Under the pieces are notes generated by a model, which was not told the origin of the DNA, ran no database searches, and was given only the letters and a program-made list of their open reading frames with translations. A DNA stretch of 64,000 bases from Lolium rigidum (Eukaryota; Streptophyta; Magnoliopsida; Poales; Poaceae), in the NCBI RefSeq assembly GCF_022539505.1, contig NC_061511.1, forward strand, positions 31,630,620 through 31,694,619, given 5' to 3'. This document shows, one piece after another, positions 1-64,000 of the stretch. The stretch's first letter is position 1. Every line of letters starts with the position of its first letter. Position numbers and translations under genes: made by a program.

Positions 1-1643
1 GCACCCGATGTCGAAGATCGTCGTGGTCGGGCACGAAGATCCGGCGCCCGTGCAAGAGTAGCCCTTCCGCCCAGCGCCATGGCGCCTCCAACTCGCCCAC
101 CTCCGGCTGCCGCCGCGAGGCCGGGCGTCGAGCGCCGTCGCAGTAGCCTGGCGGATGGTGTCGAAGAGACCGAAGGAGGGCCCCGAACGGATGCACAACG
201 CCAGCCCCTCGGGTGCGCCGTCCTCGTCAACAACATCGCGGCGAGAGAGAGCGTCGGCAACGGTGTTGAGGCGCCCCGGCCGATACTTATGGTGAAATCA
301 AAGCCGAACAGCTTGCTGATCCACTGATGCTGCGGAACGGTCAAAAGCCTCTGATCCAACAAGTACTTGAGGCTGTAGTGGTCCGTTCGAATCTGGAACG
401 AGCGCCCCCAAAGGTAGGGACGCCAATGGCGCACGGCCTGCACCAAGCAGATGAGCTCTGCTCGTACGCCGCGAGCTTGAGGTGGCGTGCGGCGAAAGGC
501 CTGCTGAAGTAGGCAAGCGGGCCATCGCCACGGTGAAGCACGGCACCGAACCCCACTCCGGAGGCGTCGCAGTCGACGATGAACGGCCGTGCGAAGTCCG
601 GCATCTGGAGAACGGGGCCCGTCATGAGGGCCCCCTTCAGGGCCTCGAACGCGGCGGTGGCCTCGTCATCCCAGGCGAAGGCGTCGCGGCGCAGAAGCTG
701 CGTGAGATGTGTCGCGATGATGCCGAAGTCCCGGATGAATTTCCGGTAGTACCCGGCGAGACCCAGGAAGCCGCGGAGAGCATGTGGCGAACGAGGAGGC
801 AGCCACGCGGCGACGGCCGCCACCTTCTCGGCGTCCATGGCCACCTCCTCGGCGGAGATGACGTGCCCGAGGTGGCGTCCGATGTCGTCCCGAACGAGCA
901 CTTCGAGTGCTTAAGGTGAAGATGATGCGCGCGAAGCTCGTTGAAGACGATGGCGACGTGATGTAGGTGCTCCGCCCACGAGGCATTGTAGATCAAAATA
1001 TCGTCAAAGAAAACGAGCACAAACGAGCACGTAAATAGGGGCGGAGTACATCGTTCATTAGGGCCTAGAATGTCGCTGGCGCGTTGGTGAGGCCAAAGGG
1101 CATCACCACGAACTCGAAGTGAGCATGATGGGTCCGGAACACCGTCTTGGCGATGTCGTCCGGGTGCATGCGCACCTGGTGATATCCCGACCGTAAGTCA
1201 AGCTTGGTGAAGAAGCGCGCCCCATGGAGCTCGTCGAAGAGCTCGTCGACCACCGGAATGGGGAACTTGTCCTTCAGCGTAAGCGCGTTTAGGGCGCGGT
1301 AGTCGATGCAGAAGCGCCATGTGCCATCTGCCTTGCGGACGAGCAAGCACCGGCACCGAGAACGGCGACGTAGAGATCCGGATGACACCCGCGGCGAGCA
1401 TGAGGGCGCACTGTCGCTCGAGCTCGTCCTTCTGCAGCTGAGGGTAGCGGTAAGGCCGCACGGCCACCGGCGCCGTGTCCGGGGTGAGGTGGATACGGTG
1501 ATCGTACACCCGGGTCGGCGGAAGGCCTTGCGACTCATCGAACAGGTCGCCGTGCTGCTGCAGGAGGTGGGCCAACAGAGGGTGGTCGGAGTCGATGTCG
1601 GCCGTGGTGAGCTGAAGCTGCAGTGCCGGGGCGGCGCCCCCAA
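1..1643 (-). pseudogene. Chromovirus (Ty3/gypsy) pol fragment, RT and RNase H, copy 1
   Basis: Reverse-strand pol of a Ty3/gypsy retrotransposon. Reverse transcriptase lies at about 1643-950: fingers with [11 protein letters not shown], palm with [14 protein letters not shown] and [13 protein letters not shown], then the FFDD active-site box near 1010. RNase H follows at about 610-340 (FIVDCDASGVGFGAVLH, then AYEQ). The linker toward the integrase runs off the window at position 1. The frame breaks near 1025, 900 and 430, and a TAG replaces the expected Gln codon after PATF (about 1068). Copy 2 has the same TAG, so that lesion predates the duplication. The coding sequence stops at 1643, where an Angela LTR is inserted. 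The chromovirus assignment comes from the chromodomain in copy 2. Confidence 0.9.
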
Positions 1644-4600
1644 TGTAGGGATTCGTTGCATAGAAAACAAAAAATTTCCTACCGCGAGAACGCAATCCAA
1701 GCCAAGATGCAATCTAGAAGACGGGAGCAACGAGGGGATGATCGAGACTCACCCTTGAAGATTTCCAAAGCCTATAAGAGTAGGCTCTTATTGCTGCGGT
1801 AGACGATCACTTGCTGCTTGCAAAAGCGCGTAGAAGATCTTGATCACGGTGCCACAATCGGGCAGCACCTCCGTACTCGGTCACACGTTCGGTGTTGATG
1901 AAGACGACGTCCTTCTCCCCGTTCCAGCGGGCAGCGGAAGTAGTAGCTCCTCCTTGAATCCGGTAGCACGACGGCGTGGTGGCGGTGGCGATGGAGAACT
2001 CCGGCGGAGCTTCGCTAAGCGTTGCGGGAGAGGTGGAGGAGGGGGGGCGGCTAGGGTTTGGGAGAGGGGGAGGTGGCCGGCCACTATGAGGGGGTGCGGC
2101 CACAATGGCTTTGGTGTGGCTGGCCCCCTCCCCTTGCTCCTCATTATATAGGTGGAACCCCCAAGTGTTGGACTACAAGTCTTCGAATAAGACTGATACG
2201 TCTCCGACGTATCGATAATTTCTTATGTTCCATGCCACATTATTGATGTTATCTACATGTTTTATGCACACTTTATGTCATATTCGTGCATTTTCTGGAA
2301 CTAACCTATTAACAAGATGCCGAAGTGCCGCTTCTGTTTTCTGCTGTTTTTGGTTTCAGAAATCCTAGTAACGAAATATTCTCGGAATTGGACGAAATCA
2401 ACGCCCAGGGTCCTATTTTGCCACGAAGCTTCCAGAAGTCCGAAGAGGAGACGAAGTGGGGCCACGAGGTGGCGACACCATAGGGCGGCGCGGCCCAAGC
2501 CCTGGCCGCGCCGACCTAGGGTGTGGGCCCCTCGTGCCCCTTCCTGACCTGCCCTTCCGCCTACTTAAAGCCTCCGTCGCGAGACCCCCAGTACCGAGAG
2601 CCACGATACGGAAAACCTTACTGAGACGCCGCCGCCGCCGATCCCATCTCGGGGGATCCAGGAGATCGCCTCCGGCACCCTGCCGGAGAGGGGATTCATC
2701 TCCCGGAGGACTCTACGCCGCCATGGTCGCCTCCGGAGTGATGTGTGAGTAGTCTACCCCTGGACTATGGGTCCATAGCAGTAGCTAGATGGTTGTCTTC
2801 TCCCCATTGTGCTTCATTGTCGGATCTTGTGAGCTGCCTAACATGATCAAGATCATCTATCCGTAATTCTATATGTTGCGTTTGTTGGGATCCGATGAAT
2901 AGAGAATACTTGTTATGTTGATTATCAAAGTTATCTCTATGTGTTGTTTATGATCTTGAATGCTCTCCGTTACTAGTAGATGCTCGGCCAAGTAGATGCT
3001 TGTAACTCCAAGAGGGAGTATTTATGCTCGATAGTGGGTTCATGCTCGCATTGACACACTGGGACAAGTGATGAAAGTTCTAAGGTTGTGTTGTGCTGTT
3101 GCCACTAGGGATAAAACATTGATGCTATGTCTAAGGATGTAGTTGTTGATTACATTACGCACCATACTTAATGCAATTGTCCGTTGCTTTGCAACTTAAT
3201 ACCTGGAGGGGTTCGGATGATAACCTGAAGGTGGACTTTTTAGGCATAGATGCGCTTGGATGGCGGTCTATGTACTTTGTCGTAATGCCCAATTAAATCT
3301 CACTATACTCATCATAATATGTATGTGCATGGTCATGCCCTCTTTATTTGTCAATTGCCCAACCGTAATTTGTTCACCCAACATGCTGTTTATCTTATGG
3401 GAGAGACACCTCTAGTGAACCGTGGACCCCGGTCCAATTCTCTATACTCGAAATACAATCTACTCGCAATACTTGTTCTACTCGTTTTCTCGCAAACAAT
3501 CATCTTCCACACAATACGGTTAATCCTTTGTTACAGCAAGCCGGTGAGATTGACAACCTCACTGTTTCGTTGGGGCGAAGTACTTTGGTTGTGTTGTGCA
3601 GGTTCCACGTTGGCGCCGGAATCCCTGGTGTTGCGCCGCACTACATCCCGCCGCCATCAACCTTCAACGTGCTTCTTGGCTCCTCCTGGTTCGATAAACC
3701 TTGGTTTCTTTCTGAGGGAAAACTTGCTGCTGTGCGCATCATACCTTCCTCTTGGGGTTCCCAACGAAGTGTGAGTTACACGCCATCAAAGACCCCAACC
3801 CAAAACCTTCCATGTGTAGGGAAACCTACCCAAGGTGGGATTCCCACCTCAAGTGGGACTCCCACCCTTCCATGAGGGGGGGTGGCCGCCCCCCTTGGTG
3901 GAGTCCACCTTGGACTCCACCCCTCTAGGGTTGGCCAGCCATGGGAGGTGGAGTCCCTCCGGGACTCCTCCTTCCTTAGTGATGTCTTCCGGACTTTTCT
4001 AGAACCTTCTAGAACCTTCCATAAAATCTCCGGATCATTTTCAAACTTATAAAATGACTTCCTATATATGAATCTTATTCTCCGGACCATTCCGGAACTC
4101 CTCGTGATGTCCGGGATCCCATCCGAGACTTCGAACAATACTTCGAACTCCATTCCATATTCAAGTTCTACTATTACAACATCAAACCTTAAGTGTGTCA
4201 CCCTACGGTTCGCGAACTATGTGGACATGGGTGAGAACTCTCTCCGACCAATAACCAATAGCGGGATCTGGAGATCCATAATGGCTCCCACATATTCAAC
4301 GATGACTTTAGTGATCGAATGAACCATTCACATACGATACCAATTCCCTTTGTCACGCGATATTTTACTTGTCCGAGGTCCGATCATCGGTATCACTCTA
4401 TACCTTGTTCAACCTTGTCTCCTCGACAAGTACTCTTTACTCGTACCGTGGTATGTGGTCTCTTATGAACTTATTCATATGCTTGCAAGACATTAGATGA
4501 CATTCCACCGAGAGGGCCCAGAGTATATCTATCCGTCACCGGGATGGACAAATCCCAGTATTGATCAATATGCCTCAACTCATACTTTCCGGATACTTAA

Positions 4601-5022
4601 TCCCACCTTTATAACCACCCATTTACGCAGTGGCGTTTGATGTAATCAAAGTACCTTTCCGGTATAAGTGATTTACATGATCTCATGGTCATAAGGACTA
4701 GGTAACTATGTATCGAAAGCTTATAGCAAATAACTTAATGACGTGATCTTATGCTACGCTTAATTGGGTGTGTCCATTACATCATTCATACAATGATATA
4801 ACCTTGTTATTAATAACATCCAATGTTCATGATTATGAAACTAATCATCCATTAATCAACAAGCTAGTTAAGAGGCATACTAGGGACTCTTTGTTGTTTA
4901 CATATCACACATCTATCAATGTTTCAGTTAATACAATTATAGCATGGTATATAAACATTTATCATAAACATAAAGATATATAATAACCAATTTATTATTG
5001 CCTCTTGGGCATATCTCCAACA
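1644..5022 (-). repeat. Angela 3' LTR, copy 1, split by a solo LTR
   Basis: The native LTR is about 1,779 bp once the 1,600-bp insertion (solo LTR plus one TSD copy) is subtracted, against 1,777 bp for the homologous LTR at 33981-35757. It starts and ends TG...CA with terminal TGT/ACA. A minus-strand TATA box (TATATAATGA) lies at 2141-2150. Confidence 0.92.
2194..3788 (+). mobile_element. Solo LTR (Sabrina-like, tentative), inserted in the Angela LTR
   Basis: A 1,595-bp LTR running from TGATACGTCTCC to ACGCCATCA with no internal domain. It is flanked by a perfect 5-bp duplication AAGAC (2189-2193 and 3789-3793). Two homologous Angela LTRs keep the unoccupied site with a single AAGAC, at 34526-34530 and 54020-54024. 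A solo LTR normally arises by recombination between the two LTRs of a full element. The terminal motif is common in Triticeae gypsy families; the name Sabrina is from memory and not certain. The orientation given is that in which the LTR begins TGATACG; no internal sequence remains to confirm it. Confidence 0.92.
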
Positions 5023-5035
5023 GTCTCCCACTTGC
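5023..5035 (-). other. Angela polypurine tract, copy 1
   Basis: Minus-strand GCAAGTGGGAGAC abuts the inner end of the 3' LTR. It is the primer site for plus-strand DNA synthesis. The identical tract is at 35758-35770 in copy 2. Confidence 0.88.
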
Positions 5036-5055
5036 ACTAGAGTCAATAATCTAGA

Positions 5056-8000
5056 TTACATTGTAAGGTACCTAACACCCATGGCATTCTGGTGTTGGTC
5101 ATGCTTTGCCCTAGGGAGAGCTTTAGTCAATGGATCCGCTACATTCGGATCAGTGTGTACTTTGCAAATCTTTACTTCTCCATCTTCGATGTACTCGCGA
5201 ATCGAGTGATAACGCAGCTTGATATGCTTCAGCCTCTTGTGTGACCTTGGTTCTTGTGCATTGGCGATGGCACCCATGTTGTCACAGTAGATGACTAGTG
5301 GGTCCAATGCACTAGGAACCACACCGAGCTCTACAATGAACCTCTTCATCCATACCGCTTCTGATGAAGCCTCCGAAGCCGCTATGTACTCGATTCCGTT
5401 GAAGACTTCGCCACCGTGCACCGCTTCGAGCTTGCCTAGCTTACTGCAGCACCATTCAATATAAACACGTACCCGCACCGTGACTTAGAGTCATCGAGAT
5501 CGTTGTTCCAACTTGCACCGGTGTAACTTGTTACAACGAGCTCTTGGTCACCTCCATAACAAAGATACATATCCTTAGTTCTTTTCAAGTACTTCAGGAT
5601 ATTCTTGACCGCTGTCCGAGTGTTCCATTCCCGGATCACTTTGATATCTCGCTAGTCAAACTAACAGACATGTGCTATATCCGGTCTAGTACATAGCATG
5701 GCATACATGATAGAGCCTCATCGCCGAGGCATAGGGGATCCGACTCATCCTTTCTCTTTCTTCTGCCGTAGCCGGTCCTTGAGTCTTACTCAAGACCTTG
5801 CCTCGGTAATATAGGTAAGAACCCTTTCTTACTTTCGTCCATTCTAAACTTCTTTAGAATCTTGTCCAGGTATGTACTCGTGATAGCCCTATTAGGCATC
5901 TTGATCTATCTCTATAAATCTTGATGCCTAATATATACGATGCTTCACCAAGGTCTTTCATTGAAAAACTATTATTCAAATAACCTTTTACACTGCTTAA
6001 TAGTTGTATATCATTCCCAATTAATAATATGTCATCCACATATAATATCAGGAATGCTACAGAGCTCCCACTCACTTTCTTGTAAATACAGGCCTCTCCA
6101 TGACACTGTATAAACCCGAATTCTTTGATCACTTTATCAAAGCGTCGGTTCCAACTTCTCGATGCTTGCTTTAGTCCATAAATTGAACGCTGAAGTTTGC
6201 ATACTTTGTCAGCATTTTTAGGATCGACAAAACCTTTGGGTTGTACCATATACAACTCTTCCTCAATGTCTCCATTAAGGAACGTTGTTTTGACATCCAT
6301 CTCGCCAAATCTCATAATCGAAAAATGCAGCTATTGCTAACAAAATCCTCACAGATTTTAGCTTCGCTACAGGTGAGAAAGTCTCATCGTAGTCAACACC
6401 TTGAATTTGTCGGAAACCCTTTGCGACAAGTCGAGCTTTATAGACAGTAATATTACCATCAGCATATGTTTTTCTCTTGAAGATCCATTTATTCTCGACA
6501 GCCTTTCGGCTATCAGGTAAGTCTACCAAAGTCCACACTTTGTTATCATACATGGATCCCATTTCAGATTTCATGGCTTCTTGCCATTTGTTGAAATCTG
6601 GGCTCATCATCACTTCTTCATACGTCGCAGGGTCTTCATCATTGCTGTCCACAATCATGACATTTAGACAAGGATCATACAATTCAGGAGTGGCACGTTC
6701 CCTTGTCGATCTGCGAGGTTCAGTAGTTTCCTCGTTCGAAGTTTCATCATCATTATCATTAGCTTCCTCTGTTGTTGGTGCAGGCGGTACGGGAACAACT
6801 ACCGGTACTGCGCTACTCTGATCAACGAGTAAAGATTCATCAATCTCATCGAGTTCTACTTTTCTTCCAGTCACTTCTTTAGTGAGAAATTCTTTCTCAA
6901 GAAAGGTTCCGTTCTTAGCAATAAAGATTTTGCCTTCGGATCTGTGATAGAAAGTGTACCCTATAGTTTCCTTAGGGTATCCTATGAAGACACATTTCTC
7001 CGCTTTGGGTTCTAGCTTGTCCGGTTGTAACTTCTTTACATAGGCTTCGCAACCCCAAACTTTAAGGAACGACGACTTAGGTTTCTTATTAAACCATAAT
7101 TCATACGGTGTCGTTTCAACGGATTTTAATGGTGCTCTATTTAAAGTGAATGCGGTTGTCTCTAATGCATAACTCCAAAATGATAACGGCAAATCAGTAA
7201 GAGATATCATAGAACGAACCATATCTAAGAGAGTTCGATTACGACGTTCGGACACACCGTTTCGTTGAGGTGTTCCCGGCGGTGTCAATTGTGAAAGTAT
7301 TCCGCATTTCTTTAAATGCATGCCAAACTCATAACTCAGATATTCACCTCCGCGATCAGATCGTAGAAATTTAATCTTCTTGTTACATTGATTTTCTACT
7401 TCACTTTGGAATTCCTTAAACTTCTCGAAAGTTTCAGATTTATGTTTCATGAAATAGATATACCCATATCTACTCAGATCATCTGTGAAGGTTAGAACAT
7501 AACGATAACCACCGCGCGATGCTACACTCATTGGTCCGCATACATCGGTATGTATGATTTCCAATAAGTCAGTGGCTCGCTCCATCATACCAGAGAATGG
7601 AGTCTTAGTCATTTTTTCCATCAGACATGCTTCGCATCTATCAAGTGACTCAAAGTCAAGTGATTCAAGTAATCCATCAGTATGGAGTTTCTTCATGCGT
7701 TTCACTCCAATATGACCAAGACGACAATGCCACATATAAGTAGAATTATCATTCAATTTAATTCGCTTAGCATCAATATTATGTATATGTGTATCACTAC
7801 TATCGAGATCTAACAGAAATAAGCCATTCTTTTCAGGTGCTCGACCATAAAAGATATTATTCATAAAAATAGAACAAGCAATATTCTCAGACTTGAATGA
7901 ATAACCATCTTGCATTAAAAAAGATCCAGATATAATGTTCATGCTCAACGCGGGTACAAAATAACAATTATTTAGGCTTAAAACTAATCCCGAAGGTAGA

Positions 8001-8335
8001 TGTAGAGGAAGTGTGCCGACAGCGATCACATCGACTTTGGATCCGTTTCCAACGCGCATCGTCACTTCATCTTTCAGTAGTCTTCGTTTATTCTTTAGCT
8101 CCTGTTTCGAGTTACAAATATGAGCAACCGAACCAGTATCAAATACCCAGGTACTAGTACGAGAACCAGTGAGATAAACATCTATAACATGTATATCAGA
8201 TATACCTTCTTTCTTCTTCTTGACAAGGCCGCTCTTCAGATCAGCCAGATACTTGGAGCAATTACGCTTCCAGTGTCCCTTCTCCTTGCAGTAATAGCAC
8301 TCAGCATCGTGCTTAGGGCCGTTCTTAGGTTTCAT
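5056..8335 (-). pseudogene. Angela pol polyprotein, copy 1 (zinc knuckle, PR, IN, RT, RNase H)
   Basis: Reading down the minus strand: end of gag with a CCHC knuckle (CYYCKEKGHWKRNC, near 8290); aspartic protease with DTGS (VFDTGSVAHICNS, near 8130); integrase zinc region (CRLGHIG...CEACLMEK, 7730-7610) and DDE core with HTDVCGP, DRGGEY and SERRNRTL (7550-7220); reverse transcriptase from about 6550, with YVDDILLIGND near 6030; RNase H at about 5640-5056, with YIAASEASSEAVW and LRYHSIREYIEDGEV. The stretch 8335-6275 is one 686-codon frame. Breaks occur near 6300, 5850, 5700-5640 and 5450. At several of these copy 2 keeps the frame and differs by CTG or CAG against CTCG or CGAG, so some breaks may be sequencing artefacts. 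Confidence 0.92.
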
Positions 8336-8378
8336 AGGAGGCGTGGCAGCTTTCTTGTCACCCTTCTTGAATTTTCCC

Positions 8379-9041
8379 TTAGACTTGCCCCTGTTTCTTG
8401 AAACTGGTGGTCTTGTTGACCATCAACACTTGGTGCTCTTTCTTGATCTCAATCTCAGCAGCTTTTAGCATGACAAAGAGTTTAGGTAACTCTTTGTTCA
8501 TGTTCTGCATATTGTAGTTCATCACAAAGTTCTTGTAACTAGGTGGCAGTGATTGATGGACACGATTAATCCCCAGTCTGTTAGGAATCACTATTCCCAA
8601 GCCACTGAGTTTCTTCGCATGCCCGGTCATAACGAGCATGTGCTCACTAACGGAGCTGCCTTCTTCCATCATGCAGCTGAAGAAGTGTTTCGATGCCTCA
8701 TAGCATTCCACGGCCGGATGAGTTTCAAATATAGCTTTCAGCTCATTGACCAACTCATGAGGATCGTGGTCCTCAAAACCTTTTTGAAGATCGGCTTCCA
8801 GACTGCACAGGATGGCACACTGAACTCGAAAGTACCGAGCTTTCCGAGTAGCGTAAACATTCTTTACTTCATCGGTTTCAATTTCTGCAGGAGGGTCACC
8901 TAGCAGTGCATCAAGCACATATTGCAGATTTCCGCCAGCGAGGAAGATCCTCACATGACGGAACCAGTCGGTGAAGTTGCTACCGTTGCTCTTAAGCTTT
9001 TCTTTCTCTAGGAACCGGTTAAAATTGATTGGGGACGCCAT
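8379..9041 (-). pseudogene. Angela gag, copy 1
   Basis: Capsid-type gag of a Copia element. The start chosen is the ATG at 9039-9041, giving MASPINFNRFLEKEKLK, which fits the conserved N-terminus of BARE1-type gag; the open frame extends 7 codons upstream. A conserved gag region follows (FTDWFRHVRIFLAGGNLQYVLDA). The frame shifts at about 8390 because copy 1 has an extra C in a C run (GCCCC) where copy 2 has GCCC. In copy 2 gag is continuous with the zinc knuckle and protease, so one gag-pol frame is the ancestral state. Confidence 0.9.
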
Positions 9042-9714
9042 ATCTACAACATATATTTGCAATAGTTTAGACTAAGTTTATGACAAATTTAGTTCAAATT
9101 TTAATTCAACATAATTAAAAATCTAGGTGAACTCCCACTCAAAACAATATCCCTCGAATTGTCTTAGTGATCACACGAACCAAATCCATCACACCTAAGT
9201 CCGATCATCACGAGACAAGATGTAATTTCAATGGCGAACATTCAAAGTGTTCATCATATCAATCATATAATTCATGCTCTACCTTTCGGTATCACGTGTT
9301 CAGAGACCATGTCTGTACATGCTAGGCTCGTCAAGGCCACCTTAGTATCCGCATGTGCAAAACTGGCTTGCACCCGTTGTATGCACTTCTTGATTCTATC
9401 ACACCCGATCATCACGAGATGCTTCGAAACGACAAGTCTTGGCAACGGTGCTACTAAGGATGAACACTTTATTATCTTGATATTTTAGTGAGGGATCATC
9501 TTATAATGCTACCGTCGCGATCTAAGCAAAATAAGATGCATAAAAGGATTAACATCACATGCAGTTCATATCTGATATGATATGGCCCTTTTGTCTTTGT
9601 GCCTTTGATCTTCATCTTCAAAGCACGGACATGATCTCCATCATCAACGGGCATGATCTCCATCATCATCGGCGTAGCGTCAAGGTCCATGGCGCCGTCT
9701 TCATGGTTGTTCAC
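9042..9714 (-). other. Angela untranslated leader, copy 1 (gag-proximal part)
   Basis: Non-coding leader between gag and the 5' LTR. I see no gene here. It ends at TTCAC (9710-9714), the target duplicated by the Tat insertion. The LTR-proximal part of the same leader is preserved only in copy 2 (52983-53494). Confidence 0.8.
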
Positions 9715-10099
9715 TGACAAGGTATTAACTTGTCAATGCCTATGGATTGTAGGCTAGGGTTTAATTGGAAGTAGAGGGCAAGTAGATCTCGAAGGTTTCA
9801 GCCGAAAAGTACTCGACGATTAAGAAAACTAGGGTTTGTAAACAATGATTCGATGATTTCCGCGTCCCTCGACTCCCCCTTATATAGGAGGCGGAGCCGA
9901 GGGATTCGTGTTGTACAAGTTACAAAGTCCGGGAAGGTTTCTAACTCATCCCGTAAAATTACAAATAAGACTTTCTATTACAACTCTAGCTTTCCTTAAT
10001 AATATCTTGGGCTTCCGAATCTTCTTATTCTTCGGGTAGTGGGCCTTCGATAAACCCCGGGTACTATCTTCGGCAGGCCCATTTGGGATGCCTATGTCG
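9715..10099 (-). repeat. Tat 3' LTR, copy 1
   Basis: A 385-bp LTR matching 39900-40284 and 52593-52977. It starts TGACAAGG on the plus strand. Its inner end reads TGTCGATAGCCCCC here and TGTCAGTAGCCCCC in copy 2, one of the CAG-type differences described in the findings. Confidence 0.9.
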
Positions 10100-11344
10100 A
10101 TAGCCCCCGAGATTTTGCTTGAATCGTAGGGTCAAGGAAAATCTCGACCGTTTATTTTTATTCGACAGACTTCGACTTTTCTATATTTCTTCTCATAAAC
10201 ATCTATATTGTACAGGGATAATGGTAGTTGGGGCTAGTTCATCTGACGGATCAGGTACTAGTTAACTGCTCTAGTGGCAATCCGCAAAAACCTACTTCAA
10301 GATCACGTCCCTGGACATGACCTCGGGATAACGGTGTAAACTTCGACAAGTGCCGCTTAAGGTCTTACCATTCTGTCGAGTCCCAGTAAAATTTATCGAG
10401 TACCTAACGCGTCCGTTAGGATTTTTCTTCGTATCTGTTGATACGGATAAAAGTAGCAGAGCGCAGTCTTCGGCGATGCCACGCCCAGCAGAATGGATCT
10501 AGGGTCTTACCTTCGCAAATTTGCGGCATTCAGAAATTGATCGCAACTTTGGCGTTCTGAGAATATATTATCGAGTGCTTTTTTGGCTGTTGGAATGGCA
10601 CATTTTATCGAGTCAAAGATGACTTATATTGCCCTCCCGATGGGAGTATATGTAGAGTTGATTATAACTCGAAATATACTCTTTTGCTCTTCTATCTTTC
10701 TTTTTCTCTTTCTTTCTTTCTTTTTTATAATTTCATCGGGCACGCGAGCAGCGTTCCCGATGGGAGTAGCCCCCGAGGCTACAGCCAAGGACTTGTACTT
10801 GGGTGTAGGCTCCACGCCTTATGCCGCTATATTTTCTTTTATCTCCCGAAGTTTTATAATTTCTCGGGTGCGCGAACAGCGCTCCCGATGGGAGTAGCCC
10901 CCGAGGCTATGAACAAATATTTGTATTTGGTCATAGGCTCACGCCATTTCTATCTTGTTCTTCTGGATCTTTTCCTTTTTCCAAAGTAGCCCCCGAGCAT
11001 TTGATCAAAAACTTGTATTTGATCAAAGGCTCAGCATTATTTTTCCGTGTCGCCTTTTATGAAGCTGTTGAGTCGAATTTTTTCTTCTGCCAAGGTGACG
11101 TTGTTGCTGACGATAGCCACGATTGCTAGTCGAAATTTGCGACAAGTCTTTTCTCGCTGCCATGCGGGCCCAATTGATCCACTATCTTGACACGTCGTGC
11201 AAGTGGGGGACACACGTCCTCCGCTTTTTCTGGCGCACGCACCGTAACTTCCCCAATGTTGAATTACTTTTTTACCCTTGTTGTTACGTGGCTATTATCT
11301 GTCACACATTTTCCTTATCCAACGGTCCGCCGCTTCAGCGCACC
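10100..11344 (-). other. Tat 3' spacer with reiterated AGCCCCCGAG motifs, copy 1
   Basis: Non-coding sequence between the 3' LTR and the promoter of the antisense gene. The decamer AGCCCCCGAG, which is the reverse complement of the core of the element's own polypurine tract, recurs four times in the spacer, mostly within longer GGGAGTAGCCCCCGAGGCT blocks near 10767 and 10895. No gene is seen on either strand. Confidence 0.75.
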
Positions 11345-11353
11345 TCTATATAA
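11345..11353 (+). promoter_or_regulatory. TATA box of the Tat antisense gene, copy 1
   Basis: CTATATAAG lies about 130 bp upstream of the ATG at 11482 and is followed by a pyrimidine-rich leader (TCTTCTTCTTCCTCCTCGAG), typical of plant Pol II promoters. The same box is at 41531-41539 in copy 2. Confidence 0.7.
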
Positions 11354-11481
11354 GGTCTTCTTCTTCCTCCTCGAGCACCTCCGCCGCGCCGTCCTCCTCG
11401 CTCCCATCCGCAAATTTCCTCCCGCGATCCACAGCCACCTAAGCTCCTCGCCTCCAAGCTGCAAACCCCGCGCCATTGTTG

Positions 11482-14187
11482 ATGCCACCTCGTCGATTGA
11501 CAAGGCACGAGACGCCGGAGTCCTCCATGGCCGCCGTGGATCTTGGAGTGGCGGAGTGGGAAAGATCGAAGATTTCCACTCAAGACATCAACATGCTCAA
11601 GAAGCCGGGGATCGAGCAAGAAACCCAAGGCACTGTGCTTCCCCAGTGAGGAAAGCTACCCAACCCCTCCAATGGGGTACCGGGTAAGTTTTGTCGACCA
11701 CCTCATCCGCGGTCTTTCCGCCCCCATTCATCCTTTTCTTCGTGGACTTCTTTTTATCTACGGTCTGCAACTCCACCACCTCACGCCAAATTCAATCCTC
11801 CATATCTCCATTTTCATCACTTTGTGCGAGGCCTTCCTTGGCGTCCAGCCTAACTGGGCGCTATGGAAGCGCATTTTCTTCTGCCGCCTTAATGGCTCGC
11901 CCAATGTCGCCTATAATATAGGCGGCATTGTAATTTCTGTTTGGCCCACTGTCGACTACTTCGACGTTAAGCTTCCTGACTCAGTTCAAGGATGGCGCAA
12001 GAAGTGGTTGTACATTCAGGAGGAGAACCATGGATGTGCGGAGGACAACATCCCTCCTTTTGATGGCGCCGAGAAAATCTTTCGCCGCCGCTCCTGGGAC
12101 GCGGAGGCCACCGAAGAAGAAAGGGCGTCGACGTAAACCTTGATGGCTCGTATCCACGAGTTGCAAAATACTCGCGGCAAAGAGTTATCGGGTGTCCAAA
12201 TCACTGCATACTTTCTTAGGACTAGAGTGCAGCCGCTTCAGGCTCGCAAATATCCTCTCTGGAAATATGCCGGCGACAAGGACGTTGATCGGCTGTCGGT
12301 GAATTTGGAGGTCAAGGATTTAGAAAAACTTGTCCGAAAAATTTCATCTCTCAGCAAAAAAGATGCTATCCCTTCTTCTTGCCGTGTGACACCATTCAGC
12401 GCCACCAATCCACTTCCCAAGGTAATCTTTGTCTATTGTCTTGTTGTTGCTTTGCTATCTTTTTTGTAACTTCTTTTCTGACATCTCTCCCTGTTTTATT
12501 TTGCACTGAATCATCCAGTACCTTGTCTCGCTTCCTCCTCTTCCCGAAGGTGGAGAAGTCGAAGAAAGGGCCATTGTCACCGATGACAATCAAGAAGCTC
12601 CGTCTTTTGTGAATGAACCCGTGGATTCTCGAAAATCTGCGGGATCTTCCGAAGGCACTGCGTCGGCACTATCTCCTCCTCCCGCTGTTTCTCCAAAAGG
12701 CAAAAGGAAGAGGAATGACGTCGAAGATTCCGGCACTTCCAAAGCCGAAGAAGTTGATCCTTCACATCGGAAGGCAACTTATGATCCTTATCTTGAATCC
12801 CTCGTCAGCTCGTAAGTCATTTTTATTTCTCCTTATTTCTGTACTCGAAATTTTTGTCTTATCTTGCTTTTTATGCTGTCGATTTTTAATCATAGCGATG
12901 ATGAGGAAGAAGTACCAACTTTTGACGTGGCTCCTCGACGAGCACGTCACATACTTTACTTGTCTCGGATACGCCGGCTGAAGGAGAAGAATCCTCGCCT
13001 CCTCAACAAAAAGTCGTCACCACTACTCCGCCTTCAAGCCCCCTTGCTCCTTCACCAAAAAGGACAAGGATTGAAACGATCATTGAGCCTGCCCCTCAAT
13101 TGGGTAGCTCTTCTACTCCGCTCTTGGATGATGTAAGTTTTTTAATTTTCTTGCCAGTATCTATATTTCCTCTATTTGCTTTTTTACGTCTTCATTCTTT
13201 TTCCATACCGATGTTTCTCTTTCTTTGTTCTTCTTTGACAGCCCATGATCAAAGAGCTTATTCGCATCGGAACCCAATTCATTGGGTACCGTGAGTATGC
13301 CAGCAGAACTGAAGGTAATAACTTTTTTGCTGTCGTTGTTTCTGACTTCTTCCTCCTGTTTTTTGTCGCAATTTTGACCTTTCTTTTCTATTTTGACAGA
13401 GAAACTTGCAGAGGCCAACAAGCTTGCCGACACTCTTGCTAAAAAACTGGAGCAAAGTGAAGCGGCCCGCAAAAAAGCCGAACTTGTTGCTAGCGAAGCC
13501 AAAGCAGAGGCTAATGAAGCCAAGGCAAAAGCTGCTAGTGTCGAGGAACTGCAGAAGAGACTTGAGGATACTGAAACTACTTTAAACGAGCACAAAGTCG
13601 CACAGGCTACTCATGAAAAGGGGATCCTCAAGCGCCTGAATTCGCAAAATCGGCGCTTCCAAGGTAATTTTATCGATCCCTTCTATTTTTTATAGGACCT
13701 GCTTTTTCTTGCTTTTGACCAACGTTTATTTCCTGTGGCAGGCCAAACAAACCAAGAGTTTGATCTGGAGAATCCCGACAATGATCCTCTCCTTGACGCA
13801 GTTTCTTATTTGGAGTTTCATGGATCCGAAATTCGTGAAGGCGTGGTGAATGCTGACGCAGGATTGTCGAAGCTATTCCCCTACTTCTTCCCGAAGAAAG
13901 AGGAGCCCAAGACTTTCCTTGCCCTTGCCCAGAGCTTCAATCCATCAGAGGACCATGGGCTAAAAATGCGCCAGGAGAACATGAAGATTGTTGTCGAGAG
14001 CACTGTTGCCTTGGTCACTGACTGCCAACAAACTGTTGACTGGATGAAGGTTGGCGACACCGAGCAGATAGAGCAAACAAAATGGCGGTCTTTGATCAAG
14101 GCAGCCAAGCCCAATACGAAGAAAATTCTGGCCTATCTCGGGATTAAGCCATCTTCAACTCCTAGCTCATCGAGGCCGGAGGTCTAG
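11482..14187 (+). pseudogene. Tat antisense gene, six exons, copy 1 (putative gypsy-type transposon domain)
   Basis: Opposite in strand to the element's gag-pol. The exon model is 11482-12421, 12519-12811, 12896-13132, 13242-13314, 13400-13663 and 13742-14187. All five introns are GT...AG and 84-109 bp long, with T-rich 3' ends and joining frames. Exon 1 carries the conserved cereal domain annotated as 'putative gypsy type transposon' (Transposase_28-like), with LTPNSILHISIFITLCEAF and NWALWKRIFFCR. Exon 5 encodes an Ala/Glu/Lys-rich coiled coil (EANKLADTLAKKLEQSEAA). Function is unknown; despite the name there is no transposase motif. Copy 1 is broken in exon 1 near 11605 (CCGGGGATCGAGCAAG for CTGGGGATCAGCAAG in copy 2), has an in-frame TAA near 12134 where copy 2 reads AGAAACC, and has a frame break in exon 3 near 12938. 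Confidence 0.75.
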
Positions 14188-14371
14188 TTGCATGCCTCTT
14201 TGTTTTTTGCTTTCTCTATCTCTTTTGCCCTTGTCGCCAATTTAGCTGTGGCGACAATTATCCTGGTAGTCCTTTTGGAGAAACTTCTTTTGTAATGTCT
14301 ATGTAAATTTTTCTAGAAATTAATGAAATTCCTTCTGGCACTATCATTGATCCCGGCGCTTTCTTTTCCAG

Positions 14372-15360
14372 CTAATATTTGATAACTATTCGACCAATCC
14401 TTGCTCGCCGATGCTTCACCTGCTTCTTCCTTCTCGAAGAAAATGCTAGTTGATGACGATCCCCTTGAAGGTTCTTCGAGCAAACATTTGTCGGAAGATT
14501 TGCAAGAACTTCGACAACAACTTCAATCCATGAAGAAACAAACTCTGGCAATGATGGAACAATCTCGGAAAGCATCCGAACAAGAAAAACTTGCTCTCCA
14601 ACAAGCCAAAGAGGCTATGGCTGCCAAGGATACTGCTGTATTGGAAGCAAAGGAAGCCACTACCCGAGAAAATAGCAAGCTCGAGCTAATGTTGGAAGCT
14701 AGCACAGATATGTTAGGTATGTTTTTCCAACCTCACAATGCCTCCTCTTTATTTTGCTGTGCCCCCCTTCAAATTTCTTGCCTTGTCGCTTAATAGGCTC
14801 GGTTCTTGATGCTGCCGCCGAAGATCGAAGAGTAAACAAGAGAACAAATCTTCTTGTCAATCTTTCCCTTAACCATATGGCTGTTTATTCTGGGCCACCC
14901 CTGAACGAACCCAAGCAAATTGTCGAGTTCCAAGATCGTGCTTGCCAAGTGCGCGAATTTCTCAATTTTTGCACGACAACATTAACCCTTGTTTACAAGA
15001 CTTTGTTTCCTCGAAATGAAGTTCCCAAAACTCTTCCTGAATTGCTGGAGATATTCAAAGATGCTCCCCGCATTCATAATTTTGTGCGAGCTCAATTGAC
15101 TGCTGGAGCAAGGTTCGCCATGATTATGATAAATATTTGCCATCCAAAATTAGACCTGACGAAGATTGTTGCTGATTGCCTGGCCAAGAAATCGCAGCGA
15201 AAAATGATATTGACACAATCAATGAGATGGTAACTCCTGTGGCCGAGTCGATGATAGATGAGCTTCTTCGGATGGACTCGAATTCTTCGTCAAGGGGTCC
15301 TATGCTGAACATAAAACAATCAGAGGCTTGTCCATAGATAGTATTTTAGGCTTTGACTGA
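14372..15360 (+). pseudogene. Tat antisense gene, second coding block (two exons), copy 1
   Basis: Two exons on the plus strand, about 14372-14716 and 14797-15360, joined by a GT...AG intron (TTAG/GTATGT to CTTAATAG/GCTCGG). The first encodes a Gln/Lys/Glu-rich coiled coil (QELRQQLQSMKKQTLAMMEQ), the second a globular segment containing FCTTTLTLVYKTLFPRNE, with a TGA at 15358. A TTTCTTTTCCAG acceptor just upstream (about 14361-14371) suggests this is the 3' part of the same transcription unit, reached by splicing around the TAG at 14185, rather than a separate gene. The frame breaks near 14407, 15199 and 15279, where copy 2 reads through. Confidence 0.6.
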
Positions 15361-15949
15361 TTTGTACCATATTGCAAAATATTGTGTCTGTATCTTTTTT
15401 GATTTCTTTTTTATTTCCGAAGAAATTTGTTGTATATTGTAAAGTGCTCTATATTGTTGGAGCCCCCGAGCCTTCTGCCTAGAGTTTGTACTGTTTTTTC
15501 CATCTCGAAGATTTTTCCTCTTGCCGTAAGAAGATATCTTTATTTTTTCATCAAATAGGTTGCAAGCCCCCGAGTATCTTAGTGTCGAAGTTCTATATTT
15601 TTGTTGCGAGGTTCTTAGACCAAAGCAATAAGATTTTTGACGTGTACACTATATTTATAATTGTTAGCTTCCGATTTTTATATTTGGCGAGGTATTAGTG
15701 TACCAAGGCGAAATATTTCGGTAAGTCTAGTTTGTCTATATTGTACGTATTTTGAGACTTGAAGGCGTTGAGCCCCGAGCGTGTCGAAGAATAAGAAGTA
15801 TATCTCCACTATCTTTATTATATTGCAGCACCGCGAGCCCGCCTCATTAAAAACATTTCCGGCCCCACTCGGTGCCCCGAAAAGGAAAAGAGTGCGTCTG
15901 AAAACTCGCGGGCGTTTCAGTATATTGTATTGTTACAGAGAAGGACTAT
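15361..15949 (-). other. Tat spacer between antisense gene and integrase end, copy 1
   Basis: AT-rich non-coding sequence with further AGCCCCCGAG-type motifs near 15462 and 15566, plus a damaged one near 15773. It probably contains the 3' ends of both the antisense gene and pol. I see no gene in it. Confidence 0.6.
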
Positions 15950-18900
15950 ATTTCAACTCTAGGCGTAGAACCGCCTGAGCTGCGCTACGTTCCAGGGGTT
16001 TTTCTCGGGGCCCCTCGTCTTCTTGTCCTTGATCCTCGTATGCGCCTCCGTCGATGACTTCCGTGACAACGTAAGGCCCCAACCATGGTGATTCGAGCTT
16101 CTCAGCACTTTTTTGATTTAACCGCAAGACCAAATCCCCAACTTGAAAAGATCTTGGTCTTAACCGTCGACCGTGGTAGTTTTTGAGGTCTTGTCTGGTA
16201 TTTGGTGACTCGTGAAAGTACTTCATCGCGAGCTTCGTCGAGTGCGTCCATATCATCCTCCCGAGCTTTTTGTGATGTTTCTTCGTCATACTCGTTACTC
16301 TTGGAGAATCATGCTCTATTTCAATTGGTAGTACTCGCTTCGGCTCCGTGGACGCAGAAAAAAGGAGTTTCTTGTGTCGCCGTATTTGGTGTTGTTCGTG
16401 ATGCTCCACAAAACACTTGGCAATTCCTCCGGCCAAGTATGTCGAGCTTTTTCAAGCGGTCCTAGCAGGCGCTTTTTGAGGCCGTTGCGTATGATACCAT
16501 TGGCTTTCTCGACTTGTCCGTTAGTTTGCGGGTGCCCAACTGACGCAAAGTGCAATTTAATGCCTAGTTCTGCGCAGTATTCCTTGAATTCCTTGGATGT
16601 GAAGTTTGAACCATTGTCTGTAACAATGCTATGAGGCACCCCAAACCGAAAAATGAGGCCTTACACAAACTTTATTGCCGACGCTGCATCTGGTGAATTT
16701 ATTGGCTTCGCTTCTACCCACTTGGTGAATTTGTCGACAGCGACCAGCAAGTACTCATATCCTCCTGGCGAAGCTTTGTGCAACTTGCCCACCATATCAA
16801 GTCCCCATTGGGCAAAGGGCCACGACAATGGTATTGGTGTTAATTCTGCCGCTGGAGAGTGAGGTTTTGCGGCAAATCTTTGACACGGGTCGCAAGTTCT
16901 TTCTATTTCCTTGGCATCCTCGATTGCTGTCAACCAATAGAATCCTGCCCGAAAAACTTTGGCTGCAATAGCTCGACTACTTGCGTGGTGGCCACATATT
17001 CCTTCGTGTACATCCTTCAGAATTATTCTTCCTTCCTCGGGTGTGACACACCTTTGCGTAACGCCCGAAATATTTCGCTTGTATAACTCCCCTTGATCAC
17101 CGTGAAAGCTTTGGATCGTCGAATAACTCGCCTGGCCTCAACTCGGATCGTCGGGTATTTCTTTCCTGAGGATATATGATATATACGCTTGCATCCAAGG
17201 AACTTCTACCATCATCACAAGTTCTTGGTCCTCTTCATCCTCCGTGGTTTGTTTGAGGGGCGCCGAAGTTTTTCCTTCCTTTGTTTTTTTCTGCACCTTT
17301 TTCGGCTTCGTGGATCTCTCCGCTATTTCTTCCCAAAATACTCCTGGCGGGATTGGGAGGCACTGCGACCCGATGTTTGCGAAAACGTCGGCTTCATCAT
17401 TGCTCAATCTACTGATGTGATTTACCTCGCACCCATCAAACAGCTTCTCGAGCTCATTGTACACCTCCTTATATGCCGTCATGCTATCATTGACTGCGTC
17501 ACATTGGTTCATAACTTGCTGAGCCACCAATTGTGAGTCGCCAAAGATTTTTAGTCGAGTTGCACCGCAAGCTTTCGCCATCTTTATCCCGTGTATGAGG
17601 GCTTCATATTCTGCTTCATTGTTGGATGCGTTAGGGAACGTCATCCGAAGGACGTATTTCAACTTGTCGCCTTCAGGTGATATAAGTACTACTCCTACGC
17701 CAGCTCCTTCTACTCTCTTGGACCCATCGAAGTTCATGGTCCAAGTTCTCGACAAATCTGGGGGTCCCGTGTTTTGTAGCTCCATCCACTCTGCAATGAA
17801 ATCTGGCAGAACTTGCGACTTGATTGCCTTTCTTTTTTCATACGTGATGTCCCAAGGGGAAAGTTCTATTCCCCAAAGGGAGACACGCCCTGTAGCTTCT
17901 GGATTGTTCAGTATATTTGAAAGAGGTGCTTCGTTGACTACTATTATCGGATGTGCCGAAAAATAGTGGCGCAACTTCCTTGCCGTTGCAATTACTCCAT
18001 ATGCTAGTTTCTGGTACTGCGGGTATCGCTGTTTGGAAGGCGACAAAACTTCACTGATGAAATATACTGGCCATTGCACTCCATGGAGTTTTCCTTCTTC
18101 TTCTCTTTCAACAACTAGCACCGTGCTAACCACTTGGGGTGTGGCTGCAATGTACAACAGGAGAGGTTCCTTTTCCTTCGGCGCCACCAGGATTGGTGGT
18201 GTCGAGATTGTGCGCTTCAGATCCTCGAAAGCTCTGTCGGCCTCTTCGTTCCACTGGAATTTCTCCCCTTGCTTTATCAGAGCGTAAAATGGTAATGCTT
18301 TTTCTCCTAGCCTGGCGACGAATCTGCTTAAAGCTGCGACTTGCCCAGTTAGCTGTTGTATTTCTTTTAACTTTGTTGGCTTCCTCATTGTTACGATAGC
18401 TTGTATTTTGTCGGGATTTGCTTCAATCCCTCTTGCTGAAACTAGAAACCCCAGAAGTTCTCCTGCTGGGACGCCAAAAGAACACTTCGTCGGGTTCAGC
18501 TTGAGGCAGAATTTGTCGAGGTTGTCAAAGGTTTCCTTGAGATCCTCGATCAGCGTTGCCCCCTTTTTTGACGTTATGACGACATCGTCGATGTATACTT
18601 GCACGTTTGACGACATCCTCTGATATGTTGCTCCCGCGTTTTTCAGACCAAAAGGCATTGTTCTATAGCAAAACACGCCGTAAGGTGTGATGAACGCTGT
18701 CTTTACTTCATCTTCTTCTTTCAATCTGATCTGGTTATAACCAGAATATGCGTCCAGGAAGGAAAGACGTTCACATCCAGCCGTGGAGTCGATAATTTGA
18801 TCGATCCTCGGGAGGGAAAAGTGATCCTTTGGACAATGTTTATTGAGACACGTAAAGTCGACGCACATGCGAAGGACCTTAGTGTTTTTCTTCGGCACCA

Positions 18901-20895
18901 ACACAGGGTTTGCTACCCATGTGGCTTCTGTGTGCAACTCCTTGATAAAACCAGCTTCTCGTAGTCGATCGATTTCTGACAGCATAGCCTTGCGGTTTGG
19001 TTCCGAAAAACGCCGCAAAGGTTGTTTGATTGGTCTCGCTAGTGGATCCAAGTTTAGGTGGTGCTCGGCAAGTTCCCTGGGTACTCCTGGCATGTCAGCT
19101 GGACACCATGCGAAGATTTTCCAGTTCTCACGGAGGAACTCGACGAGCGCGCTTTCCTATGCGAGGTCCATGTCGTTTGCAATTGACGTCGTCTTTTTCG
19201 GGTCTGTCGGGTGAATCTGCACCTCCTTAGAATTTTTCTCGGTATTGAAAGTTGATTCTTTATTTGGCCTTCCAACGTCCGGCAGCACGTCGTAGTCAGT
19301 CATACTCCTTGACGCCAAATACTCAGCTTGCATCCCGAAAGTTTCTGATATCCGATGAAAATCCTTATCGCACTTATCGGCTAAGGCAAAGCTTCCTTTG
19401 ACTGTGATTGGTCCCTTAGGTCCAGGCATCCTCCACAACAGGTATGTATAATGTGGTACTGCCATAAATCTAGCATATGCTGGTCGTCCCAACAGAGCGT
19501 GGTACTGCGACGGAAAATCCACAACTTCAAATTCCAGCTTCTCGATTCTATAATTCTCTCGGGTTCCAAACTGAACGTCGAGATTAATCTTCCCCAATGG
19601 ATAACTTGGTTTCTCCGGTGTGATACCATGGAACCTCGTGTCTGTTGGCTTCAAGTTTGCTAGGGATATGTTCATCTTCCTCAATGTATCTGCATACATA
19701 AGGTTTAAGCTGCTGCCGCCATCTATGAACACTCGAGAGACATCAAATCCCGCAATAACTCGCTGGTAAGATAAGTGCTGACTCGCCCCGGTCGAGGAAC
19801 TTGCTGCGGGTGATCTCGCTATGGTGAAGCCAATATCTTGCCCCGACCAATTAAGATACTCGACTGTTGGTGGAGGCATTTTTCTCGCCATGAACACCTG
19901 TCGTGAGATTACTTTCTGAACTCTATTGGATGGCCTTCCCTTCTGAATCATCGACACCGCTCCGTTGGAGTTAGGATCAACGTAAGGTGGTGGTGGAGGT
20001 GCTGCCGCTATTCTGAGCTGATGTCGATTGTCTTCTGTAATCGCGGGAGGAGGTGGCAAGTGAATCTCGCTCCTGGGTTCTCGAGGATTTCTCTGTGCTG
20101 CCCGAGCGTTAGCGTGCTCTGCCCACCTTAACATTGCCTAGAAATTGCAAAAATCTTTCTGCAGATGTCCTGACTGTCTTTTTCCGTTGCTGTCGAGGAA
20201 AAAGTGCATCTGACACGGCCCATTCATCATCTCTTCAGGAGACACGAAAGGCCTCGGGAACCTAGGCCCGCTATTTTGCCTGTTGTTTCGAGAATCGTCT
20301 CTATTATCGCCTCGCTGCTCATTGCTTCTCTGATAATCATCTCTGTTGTTTCCTCCTGTGTTTGCCCGAAAACCTGCCGAAATTTGTCCTGGAGCATCAT
20401 AGTTCGGGTACTGCCGAGGAAATCGTCGCCTCGGTTGATAATTTCGACCACGGTCCTCCTCTGGCGACCTGTGCCGTTTGTTGTGGACATCATCTTCTCC
20501 ATCTGCCCATCTGTTTGCTATTTCCATTAACGCGGATACTGTCTTTGGGTTGGTCCTTCCCAAGTCCTCGACAAAATCTCCACGTCTGATTCCTGCGACA
20601 AACGCATCTATCGCTCTCTCGTCAGATATATTTTCTGCCGAGTTTTTGATGATGTTCCACCTTTGGATATATTTTCTCATTGGCTCGTCTGGCTTTTGTC
20701 GACATGCTCTCAACTCCTCTAACGACGCAGGTTTTTTGCACGTGGACCTGAAGTTCTTGACGAACACGTCCTCGAAGCTTTCCCAACTGTCGATAGATCC
20801 TGGAGGGAGTTTCTTTATCCAAGACCGTGCGGCTCCACTCAAATGCACCTGGATGCTTTGCATAGCTGTTGCTCTGGTTCCTCCTGTGAGTTTCG
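15950..20895 (-). pseudogene. Tat gag-pol, copy 1 (IN, dual RNase H, RT, PR, partial gag)
   Basis: Domains from the 5' end of the reading frame (high coordinates): gag core (WIKKLPPGSIDSWESFEDVF, about 20830-20770) and C-terminus to about 20130; protease with FIDGGSSLNLMYAD (about 19720); RT with YRTMPFGLKNAGATYQRM and YIDDVV (about 18600); a gypsy-type RNase H with degenerate active site (LLLYIAATPQVV, about 18150); a second archaeal-like RNase H with MNFDGSK, NNEAEYEAL, GDSQLV and NDEAD (17740-17390); integrase with GLDMVGKL, TDNGSNF and QVEKAN (16830-16500) and C-terminus to about 15950. RT and both RNases H sit in one open 651-codon frame (17138-19093). Copy 1 lacks 36 bp just before the YIDD box that copy 2 has. 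Confidence 0.92.
20891..20895. other. Deletion junction at GTTTC microhomology
   Basis: Left of this point the sequence follows Tat gag (copy 2 through 51101). Right of it the sequence follows the PIF element (copy 2 from 59932). GTTTC is present at both breakpoints in copy 2 (51097-51101 and 59932-59936), so copy 1 lost 8,835 bp by end joining or slippage at a 5-bp microhomology. Confidence 0.9.
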
Positions 20896-21284
20896 TCGTG
20901 GTGCTACGCATCGCGGCGAGCGGGGATTATTTAGGCGGGGCTGGACCCGGCGATTTAATGCCGCGTGGATGCTACGCGTCCGCGGCGAGCTGACCGGCGG
21001 CAGCCTTTACTTCGCGCGGAAGACGATGTGTGTGCCGCTGACCGGCCGGATCCACCTCTGCCGAAGCGAAAGCGCGGGAGAGATTTCTTGGCGTTCGCGC
21101 GCTTTCGCTTCGTCCGGACTCCCCGAGCGTGCCCCGGTAGGCCGGGGTTGGCGTGGGCTCGCCGGATGGATGAAGGCTCAAATCCGGGGAAAAACGAGGA
21201 ACCGGGGGTGTGGCTGGGCCATTTTTCGCCGTCCGGATGGAAAAATAGCCAGCCGGGGATTCGGGGAGACGAGTGGAGATGCTC
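20891..21284. mobile_element. PIF/Harbinger element, right-hand remnant, copy 1
   Basis: Matches 59932-60326 of the complete element in copy 2, ends with the terminal inverted repeat CGAGTGGAGATGCTC, and is followed by TTA (21285-21287), the PIF/Harbinger target site. The left end and the ORF were removed by the deletion. Confidence 0.88.
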
Positions 21285-21500
21285 TTATATACGGGAGTAA
21301 ACGTACAGATAAGTACAAGGGTTGTTTAGATACACATCAATGGTTAGCTACGGTATCAACAACCTGATCTAACCTAGCCAACCTAGTTAGGATATTACGT
21401 GTTTAACATTCCCCGCAATGTCAACCTACTGACACTAGGTTGAGATTGGATCGTAGACGCGCCAAAATTTGCTTGGTGATAGGCTTGGTGAAAACGTCTG

Positions 21501-24500
21501 CTATTTGATCTGCTGTTGCAATGAACCGGACCTCAAGTGGTCCAAGGGCAACCTTTTCACGAAATGGAAATCGACTTTGATGTGCTTCGTCCTCATGTGA
21601 AACACGGGATTAGCTGTCAGGTACGTGGCGCCCAAGTTGTCATACCACAAAACAGGAGCTCGTAGCTGCGGTACTCCAAGTTTACGCAAAACTGACTGAA
21701 CCCAGGTTGCCTCGGCGGTGCCATTTGCCAAGTCCTTGTACTCGGCCTCTGTCGAAGAATGTGAAACAGTCGGTTGCTTCCGAGCACTCCATGAGATAAG
21801 GTTTGGTCCAAAGAATACGGCGAACCCTCCCGTCGATCTTCTGTCGTCTGGGTTACTAGCCCAATCAGCATCGGTAAAGATGCTGAACAAAGTAGAGCTT
21901 GAGCGATGAAGACGCAGACCTGTCGTGACAGTGCCTTTCACAAACCGAAGAATGCGCTTCACCGCTTCCCAGTGCACATCAGTAGGTTTGGAAAGAAATT
22001 GGCACACCTTATTAACCGCAAAGGAGATGTCCGGTCTGGTAAGCATCAGATATTGCAGAGCCCTAACAGTGCTGCGAAAACTGAACGCATCTTGGTCACC
22101 AAGGACAGTGCCTGTTTCTCTGGACAGCTTCTCATGAGAATCCATGGGCGTTGGGGAGGCTTTGCAATTCTGCATGTTGGTACGACACAACAGATCTTCT
22201 GCATATTTTCGCTGAGTAAGGGTCATTCCCCCGGAATTGCGAACAGCCTCGATCCCAAGAAAGAACTGAAGGGGACCAAGGCGTCCTTAACCGGGAAGCT
22301 GGCCGATAGCTGCTGAAGCAGACGATCACAGGCTGACAGAGAGGAGCTGGCGATGACAATATCGTCCACATAGACGAGCATGTAGATCCGCAGAGCACCT
22401 TGCACGAAAATGAATAATGAGGTGTCGACGGCAGACGGAACAAACCCAAGCTGCTGCAGGCGGTCACTGAGGCGAGAGTACCACGCCCGTGGGGACTGTT
22501 TAAGCCCATAAATGGAGTTGTGAAGCTGACATACATAATCGGGTTACCGGGGATCCTGAAAACCTGGCGGCTGCTACATATATGCTGTCTTAGTGAGTAC
22601 ACCGTGTAAGAAGGCGTTGCTGATGTCGATCTGCCGGAGATGCCAGTCACGAGAGACGGCGATGGAGAGCACCAAGCGCACCATGGCCGGCTTCACCACC
22701 GGACTGAAGGTGTCCAAGTAATCGATGCCATATTGCTGCGTGAACCCGCGAGCAACAAGTCGTGCCTTGAATTTGTCGAGGGAGCCATCCGCCTTGTGTT
22801 TAGTTTTGAAGACCCATTTGCAGCTTATCACATTGGTACCCGGTGGCCGAGGAACAAGTCTCCAGGTATGGTTGTGGTGCAGCGCAGCGTACTCATCCTC
22901 CATAGCGGCGCGCCAGTGCTGGTCAGCAAGCGCAGCCCGATACGACGTCGGCTCAGCGAAGAAGGCGCGACGCTTTGGATCATACCGAATCGTACCATCA
23001 GTAGGCTTGACAGGGATGACGATGTCGTTGCGGAGACGAGTCCGCATCTGATGACGAGGCGGGACCGGTGGTGCAGGGGTCACATGTGAGACCGGCGATA
23101 CCGGTGGAGATGGCCATGCAGCACGATCGGCGGAGTCCGATGGAGGCGAGGTCGCAGACGAAAGTGGCGCAGTGGCCTGAACCGGAGTATCAGGGAGAGG
23201 CGACTCCGTGACAGTCGGGTCCGGCGCGGGCATGGACCGCGCGGGTGACGAGGCCGGCTCATCATGGGCAGGGGTGGTACTCGGTGCAGGCCCAACATGG
23301 TCGTGATCAGCATGATCACGCTGGGACGGTGCAGTAGCAGTGCCTCGTGCTGGGGACGGCGATGTAGATCCTGCATGAGGTAACGACAGCTAGCAGCTGG
23401 ATCAGTAGACGACAACAAAGACAGATCATAGTTCCTCATACGATCATCATGCACTACTGGCTCAGAGGAAGGGAAATGAGATGAGCTAGTGTCCGGCATG
23501 GGAGAGAGACCAGCTGCGAATGGAAAAATGTGCTCGTCAAAGACTACGTCCGGGGAAATGTAGATGCGACCAGTAGAGCGGTCCAAGCATTTGTAGCCTT
23601 TGTGTTTGGAACTATAACCAAGAAACGTGCACTGGCGCGAGCGAAAGGAGAGTTTATGGTTGTTATAAGGCCGGAGATTCGGCCAGCATGCGCAGCCAAA
23701 AGTACGTAGAAAGGTGTAGTCGGGTTGCTCATTGAGAAGACACGTGACCAGTGCAGAATTTTGAAGGACACGCGTGGGCATCCGATTGATGAGATAGCAT
23801 GCGGTTAGGAAGGCTTCATCCCAATAACGAACCGGAAGGGATGAATGGGCGAGGAGTGCAATTCCTGTTTCAACTAAATGTCGGTGTTTGCTCTCGGCAA
23901 TCCCGTTTTGTTGGGAGGTGTGTGGACACGAGACGCGATGAAGAATCCCTTTTTGCTGAAAGTCCTGAGAAAGGCGGAGATATTGACCACCACCACCATT
24001 AGTTTGAACTGCACGGATTTTAGTATGGAGAAGAAGCTCAGCATGTTTTTTGAAGAGATAAAATGATTGCTCAACATCAGATTTTCTGTTAAGCAAATAA
24101 ATCCATGTATAACGACTAAAATCATCCAAAAACTCACGTAGTACTTGAATCCGCCCACATAGGTTGTAGCCGGCCCCCAAACATCGGAGTGCACAAGCTC
24201 GAGCGGAGCAGTAGTTACATGAGAGGAATCACGAAAAGGTAATTGATGCACTTTAGCATGTTGGCATGCATCACACACGAACGACTCACTAGATGGTGCA
24301 CAAGCAAATTGATTTGTCCTAAGGACCGAATCGATGATACTACTAGATGGATGCCCGAGCCGCTGATGCCATAAATCCCGAGAGAGCGTGACACCGGAGA
24401 GACCACGGCGACCGGAGACGGATGGAGATGAACGAAGGCTTGGCACCGGGTAGAGACCACCATGGCTTTTACCGTGGAGCAGAGTGCTCCTCGTTGCTCC

Positions 24501-25834
24501 ATCCTTCACAAAGAAATAGTCAGGGTGGAGTACGACAAAAGCATTATAATCAGTAGCGAGTTTATGTGCAGACAAGAGATGTTTGTGTATGTGTGGAACA
24601 TGCAGAACATTTTAAGATGCAAAGATGAGCCAGGAAGCATAGAATGATCGGTATGAGAAATTTTTAGACCTGCTCCGTTGGCGACTTGCACGTGATCCTT
24701 GCCGTGGTAGCGTTCTTGAACCTGGAGGCGGTCGAGGTCGCTTGTCAGGTGGTCAGTTGCCCCTGAATCAAGGTACCAGTTGGTGTCACCGTGGTAGCCT
24801 GAGGTGGTGTTGGAAGCGTTGCCGGAGCGTTGCTGCTCCCGGTTGTCTTCAGGCTGAAAGGCATGGTTGAAATGCTGCCTGCAGCGCAGCGCCTCATGCC
24901 CAAACTTGGAGCAGACTTGGCACTTGGGGCCATTGCGTCGCTGCTGTCCGTTGCCGTTGCGACGCTGCTGCTGATAGCCACGGCCACCACCATTAGCTTG
25001 GCCGCCATGTCCTCCAGGTGCGACTTGACCTCCAGGAGCACCTTGGCCTCCAGGAGCGCCTTGTCCGCTACGAGGAGCGCCGCGGTTGCCATCAAAGTGG
25101 CGGGCGACGGAGTTGGCGGAGGAGTGGATGTCGCCGACGGCGTCCTGCTGATCGATGTGAAGTTCAGCACCGACGAGGTAGGCGTAGAAGCTGTCGAGGC
25201 TGACCGGCTGATCGCGAGTGGTGAGGGAGACAACGAGCGGCTCGTATTCCGGCCCGAGGCCGGCCATCATGTAGTCGAGTACTTCGTCCTCCTTGAGTGG
25301 CGCGCCAATGGCAGCCATGGAGTCAGCGAGGGCCTTCACCCGGTTGAAGTAGTCTGAGGCGGTGAGGTCCTTCTTGCGGATGTTGGAGAGCTGGTACCGA
25401 ATCTGCATCAGCCGTGCACGGTTTTGCAAGGAAAACATAGAGTGGAGAGAGGCACATACCGCGGCAGATGTGGTGAGCTGGGTCATCTGCCCGACGATGT
25501 CCTGGGACATCGAGCCAAGTAGGGCGATGAGGACGAGCTGGTCCTGCTGGTACCAGGTGAGGAACGCCGGGTTGGCAACTTGGCTAGCGTCATCGCCAAT
25601 TCCTTCAGTGATGGTCGCCGGTGGGGCGACGATTGTGCCGTTGACGAAGCCGTACAGATGTGCGGCGTGCAGCGCGGGAACGGCATGCGTCTTCCATAGG
25701 AGGAAGTTCTCCCGGGTGAGGCGGATGGTGATGAAGCTGCTGATGGAGCCGATGTTCACCATGGGTGCAGGCAAAGGGGCGCTAGAGGTGATGGCGGTGG
25801 AAAGGGTGTCGGTGAAGCTTAGTGAGGTCCCCAT
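21501..25834 (-). pseudogene. Copia-B gag-pol, copy 1
   Basis: The ATG at 25832-25834 opens gag (SFITIRLTRENFLLWKTHAV; zinc knuckle CQVCSKFGHEALRCRQH near 24900). Protease has YLDSGATDHL (about 24750). Integrase has HQRLGHPSS...CDACQHAKVHQL and HSDVWGPATT (24390-24170). RT runs about 22960-22330, with RNDI.. linker before it, [20 protein letters not shown] and YVDDIVIASS. RNase H has [18 protein letters not shown] and [12 protein letters not shown], ending with a stop at 21501. The integrase core reads QTNGGGGQY where an Asp is expected, so a catalytic residue appears lost. Frames shift near 24600, 24150, 23250 and 22230, and a stop lies near 22575. The element cannot encode an intact polyprotein as read. 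Confidence 0.9.
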
Positions 25835-25870
25835 GGGAAAGGGGCAGAGATGCGGAAGGAAGAGATACCA

Positions 25871-26045
25871 AGTCAGGTATAGGTTTTTGCCGTGATAATC
25901 ATCACCGGCCTCTCAGCTATTTATATACGGGAGTACACCGTACAGATAAGTACAAGGATTGTTTAGATACACATCAATGGTTAACTACGGTATCAACAAC
26001 CTGATCTAACCTAACCAACCTAGTTAGGATATTACGTGTTTAACA
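25871..26045 (-). repeat. Copia-B 5' LTR, holding the empty PIF site
   Basis: A 175-bp LTR from minus-strand TGTTAAACACG to ATACCTGACT. The end is ACT instead of CA; the boundary is fixed by the CTGCT duplication and by the 3' LTR in copy 2. It contains CAGCTATTTATATACGGG at 25914-25931, the unoccupied form of the site where the 3' LTR carries the PIF element. The sequence just inside, minus-strand TTGGTATCTC, only partly resembles the usual initiator-Met primer site. Confidence 0.88.
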
Positions 26046-26050
26046 CTGCT

Positions 26051-27496
26051 TCATTAGATTGTTGGTGTGGTTTCTATACATGTTCTTTCTGGAGGTCATG
26101 TTGATTCCAATAGAGGGTGTTAAAGATTATTGTTGTTATATGTCGTTGCTTGCATCGGCATGCAATAATTATATTGTTGTTTGCATTTCATCATAATAAT
26201 TTGGTTATTTAATAGAGAAGTTGGCTGGGTATATCCCATATAACTCGATATGATGACATATTATTCGTTGTGGATATCTTGCCTCCTATGTATACATGGA
26301 TGGTGGATGTCTATTCCAATCCATGCATCTCATCTTTTATGGCTACATTCAATGCCTACCTAGCTAGCTTAATATCATCTTTTTCCCATTTCTCGTTGCT
26401 ATATATACTCCCATTTCACAGTGAAGGGTCTAGGTAAAGGCATAGAGCAACGCAAAACACGGGAAATAGAAGATAGCTGGTTAGAAAACATAATACACAA
26501 GATTAGAATAGGATTGATCATGAAAGCCATAAAGGAGAAGGATTCCGTCATATTATGTAGCTCAGAGCAAGTTTGCGTGATTTCATTGTCGGCTTGAGAT
26601 GGGTATGTGAGGCATTGCGAATGCAATCAGTGCCACAAGAGGATATTGTCCGAGCTATCTTGTTATGGCATGCGCTTTCCCACCAGGTACGACGAAACAA
26701 GAACGAGAATGCAAAGTGTATCACTATACACATCGGGCTGAAAGAAATTGTGGAACCAGACCGGAGTGTGCCAACAGGCTAACAGCCTGACAGCTATGCA
26801 CTGCCTTGATGTTTCCTTCTCCATGGGTACACGATTAGTGCCCACGGGAATAAGTTAATTCGTACCGGTAGGCACGGTAGGCTGTAGTCGCACAGTAGGG
26901 AGTTTGGTCTGATCCATTTAGTTGTTGTTTGGAAACTGCACTGATTAAATTGCTTCATGCCACGACTGTTGTTGCTTGCTATTCTTGCCATTGCTTACTG
27001 TCCGTGCTACTAGATGTTGATATTGCAGAGTCCGATCAACACTTGCACTTGTGCGTTTGAGCTTCTATTGTTGTTCTATCTATGAACTAGTATGCTATTT
27101 TCCTCTACTCCATAACACTTTTTGGATGTGAAATATTTGTTGTATGAACTATCTCGTATTTTATTGTACTCTATACTTTGTCCTATGAACCATTTGTATT
27201 AAACAATTTCTCTACTTTACCGAGGAAAGATAATGCATACATTATTTAGAAAATCCATACATTGTGTGAAGTATTATACTAAAATAAAAACATCTCCGTA
27301 TAATCTAGAATACTCCTGAAAATATAGCAGTTACGAAAAACCAATGCAATGTAATAAGACCAGACACCAGACCATCAAAAAACATGGGGCAGGATCATCA
27401 TAGCTTCTTACCAACCCCAACACAATGGTTTATACTAGGATTATATTCATTTATGCAGCACATACTTCTCCATGATCCAAGCTAGTATAATCAGTA
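26051..27496. other. Low-copy intergenic sequence
   Basis: I see no convincing gene or transposon boundary. The first bases continue the sequence that ends at 58344 plus CTGCT in copy 2; that is, 26051 onward is the ancestral right flank of copia-B and 58344 the left flank. The short open frames here (for example 26573-26782) have no recognisable domain. Confidence 0.6.
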
Positions 27497-28606
27497 CTAC
27501 TTTGCTACTTTCTCTAGTCCAGTATAGAAATTTGTGTATGGATAGTACATGACGTGAGTTTTCTTGCCAAGATATCTGCACTGCATCGACTCAAATTGAA
27601 TGGTAAAGGGATAACGATAGCCATTAGTAGACAACAAAATTGTATTGGTATCCTCAATGAAGTGTAGAATGACCGGCGATGATGTTCCATGGGGAAGGAT
27701 CTTGTCCAACTCAACGGTCTTCTCAAGTACCCATTCGACAACACCGTGAGAGTTGGTCCTTCTCTCCCATAACTCCATGCCCATACTTGCACTTGACAAA
27801 TTGGCCAAACCAAGCCTATTCTCTGCTGTCCGCAATATCTGAAAGTGGTACTCAGGGTGGCGGAGATCTCTTGGCTTTTGGATCACATCTAGGCACTGTC
27901 TTTGAAGATCCAACTCAATGATGGTACCCTCACTCAACTCCCAGTAAAGTGCATTCTGAACGAGGATGCTTGGCGCGAAGGCTCTTATACCCTTTGGAAT
28001 GGGTACTGATGGAACCATACTTTGCCAAGTTTCATACTTGGATTCATAGACGTAAGCATACGCACATTTACTGTAGTCGACTCGTAGCAGGACCAATTTG
28101 AAAGGGCTCAAGTAGCAATCGCCGTGTACGTGGCTTGCTTCGCCGGCGTCGCATAGCACTGTGGCGTTTCGGCAACGATGTCGATGATGCTCGGGGAAGC
28201 ATTCTGAAAAGGCCACACGGCGCTGACGGTTAGTGAGGGGGTCCCATATGACAACGGCGTCGCGTGCTTTGGTGATTAGGACGACGAGGCCATGGCGGCA
28301 GCCATGGAAGCCCCAGCAGTCGTCGCAACGTTGTGGCATGGAGAAGCGTGCAGCGGGGATGCAGTCAGGTGGATCTAGAGCGGAGGCGAATGATAAGTCG
28401 ACGAGGTCCCAGACAAAGAAGCCCAGGAGCTGGGGTGTGCGGTGGTGAGCACGAAATCTTTTCAGAAACTGAGGGTTGGAGATGATCCGACGCCAACGGG
28501 CACAGACTAGGGAGGCGCGCGGAAGGGACGACGGCCGTGGGGGGAGGCGTAGGAGGATCTCCTCGAGGAGGTCGTCGAGCTCGAGCGGTCTCTCCGGTGG
28601 CGGCAT
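27497..28606 (-). CDS. F-box protein, single exon
   Basis: A 369-residue protein. The start chosen is the ATG at 28604-28606 (MPPPERPLELDD); the open frame extends 20 codons further up to a GTG with no support. The N-terminal F-box (residues about 8-50: LLEEILLRLPPRPSSLPRAS, CARWRRIISNPQFLKRF) should bind a SKP1-type adaptor in an SCF ubiquitin ligase. The rest resembles the grass F-box-associated region: IWDPLTNRQRRVAF near residue 120, then beta-propeller-like repeats (AYVYESKYETWQSMVP, ALYWELSEGTIIELDL). The substrate is unknown. The frame is fully open with no intron, unlike the surrounding transposons. It is divergent to the F-box gene at 28889. Large, fast-evolving F-box families are usual in grasses. 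Confidence 0.88.
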   Translation of the reverse strand: MPPPERPLELDDLLEEILLRLPPRPSSLPRASLVCARWRRIISNPQFLKRFRAHHRTPQLLGFFVWDLVDLSFASALDPPDCIPAARFSMPQRCDDCWGFHGCRHGLVVLITKARDAVVIWDPLTNRQRRVAFSECFPEHHRHRCRNATVLCDAGEASHVHGDCYLSPFKLVLLRVDYSKCAYAYVYESKYETWQSMVPSVPIPKGIRAFAPSILVQNALYWELSEGTIIELDLQRQCLDVIQKPRDLRHPEYHFQILRTAENRLGLANLSSASMGMELWERRTNSHGVVEWVLEKTVELDKILPHGTSSPVILHFIEDTNTILLSTNGYRYPFTIQFESMQCRYLGKKTHVMYYPYTNFYTGLEKVAK

Positions 28607-28888
28607 GTGGAAGCTTTTTTCCGATCTGATGGAGTAGATGCGATTTTGCTCAGAGTTCGTGGACACTAGTTTTATGATTGATCAACCGAGGACGGAAAGA
28701 ACATGGAGCCGGACTCCAGACCAACAAAAGCGTTTACTCTACAAGGAGATAGCAACAAATTGTGGCCCAAGCACACGCGTACCGGCCCAGTAAATCCAGT
28801 ATGACTCCCGATCGGATTTGTTAACAAACTAGGGCAGATTTTTTAAGCCAGATCGAATTGGACGAACTAGGGCAGCTCCTTTGCGACT
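28607..28888. promoter_or_regulatory. Shared intergenic region between divergent F-box genes
   Basis: Only 282 bp separate the two start codons, so both promoters must lie here or overlap the coding regions. I see no clear TATA box. The decamer ACTAGGGCAG occurs twice close to the rightward gene (about 28828 and 28866). A bidirectional promoter is an inference from spacing alone. Confidence 0.5.
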
Positions 28889-29950
28889 ATGAATGGCGGC
28901 CGCCGATCCCCATGCTGGGCCTCTCTCCCGCCCGAACTCATCAGACACATCGCCGACTTCTTCCTCGAAACCAACGACATCGACTACTACATGGACTTCC
29001 GCGCCGTCTGCGGTGATTGGCGCCGTGCCACCGACGATCCCACCAACTCTTGGGACAAGCGTTTCCAGCCTAGCCAGTGGATCATTTTTCTACCAAACTA
29101 CGATAGCACCATCCGCGTCTTCATGAACACTGCCACCGGACGCTTCCTCCGCAGGGACATGCCTCTCCTCACCAAATACTTCCAAGACCGTGCAACCAGC
29201 AGCAGCTACCTCGTATTGATGGACGTGTTTCATCCCAATGATTTGCGTGTACTTAACCCTTTTACTGGCCACCTAGTCCTTTTCGCGACGTCCAGGGCTT
29301 TCTCGAAGAGGACTTACCATGCCACCGCCATCATTGGCTCTCCGCCCACCCTGACGCTCTTGGATTCAGGTGGTACCCTTCACAAAGCCACCCTTGGCGG
29401 CGAGTATGTCACTGAGCGCATGGATAGTAAACACTGGATGTGTCGACTTCTACTTATGCAAGCTTTAATTGGAGGCGTCTACCATCTAATGGGGTGCCCG
29501 TCCTGTGACGATTTGTTTCGGATTTTTTCAAGTTATCATATCACAATGTTTGCTCATGGCCTTGCCTTCCTGGTAGAGTCTGCCGGGGAAACGTTGATGG
29601 TCATTAACCATCATCATGGCAGCATTGAGGTCTTCAAGGTTGACGCCGGTAGAAATGCAGTAGAGCCCATCAAGAGCATTGGGCATGATCGAGCCATCTT
29701 TATGGGAGATTACCGGTGTATATGTGTTAACCCGGATAAGTTCCCATCCATCAAAGGCAACTGCATCTACTACGCGAATAATGCAGATACCTACCCGCAC
29801 TATCAAATCTACAAGTATGACATGAAGAAGGAGAAAGAAGAGGTGGTCTTTGGAGAGCTAGAGACAACTCGTGATGATAGACCTATCACAATCACTCAGG
29901 TCCTCTCCAGCTACACCCACCGTGACGTCCTCAAGTTCGCCGACGTTTGA
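28889..29950 (+). CDS. F-box protein with DUF295-like C-terminus, single exon
   Basis: A 353-residue protein from the ATG at 28889 (MNGGRRSPCWASLPPELI) to the TGA at 29948. The F-box spans residues about 10-50 (LPPELIRHIADFFLETNDID, FRAVCGDWRRATDD). The middle and end match the cereal F-box/DUF295 (KIB-like beta-propeller) layout: an LNPFTGHLVLF motif, AHGLAFLVESAGETLMVINH near residue 220, EVFKVDAG, and a C-terminal IKGNCIYYANN (YXAN-type) block followed by YKYDMKKE. The probable role is substrate adaptor of an SCF ubiquitin ligase; the target is unknown. No intron and no frame lesion are seen. It is transcribed away from the F-box gene at 27497-28606. Confidence 0.88.
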   Translation: MNGGRRSPCWASLPPELIRHIADFFLETNDIDYYMDFRAVCGDWRRATDDPTNSWDKRFQPSQWIIFLPNYDSTIRVFMNTATGRFLRRDMPLLTKYFQDRATSSSYLVLMDVFHPNDLRVLNPFTGHLVLFATSRAFSKRTYHATAIIGSPPTLTLLDSGGTLHKATLGGEYVTERMDSKHWMCRLLLMQALIGGVYHLMGCPSCDDLFRIFSSYHITMFAHGLAFLVESAGETLMVINHHHGSIEVFKVDAGRNAVEPIKSIGHDRAIFMGDYRCICVNPDKFPSIKGNCIYYANNADTYPHYQIYKYDMKKEKEEVVFGELETTRDDRPITITQVLSSYTHRDVLKFADV

Positions 29951-30411
29951 ACATATATATCAGCAAATAGCCGTTTACATAATTTCCATATTTTGAGTTC
30001 AACATATGTCCATCATTATCAGCCTTTATAACTGCAAAATCTGTCATATTAAAAGCATTTGCGCACTCGTACAGTATCATTTGTGTACCTGATTATGCTT
30101 AAGCATGGTGCCATTACGGCAGATCCAATATTTATCCTTATTTTCCAATATGAGATTATGTCTGGGTGCTATCCATATATAATTTAAAAGTGTTTATGCT
30201 ATAATTTTGTCAGCTTTTGTTTTGTTTTGGTTGAAGAGAATGTGTGTGTGAGAGAGAGAGAGAGATGTCAACTCCTTCACTACAAAGTGTTTACATGATT
30301 ATAGCCCTCCTTTCACACCATCAGTCAGCACATATCTTCATAATTCACACGCTTTGTTTGAACAATTCTGCGCGCCAAAGGCCCAGTGATTCAAGAATGT
30401 GCTATACCTAT
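29951..30411. other. 3' flank of F-box gene with a GT/GA microsatellite
   Basis: AT-rich sequence without a gene. A compound microsatellite, (TG)n followed by (AG)n, lies at about 30241-30265. The region ends at the poly(T) end of a LINE fragment. Confidence 0.6.
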
Positions 30412-30776
30412 ATTTTTTTCGAAAAGGGCGCTTTATTACTTAAAAGTTTTGACGTAATACACCTGACCTCTGCATAGTTAGGATGCACACAGTCGTTCGA
30501 CAAGTTTATAGCTTTAGTTCATAATAAAATGTACCGAGAAACAGAAGTCTATCATGGACTAGGAGCCACAATCCGCAGACTATGCAGCCACCCATGTTGG
30601 GTAATAAACTCCTTGGCTGAATTCTCCAATCGTGTAGACACCTCCGTAAATAGCTCGCGGTTCTCCATACGTTGAAGCGATGACCATGCACGAAGCGTAG
30701 TCGTAGACCAGTAGATTACCTCCATAAGAGAAGAGTTTTTGTCATTAAAAACCCTGTCATTTCTACATAGTCATAG
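30412..30776 (-). mobile_element. LINE 3' end fragment
   Basis: Read on the minus strand, the sequence ends GTAATAAAGCGCCCTTTTCGAAAAAAA with a GTGTGCATCCTAACTATGCAGAGG block upstream, the usual 3' end of grass L1-type LINEs and shared in form with the retroposon at 55986-57315. No reverse transcriptase remains, so it is a 5'-truncated copy. No flanking duplication was found. The upstream end is set by the chromovirus LTR and is approximate. Confidence 0.6.
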
Positions 30777-31084
30777 TGGTAGAACCAACAACTCTACCGG
30801 GCCTAGGGCATAGTTTGTAGGGAAAGGAGGGAGTGGTGTGGGGAAGAGGCGGCGGACGCCGGCGGCAGGGCGCCGTCGTGCGCGGCTGAGAAGAGGAGGG
30901 CGGCGGCTAGGTTTAGGAGACCGACGCCTCAGGGAGTCGGCAATAATGAATATGATTATTGCTTGCCTGTTTGCATCGTTACATCCAGTATATAAAGAGC
31001 TAAACCATAAACTGATAATGGGCTAAGCCCCTAGTTGGGCCCATGGTTGGGCCCCTCCTAACATAACCAATACCGGTCATAACA
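30777..31084 (-). repeat. Chromovirus 3' LTR, copy 2
   Basis: Minus-strand TGTTATGACCGG starts the LTR at 31084, immediately after a polypurine tract (CAGGCGGGGAGAGA, 31085-31098). A minus-strand TTTATATACTGG promoter-like box lies near 30990. The outer boundary at TGGTAGAACCAACA (about 30777) is a best guess, since the partner LTR is not in the window. Confidence 0.65.
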
Positions 31085-33980
31085 TCTCTCCCCGCCTGTG
31101 CAAACAACTCGTCGTTGAGCTGGTAGTCGGGGTAGTGTTGGCTGAACTCCTCGCGCTTCTCCCACGTAGCCTCCTCCTCCGGAAGGCCTTCCCACTCGCA
31201 CCAACAAGTACCAAATGCCGCGACGGAGCTGAGCACGTAACACCTTCGCCGGGCTTGGAAGAAGACGACCATCGGCGATCGGCGGTAACGCTGGTGGCGC
31301 TGCCGGCTGCTCCCCACGGTAAGGCTTCAACAGACCCACATGAAAGACATCATGGATGCGGGAGCCCGCTGGCAGCTGAAGGCGATATGCAAGTGTGCCC
31401 ACGCGCTCCAAGATGGCGAAGGGGCCAGCGTAGCGAGGTCCAAGCTTGCGCCTTGCACGCGGATCAAGGGACTGGGTGGATCGATGAAGAAGGCGCAGCC
31501 ACACCCAGTCTCCCACCGCATAGGCCACCTCGCGATGATGACTGTCATAATAGTTCTTGGAGAGCTGCTGGGCCTGAACGAGACGTTGCCGCACCTCAGC
31601 AAGCATCTCGTCGCGGTCGCGGAGAAGCTCCCCCGTAGCCTCCGTCCGAGCGGTTGCTGGATCAACCGACTAGATGGGCGGTGGCGGACGACCGTAGACC
31701 ACCTCAAATGGCGTGGTACGCATGGCGGAATGGTAGGAGGTGTTGTAGCAATATTCCGCCCAAGCGAGCCAATCCACCCACGCACGAGGACGATCACCTG
31801 TAACACATCGTAAGTACATGGCAATCACCTTGTTAACCACCTCGGACTGACCGTCCATCTGAGGATGGAATGCCGTACTGAACAGGAGCTTGACGCCCGC
31901 CATCCGGAAAAGGTCACGCCAGACGTGCCCCGTGAACACCGGATCCCGATCACTGACGATCGACGCGGGGAAACCGTGGAGGGGGACGATGCCGTCAAAG
32001 AAGGCACGAGCAACGGACGCGGCGGTGTACGGGTGTCCAAGCGCGATGAAGTGGGCGTACTTGGAGAAGCGGTCGACCACCGTGAGGATGACGGACTTGC
32101 CGCCCACCTTGGGGAGGCCCTCGATGAAGTCCATGGAGATGTCGGCCCAGACCTGGGAGGGCACCTCCAGCGGCTGGAGCATCCCCGCTGGCCGCAGCAT
32201 CTCCGTCTTGTTGCGCCGGCATATTTCGCAAGAACGCACCCAATCCTGGACCAAGGCCCAATCCCCAGGGATGTAAAATTCGGCGCGGAGACGGTGAAGG
32301 GTCTTCTGGACCCCCTCATGGCCGAACGAGTGGGCCAGCAGGAGCACCTGGTGTCGAAGATCGTCGTGGTCGGGCACGAAGATCCGGCGCCCGTGCAAGA
32401 GTAGCCCTTCCGCCCAGCGCCATGGCGCCTCCAACTCGCCCACCTCCAGCTGCTGCCGCAGAAGCTAGGCGTCAGGCGCCGTCGTAGTAGCCTGGCGGAT
32501 GGTGTCGAAGAGGCCGAAGGAGGGCCCCGAACGGATGCACAACGCCATCCCCTCGGGTGCGCCGTCCTCGTCAACAGCATCGCGGCGAGAGAGAGCGTCG
32601 GCAACGGTGTTGAGGCGCCCCAGCCGATACTTATGGTGAAATCAAAGCCGAACAGCTTGCTGATCCACTGATGCTGCGGAACGGTCAAAAGCCTCTGATC
32701 CAACAAGTACTTGAGGCTGTAGTGGTCCGTTCGAATCTGGAACGAGCGCCCCCAAAGGTAGGGACGCCAATGGCGCACGGCCTGCACCAAGCAGATGAGC
32801 TCCTGCTCGTACGCCGCGAGCTTGAGGTGGCGTGCGGCGAAAGGCCTGCTGAAGTAGGCAAGCGGGCCATCGCCCTGGTGAAGCACAGCACCGAACCCCA
32901 CTCCGGAGGCGTCGCAGTCGACGATGAACGGCCGTGCGAAGTCCGGCATCTGGAGAACGGGGCCCGTCGTGAGGGCCCCCTTCAGGGCCTCGAACGCGGC
33001 GGTGGCCTCGTCATCCCAGGCGTCGCGGCGCAGAAGCCGCGTGAGATGTGTCGCGATGATGCCGAAGTCCCGGATGAATTTCTGGTAGTACCCGGCGAGA
33101 CCCAGGAAGCCGCGGAGAGCATGCGGCGAACGAGGAGGCAGCCACGCGGCGACGGCCGCCACCTTCTCGGCGTCCATGGCCACCCCCTCGGCGGAGATGA
33201 CGTGCCCGAGGTAGGCGTCCGATGTCGTCCCGAACGAGCACTTCGAGTGCTTAAGGTGAAGATGATGCGCGCGAAGCTCGTTGAAGACGATGGCGACGTG
33301 ATGTAGGTGCTCCGCCCACGAGGCGTTGTAGATCAAAATATCGTCAAAGAAAATGAGCACAAACCGACGTAAATAGGGGCGGAGTACATCGTTCATTAGG
33401 GCCTAGAATGTCGCTGGCGCGTTGGTGAGGCCAAAGGGCATCACCACGAACTCGAAGTGAGCATGATGGGTCCGGAACACCGTCTTGGCAATGTCGTCCG
33501 GGTGCATGCGCACCTGGTGATATCCCGACCGTAAGTCAAGCTTGGTGAAGAAGCGCACCCCATGGAGCTCATCGAAGAGCTCGTCGACCACCGGAATGGG
33601 GAACTTGTCCTTCAGCGTAAGCGCGTTGAGGGCGCGGTAGTCGATGCAGAAGCGCCATGTGCCATCTGCCTTGCGGACGAGCAGCACTGGCACCGAGAAC
33701 GGCGACGTAGAGATCCGGATGACACCCGCGGCGAGCATGAGGGCGCACTGTCGCTCGAGCTCGTCCTTCTGCAGCTGAGGGTAGCGGTAAGGCCGCACGG
33801 CCACCGGCGCCGTGTCCGGGGTGAGGTGGATACGGTGATCGTACACCCGGGTCGGCGGAAGGCCTTGCGACTCGTCGAACAGGTCGCCGTGCTGCTGCAG
33901 GAGGTGGGCCAACAGAGGGTGGTCGGAGTCGATGTCGGCCGTGGTGAGCTGAAGCTGCGGTGCCGGGGCGGCGCCCCCAA
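31085..33980 (-). pseudogene. Chromovirus pol, copy 2: RT, RNase H, integrase, chromodomain
   Basis: From high to low coordinates: RT (33975-33300, with [19 protein letters not shown] and LIFFDDILIYN); RNase H (VDCDASGVGFGAVLHQGDGP, AYEQELICLVQ, RTDHYSLKYLL, 32950-32690); integrase zinc finger (HSFGHEGVQKTLHRLR, CEICRRNK) and core with SMDFIEGL, VSDRDPVF and GQSEVVNK (32330-31830); a GPY/F-type module ([20 protein letters not shown], about 31420); and a C-terminal chromodomain ([17 protein letters not shown], about 31190). The chromodomain marks a chromovirus, probably Reina-like, which by family knowledge targets histone marks during insertion. The frame breaks near 33400 (TAG after PATF, shared with copy 1), 32450, 31620 and 31210. 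An Angela element splits it at 33981; the protease part is at 55259-55625. Confidence 0.92.
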
Positions 33981-35757
33981 TGTAGGGATTCGTTGCATAG
34001 AAAACAAAAAATTTCCTACCGCGAGAACGCAATCCAAGCCAAGATGCAATCTAGAAGACGGGAGCAACGAGGGGATGATCGAGACTCACCCTTGAAGATT
34101 TCCAAAGCCTATAAGAGTAGGCTCTTATTGCTGCGGTAGACGATCACTTGCCGCTTGCAAAAGCGCGTAGAAGATCTTGATCACGGTGCCACAATCGGGC
34201 AGCACCTCCGTACTCGGTCACACGTTCGGTGCTGATGAAGACGACGTCCTTCTCCCTGTTCCAGCGGGCAGCGGAAGTAGTAGCTCCTCCTTGAATCCGG
34301 TAGCACGACGGCGTGGTGGCGGTGGCGATGGAGAACTCCGGCGGAGCTTCGCTAAGCATTGCGGGAGAGGTGGAGGAGAGGGGGCGGCTAGGGTTTGGGA
34401 GAGGGGGAGGTGGCCGGCCACTATGAGGGGGTGCGGCCACAATGGCTTTGGTGTGGCCGGCCCCCTCCCCTTGCTCCTCATTATATAGGTGGAACCCCCA
34501 AGTGTTGGACTACAAGTCTTCGAATAAGACCCCAACCCAAAACCTTCCATGTGTAGGGAAACCTACCCAAGGTGGGATTCCCACCTCAAGTGGGACTCCC
34601 ACCCTTCCATGAGGGGGGGTGGCCGGCCCCCTTGGTGGAGTCCACCTTGGACTCCACCCCTCTAGGGTTGGCCAGCCATGGGAGGTGGAGTCCCTCCGGG
34701 ACTCCTCCTTCCTTAGTGATGTCTTCCGTACTTTTCTAGAACCTTCTAGAACCTTCCATAAAATCTCCGGATCATTTTCAAACTTATAAAATGACTTCCT
34801 ATATATGAATCTTATTCTTCGGACCATTCCGGAACTCCTCGTGATGTCCGGGATCCCATCCGAGACTTCGAACAATACTTCGAACTCCATTCCATATTCA
34901 AGTTCTACTATTACAACATCAAACCTTAAGTGTGTCACCCTACGGTTCACGAACTATGTGGACATGGGTGAGAACTCTCTCCGATCAATAACCAATAGCG
35001 GGATATGGAGATCCATAATGGCTCCCACATATTCAATGATGACTTTAGTGATCGAATGAACCATTCACATACGATACCAATTCCCTTTGTCACGCGATAT
35101 TTTACTTGTCCGAGGTCTGATCATCGGTATCACTCTATACCTTGTTCAACCTCGTCTCCGACAAGTACTCTTTACTCGTATCGTGGTATGTGGTCTCTTA
35201 TGAACTTATTCATATGCTTGCAAGACATTAGACGACATTCCACCGAGAGGGCCCAGAGTATATCTATCCGTCATCGGGATGGACAAATCCCACTATTGAT
35301 CCATATGCCTCAACTCATACTTTCCGGGTACTTAATCCCACCTTTATAACCACCCATTTACGCAGTGGCGTTTGATGTAATCAAAGTACCTTTCCGGTAT
35401 AAGTGATTTACATGATCTCATGGTCATAAGGACTAGGTAACTATGTATCGAAAGCTTATAGCAAATAACTTAATGACGTGATCTTATGCTACGCTTAATT
35501 GGGTGTGTCCATCACATCATTCATACAATGATATAACCTTGCTATTAATAACATCCAATGTTCATGATTATGAAACTAATCATCCATTAATCAACAAGCT
35601 AGTTAAGAGGCATACTAGGGACTCTTTGTTGTTTACATATCACACATCTATCAATGTTTCAGTTAATACAATTATAGCATGGTATATAAACATTTATCAT
35701 AAACATAAAGATATATAATAACCACTTTATTATTGCCTCTTGGGCATATCTCCAACA
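33981..35757 (-). repeat. Angela 3' LTR, copy 2
   Basis: 1,777 bp, TGT...ACA ends, with the polypurine tract at 35758-35770. It keeps the empty AAGAC site (34526-34530) that is filled by the solo LTR in copy 1. Confidence 0.94.
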
Positions 35758-35799
35758 GTCTCCCACTTGCACTAGAGTCAATAATCTAGATTACATTGT

Positions 35800-38700
35800 A
35801 AGGTACCTAACACCCATGGCATTCTGGTGTTGGTCATGCTTTGCCCTAGGGAGAGCTTTAGTCAATGGATCTGCTACATTCAGATCAGTGTGTACTTTGC
35901 AAATCTTTACTTCTCCATCTTCGATGTACTAGCGAATCGAGTGATAACGCAGCTTGATATGCTTCAGCCTCTTGTGTGACCTTGGTTCTTGTGCATTGGC
36001 GATGGCACCCATGTTGTCACAGTAGATGACTAGTGGGTCCAATGCACTAGGAACCACACCGAGCTCTACAACGAACCTCTTCATCCATACCGCTTCTGAT
36101 GAAGCCTCTGAAGCTGCTATGTACTCTGATTCTGTTGAAGACTTTGCCACCGTGCACTGCTTCGAGCTTGCCTAGCTTACTGCAGCACCATTCAATATAA
36201 ACACGTACCCGGATCGTGACTTAGAGTCATCGGGATCGTTGTTCCAACTTGCATCGGTGTAACTTGTTACAACGAGCTCTTGGTCACCTCCATAACAAAG
36301 ATACATATCCTTAGTTCTTTTCAAGTACTTCAGGATATTCTTGACCGCTGTCCAGTGTTCCATTCCTGGATCACTTTGATATCCGCTAGTCAAACTAACA
36401 GCATGTGCTATATCCGGTCTAGTACATAGCATGGCATACATGATAGAGCCTACTGCCGAGGCATAGGGGATCTGACTCATCCTTTCTCTTTCTTCTGCCG
36501 TAGCCGGTCCTTGAGTCTTACTCAAGACCTTGCCTCGGTAACATAGGTAAGAACCCTTTCTTACTTTCGTCCATTCTAAACTTCTTTAGAATCTTGTCCA
36601 GGTATGTACTCGTGATAGCCCTATTAGGCATCTTGATCTATCTCTATAAATCTTGATGCCTAATATATACGATGCTTCACCAAGGTCTTTCATTGAAAAA
36701 CTATTATTCAAATAACCTTTTACACTGCTTAACAGTTCTATATCATTCCCAATTAATAATATGTCATCCACATATAATATCAGGAATGCTACAGAGCTCC
36801 CACTCACTTTCTTGTAAATACAGGCCTCTCCATGACACTGTATAAACCCGAATTCTTTGATCACTTTATCAAAGCATCGGTTCCAACTTCTCGATGCTTG
36901 CTTCAGTCCATAAATTGAACGCTGAAGTTTGCATACTTTGTCAGCATTTTTAGGATCGACAAAACCTTTGGGTTGTACCATATACAACTCTTCCTCAATG
37001 TCTCCATTAAGGAACGCTGTTTTGACATCCATCTGCCAAATCTCATAATCGAAAAATGCAGCTATTGCTAACAAAATTCTCACAGATTTTAGCTTCGCTA
37101 TGGGTGAGAAAGTCTCATCGTAGTCAACTCCTTGAATTTGTCGGAAACCCTTTGCGACAAGTCGAGCTTTATAGACAGTAATATTACCATCAAGCATATG
37201 TTTTTCTCTTGAAGATCCATTTATTCTCGACTGACCTTTCGGCTATCAGGTAAGTCTACCAAAGTCCACACTTTGTTATCATACATGGATCCCATTTCGG
37301 ATTTCATGGCTTCTTGTCATTTGTTGGAATCTGGGCTCATCATCACTTCTTCATACGTCGCAGGGTCTTCATCATTGTTGTCCACAATCATGACATTTAG
37401 ACAAGGATCATACCAATCAGGAGTGGCACGTTCCCTTGTCGATCTGCGAGGTTCAGTAGTTTCCTCGTTCAAAGTTTCATGATCATTATCATTAGCTTCC
37501 TCTGTTGTTGGTGCAGGCGGTACGGGAACAACTACCGGTACTGCGCTACTCTGATCAACGAGTAAAGATTCATCAATCTCATCGAGTTCTACTTTTCTTC
37601 CAGTCACTTCTTTAGTGAGAAATTCTTTCTCAAGAAAGGTTCCGTTCTTAGCAATAAAGATTTTGCCTTCGGATCTGTGATAGAAAGTGTACCCTATAGT
37701 TTCCTTAGGGTATCCTATGAAGACACATTTCTCCGCTTTGGGTTCTAGCTTGTCCGGTTGTAACTTCTTTACATAGGCTTCGCAACCCCAAACTTTAAGG
37801 AACGACAGCTTAGGTTTCTTATTAAACCATAATTCATACGGTGTCGTTTCAAGTGATTCAAGTAATCCATCAGTATGGAGTTTCTTCATGCGTTTCACTC
37901 CAATATGACCAAGACGACAATGCCACATATAAGTAGAATTATCATTCAATTTAATTCGCTTAGCATCAATGTTATGTATATGTGTATCACTACTATCGAG
38001 ATCAATAAGCCATTCTTTTCAGGTGCTCGACCATAAAAGATATTATTCATAAAAATAGAACAACCATTATTCTCAGACTTGAATGAATAACCGTCTTGCA
38101 TTAAAAAAGATCCAGATATAATGTTCATGCTCAACGCGGGTACAAAATAACAATTATTTAGGCTTAAAACTAATCCCGAAGGTAGATGTAGAGGAAGTGT
38201 GCCGGCAGCGATCACATCGACTTTGGATCCGTTTCCAACGCGCATCGTCACTTCATCTTTCAGTAGTCTTCGTTTATTCTTTAGCTCCTGTTTCGAGTTA
38301 CAAATATGAGCAACCGAACCAGTATCAAATACCCAGGTACTAGTACGAGAACCAGTGAGATAAACATCTATAACATGTATATCAGATATACCTTCTTTCT
38401 TCTTCTTGACAAGGCCGCTCTTCAGATCAGCCAGATACTTGGAGGAATTACGCTTCCAGTGTCCCTTCTCCTTGCAGTAATAGCACTCAGCATCAGGCTT
38501 AGGGCCGTTCTTAGGTTTCATAGGAGGCGTGGCAGCTTTCTTGTCACCCTTCTTGAATTTTCCCTTAGACTTGCCCTGTTTCTTGAAACTGGTGGTCTTG
38601 TTAACCATCAACACTTGGTGCTCTTTCTTGATCTCAATCTCAGCAGCTTTTAGCATGACAAAGAGTTTAGGTAACTCTTTGTTCATGTTCTGCATATTGT
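35800..38700 (-). pseudogene. Angela pol, copy 2, with integrase core deleted
   Basis: RNase H (35929-36525), RT with YVDDILLIGND (36586-37197), remnants of integrase (37317-37949), and protease plus zinc knuckle inside the frame 37946-39247. Relative to copy 1, 540 bp (copy 1 positions 7120-7659) is missing at about 37852. The deletion joins at a TCAA microhomology, is in frame, and removes all three DDE residues of the integrase together with part of the zinc region. The last cysteine of the zinc knuckle is also changed (KRNS for KRNC). The element cannot integrate by itself. Confidence 0.92.
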
Positions 38701-39226
38701 AGTTCATCACAAAGTTCTTGTAACTAGGTGGCAGTGATTGAAGGACACGATTAATCCCCAGTCTGTTAGGAATCACTATTCCCAAACCACTGAGTTTCTT
38801 CGCATGCCCGGTCATAACGAGCATGTGCTCACTAACGGAGCTGCCTTCTTCCATCATGCAGCTGAAGAAGTGTTTCGATGCCTCATAGCATTCCACGGCC
38901 GGATGAGTTTCAAATATAGCTTTCAGCTCATTGACCAACTCATGAGGATCGTGGTGCTCAAAACGTTTTTGAAGATCGGCTTCCAGACTGCATAGGATGG
39001 CACACTGAACTCGAGAGTACCGAGCTTTCCGAGTAGCGTAAACATTCTTTACTTCATCGGTTTCAGTTTCTGCAGGAGGGTCACCTAGCGGTGCATCAAG
39101 CACATATTGCAGATTTCCGCCAGCGAGGAAGATCCTCACATGACGGAACCAGTCGGTGAAGTTGCTACCGTTGCTCTTAAGCTTTTCTTTCTCTAGGAAC
39201 TGGTTAAAATTGATTGGGGACGCCAT
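38701..39226 (-). pseudogene. Angela gag, copy 2 (N-terminal portion of an open gag-PR frame)
   Basis: Starts at the ATG 39224-39226 (MASPINFNQFLEKEKLKSN). Unlike copy 1 the frame is open through gag, the zinc knuckle and protease down to 37946, which supports the single gag-pol frame of this family. It is called a pseudogene because the downstream pol is broken. Confidence 0.88.
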
Positions 39227-39899
39227 ATCTACAACATATATTTGCAATAGTTTAGACTAAGTTTATGACAAATTTAGTTCAAATTTTAATTCAACATAAT
39301 TAAAAATCTAGGTGAACTCCCACTCAAAACAATATCCCTCGAATTGTCTTAGTGATCACACGAACCAAATCCATCACACCTAAGTCCGATCATCACGAGA
39401 CAAGATGTAGTTTCAATGGCGAACATTCAAAGTGTTCATCATATCAATCATATAATTCATGCTCTACCTTTCGGTATCACGTGTTCAGAGACCATGTCTG
39501 TACATGCTAGGCTCGTCAAGGCCACCTTAGTATCCGCATGTGCAAAGCTGGCTTGCACCCGTTGTATGCACTTGTTGATTCTATCACACCCGATCATCAC
39601 GAGATGCTTCGAAACGACAAGTCTTGGCAACGGTGCTACTAAGGATGAACACTTTATTATCTTGATATTTTAGTGAGGGATCATCTTATAATGCTACCGT
39701 CGCGATCTAAGCAAAATAAGATGCATAAAAGGATTAACATCACATGCGGTTCATATCCGATATGATATGGCCCTTTTGTCTTTGCGCCTTTGATCTTCAT
39801 CTTCAAAGCACGGACATGATCTCCATCATCAACGGGCATGATCTCCATCATCATCAGCGTAGCGTCAAGGTCCATGGCGCCGTCTTCATGGTTGTTCAC

Positions 39900-40284
39900 T
39901 GACAAGGTATTAACTTGTCAATGCCTATGGATTGTAGGCTAGGGTTTAATTGGAAGTAGAGGGCAAGTAGATCTCGAAGGTTTCAGCCGAAAAGTACTCG
40001 ACGATTAAGAAAACTAGGGTTTGTAAACAATGATTCGATGATTTCCGCGTCCCTCGACTCCCCCTTATATAGGAGGCGGAGCCGAGGGATTCGTGATGTA
40101 CAAGTTACAAAGTCCGGGAAGGTTTCTAACTCATCCCGTAAAATTACAAATAAGACTTTCTATTACAACTCTAGCTTTCCTTAATAATATCTTGGGCTTC
40201 CGAATCTTCTTATTCTTCGGGTAGTGGGCCTTCAGTAAACCCCGGGTACTATCTTCGGCAGGCCCATTTGGGATGCCTATGTCA
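39900..40284 (-). repeat. Tat 3' LTR, copy 2
   Basis: 385 bp, nearly identical to 52593-52977, TGACAAGG to CCTATGTCA on the plus strand. The polypurine tract (minus-strand CTCGGGGGCTAC) abuts it at 40285-40296. Confidence 0.93.
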
Positions 40285-41530
40285 GTAGCCCCCGAGATTT
40301 TGCTTGAATCGTAGGGTCAAGGAAAATCTCGACCGTTTATTTTTATTCGACAGCTTCGACTTTTCTATATTTCTTCTCATAAACATCTATATTGTACAGG
40401 GATAATGGTAGTTGGGGCTAGTTCATCTGACGGATCAGGTACTAGTTAACTGCTCTAGTGGCAATCCGCAAAAACCTACTTCAAGATCACGTCCCTGGAC
40501 ATGACCTCGGGATACCGGTGTAAACTTCGACAAGTGCCGCTTAAGGTCTTACCATTCTGTCGAGTCCCATTAAAATTTATCGAGTACCTAACGCGTCTGT
40601 TAGGATTTTTCTTCGTATCTGTTGATACGGATAAAAGTAGCAGAGCGCAGTCTTCGGCGATGCCACGCCCAGCAGAACGGATCTGGGGTCTTACCTTCGC
40701 AAATTTGCGGCATTCAGAAATTGATCGCAACTTTGGCGTTCTGAGAATATATTGTCGAGTGCTTTTTCGGCTGTTGGAATGGCACATTTTATCGAGTCAA
40801 AGATGACTTATATTGCCCTCCCGATGGGAGTATATGTAGAGTTGATTATAACTCGAAATATACTCTTTTGCTCTTCTATCTTTCTTTTTCTCTTTCTTTC
40901 TTTCTTTTTTATAATTTCATCGGGCACGCGAGCAGCGTTCCCGATGGGAGTAGCCCCCGAGGCTACAGCCAAGGACTTGTACTTGGGTGTAGGCTCCACG
41001 CCTTATGCCGCTATATTTTCTTTTATCTCCCGAAGTTTTATAATTTCTCGGGTGCGCGAACAGCGCTCCCGATGGGAGTAGCCCCCGAGGCTATGAACAA
41101 ATATTTGTATTTGGTCATAGGCTCACGCCATTTCTATCTTGTCCTTCTGGATCTTTTCCTTTTTTCCAAAGTAGCCCCCGAGCATTTGATCAAAAACTTG
41201 TATTTGATCAAAGGCTCAGCATTATTTTTCCGCGTCGCCTTTTATGAAGCTGTTGAGTCGAATTTTTCTTCTGCCAAGGTGACGTTGTTGCTGACGATAG
41301 CCACGATTGCTTGTCAGAAATTTGCGACAAGTCTTTTCTCGCTGCCATGCGGGCCCAATTGATCCACTATCTTGACACGTCGTGCAAGTGGGGGACACAC
41401 GTCCTCCGCTTTTTCTGGCGCACGCACCGTAACTTCCCCAATGTTGAATTACTTTTTTACCCTTGTTGTTACGTGGCTATCATCTGTCACACATTTTCCT
41501 TATCCAACGGTCCGCCGCTTCAGCGCACCT
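40285..41530 (-). other. Tat polypurine tract and 3' spacer with reiterated tracts, copy 2
   Basis: AGCCCCCGAG occurs at 40287, 40952, 41080 and 41173 here and at 45647, 45751 and 45957 in the spacer beyond the antisense block, seven times in all. The first, next to the LTR, is the functional polypurine tract by position. No gene is seen. Confidence 0.8.
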
Positions 41531-41539
41531 CTATATAAG
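41531..41539 (+). promoter_or_regulatory. TATA box of the Tat antisense gene, copy 2
   Basis: CTATATAAG, 128 bp before the ATG at 41667, in the same context as in copy 1. Confidence 0.7.
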
Positions 41540-41666
41540 GTCTTCTTCTTCCTCCTCGAGCACCTCCGCTCGCGCCGTCCTCCTGCTCCCATCTGCAAAT
41601 TTCCTCCTGCGATCCACAGCCACCTAAGCTCCTCGCCTCCAAGCTGCAAACCCTGCGCCATTGTTG

Positions 41667-44373
41667 ATGCCACCTCGTCGATTGACAAGGCACAGTACGC
41701 CGGAGTCCTCCATGGCCGCCGTGGATCTTGGAGCGGCGGAGTGGGAAAGATCGAAGATTTCCACTCAAGACATCAACATGCTCAAGAAGCTGGGGATCAG
41801 CAAGAAACCCAAGGCACTGTGCTTCCCCAGTGAGGAAAGCTACCCAACCCCTCCAATGGGGTATCGGGTAAGTTTTGTCGACCACCTCATCCGCGGTCTT
41901 TCCGCCCCCATTCATCCTTTTCTTCGTGGACTTCTTTTTATCTACGGTCTGCAACTCCACCACCTCACGCCAAATTCAATCCTCCATATCTCCATTTTCA
42001 TCACTTTGTGCGAGGCCTTCCTTGGCGTCCAGCCTAACTGGGCGCTATGGAAGCGCATTTTCTTCTGCCGCCGTAATGGCTCGCCCAATGTCGCCTATAA
42101 TATAGGCGGCATTATAATTTCTGTTCGGCCCACTGTCGACTACTTCGACGTCAAGCTTCCTGACTCAGTTCAAGGATGGCGCAAGAAGTGGTTGTACATT
42201 CAGGAGGAGAACCATGGATGTGCGGAGGACAACATCCCTCCTTTTGATGGCGCCGAGAAAATCTTTCGCCGCCGCTCCTGGGACGCGGAGGCCACCGAAG
42301 AAGAAAGGGCATCGACAGAAACCTTGATGGCTCGTATCCACGAGTTGCAAAATACTCGCGGCAAAGAGTTATCGGGTGTCCAAATCACTGCATACTTTCT
42401 TAGGACTAGAGTGCAGCCGCTTCAGAGCTCGCAAATATCCTCTCCGGAAATATGCCGGCGACAAGGACGTAGATCGGCTGTCGGTGAATTTGGAGGTCAA
42501 GGATTTAGAAAAACTTGTCCGAAAAATTTCATCTCTCAACAGAAAAAGATGCTATCCCTTCTTCTTGCCGTGTGACACCATTCAGCGCCGCCAATCCACT
42601 TCCCAAGGTAATCTTTGTCTATTGTCTTGTTGTTGCTTTGCTAACTTTTTTGTAACTTCTTTTCTGACATCTCTCCCTGTTTTATTTTGCACGTAATCAT
42701 CCGGACCTTGTCTCGCTTCCTCCTCTTCCCGAAGGTGGAGAAGTCGAAGAAAGGGCCATTGTCATCGATGACAATCAAGAAGCTCCGTCTTTTGTGAATG
42801 AACCCGTGGATTCTCGAAAATCTGCGGGATCTTCCGAAGGCACTGCGTCGGCACTATCTCCTCCTCCCGCTGTTTCTCCAAAAGGCAAAAGGAAGAGGAA
42901 TGACGTCGAAGATACCGGCACTTCCAAAGCCGAAGAAGTTGATCCTTCACGTCAGAAGGCAACTTATGATCCTTATCTTGAATCCCTCGTCAGCTCGTAA
43001 GTCATTTTTATTTCTCCTTATTTCTGTACTCGAAATTTTTGTCTTATCTTGCTTTTTATGCTGTCGATTTTTAATCACAGCGATGATGAGGAAGAAGTAC
43101 CAACTTTTGACGTGGCTCCTCGGACGAGCACGTCACATACTTTACTTGTCTCGGATACGCCAGTTGAAGGAGAAGAATCCTCGCCTCCTCAACAAAACGT
43201 CGTCACCACTACTCCGCCTTCAAGCCCCCTTGCTCCTTCACCAAAAAGGACAAGGATTGAAACGATCATTGAGCCTGCCCCTCAATTGGGTAGCTTTTCT
43301 ACTCCGCTCTTGGATGATGTAAGTTTTTTAATTTTCTTGCCAGTATCTATATTTCCTCTATTTGCTTTTTTACGTCTTCATTCTTTTTCCATACCGATGT
43401 TTCTCTTTCTTTGTTCTTCTTTGACAGCCCATGATCAAAGAGCTTATTCGCATCGGATCCCAATTTATTAGGTACCGTGAGTATGCCAGCAGAACTGAAG
43501 GTAATAACTTTTTTGCTGTCGTTGTTTCTGACTTCTTGCTCCTGTTTTTTGTCGCAATTTTGACCTTTCTTTTCTATTTCGACAGAGAAACTTGCAGAGG
43601 CCAACAAGCTTGCCGACACTCTTGCTCAAAAACTGGAGCAAAGTGAAGCGGCCCGCAAGAAAGCTGAACTTGTTGCTAGCGAAGCCAAAGCAGAGGCTAA
43701 TGAAGCCAAGGCAAAAGCTGCTAGTGTCGAGGAACTGCAGAAGAGACTTGAGGATACTGAAACTGCTTTAAACGAGCACAAAGCCGCACAGGCTACTCGT
43801 GAAAAGGGGATCCTCAAGCGCCTGAATTCGCAAAATCAGCGCTTCCAAGGTAATTTTATCGATCCCTTCTATTTTTTATAGGACCTGCTTTTTCTTGCTT
43901 TTGACCAACGTTTATTTCCTGTGGCAGGCCAAACAAACCAAGAGTTTGATCTGGAGAATCCCGACAATGATCCTCTCCTTGACGCACTTTCTTATCTGGA
44001 GTTTCATGGATCCGAAATTCGTGAAGGCGTGGTGAATGCTGACGCAGGATTGTCGAAGCTATTCCCCTACTTCTTCCCGAAGAAAGAGGAGCCCAAGACT
44101 TTCCTTGCCCTTGCCCAGAGCTTCAATCCATCAGAGGACCTTGGGCTGAAAATGCGCCAGGAGAACATGAAGATTGCTGTCGAGAGCACTGTTGCCTTGG
44201 TCGCTGACAGCCAACAAACTGTTGACTGGATGAAGGTTGGCGACACCGAGCAGATAGAGCAAACAAAATGGCGGTCTTTGATCAAGGCAGCCAAGCCCAA
44301 TACGAAGAAAATTCTGGCCTATCTCGGGATTAAGCCATCTTCAACTCCTAGCTCATCGAGGCCGGAGGTCTAG
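41667..44373 (+). pseudogene. Tat antisense gene, copy 2 (Transposase_28-like domain plus coiled coil)
   Basis: Same six-exon plan as copy 1. Exon 1 (41667-42607) is open from MPPRRLTRHSTPESSM through the conserved domain (LTPNSILHISIFITLCEAF) to about 42420, where GAGCTCG replaces GCTCG and shifts the frame. The intron 1 acceptor reads CATCCGGACC here but CATCCAGTACC in copy 1, so the AG is lost in one copy only, another CAG-type difference. Exon 3 is open here (DDEEEVPTFDVAPRTSTSHT) where copy 1 is shifted. Between them the two copies support one intact ancestral coding sequence ending at the TAG 44371-44373. The molecular role is unknown. Confidence 0.75.
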
Positions 44374-44557
44374 TTGCATGCCTCTTTGTTTTTTGCTTTC
44401 TCTGTCTCTTTTGCCCTTGTCGCCAATTTAGCTGTGGCGACAATTATCCTGGTAGTCCTTTTGGAGAAACTTCTTTTGTAATGTCTATGTAAATTTTTCT
44501 AGAAATTAATGAAATTCCTTCTAGCACTATCATTGATCCTGGCGCTTTCTTTTCCAG

Positions 44558-45546
44558 TTAATATTTGATAACTATTCGACCAATCCTTGCTCTGCCGATG
44601 CTTCACCTGCTTCTTCCTTCTCGAAGAAAATGCTAGTTGATGACGACCCCCTTGAAGGTTCTTCGAGCAAACATTTGTCGGAAGATTTGCAAGAACTTCG
44701 ACAACAACTTCAATCCATGAAGAAACAAACTCTGGCAATGATGGAACAATCTCGGAAAGCATCCGAACAAGAAAAACTTGCTCTCCAACAAGCCAAAGAG
44801 GCTATGGCTGCGAAGGATGCTGCTGTATTGGAAGCAAAGGAAGCCACTACCCGAGAAAATAGCATGCTCGAGCTAATGTTGGAAGCTAGCACAGATATGT
44901 TAGGTATGTTTTTCCAACCTCACAATGCCTCCTCTTTATATTGCTGTGCCCCCCTTCAAATTTCTTGCCTTGTCGCTTAATAGGCTCGGTTCTTGATGCT
45001 GCCGCCGAAGATCGAAGAGTAAACGAGAGAACAAATCTTCTTGTCAATCTTTCCCTTAACCATGGCTGTTTATTCTGGGCCACCCCTGAACGAACCCAGC
45101 AAATTGTCAGGTTCCAAGATCGTGCTTGCCAAGTGCGCGAATTTCTCAATTTTTGCACGACAACATTAACCCTTGTTTACAAGACTTTGTTTCCTCGAAA
45201 TGAAGTTCCCAAAACTCTTCCTGAATTGCTGGAGATATTCAGAGATGCTCCCCGCATTCATAATTTTGTGCGAGCTCAATTGACTGCTAGAGCAAGGTTC
45301 GCCATGATTATGATAAATATTTGCCATCCAAAATTAGACCTGACGAAGATTGTTGCTGATTGCTTGGCCAAGAAATCGCGGCGAAAAAATGATATTGACA
45401 CAATCAATGAGATGGTAACTCCTGTGGTCGAGTCGATGATAGATGAGCTTCTTCGGATGGACTCAGAATTCTTCGTCAAGGGGTCCTATGCTGAACATAA
45501 AACAACCAGAGGCTTGTCCATAGATAGTATTTTAGGCTTTGACTGA
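44558..45546 (+). pseudogene. Tat antisense second coding block, copy 2
   Basis: Coiled-coil exon (to about 44903) and final exon (about 44984-45546, ending in a TGA). Copy 2 keeps the frame at the end (DTINEMVTPVVESMIDELLR, LSIDSILGFD) where copy 1 is shifted. It has its own break near 45060-45105 (ATGGCTGTT for ATATGGCTGTT, AGGTTCC for CGAGTTCC). It is probably the 3' part of the same antisense transcription unit. Confidence 0.6.
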
Positions 45547-46145
45547 TTTGTACCATATTGCAAAATATTGTGTCTGTATCTTTTTTGATTTCTTTTTTAT
45601 TTCCGAAGAAATTTGTTGTATATTGTAAAGTTCTCTATATTGTTGGAGCCCCCGAGCCTTCTGGCTAGAGTTTGTACTGTTTTTTCCATCTCGACGATTT
45701 TTCCTCTTGCCGTAAGAAGATATCTTTATTTTTTCATCAAATAGGTTGCAAGCCCCCGAGTATATTAGTGTCGAAGTTCTATATTTTTGTTGCGAGGTTC
45801 TTAGACCAAAGCAATAAGATTTTTGATGTGTACACTATATTTATAATTGTTAGCTTCCGATTTTTATATTTGGCGAGGTATTAGTGTACCAAGGCGAAAT
45901 ATTTCGGTAAGTCTAGTTTGTCTATATTGTACGTATTCTGAGACTTGAAGGCGTTGAGCCCCCGAGCGTGTCGAAGAATAAGAAGTATATCTCCACTATC
46001 TTTATTATATTGCAGCACCGCGAGCCCGCCTCATTAAAAACCTTTCCGGTCCCACTCGGTGCCCCGAAAAGGAAAAGAGTGCCTCTGAAAACTCGCGGGC
46101 GTTTCAGTACATTGTATTTTTACAGAGAAGGACTATATTTCAACT
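45547..46145 (-). other. Tat spacer between antisense block and integrase end, copy 2
   Basis: Non-coding, AT-rich, with three AGCCCCCGAG motifs. It is probably where convergent transcripts of pol and the antisense gene end. No gene is seen. Confidence 0.6.
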
Positions 46146-49100
46146 CTAGGCGTAGAACCGCCTGAGCTGCGCTACGTTCCAGGGGTTTTTCTCGGGAGCC
46201 CCTGTCTTCTTGTCCCTTATCCTGTATGCGCCTCCGTCGATGACTTCCGTGACAACGTAAGGCCCCAACCATGGTGATTCGAGCGTCTCAGTACTTTTTG
46301 GATTTAACCGCAAGACCAAATCCCCAACTTGAAAAGATCTTGGTCTTAACCGTCGACTGTGGTAGTTTTTGAGGTCTTGCTGGTATTTGGTGACTCGTGA
46401 AAGTACTTCATCGCGAGCTTCGTCGAGTGCGTCCATATCATCCTCCCGAGCTTTTTGTGATGTTTCTTCGTCATACTCTGTTACTCTTGGAGAATCATGC
46501 TCTATTTCAATTGGTAGTACTGCTTCGGCTCCGTGGACGAGAAAAAATGGAGTTTCTTGTGTCGCCGTATTTGGTGTTGTTCGGATGCTCCACAAAACAC
46601 TTGGCAATTCCTCTGGCCAAGTATGTCGAGCTTTTTCAAGCGGTCCTAGCAGGCGCTTTTTGAGGCCGTTGCGAGATGATACCATTGGCTTTCTCGACTT
46701 GTCCGTTAGTTTGCGGGTGCCCAAGCGACGCAAAGTGCAATTTAATGCCTACTTCTGCGCAGTATTCCTTGAATTCCTTGGATGTGAAGTTTGAACCATT
46801 ATCTGTAACAATGCTATGAGGCACCCCAAACCGAAAAACGAGGCCTTTCACAAACTTTATTGCCGACGCTGCATCTGGTGAATTTATTGGCTTCGCTTCT
46901 ACCCACTTGGTGAATTTGTCGACAGCGACCAGCAAGTACTCATATCCTCCTGGCGAAGCTTTGTGCAACTTGCCCACCATATCAAGTCCCCATTGGGCAA
47001 AGGGCCACGACAATGGTATTGGTGTTAATTCCGCCGCTGGAGAGTGAGGTTTTGCGGCAAATCTTTGACACGCGTCGCAAGTTCTTACTATTTCCTTGGC
47101 ATCCTCGATTGCTATCAACCAATAGAATCCTGCCCGAAAAACTTTGGCTGCAATAGCTCGACTACTTGCGGGGTGGCCACATATTCCTTCGTGTACATCC
47201 TTCAGAATTATTCTTCCTTCCTCGGGTGTGACACACCTTTGCAGAACGCCTGAAATACTTCGCTTGTATAACTCCCCCTTGATCATTGTGAAAGCTTTGG
47301 ATCGTCGAATAATTCGCTTGGCCTCAAGCTGGATCGTCGGGTATTTCTTTCCTGAGGATATATGATATATACGCTTGCATCCAAGGAACTTCTACCATCA
47401 TCACAAGTTCTTGGTCCTCTTCATCCTCCGTGGTTTCTTTGAGGGGCGCCGAAGTTTTTCCTTCCTTTGCTTTTTTCAGCATCTTTTTCGGCTTCGTGGA
47501 TCTCTCCGCTATTTCTTCCCAAAATACTCTGAGCGGGATTGGGAGGCCTCTGCGACCCGATGTTTGCGAGAACGTCGGCTTCATCATTGCTCAATCTACT
47601 GATGTGATTTACCTCGCACCCATCAAACAGCTTCTCGAGCTCATTGTACACCTCCTTATATGCCATCATGCTATCATTGACTGCGTCACATTGGTTCAGA
47701 ACTTGCTGAGCCACCAATTGTGAGTCGCCAAAGATTTTTAGTCGAGTTGCACCGCAAGCTTTCGCCATCTTCATCCCGTGTATGAGGGCTTCATATTCTG
47801 CTTCATTGTTGGATGTGTTAGGGAACGTCATCCGAAGGACGTATTTCAACTTGTCGCCTTCAGGTGATATAAGTACTACTCCTGCGCCAGCTCCTTCTAC
47901 TCTCTTGGACCCATCGAAGTTCATGGTCCAAGTTCTCGACAAATCTGGGGTCCCGTGTTTTGTAGCTCCATCCACTCTACAATGAAATCGGCGGAACTTG
48001 CGACTTGATTGCCTTTCTTTTTTCATACGTGATGTCCCGAGGGAAAGTTCTATTCCCCAAAGGGAGACACGCCCATAGCTCCGGATTGTTCAGTATATTT
48101 GAAAGAGGTGCTTCGTTGACTACTATTATCGGATGTGCCGAAAAATAGTGGCGCAACTTCCTTGCTGTTGCAATTACTCCATATGCTAGTTTCTGGTACT
48201 GCGGGTATCGCTGTTTGGAAGGCGACAAAACTTCGCTGATGAAATATACTGGCCATTGCACTCCATGGAGTTTACCTTCTTCTTCTCTTTCAACAACTAG
48301 CACCGTGCTAACCACTTGGGGTGTGGCTGCAATGTACAACAGGAGAGGTTCCTTTTCCTTCGGCGCCACCAGGATTGGTGGTGTCGAGATTGTGCGCTTC
48401 AGATCCTCGAAAGCTCTGTCGGCCTCTTCGTTCCACTGGAATTTCTCCCCTTGCTTTATCAGAGCGTAAAATGGTAATGCTTTTTCTCCCAGCCTGGCGA
48501 CGAATCTGCTTAAAGCTGCGACTCGCCCAGTTAGCTGCTGTATTTCTTTTAACTTTGTTGGCTTCCTCATTGTTACGATAGCTTGTATTTTGTCGGGATT
48601 TGCTTCAATCCCTCTTGCTGAAACTAGAAACCCCAGAAGTTCTCCTGCTGGGACGCCAAAAGAACACTTCATCGGGTTCAGCTTGAGGCAGAATTTGTCG
48701 AGGTTGTCAAAGGTTTCCTTGAGATCCTCGATCAGCGTTGCCCCCTTTTTTGACGTTATGACGACATCGTCGATGTATACTTGCACGTTTTTCCCAATCT
48801 GCGTCGCCAAACACTTCTGCATCATCCTCTGATATGTTGCTCCCGCGTTTTTCAGACCAAAAGGCATTGTTCTGTAGCAAAACACGCCGTAAGGTGTGAT
48901 GAACGCTGTCTTTACTTCATCTTCTTCTTTCAATCTGATCTGGTTATAACCAGAATATGCGTCCAGGAAGGAAAGACGTTCACATCCAGCCGTGGAGTCA
49001 ATAAGTTGATCGATCCTCGGGAGGGGAAAGTGATCCTTTGGACAATGTTTATTGAGACACGTAAAGTCGACGCACATGCGAAGGATCTTAGTATTTTTCT

Positions 49101-49380
49101 TCGGCACCAACACAGGGTTTGCTACCCATGTGGCTTCTGTGTGCAACTCCTTGATAAACCAGCTTCTCGTAGTCGATCGATTTCTGACAGCATAGCCTTG
49201 CGGTTTGGTTCCGAAAAACGCCGCAAAGGTTGTTTGATTGGTCTCGCTAGTGGATCCAAGTTTAGGTGGTGCTCGGCAAGTTCCCTAGGTACTCCTGGCA
49301 TGTCAGCTGGACACCATGCGAAGATTTTCCAGTTCTCACGGAGGAACTCGACGAGCGCGCTTTCCTATGCGAGGTCCATG
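46146..49380 (-). pseudogene. Tat pol, copy 2 (RT, gypsy RNase H, archaeal-like RNase H, integrase)
   Basis: RT (49146-48600, FLDAYSGYNQIRLKEEDEV, YRTMPFGLKNAGATYQRM, YIDDVVITS; the 36 bp lost in copy 1 is present). Gypsy RNase H has the active-site Asp replaced (LLLYIAATPQVV). A second RNase H carries the full acidic set MNFDGSK, NNEAEYEAL, GDSQLV and NDEAD (47930-47570). Integrase has HPASSRAI...CDACQRFAAK, GLDMVGKL, TDNGSNFT and QVEKANGI (47200-46700) and a C-terminal module (VGDLVLRLN, WLGPYVVTEV). Frame breaks are near 49155, 48000, 47540, 47320 and 46685. Confidence 0.92.
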
Positions 49381-52300
49381 TCGTTTGCAATTGACGTCGT
49401 CTTTTTCGGGTCTGTCGGGTGAATCTGCACCTCCTTAGAATTTTTCTCGGTATTGAAAGTTGATTCTTTATTTGGCCTTCCAACGTCTGGCAGCACGTCG
49501 TAGTCAGTCATACTCCTTGACGCCAAATACTCAGCTTGCATCCCGAAAGTTTCTGATATCCGATGAAAATCCTTATCGCACTTATCGGCTAAGGCGAAGC
49601 TTCCTTTGACTCGTGATTGGTCCCTTAGGTCCAGGCATCCTCCACAACAGGTATGTATAATGTGGTACCGCCATAAATCTAGCATATGCTGGTCGTCCCA
49701 ACGGAGCGTGGTACTTGCAACGGAAAATCCACAACTTCAAATTCCAGCTTCTCGATTCTATAATTCTCTCGGGTTCCAAACTGAACGTCGAGATTAATCT
49801 TCCCCAATGGATAACTTGGTTTCTCCGGTGTGATACCATGGAACCTCGTGTATGTTGGCTTCAAGTTTGCTAGGGATATATTCATCTTCCTCAATGTATC
49901 TGCATACATAAGGTTTAAGCTGCTGCCGCCATCTATGAACACTCGAGAGACATCAAATCCCGCAATAACTGCTGGTAAGATAAGTGCTGACTGCCCTGGT
50001 CGAGGAACTTGCTGCGGATGATCTGCTATGGTGAAGCCAATATCTTGCCCTGACCAATTAAGATACTCGACTGTTGGTGGAGGCATTTTTTCTGCCATGA
50101 ACACCTGTCGTGAGATTACTTTCTGAGCTCTATTGGATGGCCTTCCCTTCTGAATCATCGACACCGCTCCGTTGGAGTTAGGATCAACGTAAGGTGGTGG
50201 TGGAGGTGCTGCCGCTATTCTGAGCTGATGTCGATTGTCTTCTGTAATCGCGGGAGGAGGTGGCAAGTGAATCTCGCTCCTGGGTTCTCGAGGATTTCTC
50301 TGTGCTGCCCGAGCGTTAGCGTGCTCTGCCCACCTTAACATTGCCTGGAAATTGCGACAATCTTTCTGCAGATGTCCTGACTGTCTTTTTCCGTTGCTGT
50401 CGAGGAAAAAGTGCATCTGACACGGCCCATTCATCATCTCTTCGGGAGACACGAAAGGCCTCGGGAACCTAGGCCCGCTATTTTGCCTGTTGTTTCGAGA
50501 ATCGTCTCTATTATCGCCTCGCTGCTCATTGCTTCTCTGATAATCATCTCTGTTGTTTCCTCCTGAGTTTTCCCGAAAACCTGCCGAAATTTGTCCTGGA
50601 GCATCATAGTTCGGGTACTGCCGAGGAAACCGTCGCCTCGGTTGATAATTTCGACCACGGTCCTCCTCTGGCGACCTGTGTTGTTTGTTGTGGACAGCAT
50701 CTTCTCCATCTGCCCATCTGTTTGCTATTTCCATTAACACGGATACTGTCTTTGGGTTGGTCCTTCCCAAGTCCTCGACAAAATCTCCACGCCTGATTCC
50801 TGCGACAAACGCATCTATCGCTCTCTCGTCAGATATATTTTCTGCCGAGTTTTTGATGATGTTCCACCTTTGGATATATTTTCTCATTGGCTCGTCTGGC
50901 ATTTGTCGACATGCTCTCAACTCCTCTAACGACGCAGGTTTTTTGCACGTGGACCTGAAGTTTTTGACGAACACGTCCTCGAAGCTTTCCCAACTGTCGA
51001 TAGATCCTGGAGGGAGTTTCTTTATCCAAGACCGTGCGGCTCCACTCAAATGCACCTGGATGCTTTGCATAGCTGTTGCTCTGGTTCCTCCTGTGAGTTT
51101 CACCGTCTCGAGATAATCAACTAGCCAATCTTCTGGATCTTGAAGGCCGTCGAATTTTTTGAAATTATCAGGCAACTTGAATCCCGAAGGTACTCGAGTT
51201 TTTCGCACTCTCCTCGTGAAGCACGGCAAACCGCACATATCCTCGTCGTTTAACTCTGGGGACTGCCGATGTTCTCTTCTGCTTTGTCGCGCTTAGTCGA
51301 CCCTTGCTTGTGCTGCCGTATCTCTTGCTCCACTTGGTCCTTCAGGAGCTGCTGCTGCCGCAGGTCATGGACTATTTTGCCTTGCTGTTCCTTCGGGAGG
51401 TGTTGATACAAACGCCGTCCCCATGGCTCCAACTCCTGCTATCGCCATGTTATACAGTGTTTCCCTTGGATCCCCTGGAGGTGGTTTAGATGCGAGGATA
51501 AAAGCATGTGTCACCATATACCCAGCCTCTGGTGTCTTAGGGATGATGTTTCCTCTTGTATCTATCGACATAAAGGACATGTCAAGGTTTTGGACCAGGT
51601 GCTCTCTTTCTGCTTCGGGTATGTGTTGTAACCTTGATCTCGCTCTGTTCCGAGCCTCCCTGTGGCTATCACCCGAAGTTCTAGATTGTCGACTCAGCTC
51701 TGCCCTTCTCCTGCTGGATGCAGAAGCTGCCTCCTTTCTTCACGTTTAACTCAGCTGTCTGTTTTTCCAATTCTCTTGCACCTCGTGCGAGCCTATATTG
51801 ATATGCTTGTAATTCCTCTGGCGTGGCTGTGGTGGCCATTGGTTCTGAGCCGTCCATAGCTCTCGCGGCTCTATCCCATGCTACTTGCGGGAGTCGAACT
51901 CTGTGTCGTGGCTGTGGCCCGACGTATTTATTGCCCAAGCCTCGTCGCAGATCGGAGGGATCGACGTATGGATTTCCCAGATCGTCGAAAGCCTCAGATG
52001 TTTCCTCTTGGTCATTGCTTGGCTCTCCAATGACATAAATCTGATGATATTTTGTGTTCAGATCTATGTTGGGTTTGGTGACACCATCGTTGAGATTGGT
52101 GAAGACCTTGCCCACTGTAGTAGATTTGTCGATGAAGTCGTAACTGTCGACACTGCTTGAGCCATCGCTTATATATGAGCCCGCAGATGACTCAAACGAC
52201 ATGTCGCTGAAGATCTTGGCGAGTTTCTCTCTTGCCCTGGTGCTGATGTAGCGTGACGATGAAGTTTCTTCTTCTCCTGATTCGGTTGACGATGTATAGC

Positions 52301-52547
52301 TTGAAAAATCGGAATCGACCGCCGACGATCCCGACGAAATCGGAATTTCGACACAATACGATCCTTCCTTCTCGACGCGAAAGCGAAACTTTCCGAACGT
52401 CATCTCCATGGGCTCCGCCAGATACGCATATGCATCCAAACGGGAGGGTGGGTGAGGAACAAAATCGACAGGACCAGCAGCGATCTGTTTACCTCGATCC
52501 ATTGCGTTGCTTGCGGTTGATGATGTCGAAGATCTTGAACGTGCCAT
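49381..52547 (-). pseudogene. Tat gag and protease, copy 2
   Basis: The gag N-terminus opens at the ATG 52545-52547 (MARSRSSTSSTASNAM) with a Ser/Glu-rich low-complexity region to 51681. After a frame break the gag core (FKKFDGLQDPEDWLVDYLET, AARSWIKKLPPGSIDSWESF) and a basic Arg/Asn-rich tail follow within 51238-50340, and then the protease (VFIDGGSSLNLMYADTL, about 49930). There is no CCHC knuckle; HLQKDCRNF marks the gag C-terminus. The protease frame breaks at about 49715 and 49612. Copy 1 retains only the part below 51101. Confidence 0.88.
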
Positions 52548-52570
52548 CGAGATCGGATCCTTACGCCTCT

Positions 52571-52590
52571 AGTTCCCACAGACGGCGCCA
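52571..52590 (-). other. Tat primer-binding site
   Basis: Minus-strand TGGCGCCGTCTGTGGGAACT begins two bases inside the 5' LTR (LTR edge at 52593). The TGGCGCC start fits a tRNA 3' end (complement of GGCGCCA). Which tRNA is not certain from sequence alone. Confidence 0.75.
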
Positions 52591-52592
52591 AT

Positions 52593-52977
52593 TGACAAGG
52601 TATTAACTTGTCAATGCCTATGGATTGTAGGCTAGGGTTTAATTGGAAGTAGAGGGCAAGTAGATCTCGAAGGTTTCAGCCGAAAAGTACTCGACGATTA
52701 AGAAAACTAGGGTTTGTAAACAATGATTCGATGATTTCCGCGTCCCTCGACTCCCTCTTATATAGGAGGCGGAGCCGAGGGATTCGTGCTGTACAAGTTA
52801 CAAAGTCCGGGAAGGTTTCTAACTCATCCCGTAAAATTACAAATAAGACTTTCTATTACAACTCTAGCTTTCCTTAATAATATCTTGGGCTTCCGAATCT
52901 TCTTATTCTTCGGGTAGTGGGCCTTCAGTAAACCCCGGGTACTATCTTCGGCAGGCCCATTTGGGATGCCTATGTCA
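52593..52977 (-). repeat. Tat 5' LTR with TATA box
   Basis: 385 bp. Minus-strand CTATATAAG at 52757-52765 is the likely promoter for gag-pol. Outer end CCTATGTCA is followed by the TTCAC duplication. Confidence 0.93.
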
Positions 52978-52982
52978 TTCAC

Positions 52983-53508
52983 CTCATGTAGCAACTATTA
53001 CAACTACTTTGAAATACTACTCAACATGAAAATTTAAAGACAACCATAAGGCTCCTGCCGGTTGCCACAATACAATAATGATCATCTCATACATATTCAT
53101 CATCACATTATGGCCATATCACATCACCAAACCCTGCAAAAACAAGTTAGACGTCTCTAATTTGGTTTGCATATTTTACGTGGTTTAGGGTTTTTGAGAG
53201 AGATCTAATCTACCTACTAACATGAACCACAACGGTGATACTAGTGTTGTCAATAGAAGAGTAAATTGAATCTTCACTATAGTAGGAGAGACATACACCC
53301 GCAAAGCCTCTTATGCAATGCAAGTTGCATGTCGAATGAGGAACAAGTCTCATGAACGCGGTCATGTAAAGTTAGTCCGAGCCGCTTCATCCCACTATGC
53401 CACAAAGATGCAAAGTACTCAAACTAAAGACAACAAAAGCATCAACGCCCACAAACCATTGTGTTCTACTCGTGCAACCATCTATGCATAGACACGGCTC
53501 TGATACCA
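52983..53508 (-). other. Angela leader (LTR-proximal) and primer-binding site
   Basis: Continuation of the Angela leader after the Tat insertion. Minus-strand TGGTATCAGAGCC at 53495-53507, one base from the LTR, is the initiator-Met tRNA primer site typical of BARE1-type Copia elements. No gene. Confidence 0.88.
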
Positions 53509-55253
53509 CTGTAGGGATTCGTTGCATAGAAAACAAAAAAATTCCTACCGCGAGAACGCAATCCAAGCCAAGATGCAATCTATAAGACGGGAGCAACGAG
53601 GGGATGATCGAGACTCACCCTTGAAGATTTCCAAAGCCTATAAGAGTAGGCTCTTATTGCTGCGGTAGACGATCACTTGCCGCTTGCAAAAGCGCGTAGA
53701 AGATCTTGATCACGGTGCCACAATCGGGCAGCACCTCCGTACTCGGTCACACGTTCGATGTTGATGAAGATGACGTCCTTCTCCCCGTTCCAGCAGCATG
53801 ACGGCGTGGTGGCGGTGGCGATGGAGAACTCCGGCGGAGCTTCGCTAAGCGTTGCGGGAGAGGTGGAGGAGAGGGGGGCGGCTAGGGTTTGGGAGAGGGG
53901 GAGGTGGCCGGCCACTATGAGGGGGTGCGGCCACAATGGCTTTGGTGTGGCCGGCCCCCTCCCCTTGCTCCTCATTATATAGGTGGAACCCCCAAGTGTT
54001 GGACTACAAGTCTTCGAATAAGACCCCAACCCAAAACCTTCCATGTGTAGGGAAACCTACCCAAGGTGGGATTCCCACCTCAAGTGGGACTCCCATCCTT
54101 CCATGAGGGGGGGTGGCCGGCCCCCTTGGTGGAGTCCACCTTGGACTCCACCCCTCTAGGGTTGGCCGGCCATGGGAGGGTGGAGTCCCTCCGGGACTCC
54201 TCCTTCCTTAATGATTTCTTCCGGACTTTTCTAGAACCTTCTAGAACCTTCCATAAAATCTCCGGATCATTTTCAAACTTATAAAATGACATCCTATATA
54301 TGAATCTTATTCTCCGGACCATTCCGGAACTCCTCGTGATGTCCGGGATCCCATCCGAGACTTCGAACAATACTTCGAACTCCATTCCATATTCAAGTTC
54401 TACTATTACAACATCAAACCTTAAGTGTGTCACCCTACGGTTCGCGAACTATGTGGACATCGGTGAGAACTCTCTCCGACCAGTAACCAATAGCGGGATC
54501 TGGAGATCCATAATGGCTCCCACATATTCAACGATGACTTTAGTGATCGAATGAACCATTCACATAGGATACCAATTCCCTTTGTCACGCGATATTTTAC
54601 TTGTCCGAGGTCTGATCATCGGTATCACTCTATACCTTATTCAACCTCGTCTCCAGACAAGTACTCTTTACTCGTACCGTGGTATGTGGTCTCTTATGAA
54701 CTTATTCATATGCTTGCAAGACATTAGACGACATTCCACCGAGAGGGCCCAGAGTATATCTATCCGTCATCGGGATGGACAAATCCCACTATTGATCCAT
54801 ATGCCTCAACTCATACTTTTCGGATACTTAATCTCACCTTTATAACCACCCATTTACGCAGTGGCGTTTGATGTAATCAAAGTACCTTTCCGGTATAAGT
54901 GATTTACATGATCTCATGGTCATAAGGACTAGGTAACTATGTATCGAAAGCTTATAGCAAATAACTTAATGACGTGATCTTATGCTACGCTTAATTGGGT
55001 GTGTCCATTACATCATTCATACAATGATATAACCTTGTTATTAATAACATCCAATGTTCATGATTATAAAACTAATCATCCATTAATCAACAAGCTAGTT
55101 ACGAGGCATACTAGGGACTCTTTGTTGTTTACATATCACACATGTATCAATGTTTCAGTTAATACAATTATAGCATGATATATAAACATTTATCATAAAC
55201 ATAAAGATATATAATAACCACTTTATTATTGCCTCTTGGGCATATCTCCAACA
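53509..55253 (-). repeat. Angela 5' LTR with TATA box, copy 2
   Basis: 1,745 bp. The minus-strand TATA box (TATATAATG) is at 53973-53981. It keeps the empty AAGAC site at 54020-54024. A gap of about 36 bp relative to the 3' LTR lies near 53794. Confidence 0.94.
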
Positions 55254-55258
55254 CCCAA

Positions 55259-55625
55259 TGCCCGTCCAACAAACGCGGGGGCCCTGGCGCCAGAAGGTCA
55301 TCGTCAAGGCTGTAAAGTCCCACAATATGGGCCCGAGGGGCCGCAAGAAGTCCACGCCGAGGATGAAGTCGAAACAGCCCAAGTCGATGCCGGCGCACAC
55401 GATGGTGAAGTGTTCCTCACCGATGGAGAGCGGCACGTGCTGCGCCATGCCGTGATAGCAAAGGCGGTCACCGTTGGCCACGGTGACGCGGAGGTGATCG
55501 CCGCCCTTCGGCTGGAGGCCCAAGCGACGCATGGTGGCTTCCGGAAGAAAGTTATGTGTGGAGACGGTGTCGAGGAGGGCCACCAGCTGCTCGCCATGTA
55601 TCGTCACCGGCAGGAGCATCGTCTG
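55259..55625 (-). pseudogene. Chromovirus protease segment, displaced 21 kb by nested insertions
   Basis: Minus-strand retropepsin-like sequence: the active-site region reads ALLDTVSTHNFL (DTV in place of the usual D-S/T-G), followed by LGVDFLRPLGPILWDF. At 55259 the reading frame meets the Angela TSD and continues in frame at 33980 with the linker to RT, so this is the upstream part of the same polyprotein. The rest of gag, the primer site and the 5' LTR are missing beyond about 55625. Confidence 0.85.
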
Positions 55626-55985
55626 CTCGTTGTTTATGTGCTAACTTCTGTTCCTCATGTCCTGCACTTTATTTGTCCGAACATAATTTTATTTTGTTAT
55701 TAATGCCTAACTTTTACTCGTGATGCTATTTCAGGATTCTTGTCTGTCATGGGCATGCAACGACGGGAAGGTGAAAAGGAAGGGTAGGAAACCGAAGCCC
55801 AAGAAATATAATGGACAACAACGAACCTCAAGACAATGGTAATGAGCTTCCAGTGACGCTGCCACGCCATATGCCCTTATGCTCAGGCCTTCCTACAACA
55901 CAGACTGACAAACGAGGGGGACGGCCCTAGTTTAATGTTGTCTGGCTTTATTGACGTGCTTCTACCATTAGAAGGTATAAATCCT
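55626..55985. other. Unassigned sequence between chromovirus break and retroposon
   Basis: No gene recognised. It ends in AAGGTATAAATCCT (55972-55985), the target duplicated by the retroposon. A short lysine-rich open stretch near 55770 has no identifiable domain. Confidence 0.5.
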
Positions 55986-57315
55986 GACTGAATCAATACG
56001 AGTATCAGTCAGAGACCGCTCGGGTCGTCCCCCTCATGGGCGACCTGGGGCAGAAAACCCTAGCCGCCGCCGCCGTCCTCCCCTCCCCCTCCCGCCCTCC
56101 TCGTCGTCCAGTGATGGGGGCGGCGGGGCTCCTCGCGTGATCCCTCCGTGCGGCGGATGGAGGCTAGCCTCCGCACGGGGGGATGGTCCCGGCCCGTGGA
56201 GGGTGGTGGCGGCGCGGCCCCTAGCCGGGCGGCCGGTGATGGTGGCGGCGGCATGGCCATGATGCGGGGCGCGACTCTCCTCTTCCTCGCCGCGGCCTTC
56301 GGGCGAGCGGTGATGGGGGCGGCGGAGCAAACCCGGAACCTGGTGGCGCGATCCTCTCCTTCCGTCCTAGCCTCGGCATCGCCGGGCTAGTGGTGATGGA
56401 GACGGATCTCGCACTGCTCCTCCTCAAGGTTTGGGACCACGGCACCAAGGGCGGCGGCCCTGGATGGCGGTGACGCCGTCAACCTGGTGGCAGGTGGCAG
56501 GCTTCTGGTGCCACTGACCATGGCACCGCAGTGGTGGTCTTCTCTCTCGCCGGAGGAGATCGGCTAGTTGTGTGGCTAGCCATGGCGGATCTCGCGATCC
56601 GTCACCTAGCCCCCGATGGCGAGGCGCAGCTGCCGGTGAAAGCCGGCCGGACTTCGGTCATGGCGGATGATGGCGGCGTGCTTCGTCGTTACCTTGTTGA
56701 AGGCATTATCTCTGCAACCTGCATTTCTTCGCCTGGGCTGCTCCGGGGGAAATCCTAGACCCGGGTCTCCCGGATCGGACGATGGTGGCGCGCAACGCCG
56801 TTATCCCTGTTGGGGGCATCATTTTTGGAGCACACAACGGATGGTGGTGGGGTGCTGAGGTGGAGCGGTGTGCTTTCGCTGTGTCGGCGTCGTCGAGTCG
56901 CCGCGGCATGGTGCAGTTGTGTCTCGGGACGGATGCAGTGTGATGGACTCGTGCAGGATGGTGGAGTCGTCTGGTGCCGTGGCGGCATCGATGGCAGACC
57001 TGACATGGTCGATGCGATGAAAGTCGAGGAAGACGGCGGTAGCAACTTCTATGGCGTAGGCGTTGGCGTATGCTGGGAGTCTTCTTGACTGGATGTGCTT
57101 CCCATCTGCTATTGGATGGCCTGGGAAGGCATTTGATTTTTGGTTGATGTGTGTTGGTGAATTGTCACCCCCTTCATCCTCTGTAGGTTTAGCAAGGTGG
57201 CTTCGAGTTTGATCTTTTGTATTGCTCTTGTAAGGTGTTGTGAATAATCTAATAAAAAGCCGTGTGCATCCCTTGGATGCAGAAGCTGGGGCGATATTTC
57301 CCCCATTTCGAAAAA
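55986..57315 (+). mobile_element. LINE-type non-autonomous retroposon with 14-bp target duplication
   Basis: Flanked by AAGGTATAAATCCT (55972-55985 and 57316-57329; up to two As may belong to the tail). The 5' part contains GCAGAAAACCCTAGCCGCC and GC-rich sequence typical of a grass LINE 5' UTR. The 3' end has GTGTGCATCCCTTGGATGCAG and ends CCATTTCGAAAAAAA. No reverse transcriptase or endonuclease is present in 1.33 kb, so it must have been mobilised by a LINE. Open frames inside it are GC-driven and not genes. Confidence 0.8.
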
Positions 57316-57329
57316 AAGGTATAAATCCT

Positions 57330-58349
57330 TATTCTCCTAGGTCTATTTGTAGTTTGATTTTGTTCTCAATGACATAGTTTAATTTATCTTCTTACGGAGT
57401 ATCCTAGCATTTCCAGAAGCATCCATAGTTCAAAATAACTTTTCCAATTGTCATAGTTTAATTTCTCTTCACATAAATTGTCATAGGAGAGGAACCGAGG
57501 CGTGCTCGACAAGGACGGAGACGCTCCCTTCCATGGTGACCTGCGCTCAGACACAGTCAGGGGCGAGGCTTCGGTGCAGCTGGACATGTTTTTTTCTCTA
57601 TGACGTCCCTATTGTAGGTTTTTTAGCTTTACGAGGAGGACGAGTGGAGATGCTCTAACGTGGGTTGTTTCACCACTCCTAAGTGAGTGAGAAGAGGGGT
57701 GGTCACACACTTTTCTCCTCCTCCTCGCTCGTCACGACGCGTTCGCGCCCTCGCTCATGTTGAGTGGATTAAAACCTCGAGCCGAGACTTTTCTTTCCTT
57801 TCGCAGTTAGTCAGTTCGGTTCGCTCCCGGATCACGGGCTACTCTTGCGTGGCTGCCGCAGGACGAGTTAGGGTTTTGCACCTCTCTCTCTGCTTGCGCC
57901 ACCACCGAAGCCTACTCCAGCCCGCCCGGCGGTGAACGGGGGAGTAGGTATCCGGAATCACTCGCCTTTGTGATCGTGTATGGGAGTGGGCGAATTAGGT
58001 TTTTGGAAAGCGATCTGCGCGCCTGCTAAGTTCTTCATTACGGATCGTCTTTCGTCCAAGTCGGGCTATGCTGCCTACCGTCATCTTTAACGCCGTCTAC
58101 TTCGGCTTGTCTTCACCAACGTTGGTGATGCAACAACGTTACCGCTGCATCAACAACTGCTTCATCTACAACCAGTCGGTACATGTGACATATCCCGATC
58201 TATTTGGTGATGGCTGTTTTACTGTATGCCCTGCTACTGTTGATGTTGATTAATACATCTAGCATATTCGAGTTTCACATGTTAGTAGTTGCTCTTATCA
58301 TGCTTCATCAGATGTTAGTTGGTAATTTTGGATTCGATAACACTCTGCT
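57330..58349. other. Unassigned sequence with an orphan PIF-type inverted-repeat end
   Basis: No gene recognised. CGAGTGGAGATGCTC followed by TAA lies at 57641-57658 and matches the right end of the PIF element at 60326, but no matching left end was found upstream. The part from 57700 has retrotransposon-leader character but no recognised family. It ends with CTGCT (58345-58349), the left target copy of copia-B. Confidence 0.45.
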
Positions 58350-58401
58350 AGTCAGGTATAGGTTTTTGCCGTGATAATCATCATCGGCCTCTCAGCTATT
58401 T

Positions 58402-60326
58402 AGAGCATCTCCACTCGTTTGGCCTCCCCACGCCGAAATCCGGGGTAAATTTCCTCCGGATTGGACGTAAAATTGGCGTGGGGAGAACCAGTTTCCCAGC
58501 CGCGATCTCAGGCGAAGACGCCGATCTAAATTTGAAAAACGAAAGCTTGATGAAATACGGCTAAAAACGATTGAATTTAGACTAAATTTAATGATATTTA
58601 CTATATAGAGGCCGAAGTTCATACATAGAGGCCGAATTCGAATATATTTTGAGTTCAGCCGGGAGAATACAAATTTAAATATTAAAACACGGCGCTCTAC
58701 ATGCCAAAATGGCGGTAGAACACCGTGTAGTCCTCGTTGTCGTCGCCGTCGCCACCATCATCGAAATGCGGTGGCGCCGTCGGTGCCTTGCTGCTGGTGC
58801 CCTGGCCGGGGTCTCCACACCGGCCACCGTGGCGCGGAGGGGACGGCGAGGGCTTGTACCAGTCGTCGTCGGACTCCGTCTCGAGGTCGATGACGGGTAC
58901 GGGGGCACCAGGTGGAGGAGTCGCAGGCCGGCGGTAGCGAGCGGCCTCCTCGAGGAGCCGATCCTTCCGCTCCGCCTCCTCCTTCTCCCACTGCTCCCTC
59001 GACCAGGCGCAGGCCTGGTCGAGGGGCATGGCGTTGTCGGCGGGGACGAGGTCCTGGAGGGACCTCACCATGATGGCCTCGAGGATTGCGGCGTCCTCAG
59101 CGTCGTGGACCTCCTCCACCTTCACCGGCTTACGCTTGCGCTTGCGCTCGCCGGAGGTGCCTGGTTCGCGCTTGGGGCGGAGGCGGCCGCGTGGCGTCGA
59201 GGGCTCGCGGATGACGATCCCGCCGCCGCTGCGCACACGGTTGCGCGGCGGGGAAAGCGGCTCCGGTTTCACCGGCGCGCATGATGGCGCCGACCTGGAG
59301 ATCGGCGTAGACCTCGACGCCGAACCGGACGACGAGGAGCTGGCAGCCATGCGTCGTGGCTGCCAGCTGCTTCCCCGGTGGCAGCTGGCCGATGCCCTCG
59401 ACGGCGGGGGCGTCATCAGAAATGGCGCGTTGCCGCCCTCGATGTGCTCGATGACGGCTTCAAGCGTCCAGCCCGGCATGCTCCACCAACGCCAGCGTCC
59501 CGCGGCGTTGTTGCGCGGATGCGGAGGCGGCGGGCCATCATAGGAGGCGAGCTCCTGCTCTCACCGCCGCAGAAAATAGGAGTTCCACGCCGTGTAGTTG
59601 TCGGGGTGGTGGCGTGGCTCGGCGCGCTCCTGGTCCGACAATGTCAGTCGGACCTCCTCGATGGCGGCATCGAGGGCTTGTCCCTTGGGCGGCGGCGGGA
59701 TTGGCACGCCGCCCGCACTTAGCCGCCACCCGCCGCCCGCACTTAGCCGCCACCCGCCGCCGGGAGGCCTCGTGTTCGGCGGGCAGGGGTACCCCGCCTG
59801 GTAGAGGAGGTGTCCCTCCCACACGTGGAGCGACCGGCGGGGAAAGCCATTGTTGGCCGCGCCATCTTGCTCGTTGAACGCCATGGATCCCGTCGAGGGA
59901 AGAGTGGCGGCTAGGGTTTCGTCTGACAGGGGTTTCGTCGTGGTGCTATGCGTCGCGGCGAGCGGGGATTATTTAGGCGGGGCTGGACCCGGCAATTTAA
60001 TGCCGCGTGGATGCTACGCGTCCGCGGCGAGCTGACCGGCGGCAGCCTTTACTGCGCGCGGAAGACGATGTGTGTGCCGCTGACCGACCGGATCCACCTC
60101 TGCCGAAGCGAAAGCGCGGGAGAGATTTCTTGGCGTTCGCGCGCTTTCGCTTCGTCCGGACTCCCCGAGCGTGCCCCGGTAGGCCGGGGTTGGCGTGGGC
60201 TCGCCGGATGGATGAAGGCCCAAATCCGGGGAAAAACGAGGAACCGGGGGTGCGGCTGGGCCATTTTTCGCCGTCCGGATGGAAAAATAACCAGCCGGGG
60301 ATTCGGGGAGACGAGTGGAGATGCTC
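58402..60326 (-). mobile_element. PIF/Harbinger-type DNA transposon, non-autonomous, 1,925 bp
   Basis: Terminal inverted repeats start GAGCATCTCCACTCGT at both ends, and the target TTA is duplicated (58399-58401 and 60327-60329). The sister LTR in copy 1 has the unoccupied site (TTA at 25921-25923), which proves the insertion. No PIF transposase or Myb-like ORF is present; one minus-strand ORF of unknown function is. Confidence 0.92.
58697..59884 (-). pseudogene. Hypothetical ORF inside the PIF element, one in-frame stop
   Basis: A minus-strand frame of 396 codons from the ATG at 59882-59884 (MAFNEQDGAANNGFPRRSLH) to the stop at 58697, interrupted by a single TGA at 59561-59563 (an Arg codon CGA mutated by C to T would explain it). 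The N-terminus has RSLHVWEGHLLYQ and a 24-bp tandem duplication (GGWRLSA twice). The C-terminal half has a basic cluster (ERKRKRKPVKVEE), a Glu/Arg-rich helix (EQWEKEEAERKDRLLEEAAR) and an acidic end (DDGGDGDDNEDYTVF). No known domain is recognised. The layout is unlike a DDE transposase. It may be a captured gene or a helper protein of the element. Confidence 0.6.
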
Positions 60327-60543
60327 TTATATACGGGAGTAAACGTACAGATAAGTACAAGGGTTGTTTAGATACACATCAATGGTTTAGCTACGGTATC
60401 AACAACCTGATCTAACCTAACCAACCTAGTTAGGATATTACGTGTTTAACATTCCCCGCAATGTCAACCTACTGACACTAGGTTGAGATTGGATCGTAGA
60501 CGCGCCAAAATTTGCTTGGTGATAGGCTTGGTGAAAACGTCTG

Positions 60544-61894
60544 CTATTTGATCTGCTGTTGCAATGAACCGGACCTCAAGTGGTCCAAGGGCAACCTTTT
60601 CACGAAATGGAAATCGACTTTGATGTGCTTCGTCCTCATGTGAAACACGGGATTAGCTGTCAGGTACGTGGCGCCCAGGTTGTCATACCACAAAACAGGA
60701 GCTCGTAGCTGCGGTACTCCAAGTTTACGCAAAACTGACTGAACCCAGGTTGCCTCGGCGGTGCCATTTGCCAAGTCCTTGTACTTGGCCTCTGTCGAAG
60801 AATGTGAAACAGTCGGTTGCTTCCGAGCACTCCATGAGATAAGGTTTGGTCCAAAGAATACGGCGAACCCTCCCGTCGATCTTCTGTCGTCTGGGTTACT
60901 AGCCCAATCAGCATCGGTAAAGATGCTCAACAAAGTAGAGCTTGAGCGATGAAGACGCAGACCTGTCGTGACAGTGCCTTTCACAAACCGAAGAATGCGC
61001 TTACCGCTTCCCAGTGCACATCAGTAGGTTTGGAAAGAAATTGGCACACCTTATTAACCGCAAAGGAGATGTCCGGTCTGGTAAGCATCAGATATTGCAG
61101 AGCCCTAACAGTGCTGCGAAAACTGAACGCATCTTGGTCACCAAGGACAGTGCCTGTTTCTCTGGACAGCTTCTCATGAGAATCCATGGGCGTTGGGGAG
61201 GCTTTGCAATTCTGCATGTTGGTACGACACAACAGATTTTCTGCATATTTTCGCTGAGTAAGGGTCATTCCCCCGGAATTGCGAACAGCCTCGATCCCAA
61301 GAAAGAACTGAAGGGGACCAAGGCGTCCTTAACCGGGAAGCTGGCCGATAGCTGCTGAAGCAGACGATCACAGGCTGACAGAGAGGAGCTGGCGATGACA
61401 ATATCGTCCACATAGACGAGCATGTAGATCCGCAGAGCACCGTGCACGAAAATGAATAATGAGGTGTCGGCGGCAGACGGAACAAACCCAAGCTGCTGCA
61501 GGCGGTTACTGAGGCGAGAGTACCACGCCCGTGGGGACTGTTTAAGCCCATAAATGGAGTTGTGAAGCTGACATACATAATCGGGTTACCGGGGATCCTG
61601 AAAACCTGGCGGCTGCTACATATATGCTGTCTTAGTGAGTACACCGTGTAAGAAGGCGTTGCTGATGTCGATCTGCGGGAGATGCCAGTCACGAGAGACG
61701 GCGATGGAGAGCACCAAGCGCACCATGGCCGGCTTCACCACCGGACTGAAGGTGTCCAAGTAATCGATGCCATATTGCTGCGTGAACCCGCGAGCAACAA
61801 GTCGTGCCTTGAATTTGTCGAGGGTGCCATCCGCCTTGTGTTTAGTTTTGAAGACCCATTTGCAGCTGATCACATTGGTACCCGGTGGCCGAGG
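60544..61894 (-). pseudogene. Copia-B pol, copy 2 (RNase H and part of RT)
   Basis: RNase H ([30 protein letters not shown]) and RT downstream part (YVDDIVIASS near 61400; [20 protein letters not shown] near 61840). The sequence stops at 61894, inside RT, where copia-C is inserted; the rest should lie to the right of the window. There are frame breaks near 61000 and 61270 and a stop near 61617 at the same site as in copy 1. Confidence 0.9.
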
Positions 61895-62257
61895 TGTTAG
61901 CGGTGGCCAGGAACTTTGATCTCTCTCTCTCACGAAGAACACAGAGACCAGGGAGACACAGGGGTTTTGCGTTGCTGAAAACGTCGCAACTTTTCTGTCG
62001 TTCTTTCTCTTCCTTTTATTCGAAAACGGGAAAGAGGTGGCTGGTAGAGATCCTACCTTTCCGCCATGATCCGAACTATCTGCTCGTGCCATCCCACGAG
62101 CTCAGATCAAAGCGGCCACTAAGTTTGCGCACGACCCGCTCTAACACACGCGAGATCGTGGTTTATACTGCAGCCTATTGACTGACGAAACTGAATTTAA
62201 CTGAAACTACTGCTAAACAGCTAAGCGTATCCAACGTCTAGATTAAAACAGCTAACA
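61895..62257 (-). repeat. Copia-C 3' LTR
   Basis: 363 bp with perfect 7-bp inverted ends TGTTAGC/GCTAACA. The polypurine tract (minus-strand TAAGGGGGTGAAT, 62258-62270) adjoins the inner edge. The outer flank CGAGG (61890-61894) is the predicted target duplication; its partner is beyond the window. Confidence 0.88.
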
Positions 62258-62267
62258 ATTCACCCCC

Positions 62268-64000
62268 TTAATCTTGACGTTGGCAGGTTAATTCAGTCAT
62301 ACCGATCCTCCTTCTCAGCTCCTGGAACATGAGACGCCCAAGTGCCTTTGTCAGAACATCAGCAAGCTGATCGTTGGTCCTGATGTAGTTAATGTCGATG
62401 CGTCCCTGTTCCACACATTCCCGAATGAAATGATACCTGATGTCAATGTGTTTGCTCCGATCGTGGAACACAGGGTTCTTTGCCAGAGAGATTGCTGACT
62501 TGTTGTCGATGAACAGCTTCGGCTTCACAGGTTCCTCGTTCAGCATTTCGCCGAGGAGTCGTGCAAGCCAGACGCCCTGGCAAGCAGCAGCAGTGGACGC
62601 CATGTACTCCGCTTCACATGAGGAGATCGCCACCACCCGTTGTTTCTGTGACAGCCAGCTCACCGGACTCGTCCCGAGGAAGAAGATGACCCCGGTGGTG
62701 CTCTTCCGATCGTCAATGTCTCCGGCGTGGTCCGAGTCGCTGAACCCGATCAGCTCCAGAGCTCCGTTGCCGCGCGTGAGTGCGCAGCCATGCTCCAAAG
62801 TCCCTGCAATGTACCTCAGCAGATGCTTCACGGCGGCGTAATGGTCTGAAGACGGATTCTCCATGAACCTGCTCAGGTACCCAACAGCAAAGGCAATGTC
62901 CGGCCTTGTGTGCGTCAGGTACCGTAGTCCGCCGATCACGCTCCGGTACAGTGTCTTGTCGACAGCATCTCCTCCACCTTGCTTGCTCAGCTTGAGTCGT
63001 GCCTCCATCGGGGTACTGCAAGAGTTGCAGTCATCCAGGCCCATGCGCTCCAGCAGCTTCCTTGCGTATGCTGTCTGACGGAGCGTGGTCCGATCGCGCC
63101 CCTGTGAGACCTCAATGCCGAGGTAGAAGCTCAGCTTCCCAAGGTCGCTCATGCTGAAAAGCTTCGTCATCTGCAGCTTGAAGTGGGCAATCTCCTTCAA
63201 GTCCGTGCCGGTGATGATGAGGTCGTCCACGTAGACACCCACGAGCAGCAATTTATCACCGGCGCCGCGGCGCATAAACAGCATGCTCCGATGGGCATCT
63301 AGCGAAGCCAAGCGAGGTCAGGCTCTCGTCGAGCTTGGCGTTCCAAGCCCTGGGTGCTTGGCGTAGTCCGTAGAGGGCTTTGCGAAGACGGAAGACCTTG
63401 TTCTCCTCGTCTTCCTTGACGTATCCCGGCGGCTGCTGCACGTACACCTCCTCGCGCAGGTCTCCGTTGAGGAACGCGGATTTCACGTCCATATGGTGGA
63501 CCTGCCAATCATGGTGAGCAGCTAGCGCGAGAAGAAGGCGCACCGAGTCCATTCGTGCGACTGGGGCGAAGACGTCGTCAAAGTCCACGCCCTGCCGCTG
63601 GACGTAGCCCTTCGCCACCAGCCTTGCCTTGCGCTTCACCACTGCGCCCTGAGCGTCTTTCTTCAGTTTGTAGACCCATTTGAGCCCGATCGCGCGGTGC
63701 CCAGGTGGGAGCTGGCACAGCTCCCAGGTTTTGTTGTCGATGATGCTCTTCATCTCTTCGTCCATCGCCCTGCACCACCCTCGTTCCCCTTCAGCTTCAG
63801 TGAAGGAGCCAGGTTCCTCTCCGGAGAAGAGACAGAGGTCGTCGTGGCTCGCCTGCACCTCCACCGTGGTGTCCAGGAGATCCTCCAGGAGCCGGTATCG
63901 GCGCGGCGCCTCCTCTCCGGGAGACGGAAGTGAGGCGCCTGTTGGTGGGTGACGTACTCCCACTGTACGCGTGAACTTGGCGTTGTTGGCGCAGGCGTGG
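62268..64000 (-). pseudogene. Copia-C pol (RT and RNase H), running off the window
   Basis: RT from 63963 down (AMDEEMKSIIDNKTWELCQL, KWVYKLKKDAQGAVVKRKAR, MDVKSAFLNGDLREEVY, YVDDLIITGTD) and RNase H (SDSDHAGDIDDRKSTTG, SSCEAEYMASTAA, DIRYHFIRECVEQGRIDIN), ending with a stop at 62268 directly beside the polypurine tract. A one-base frameshift lies between 63311 and 63256, just before the RT active site, where both frames overlap; otherwise the frame is open. Gag, protease and integrase lie outside the window. Because it is absent from the homologous site in copy 1 (after 22852), it is one of the youngest insertions here. Confidence 0.92.

Follow-up and report, generated by a model that had tools for sequence, protein, structure and literature searches.

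The two copies of a retrotransposon block in Lolium rigidum differ by a recurrent exchange, in which a CAG or CTG (together CWG) of one copy stands as a CG-bearing form in the other, and this signature is a real, strong, and directional artefact. In our judgment, with a probability of roughly 0.83, most of the CG-bearing forms are not mutations but miscalls in the consensus, arising where native nanopore reads pass over CHG-methylated cytosines. The exchange dominates the short insertions, deletions, and multi-base changes that separate the copies, is bound to the CHG context, runs toward the gain of CG wherever the direction of a non-SNP event could be decided, and accompanies frameshifts in the genes of the retroelements.

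The duplicated block and its surroundings

The window, by which we mean the whole stretch of 64,000 nucleotides that was analyzed (positions 31,630,620 to 31,694,619 of contig NC_061511.1), is rich in retrotransposons and contains a block of ~20.7 kb that is present twice, in the form of four aligned segments. A blastn comparison of the window with itself gave four segment pairs at 97.7-98.9% identity. Block a, a Ty3-type element, occupies 1-2193 in copy 1 and 32344-34530 in copy 2 (97.7%). Block b, made up of an LTR and copia-type pol, lies at 3789-7125 and 34526-37858 (98.0%). By far the longest is block c at 7656-20894 and 37849-51101 (97.8%), which consists of a copia gag, a middle part for which there were no matches to the protein homolog set, and a Ty3/gypsy gag-pol. 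Block d is found at 20890-22852 and 59932-61894 (98.9%). Two stretches of copy 1, at 2194-3788 (about 1.6 kb) and 7126-7655 (about 0.5 kb), are without a counterpart in copy 2, where the segments flanking the corresponding positions directly adjoin each other. At one place within the aligned blocks (18608 in copy 1, 48791 in copy 2), copy 2 is the longer by 27 bases. Third copies of two stretches are available as outgroups, namely a short one at 52593-52977 that matches 9715-10098 and 39900-40284, and an LTR-bearing one at 53506-55253 that is also found in copies 1 and 2.

The retroelement proteins of the window carry the Pfam domains RVT_1, RVT_2, rve, and copia gag, representing both Ty3/gypsy and copia elements. 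For two of them, the closest named relatives among the matches listed, the top 120 out of 6,420 for one protein and out of 3,774 for the other, are from Lolium and Festuca. A copia polyprotein appears in a public record filed as Salmonella enterica, which is probably plant contamination, and a scan of viral contigs for DNA related to the window found no relatives.

Between the two transposon copies lies a pair of F-box-type genes in divergent orientation (27497-29950), both of them open. The first, on the minus strand at 27497-28666, encodes 389 amino acids with the Pfam domains F-box (PF00646) and PF23635 and contains 30 CWG sites. The second, on the plus strand at 28889-29950, encodes 353 amino acids with a KIB1-4 beta-propeller (PF03478) and an F-box-like match that falls below the Pfam cutoff, and contains 25 CWG sites. 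The best named relative of the plus-strand protein is from Avena (49%), the best Lolium matches stand at 38-39%, and further relatives reach 56% and, across 70% of the length, 67%.

Exchange of CWG for CG between the copies

Alignment of the four segments with MAFFT gave 20,687 columns and a total of 347 differences. SNPs account for 264 of these, 196 being transitions; the rest are 46 indels with a net length of one base, 30 multi-base substitutions, and 7 events of other kinds. An event was called a swap if neither allele exceeded 5 letters and if, counted within 3 bases, one of the copies was poorer in CWG and richer in CG than the other. The short non-SNP events to which this definition was applied number 75, being the 46 one-base-net indels together with the 29 multi-base events whose alleles do not exceed 5 letters; longer alleles removed 1 of the 30 multi-base events and 4 of the 7 others, and the 3 short events remaining in the latter class, none of which is a swap, are not part of the 75.

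Swaps account for 34 of the 75 events, where random placement yields about 3. They make up 18 of the 46 indels and 16 of the 29 multi-base events; in 500 simulations in which events of the same shape were placed randomly, the means were 1.8 and 1.5 and the highest counts 7 and 6, respectively. Not one of the 75 raises or lowers the numbers of CG and CWG together. When all 320 classes of exchange between a dinucleotide and a trinucleotide are ranked, CG against CAG/CTG comes first with 34 events, followed by its mirror image, CA/TG against CGA/TCG, with 30. The initial annotation had held that differences between the copies are enriched in this form and had looked to a count of contexts in an alignment as the means of deciding it. 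Such a count bears the claim out: CAG/CTG is struck at 82 per 1000 sites, the highest rate of the 32 trinucleotide pairs, the runner-up being its counterpart CGA/TCG at 49 per 1000. The ten pairs of strings that had been named as examples are also genuine, all 20 being present once each, and the 18 that had been given a position lie within 4 bases of it. A CWG is affected in 45 of the 75 events, against 18% by chance; 34 of these 45 are swaps and 11 are not. Swaps nevertheless constitute only about one in ten of the 347 differences, most of which are ordinary SNPs, and it is among indels and multi-base changes that the enrichment is seen.

The load of CG-bearing forms is distributed unequally. 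Copy 1 has the CG form in 29 swaps and copy 2 in 5, a sixfold difference (P = 4e-5); the reverse direction also exists, as had been noted. In the blastn alignments, the CG form lies in copy 1 and copy 2 in 4 and 0 swaps of block a, 5 and 0 of block b, and 21 and 5 of block c, and block d has no swaps despite 73 CWG candidate sites. Across blocks a-c of copy 1, 30 of 456 CWG candidate sites (about 7%) carry a swap. The swaps of copy 1 are weakly clustered, with 15 neighbor pairs within 300 nt compared with 11.3 (P = 0.07). The unequal load and the clean block d fit less well with the explanation favored below; differences in local read depth, in polishing, or in methylation could underlie them, as well as the excess in copy 2 of frame breaks that are not swaps. 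Changes in the length of homopolymer runs, another usual nanopore error, are seen in 9 of the 46 one-base indels.

Dependence on the CHG context

The context of the exchange was counted by taking every case in which a C is followed by G in one copy and by another letter in the other copy, and recording the trinucleotide of the latter on both strands; totals of CHG and CHH sites were taken from both strands of copy 2. G was gained at 36 of 1,622 CHG sites and at 4 of 6,033 CHH sites (odds ratio 34, P = 1.5e-20). The CHG events divide into 30 at CAG, 4 at CTG, and 2 at CCG, compared with 4 at all CHH trinucleotides together; both CCG cases do no more than lengthen or shorten a run of C, and the CHG tally thus rests on the 34 events at CAG and CTG. 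This way of counting misses 3 of the 34 swaps. The effect therefore tracks the plant methylation class CHG, with CAG well ahead, and the form of the error is bound to that context. CHG is a context of 5-methylcytosine in plants, and its methylation is symmetric; the asymmetry between CAG and CTG accordingly needs a property of the pore or of the basecaller.

SNPs give a fainter echo of the same pattern. Where the copies differ by CCG and CTG, the CG lies in copy 1 in 34 cases and in copy 2 in 16, as opposed to 21 and 26 for other NCG/NTG differences (Fisher P = 0.025), hinting at substitution miscalls alongside the indels. SNPs between CAG and CGG are also raised; 47 fall on 548 CAG sites, a rate of 86 per 1000, where the other CAN trinucleotides have 15-28 per 1000.

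Direction of the exchange

Three sources of evidence, the reading frame, protein homologs, and the third copy, bear on which of two alternative forms is the older. Taken together, they could decide 13 non-SNP events, and in all 13 the CWG form is the older. These events are, in other words, gains of CG, the opposite direction to that of deamination, and the earlier argument against CG deamination has held.

In the frame test, the copies were taken as they stand, and 240 homologs aligned by ungapped tblastn served to assign their reading frames. For 8 of the 18 swap indels, both flanks show coding evidence in both copies. Among these 8, the copy with the broken frame has the CG form in 7 and the CWG form in none, with 1 undecided. 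Five of the 16 multi-base swaps could be judged by homologous proteins, and the CWG form was favored in all 5. The stretch of the third copy at 52593-52977 covers 1 clear swap, at which it carries the CWG form, leaving copy 1 as the odd one. A second swap falls at the exact end of the third-copy similarity and was not counted, a single letter there speaking for the CWG form; the LTR-bearing stretch at 53506-55253 has no swap event inside it and hence holds no information on polarity. An earlier and cruder homology score, now superseded by the frame test, used fragments of 180 nt that mixed neighboring events, one fragment running past the end of its block; by that score, the CG form was the worse in 10 of 10 swap indels, and among multi-base swaps in 4, with 1 opposite and 1 undecided.

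The 50 swaps that take the form of SNPs are less informative, 32 being not coding and 11 synonymous; of the remainder, 5 favor the CWG form, 1 favors the CG form, and 1 is undecided. Frame-breaking indels that are not swaps are commoner in copy 2 (7) than in copy 1 (3), and other errors or true decay are therefore present too.

Association with frameshifts

A second test makes no comparison between the copies. Frameshift sites were located by means of homologs, and of the 55 found, the 30 supported by 3 or more protein pairs were kept. At 20 of these 30 sites, some of which are partners between the copies and not independent, CTCG or CGAG occurs within 15 nt (background 0.25, P = 2e-6); eleven control words composed of the same letters are found at 2 to 8 of the 30. 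With the sites sorted by hand into groups, CTCG or CGAG is present at 10 of the 13 sites confined to copy 1, at 4 of the 7 confined to copy 2, at 6 of the 7 assigned to both copies (a group in which site 1362 has no listed partner), and at 0 of 2 in single-copy sequence; the group-wise count omits the site at 37967, whereas the test on 20 of 30 covers them all. Frameshifts common to both copies, at 5816-5877 and 36548-36609, likewise have CTCG no more than 15 nt away. Their position suggests that some errors recur and that the same site may have been miscalled twice; the pairwise count of swaps may therefore be a lower bound.

The F-box genes had been put forward as a control, on the grounds that they are free of such lesions. 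Both reading frames are indeed open, and yet they offer only 55 CWG sites in all, each in single copy. At the rate of copy 1 (15 indels at roughly 530 sites), about 1.6 frame-changing swaps would be expected in them. Because the sites are so few, an outcome of zero is unremarkable (about 1 in 5), and this contrast has to be given up as evidence. The wider claim of the initial annotation, base-calling error at CHG sites, is sustained insofar as the differences are errors and not mutations and are linked to CHG; nanopore reads and methylation are their inferred source.

Weighing of the explanations

That the enrichment is merely an artefact of gap placement or of the simulations is hardly credible. 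MAFFT and blastn do sort some events differently, giving 75 and 83 short non-SNP events, respectively, but the two aligners agree on the excess (34 of 75 and 35 of 83), and the frameshift-site test is made without any copy-to-copy alignment; with the excess reproduced by blastn, this candidate was rejected. Real mutation between old copies, whether by deamination, by mismatch repair, or through small insertions and deletions where CHG sites are hypermutable, is very improbable as the source of the exchange. True divergence does exist, as is evident from the 264 SNPs and their preponderance of transitions, and the raised frequency of SNPs between CAG and CGG may partly represent true hypermutability. 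Deamination, however, removes CG, and CG was gained in 13 of 13 non-SNP events and in 5 of the 6 SNP events that could be decided. The deamination of CpG in methylated transposons also interchanges CG and CWG, but it does so in the opposite direction and by substitutions only. With CWG and not CG as the older form in these events, it too was rejected. We know of no process that would repeatedly insert a G between the C and the A of CAG, or turn CAG into CGA.

Somewhat less remote, although still unlikely, is the possibility that nanopore or other single-molecule reads err at CAG on account of the letter sequence itself, independently of methylation. The bias toward CAG over CTG (30 against 4) does reveal a sequence component, and similar currents alone have been reported to give rise to strand-specific miscalls, as in telomere repeats (PMC9414165). 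An error that depends on letters alone is harder to reconcile with the near immunity of CAA, CAC, CAT, and every other CHH trinucleotide, or with the finding that, of the 45 events affecting a CWG, 34 create in the other form a CG, the usual context of 5-methylcytosine in human training data.

We therefore favor miscalls at methylated CHG sites, and infer the following course of events. Where a CHG site is methylated, its 5-methylcytosine, principally that of the CAG strand, would disturb the current in native nanopore reads, and a basecaller trained on 5-methylcytosine mainly in CG would call the letter that follows this C as G, turning CAG into CGAG, CGA, CGT, or CG. The opposite strand of the same site would usually be read correctly, such that the consensus would be wrong only where reads of the CAG strand dominate. 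Polishing with short reads would then leave the error unrepaired in near-identical retrotransposon copies, because short reads lack a unique placement there. Errors as frequent as those of copy 1, whose 20.7 kb contain 29 swaps, could persist in this way. Several reports make such a scheme plausible. In Klebsiella pneumoniae, about 70% of the consensus errors of the then-current nanopore basecallers were in Dcm motifs (PMC6591954), methylation errors have been described in bacteria that affect the reads of one strand and for the most part disappear after PCR amplification (PMC11389150), heavily methylated sites are reported to be troublesome for nanopore calling (PMC9650304), and short-read polishing has been found unreliable in repeats (PMC8812927). 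Nanopore-built assemblies of related ryegrass exist (PMC8358221, PMC10940895, and PMC12376112), which speaks to plausibility only.

Relation to known systems

The closest parallel is provided by the Dcm (CCWGG) errors of Enterobacteriaceae described by Wick et al. 2019 (PMC6591954), which are likewise motif-bound consensus errors linked to 5-methylcytosine and made by default basecalling models. The signature reported here differs from these in its motif, the plant CWG/CHG, and in its directional gain of CG; CCWGG holds just 2 of the 34 swaps, and an origin from Dcm methylation or cloning in E. coli was accordingly rejected. Miscalls in bacterial typing with R10.4.1 (PMC11389150) are similar in that motifs are consistent; in them the reads of one strand are wrong, and small differences in read count decide the consensus, as would be the case here. 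There, the motifs are bacterial; here, strand specificity is suggested indirectly, by the bias toward CAG. In plants, Ferguson et al. 2022 (PMC9749173) described reduced read accuracy with general basecallers and suggested as its cause that plant methylation is unlike that of the training species; the main text of that report contains no occurrence of CHG or of CTG, and the signature is absent from it. A search of one open-access library showed, among the matches listed, no description of CAG read as CGAG or CGA at plant CHG sites, a result that concerns the literature searched and is not proof of absence in print. The class of error is already known, and its plant CHG form was not found described in that literature.

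Implications

A broader proposition, to which we would give even odds, is that basecallers trained on 5-methylcytosine in CG only write false CG at methylated CHG sites of plants, and that nanopore assemblies consequently carry an imprint of CHG methylation that can be read from their letters. CAG to CGAG or CGA lesions would then mark methylated CHG in repeats, could be counted without the reads, and would inflate CG, frameshifts, and pseudogene counts genome-wide. If the favored explanation is right, indels and the counts of CG and CHG in the repeats of nanopore-based plant assemblies would be biased in one direction, the genes of transposons would look more broken than they are, and the loss or gain of CG between copies would be misjudged. 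Dates derived from LTR divergence would be inflated, and methylation maps would lose CHG sites and acquire false CG sites. The exchange test, with its comparison of CHG with CHH and its polarity from reading frames, requires nothing beyond an assembly that contains duplicated repeats and could be used in quality control. The interest of the finding lies in this check on assemblies and not in the biology of the locus. For the block itself, it means that many of the changes that seem to break its genes are probably absent from the plant.
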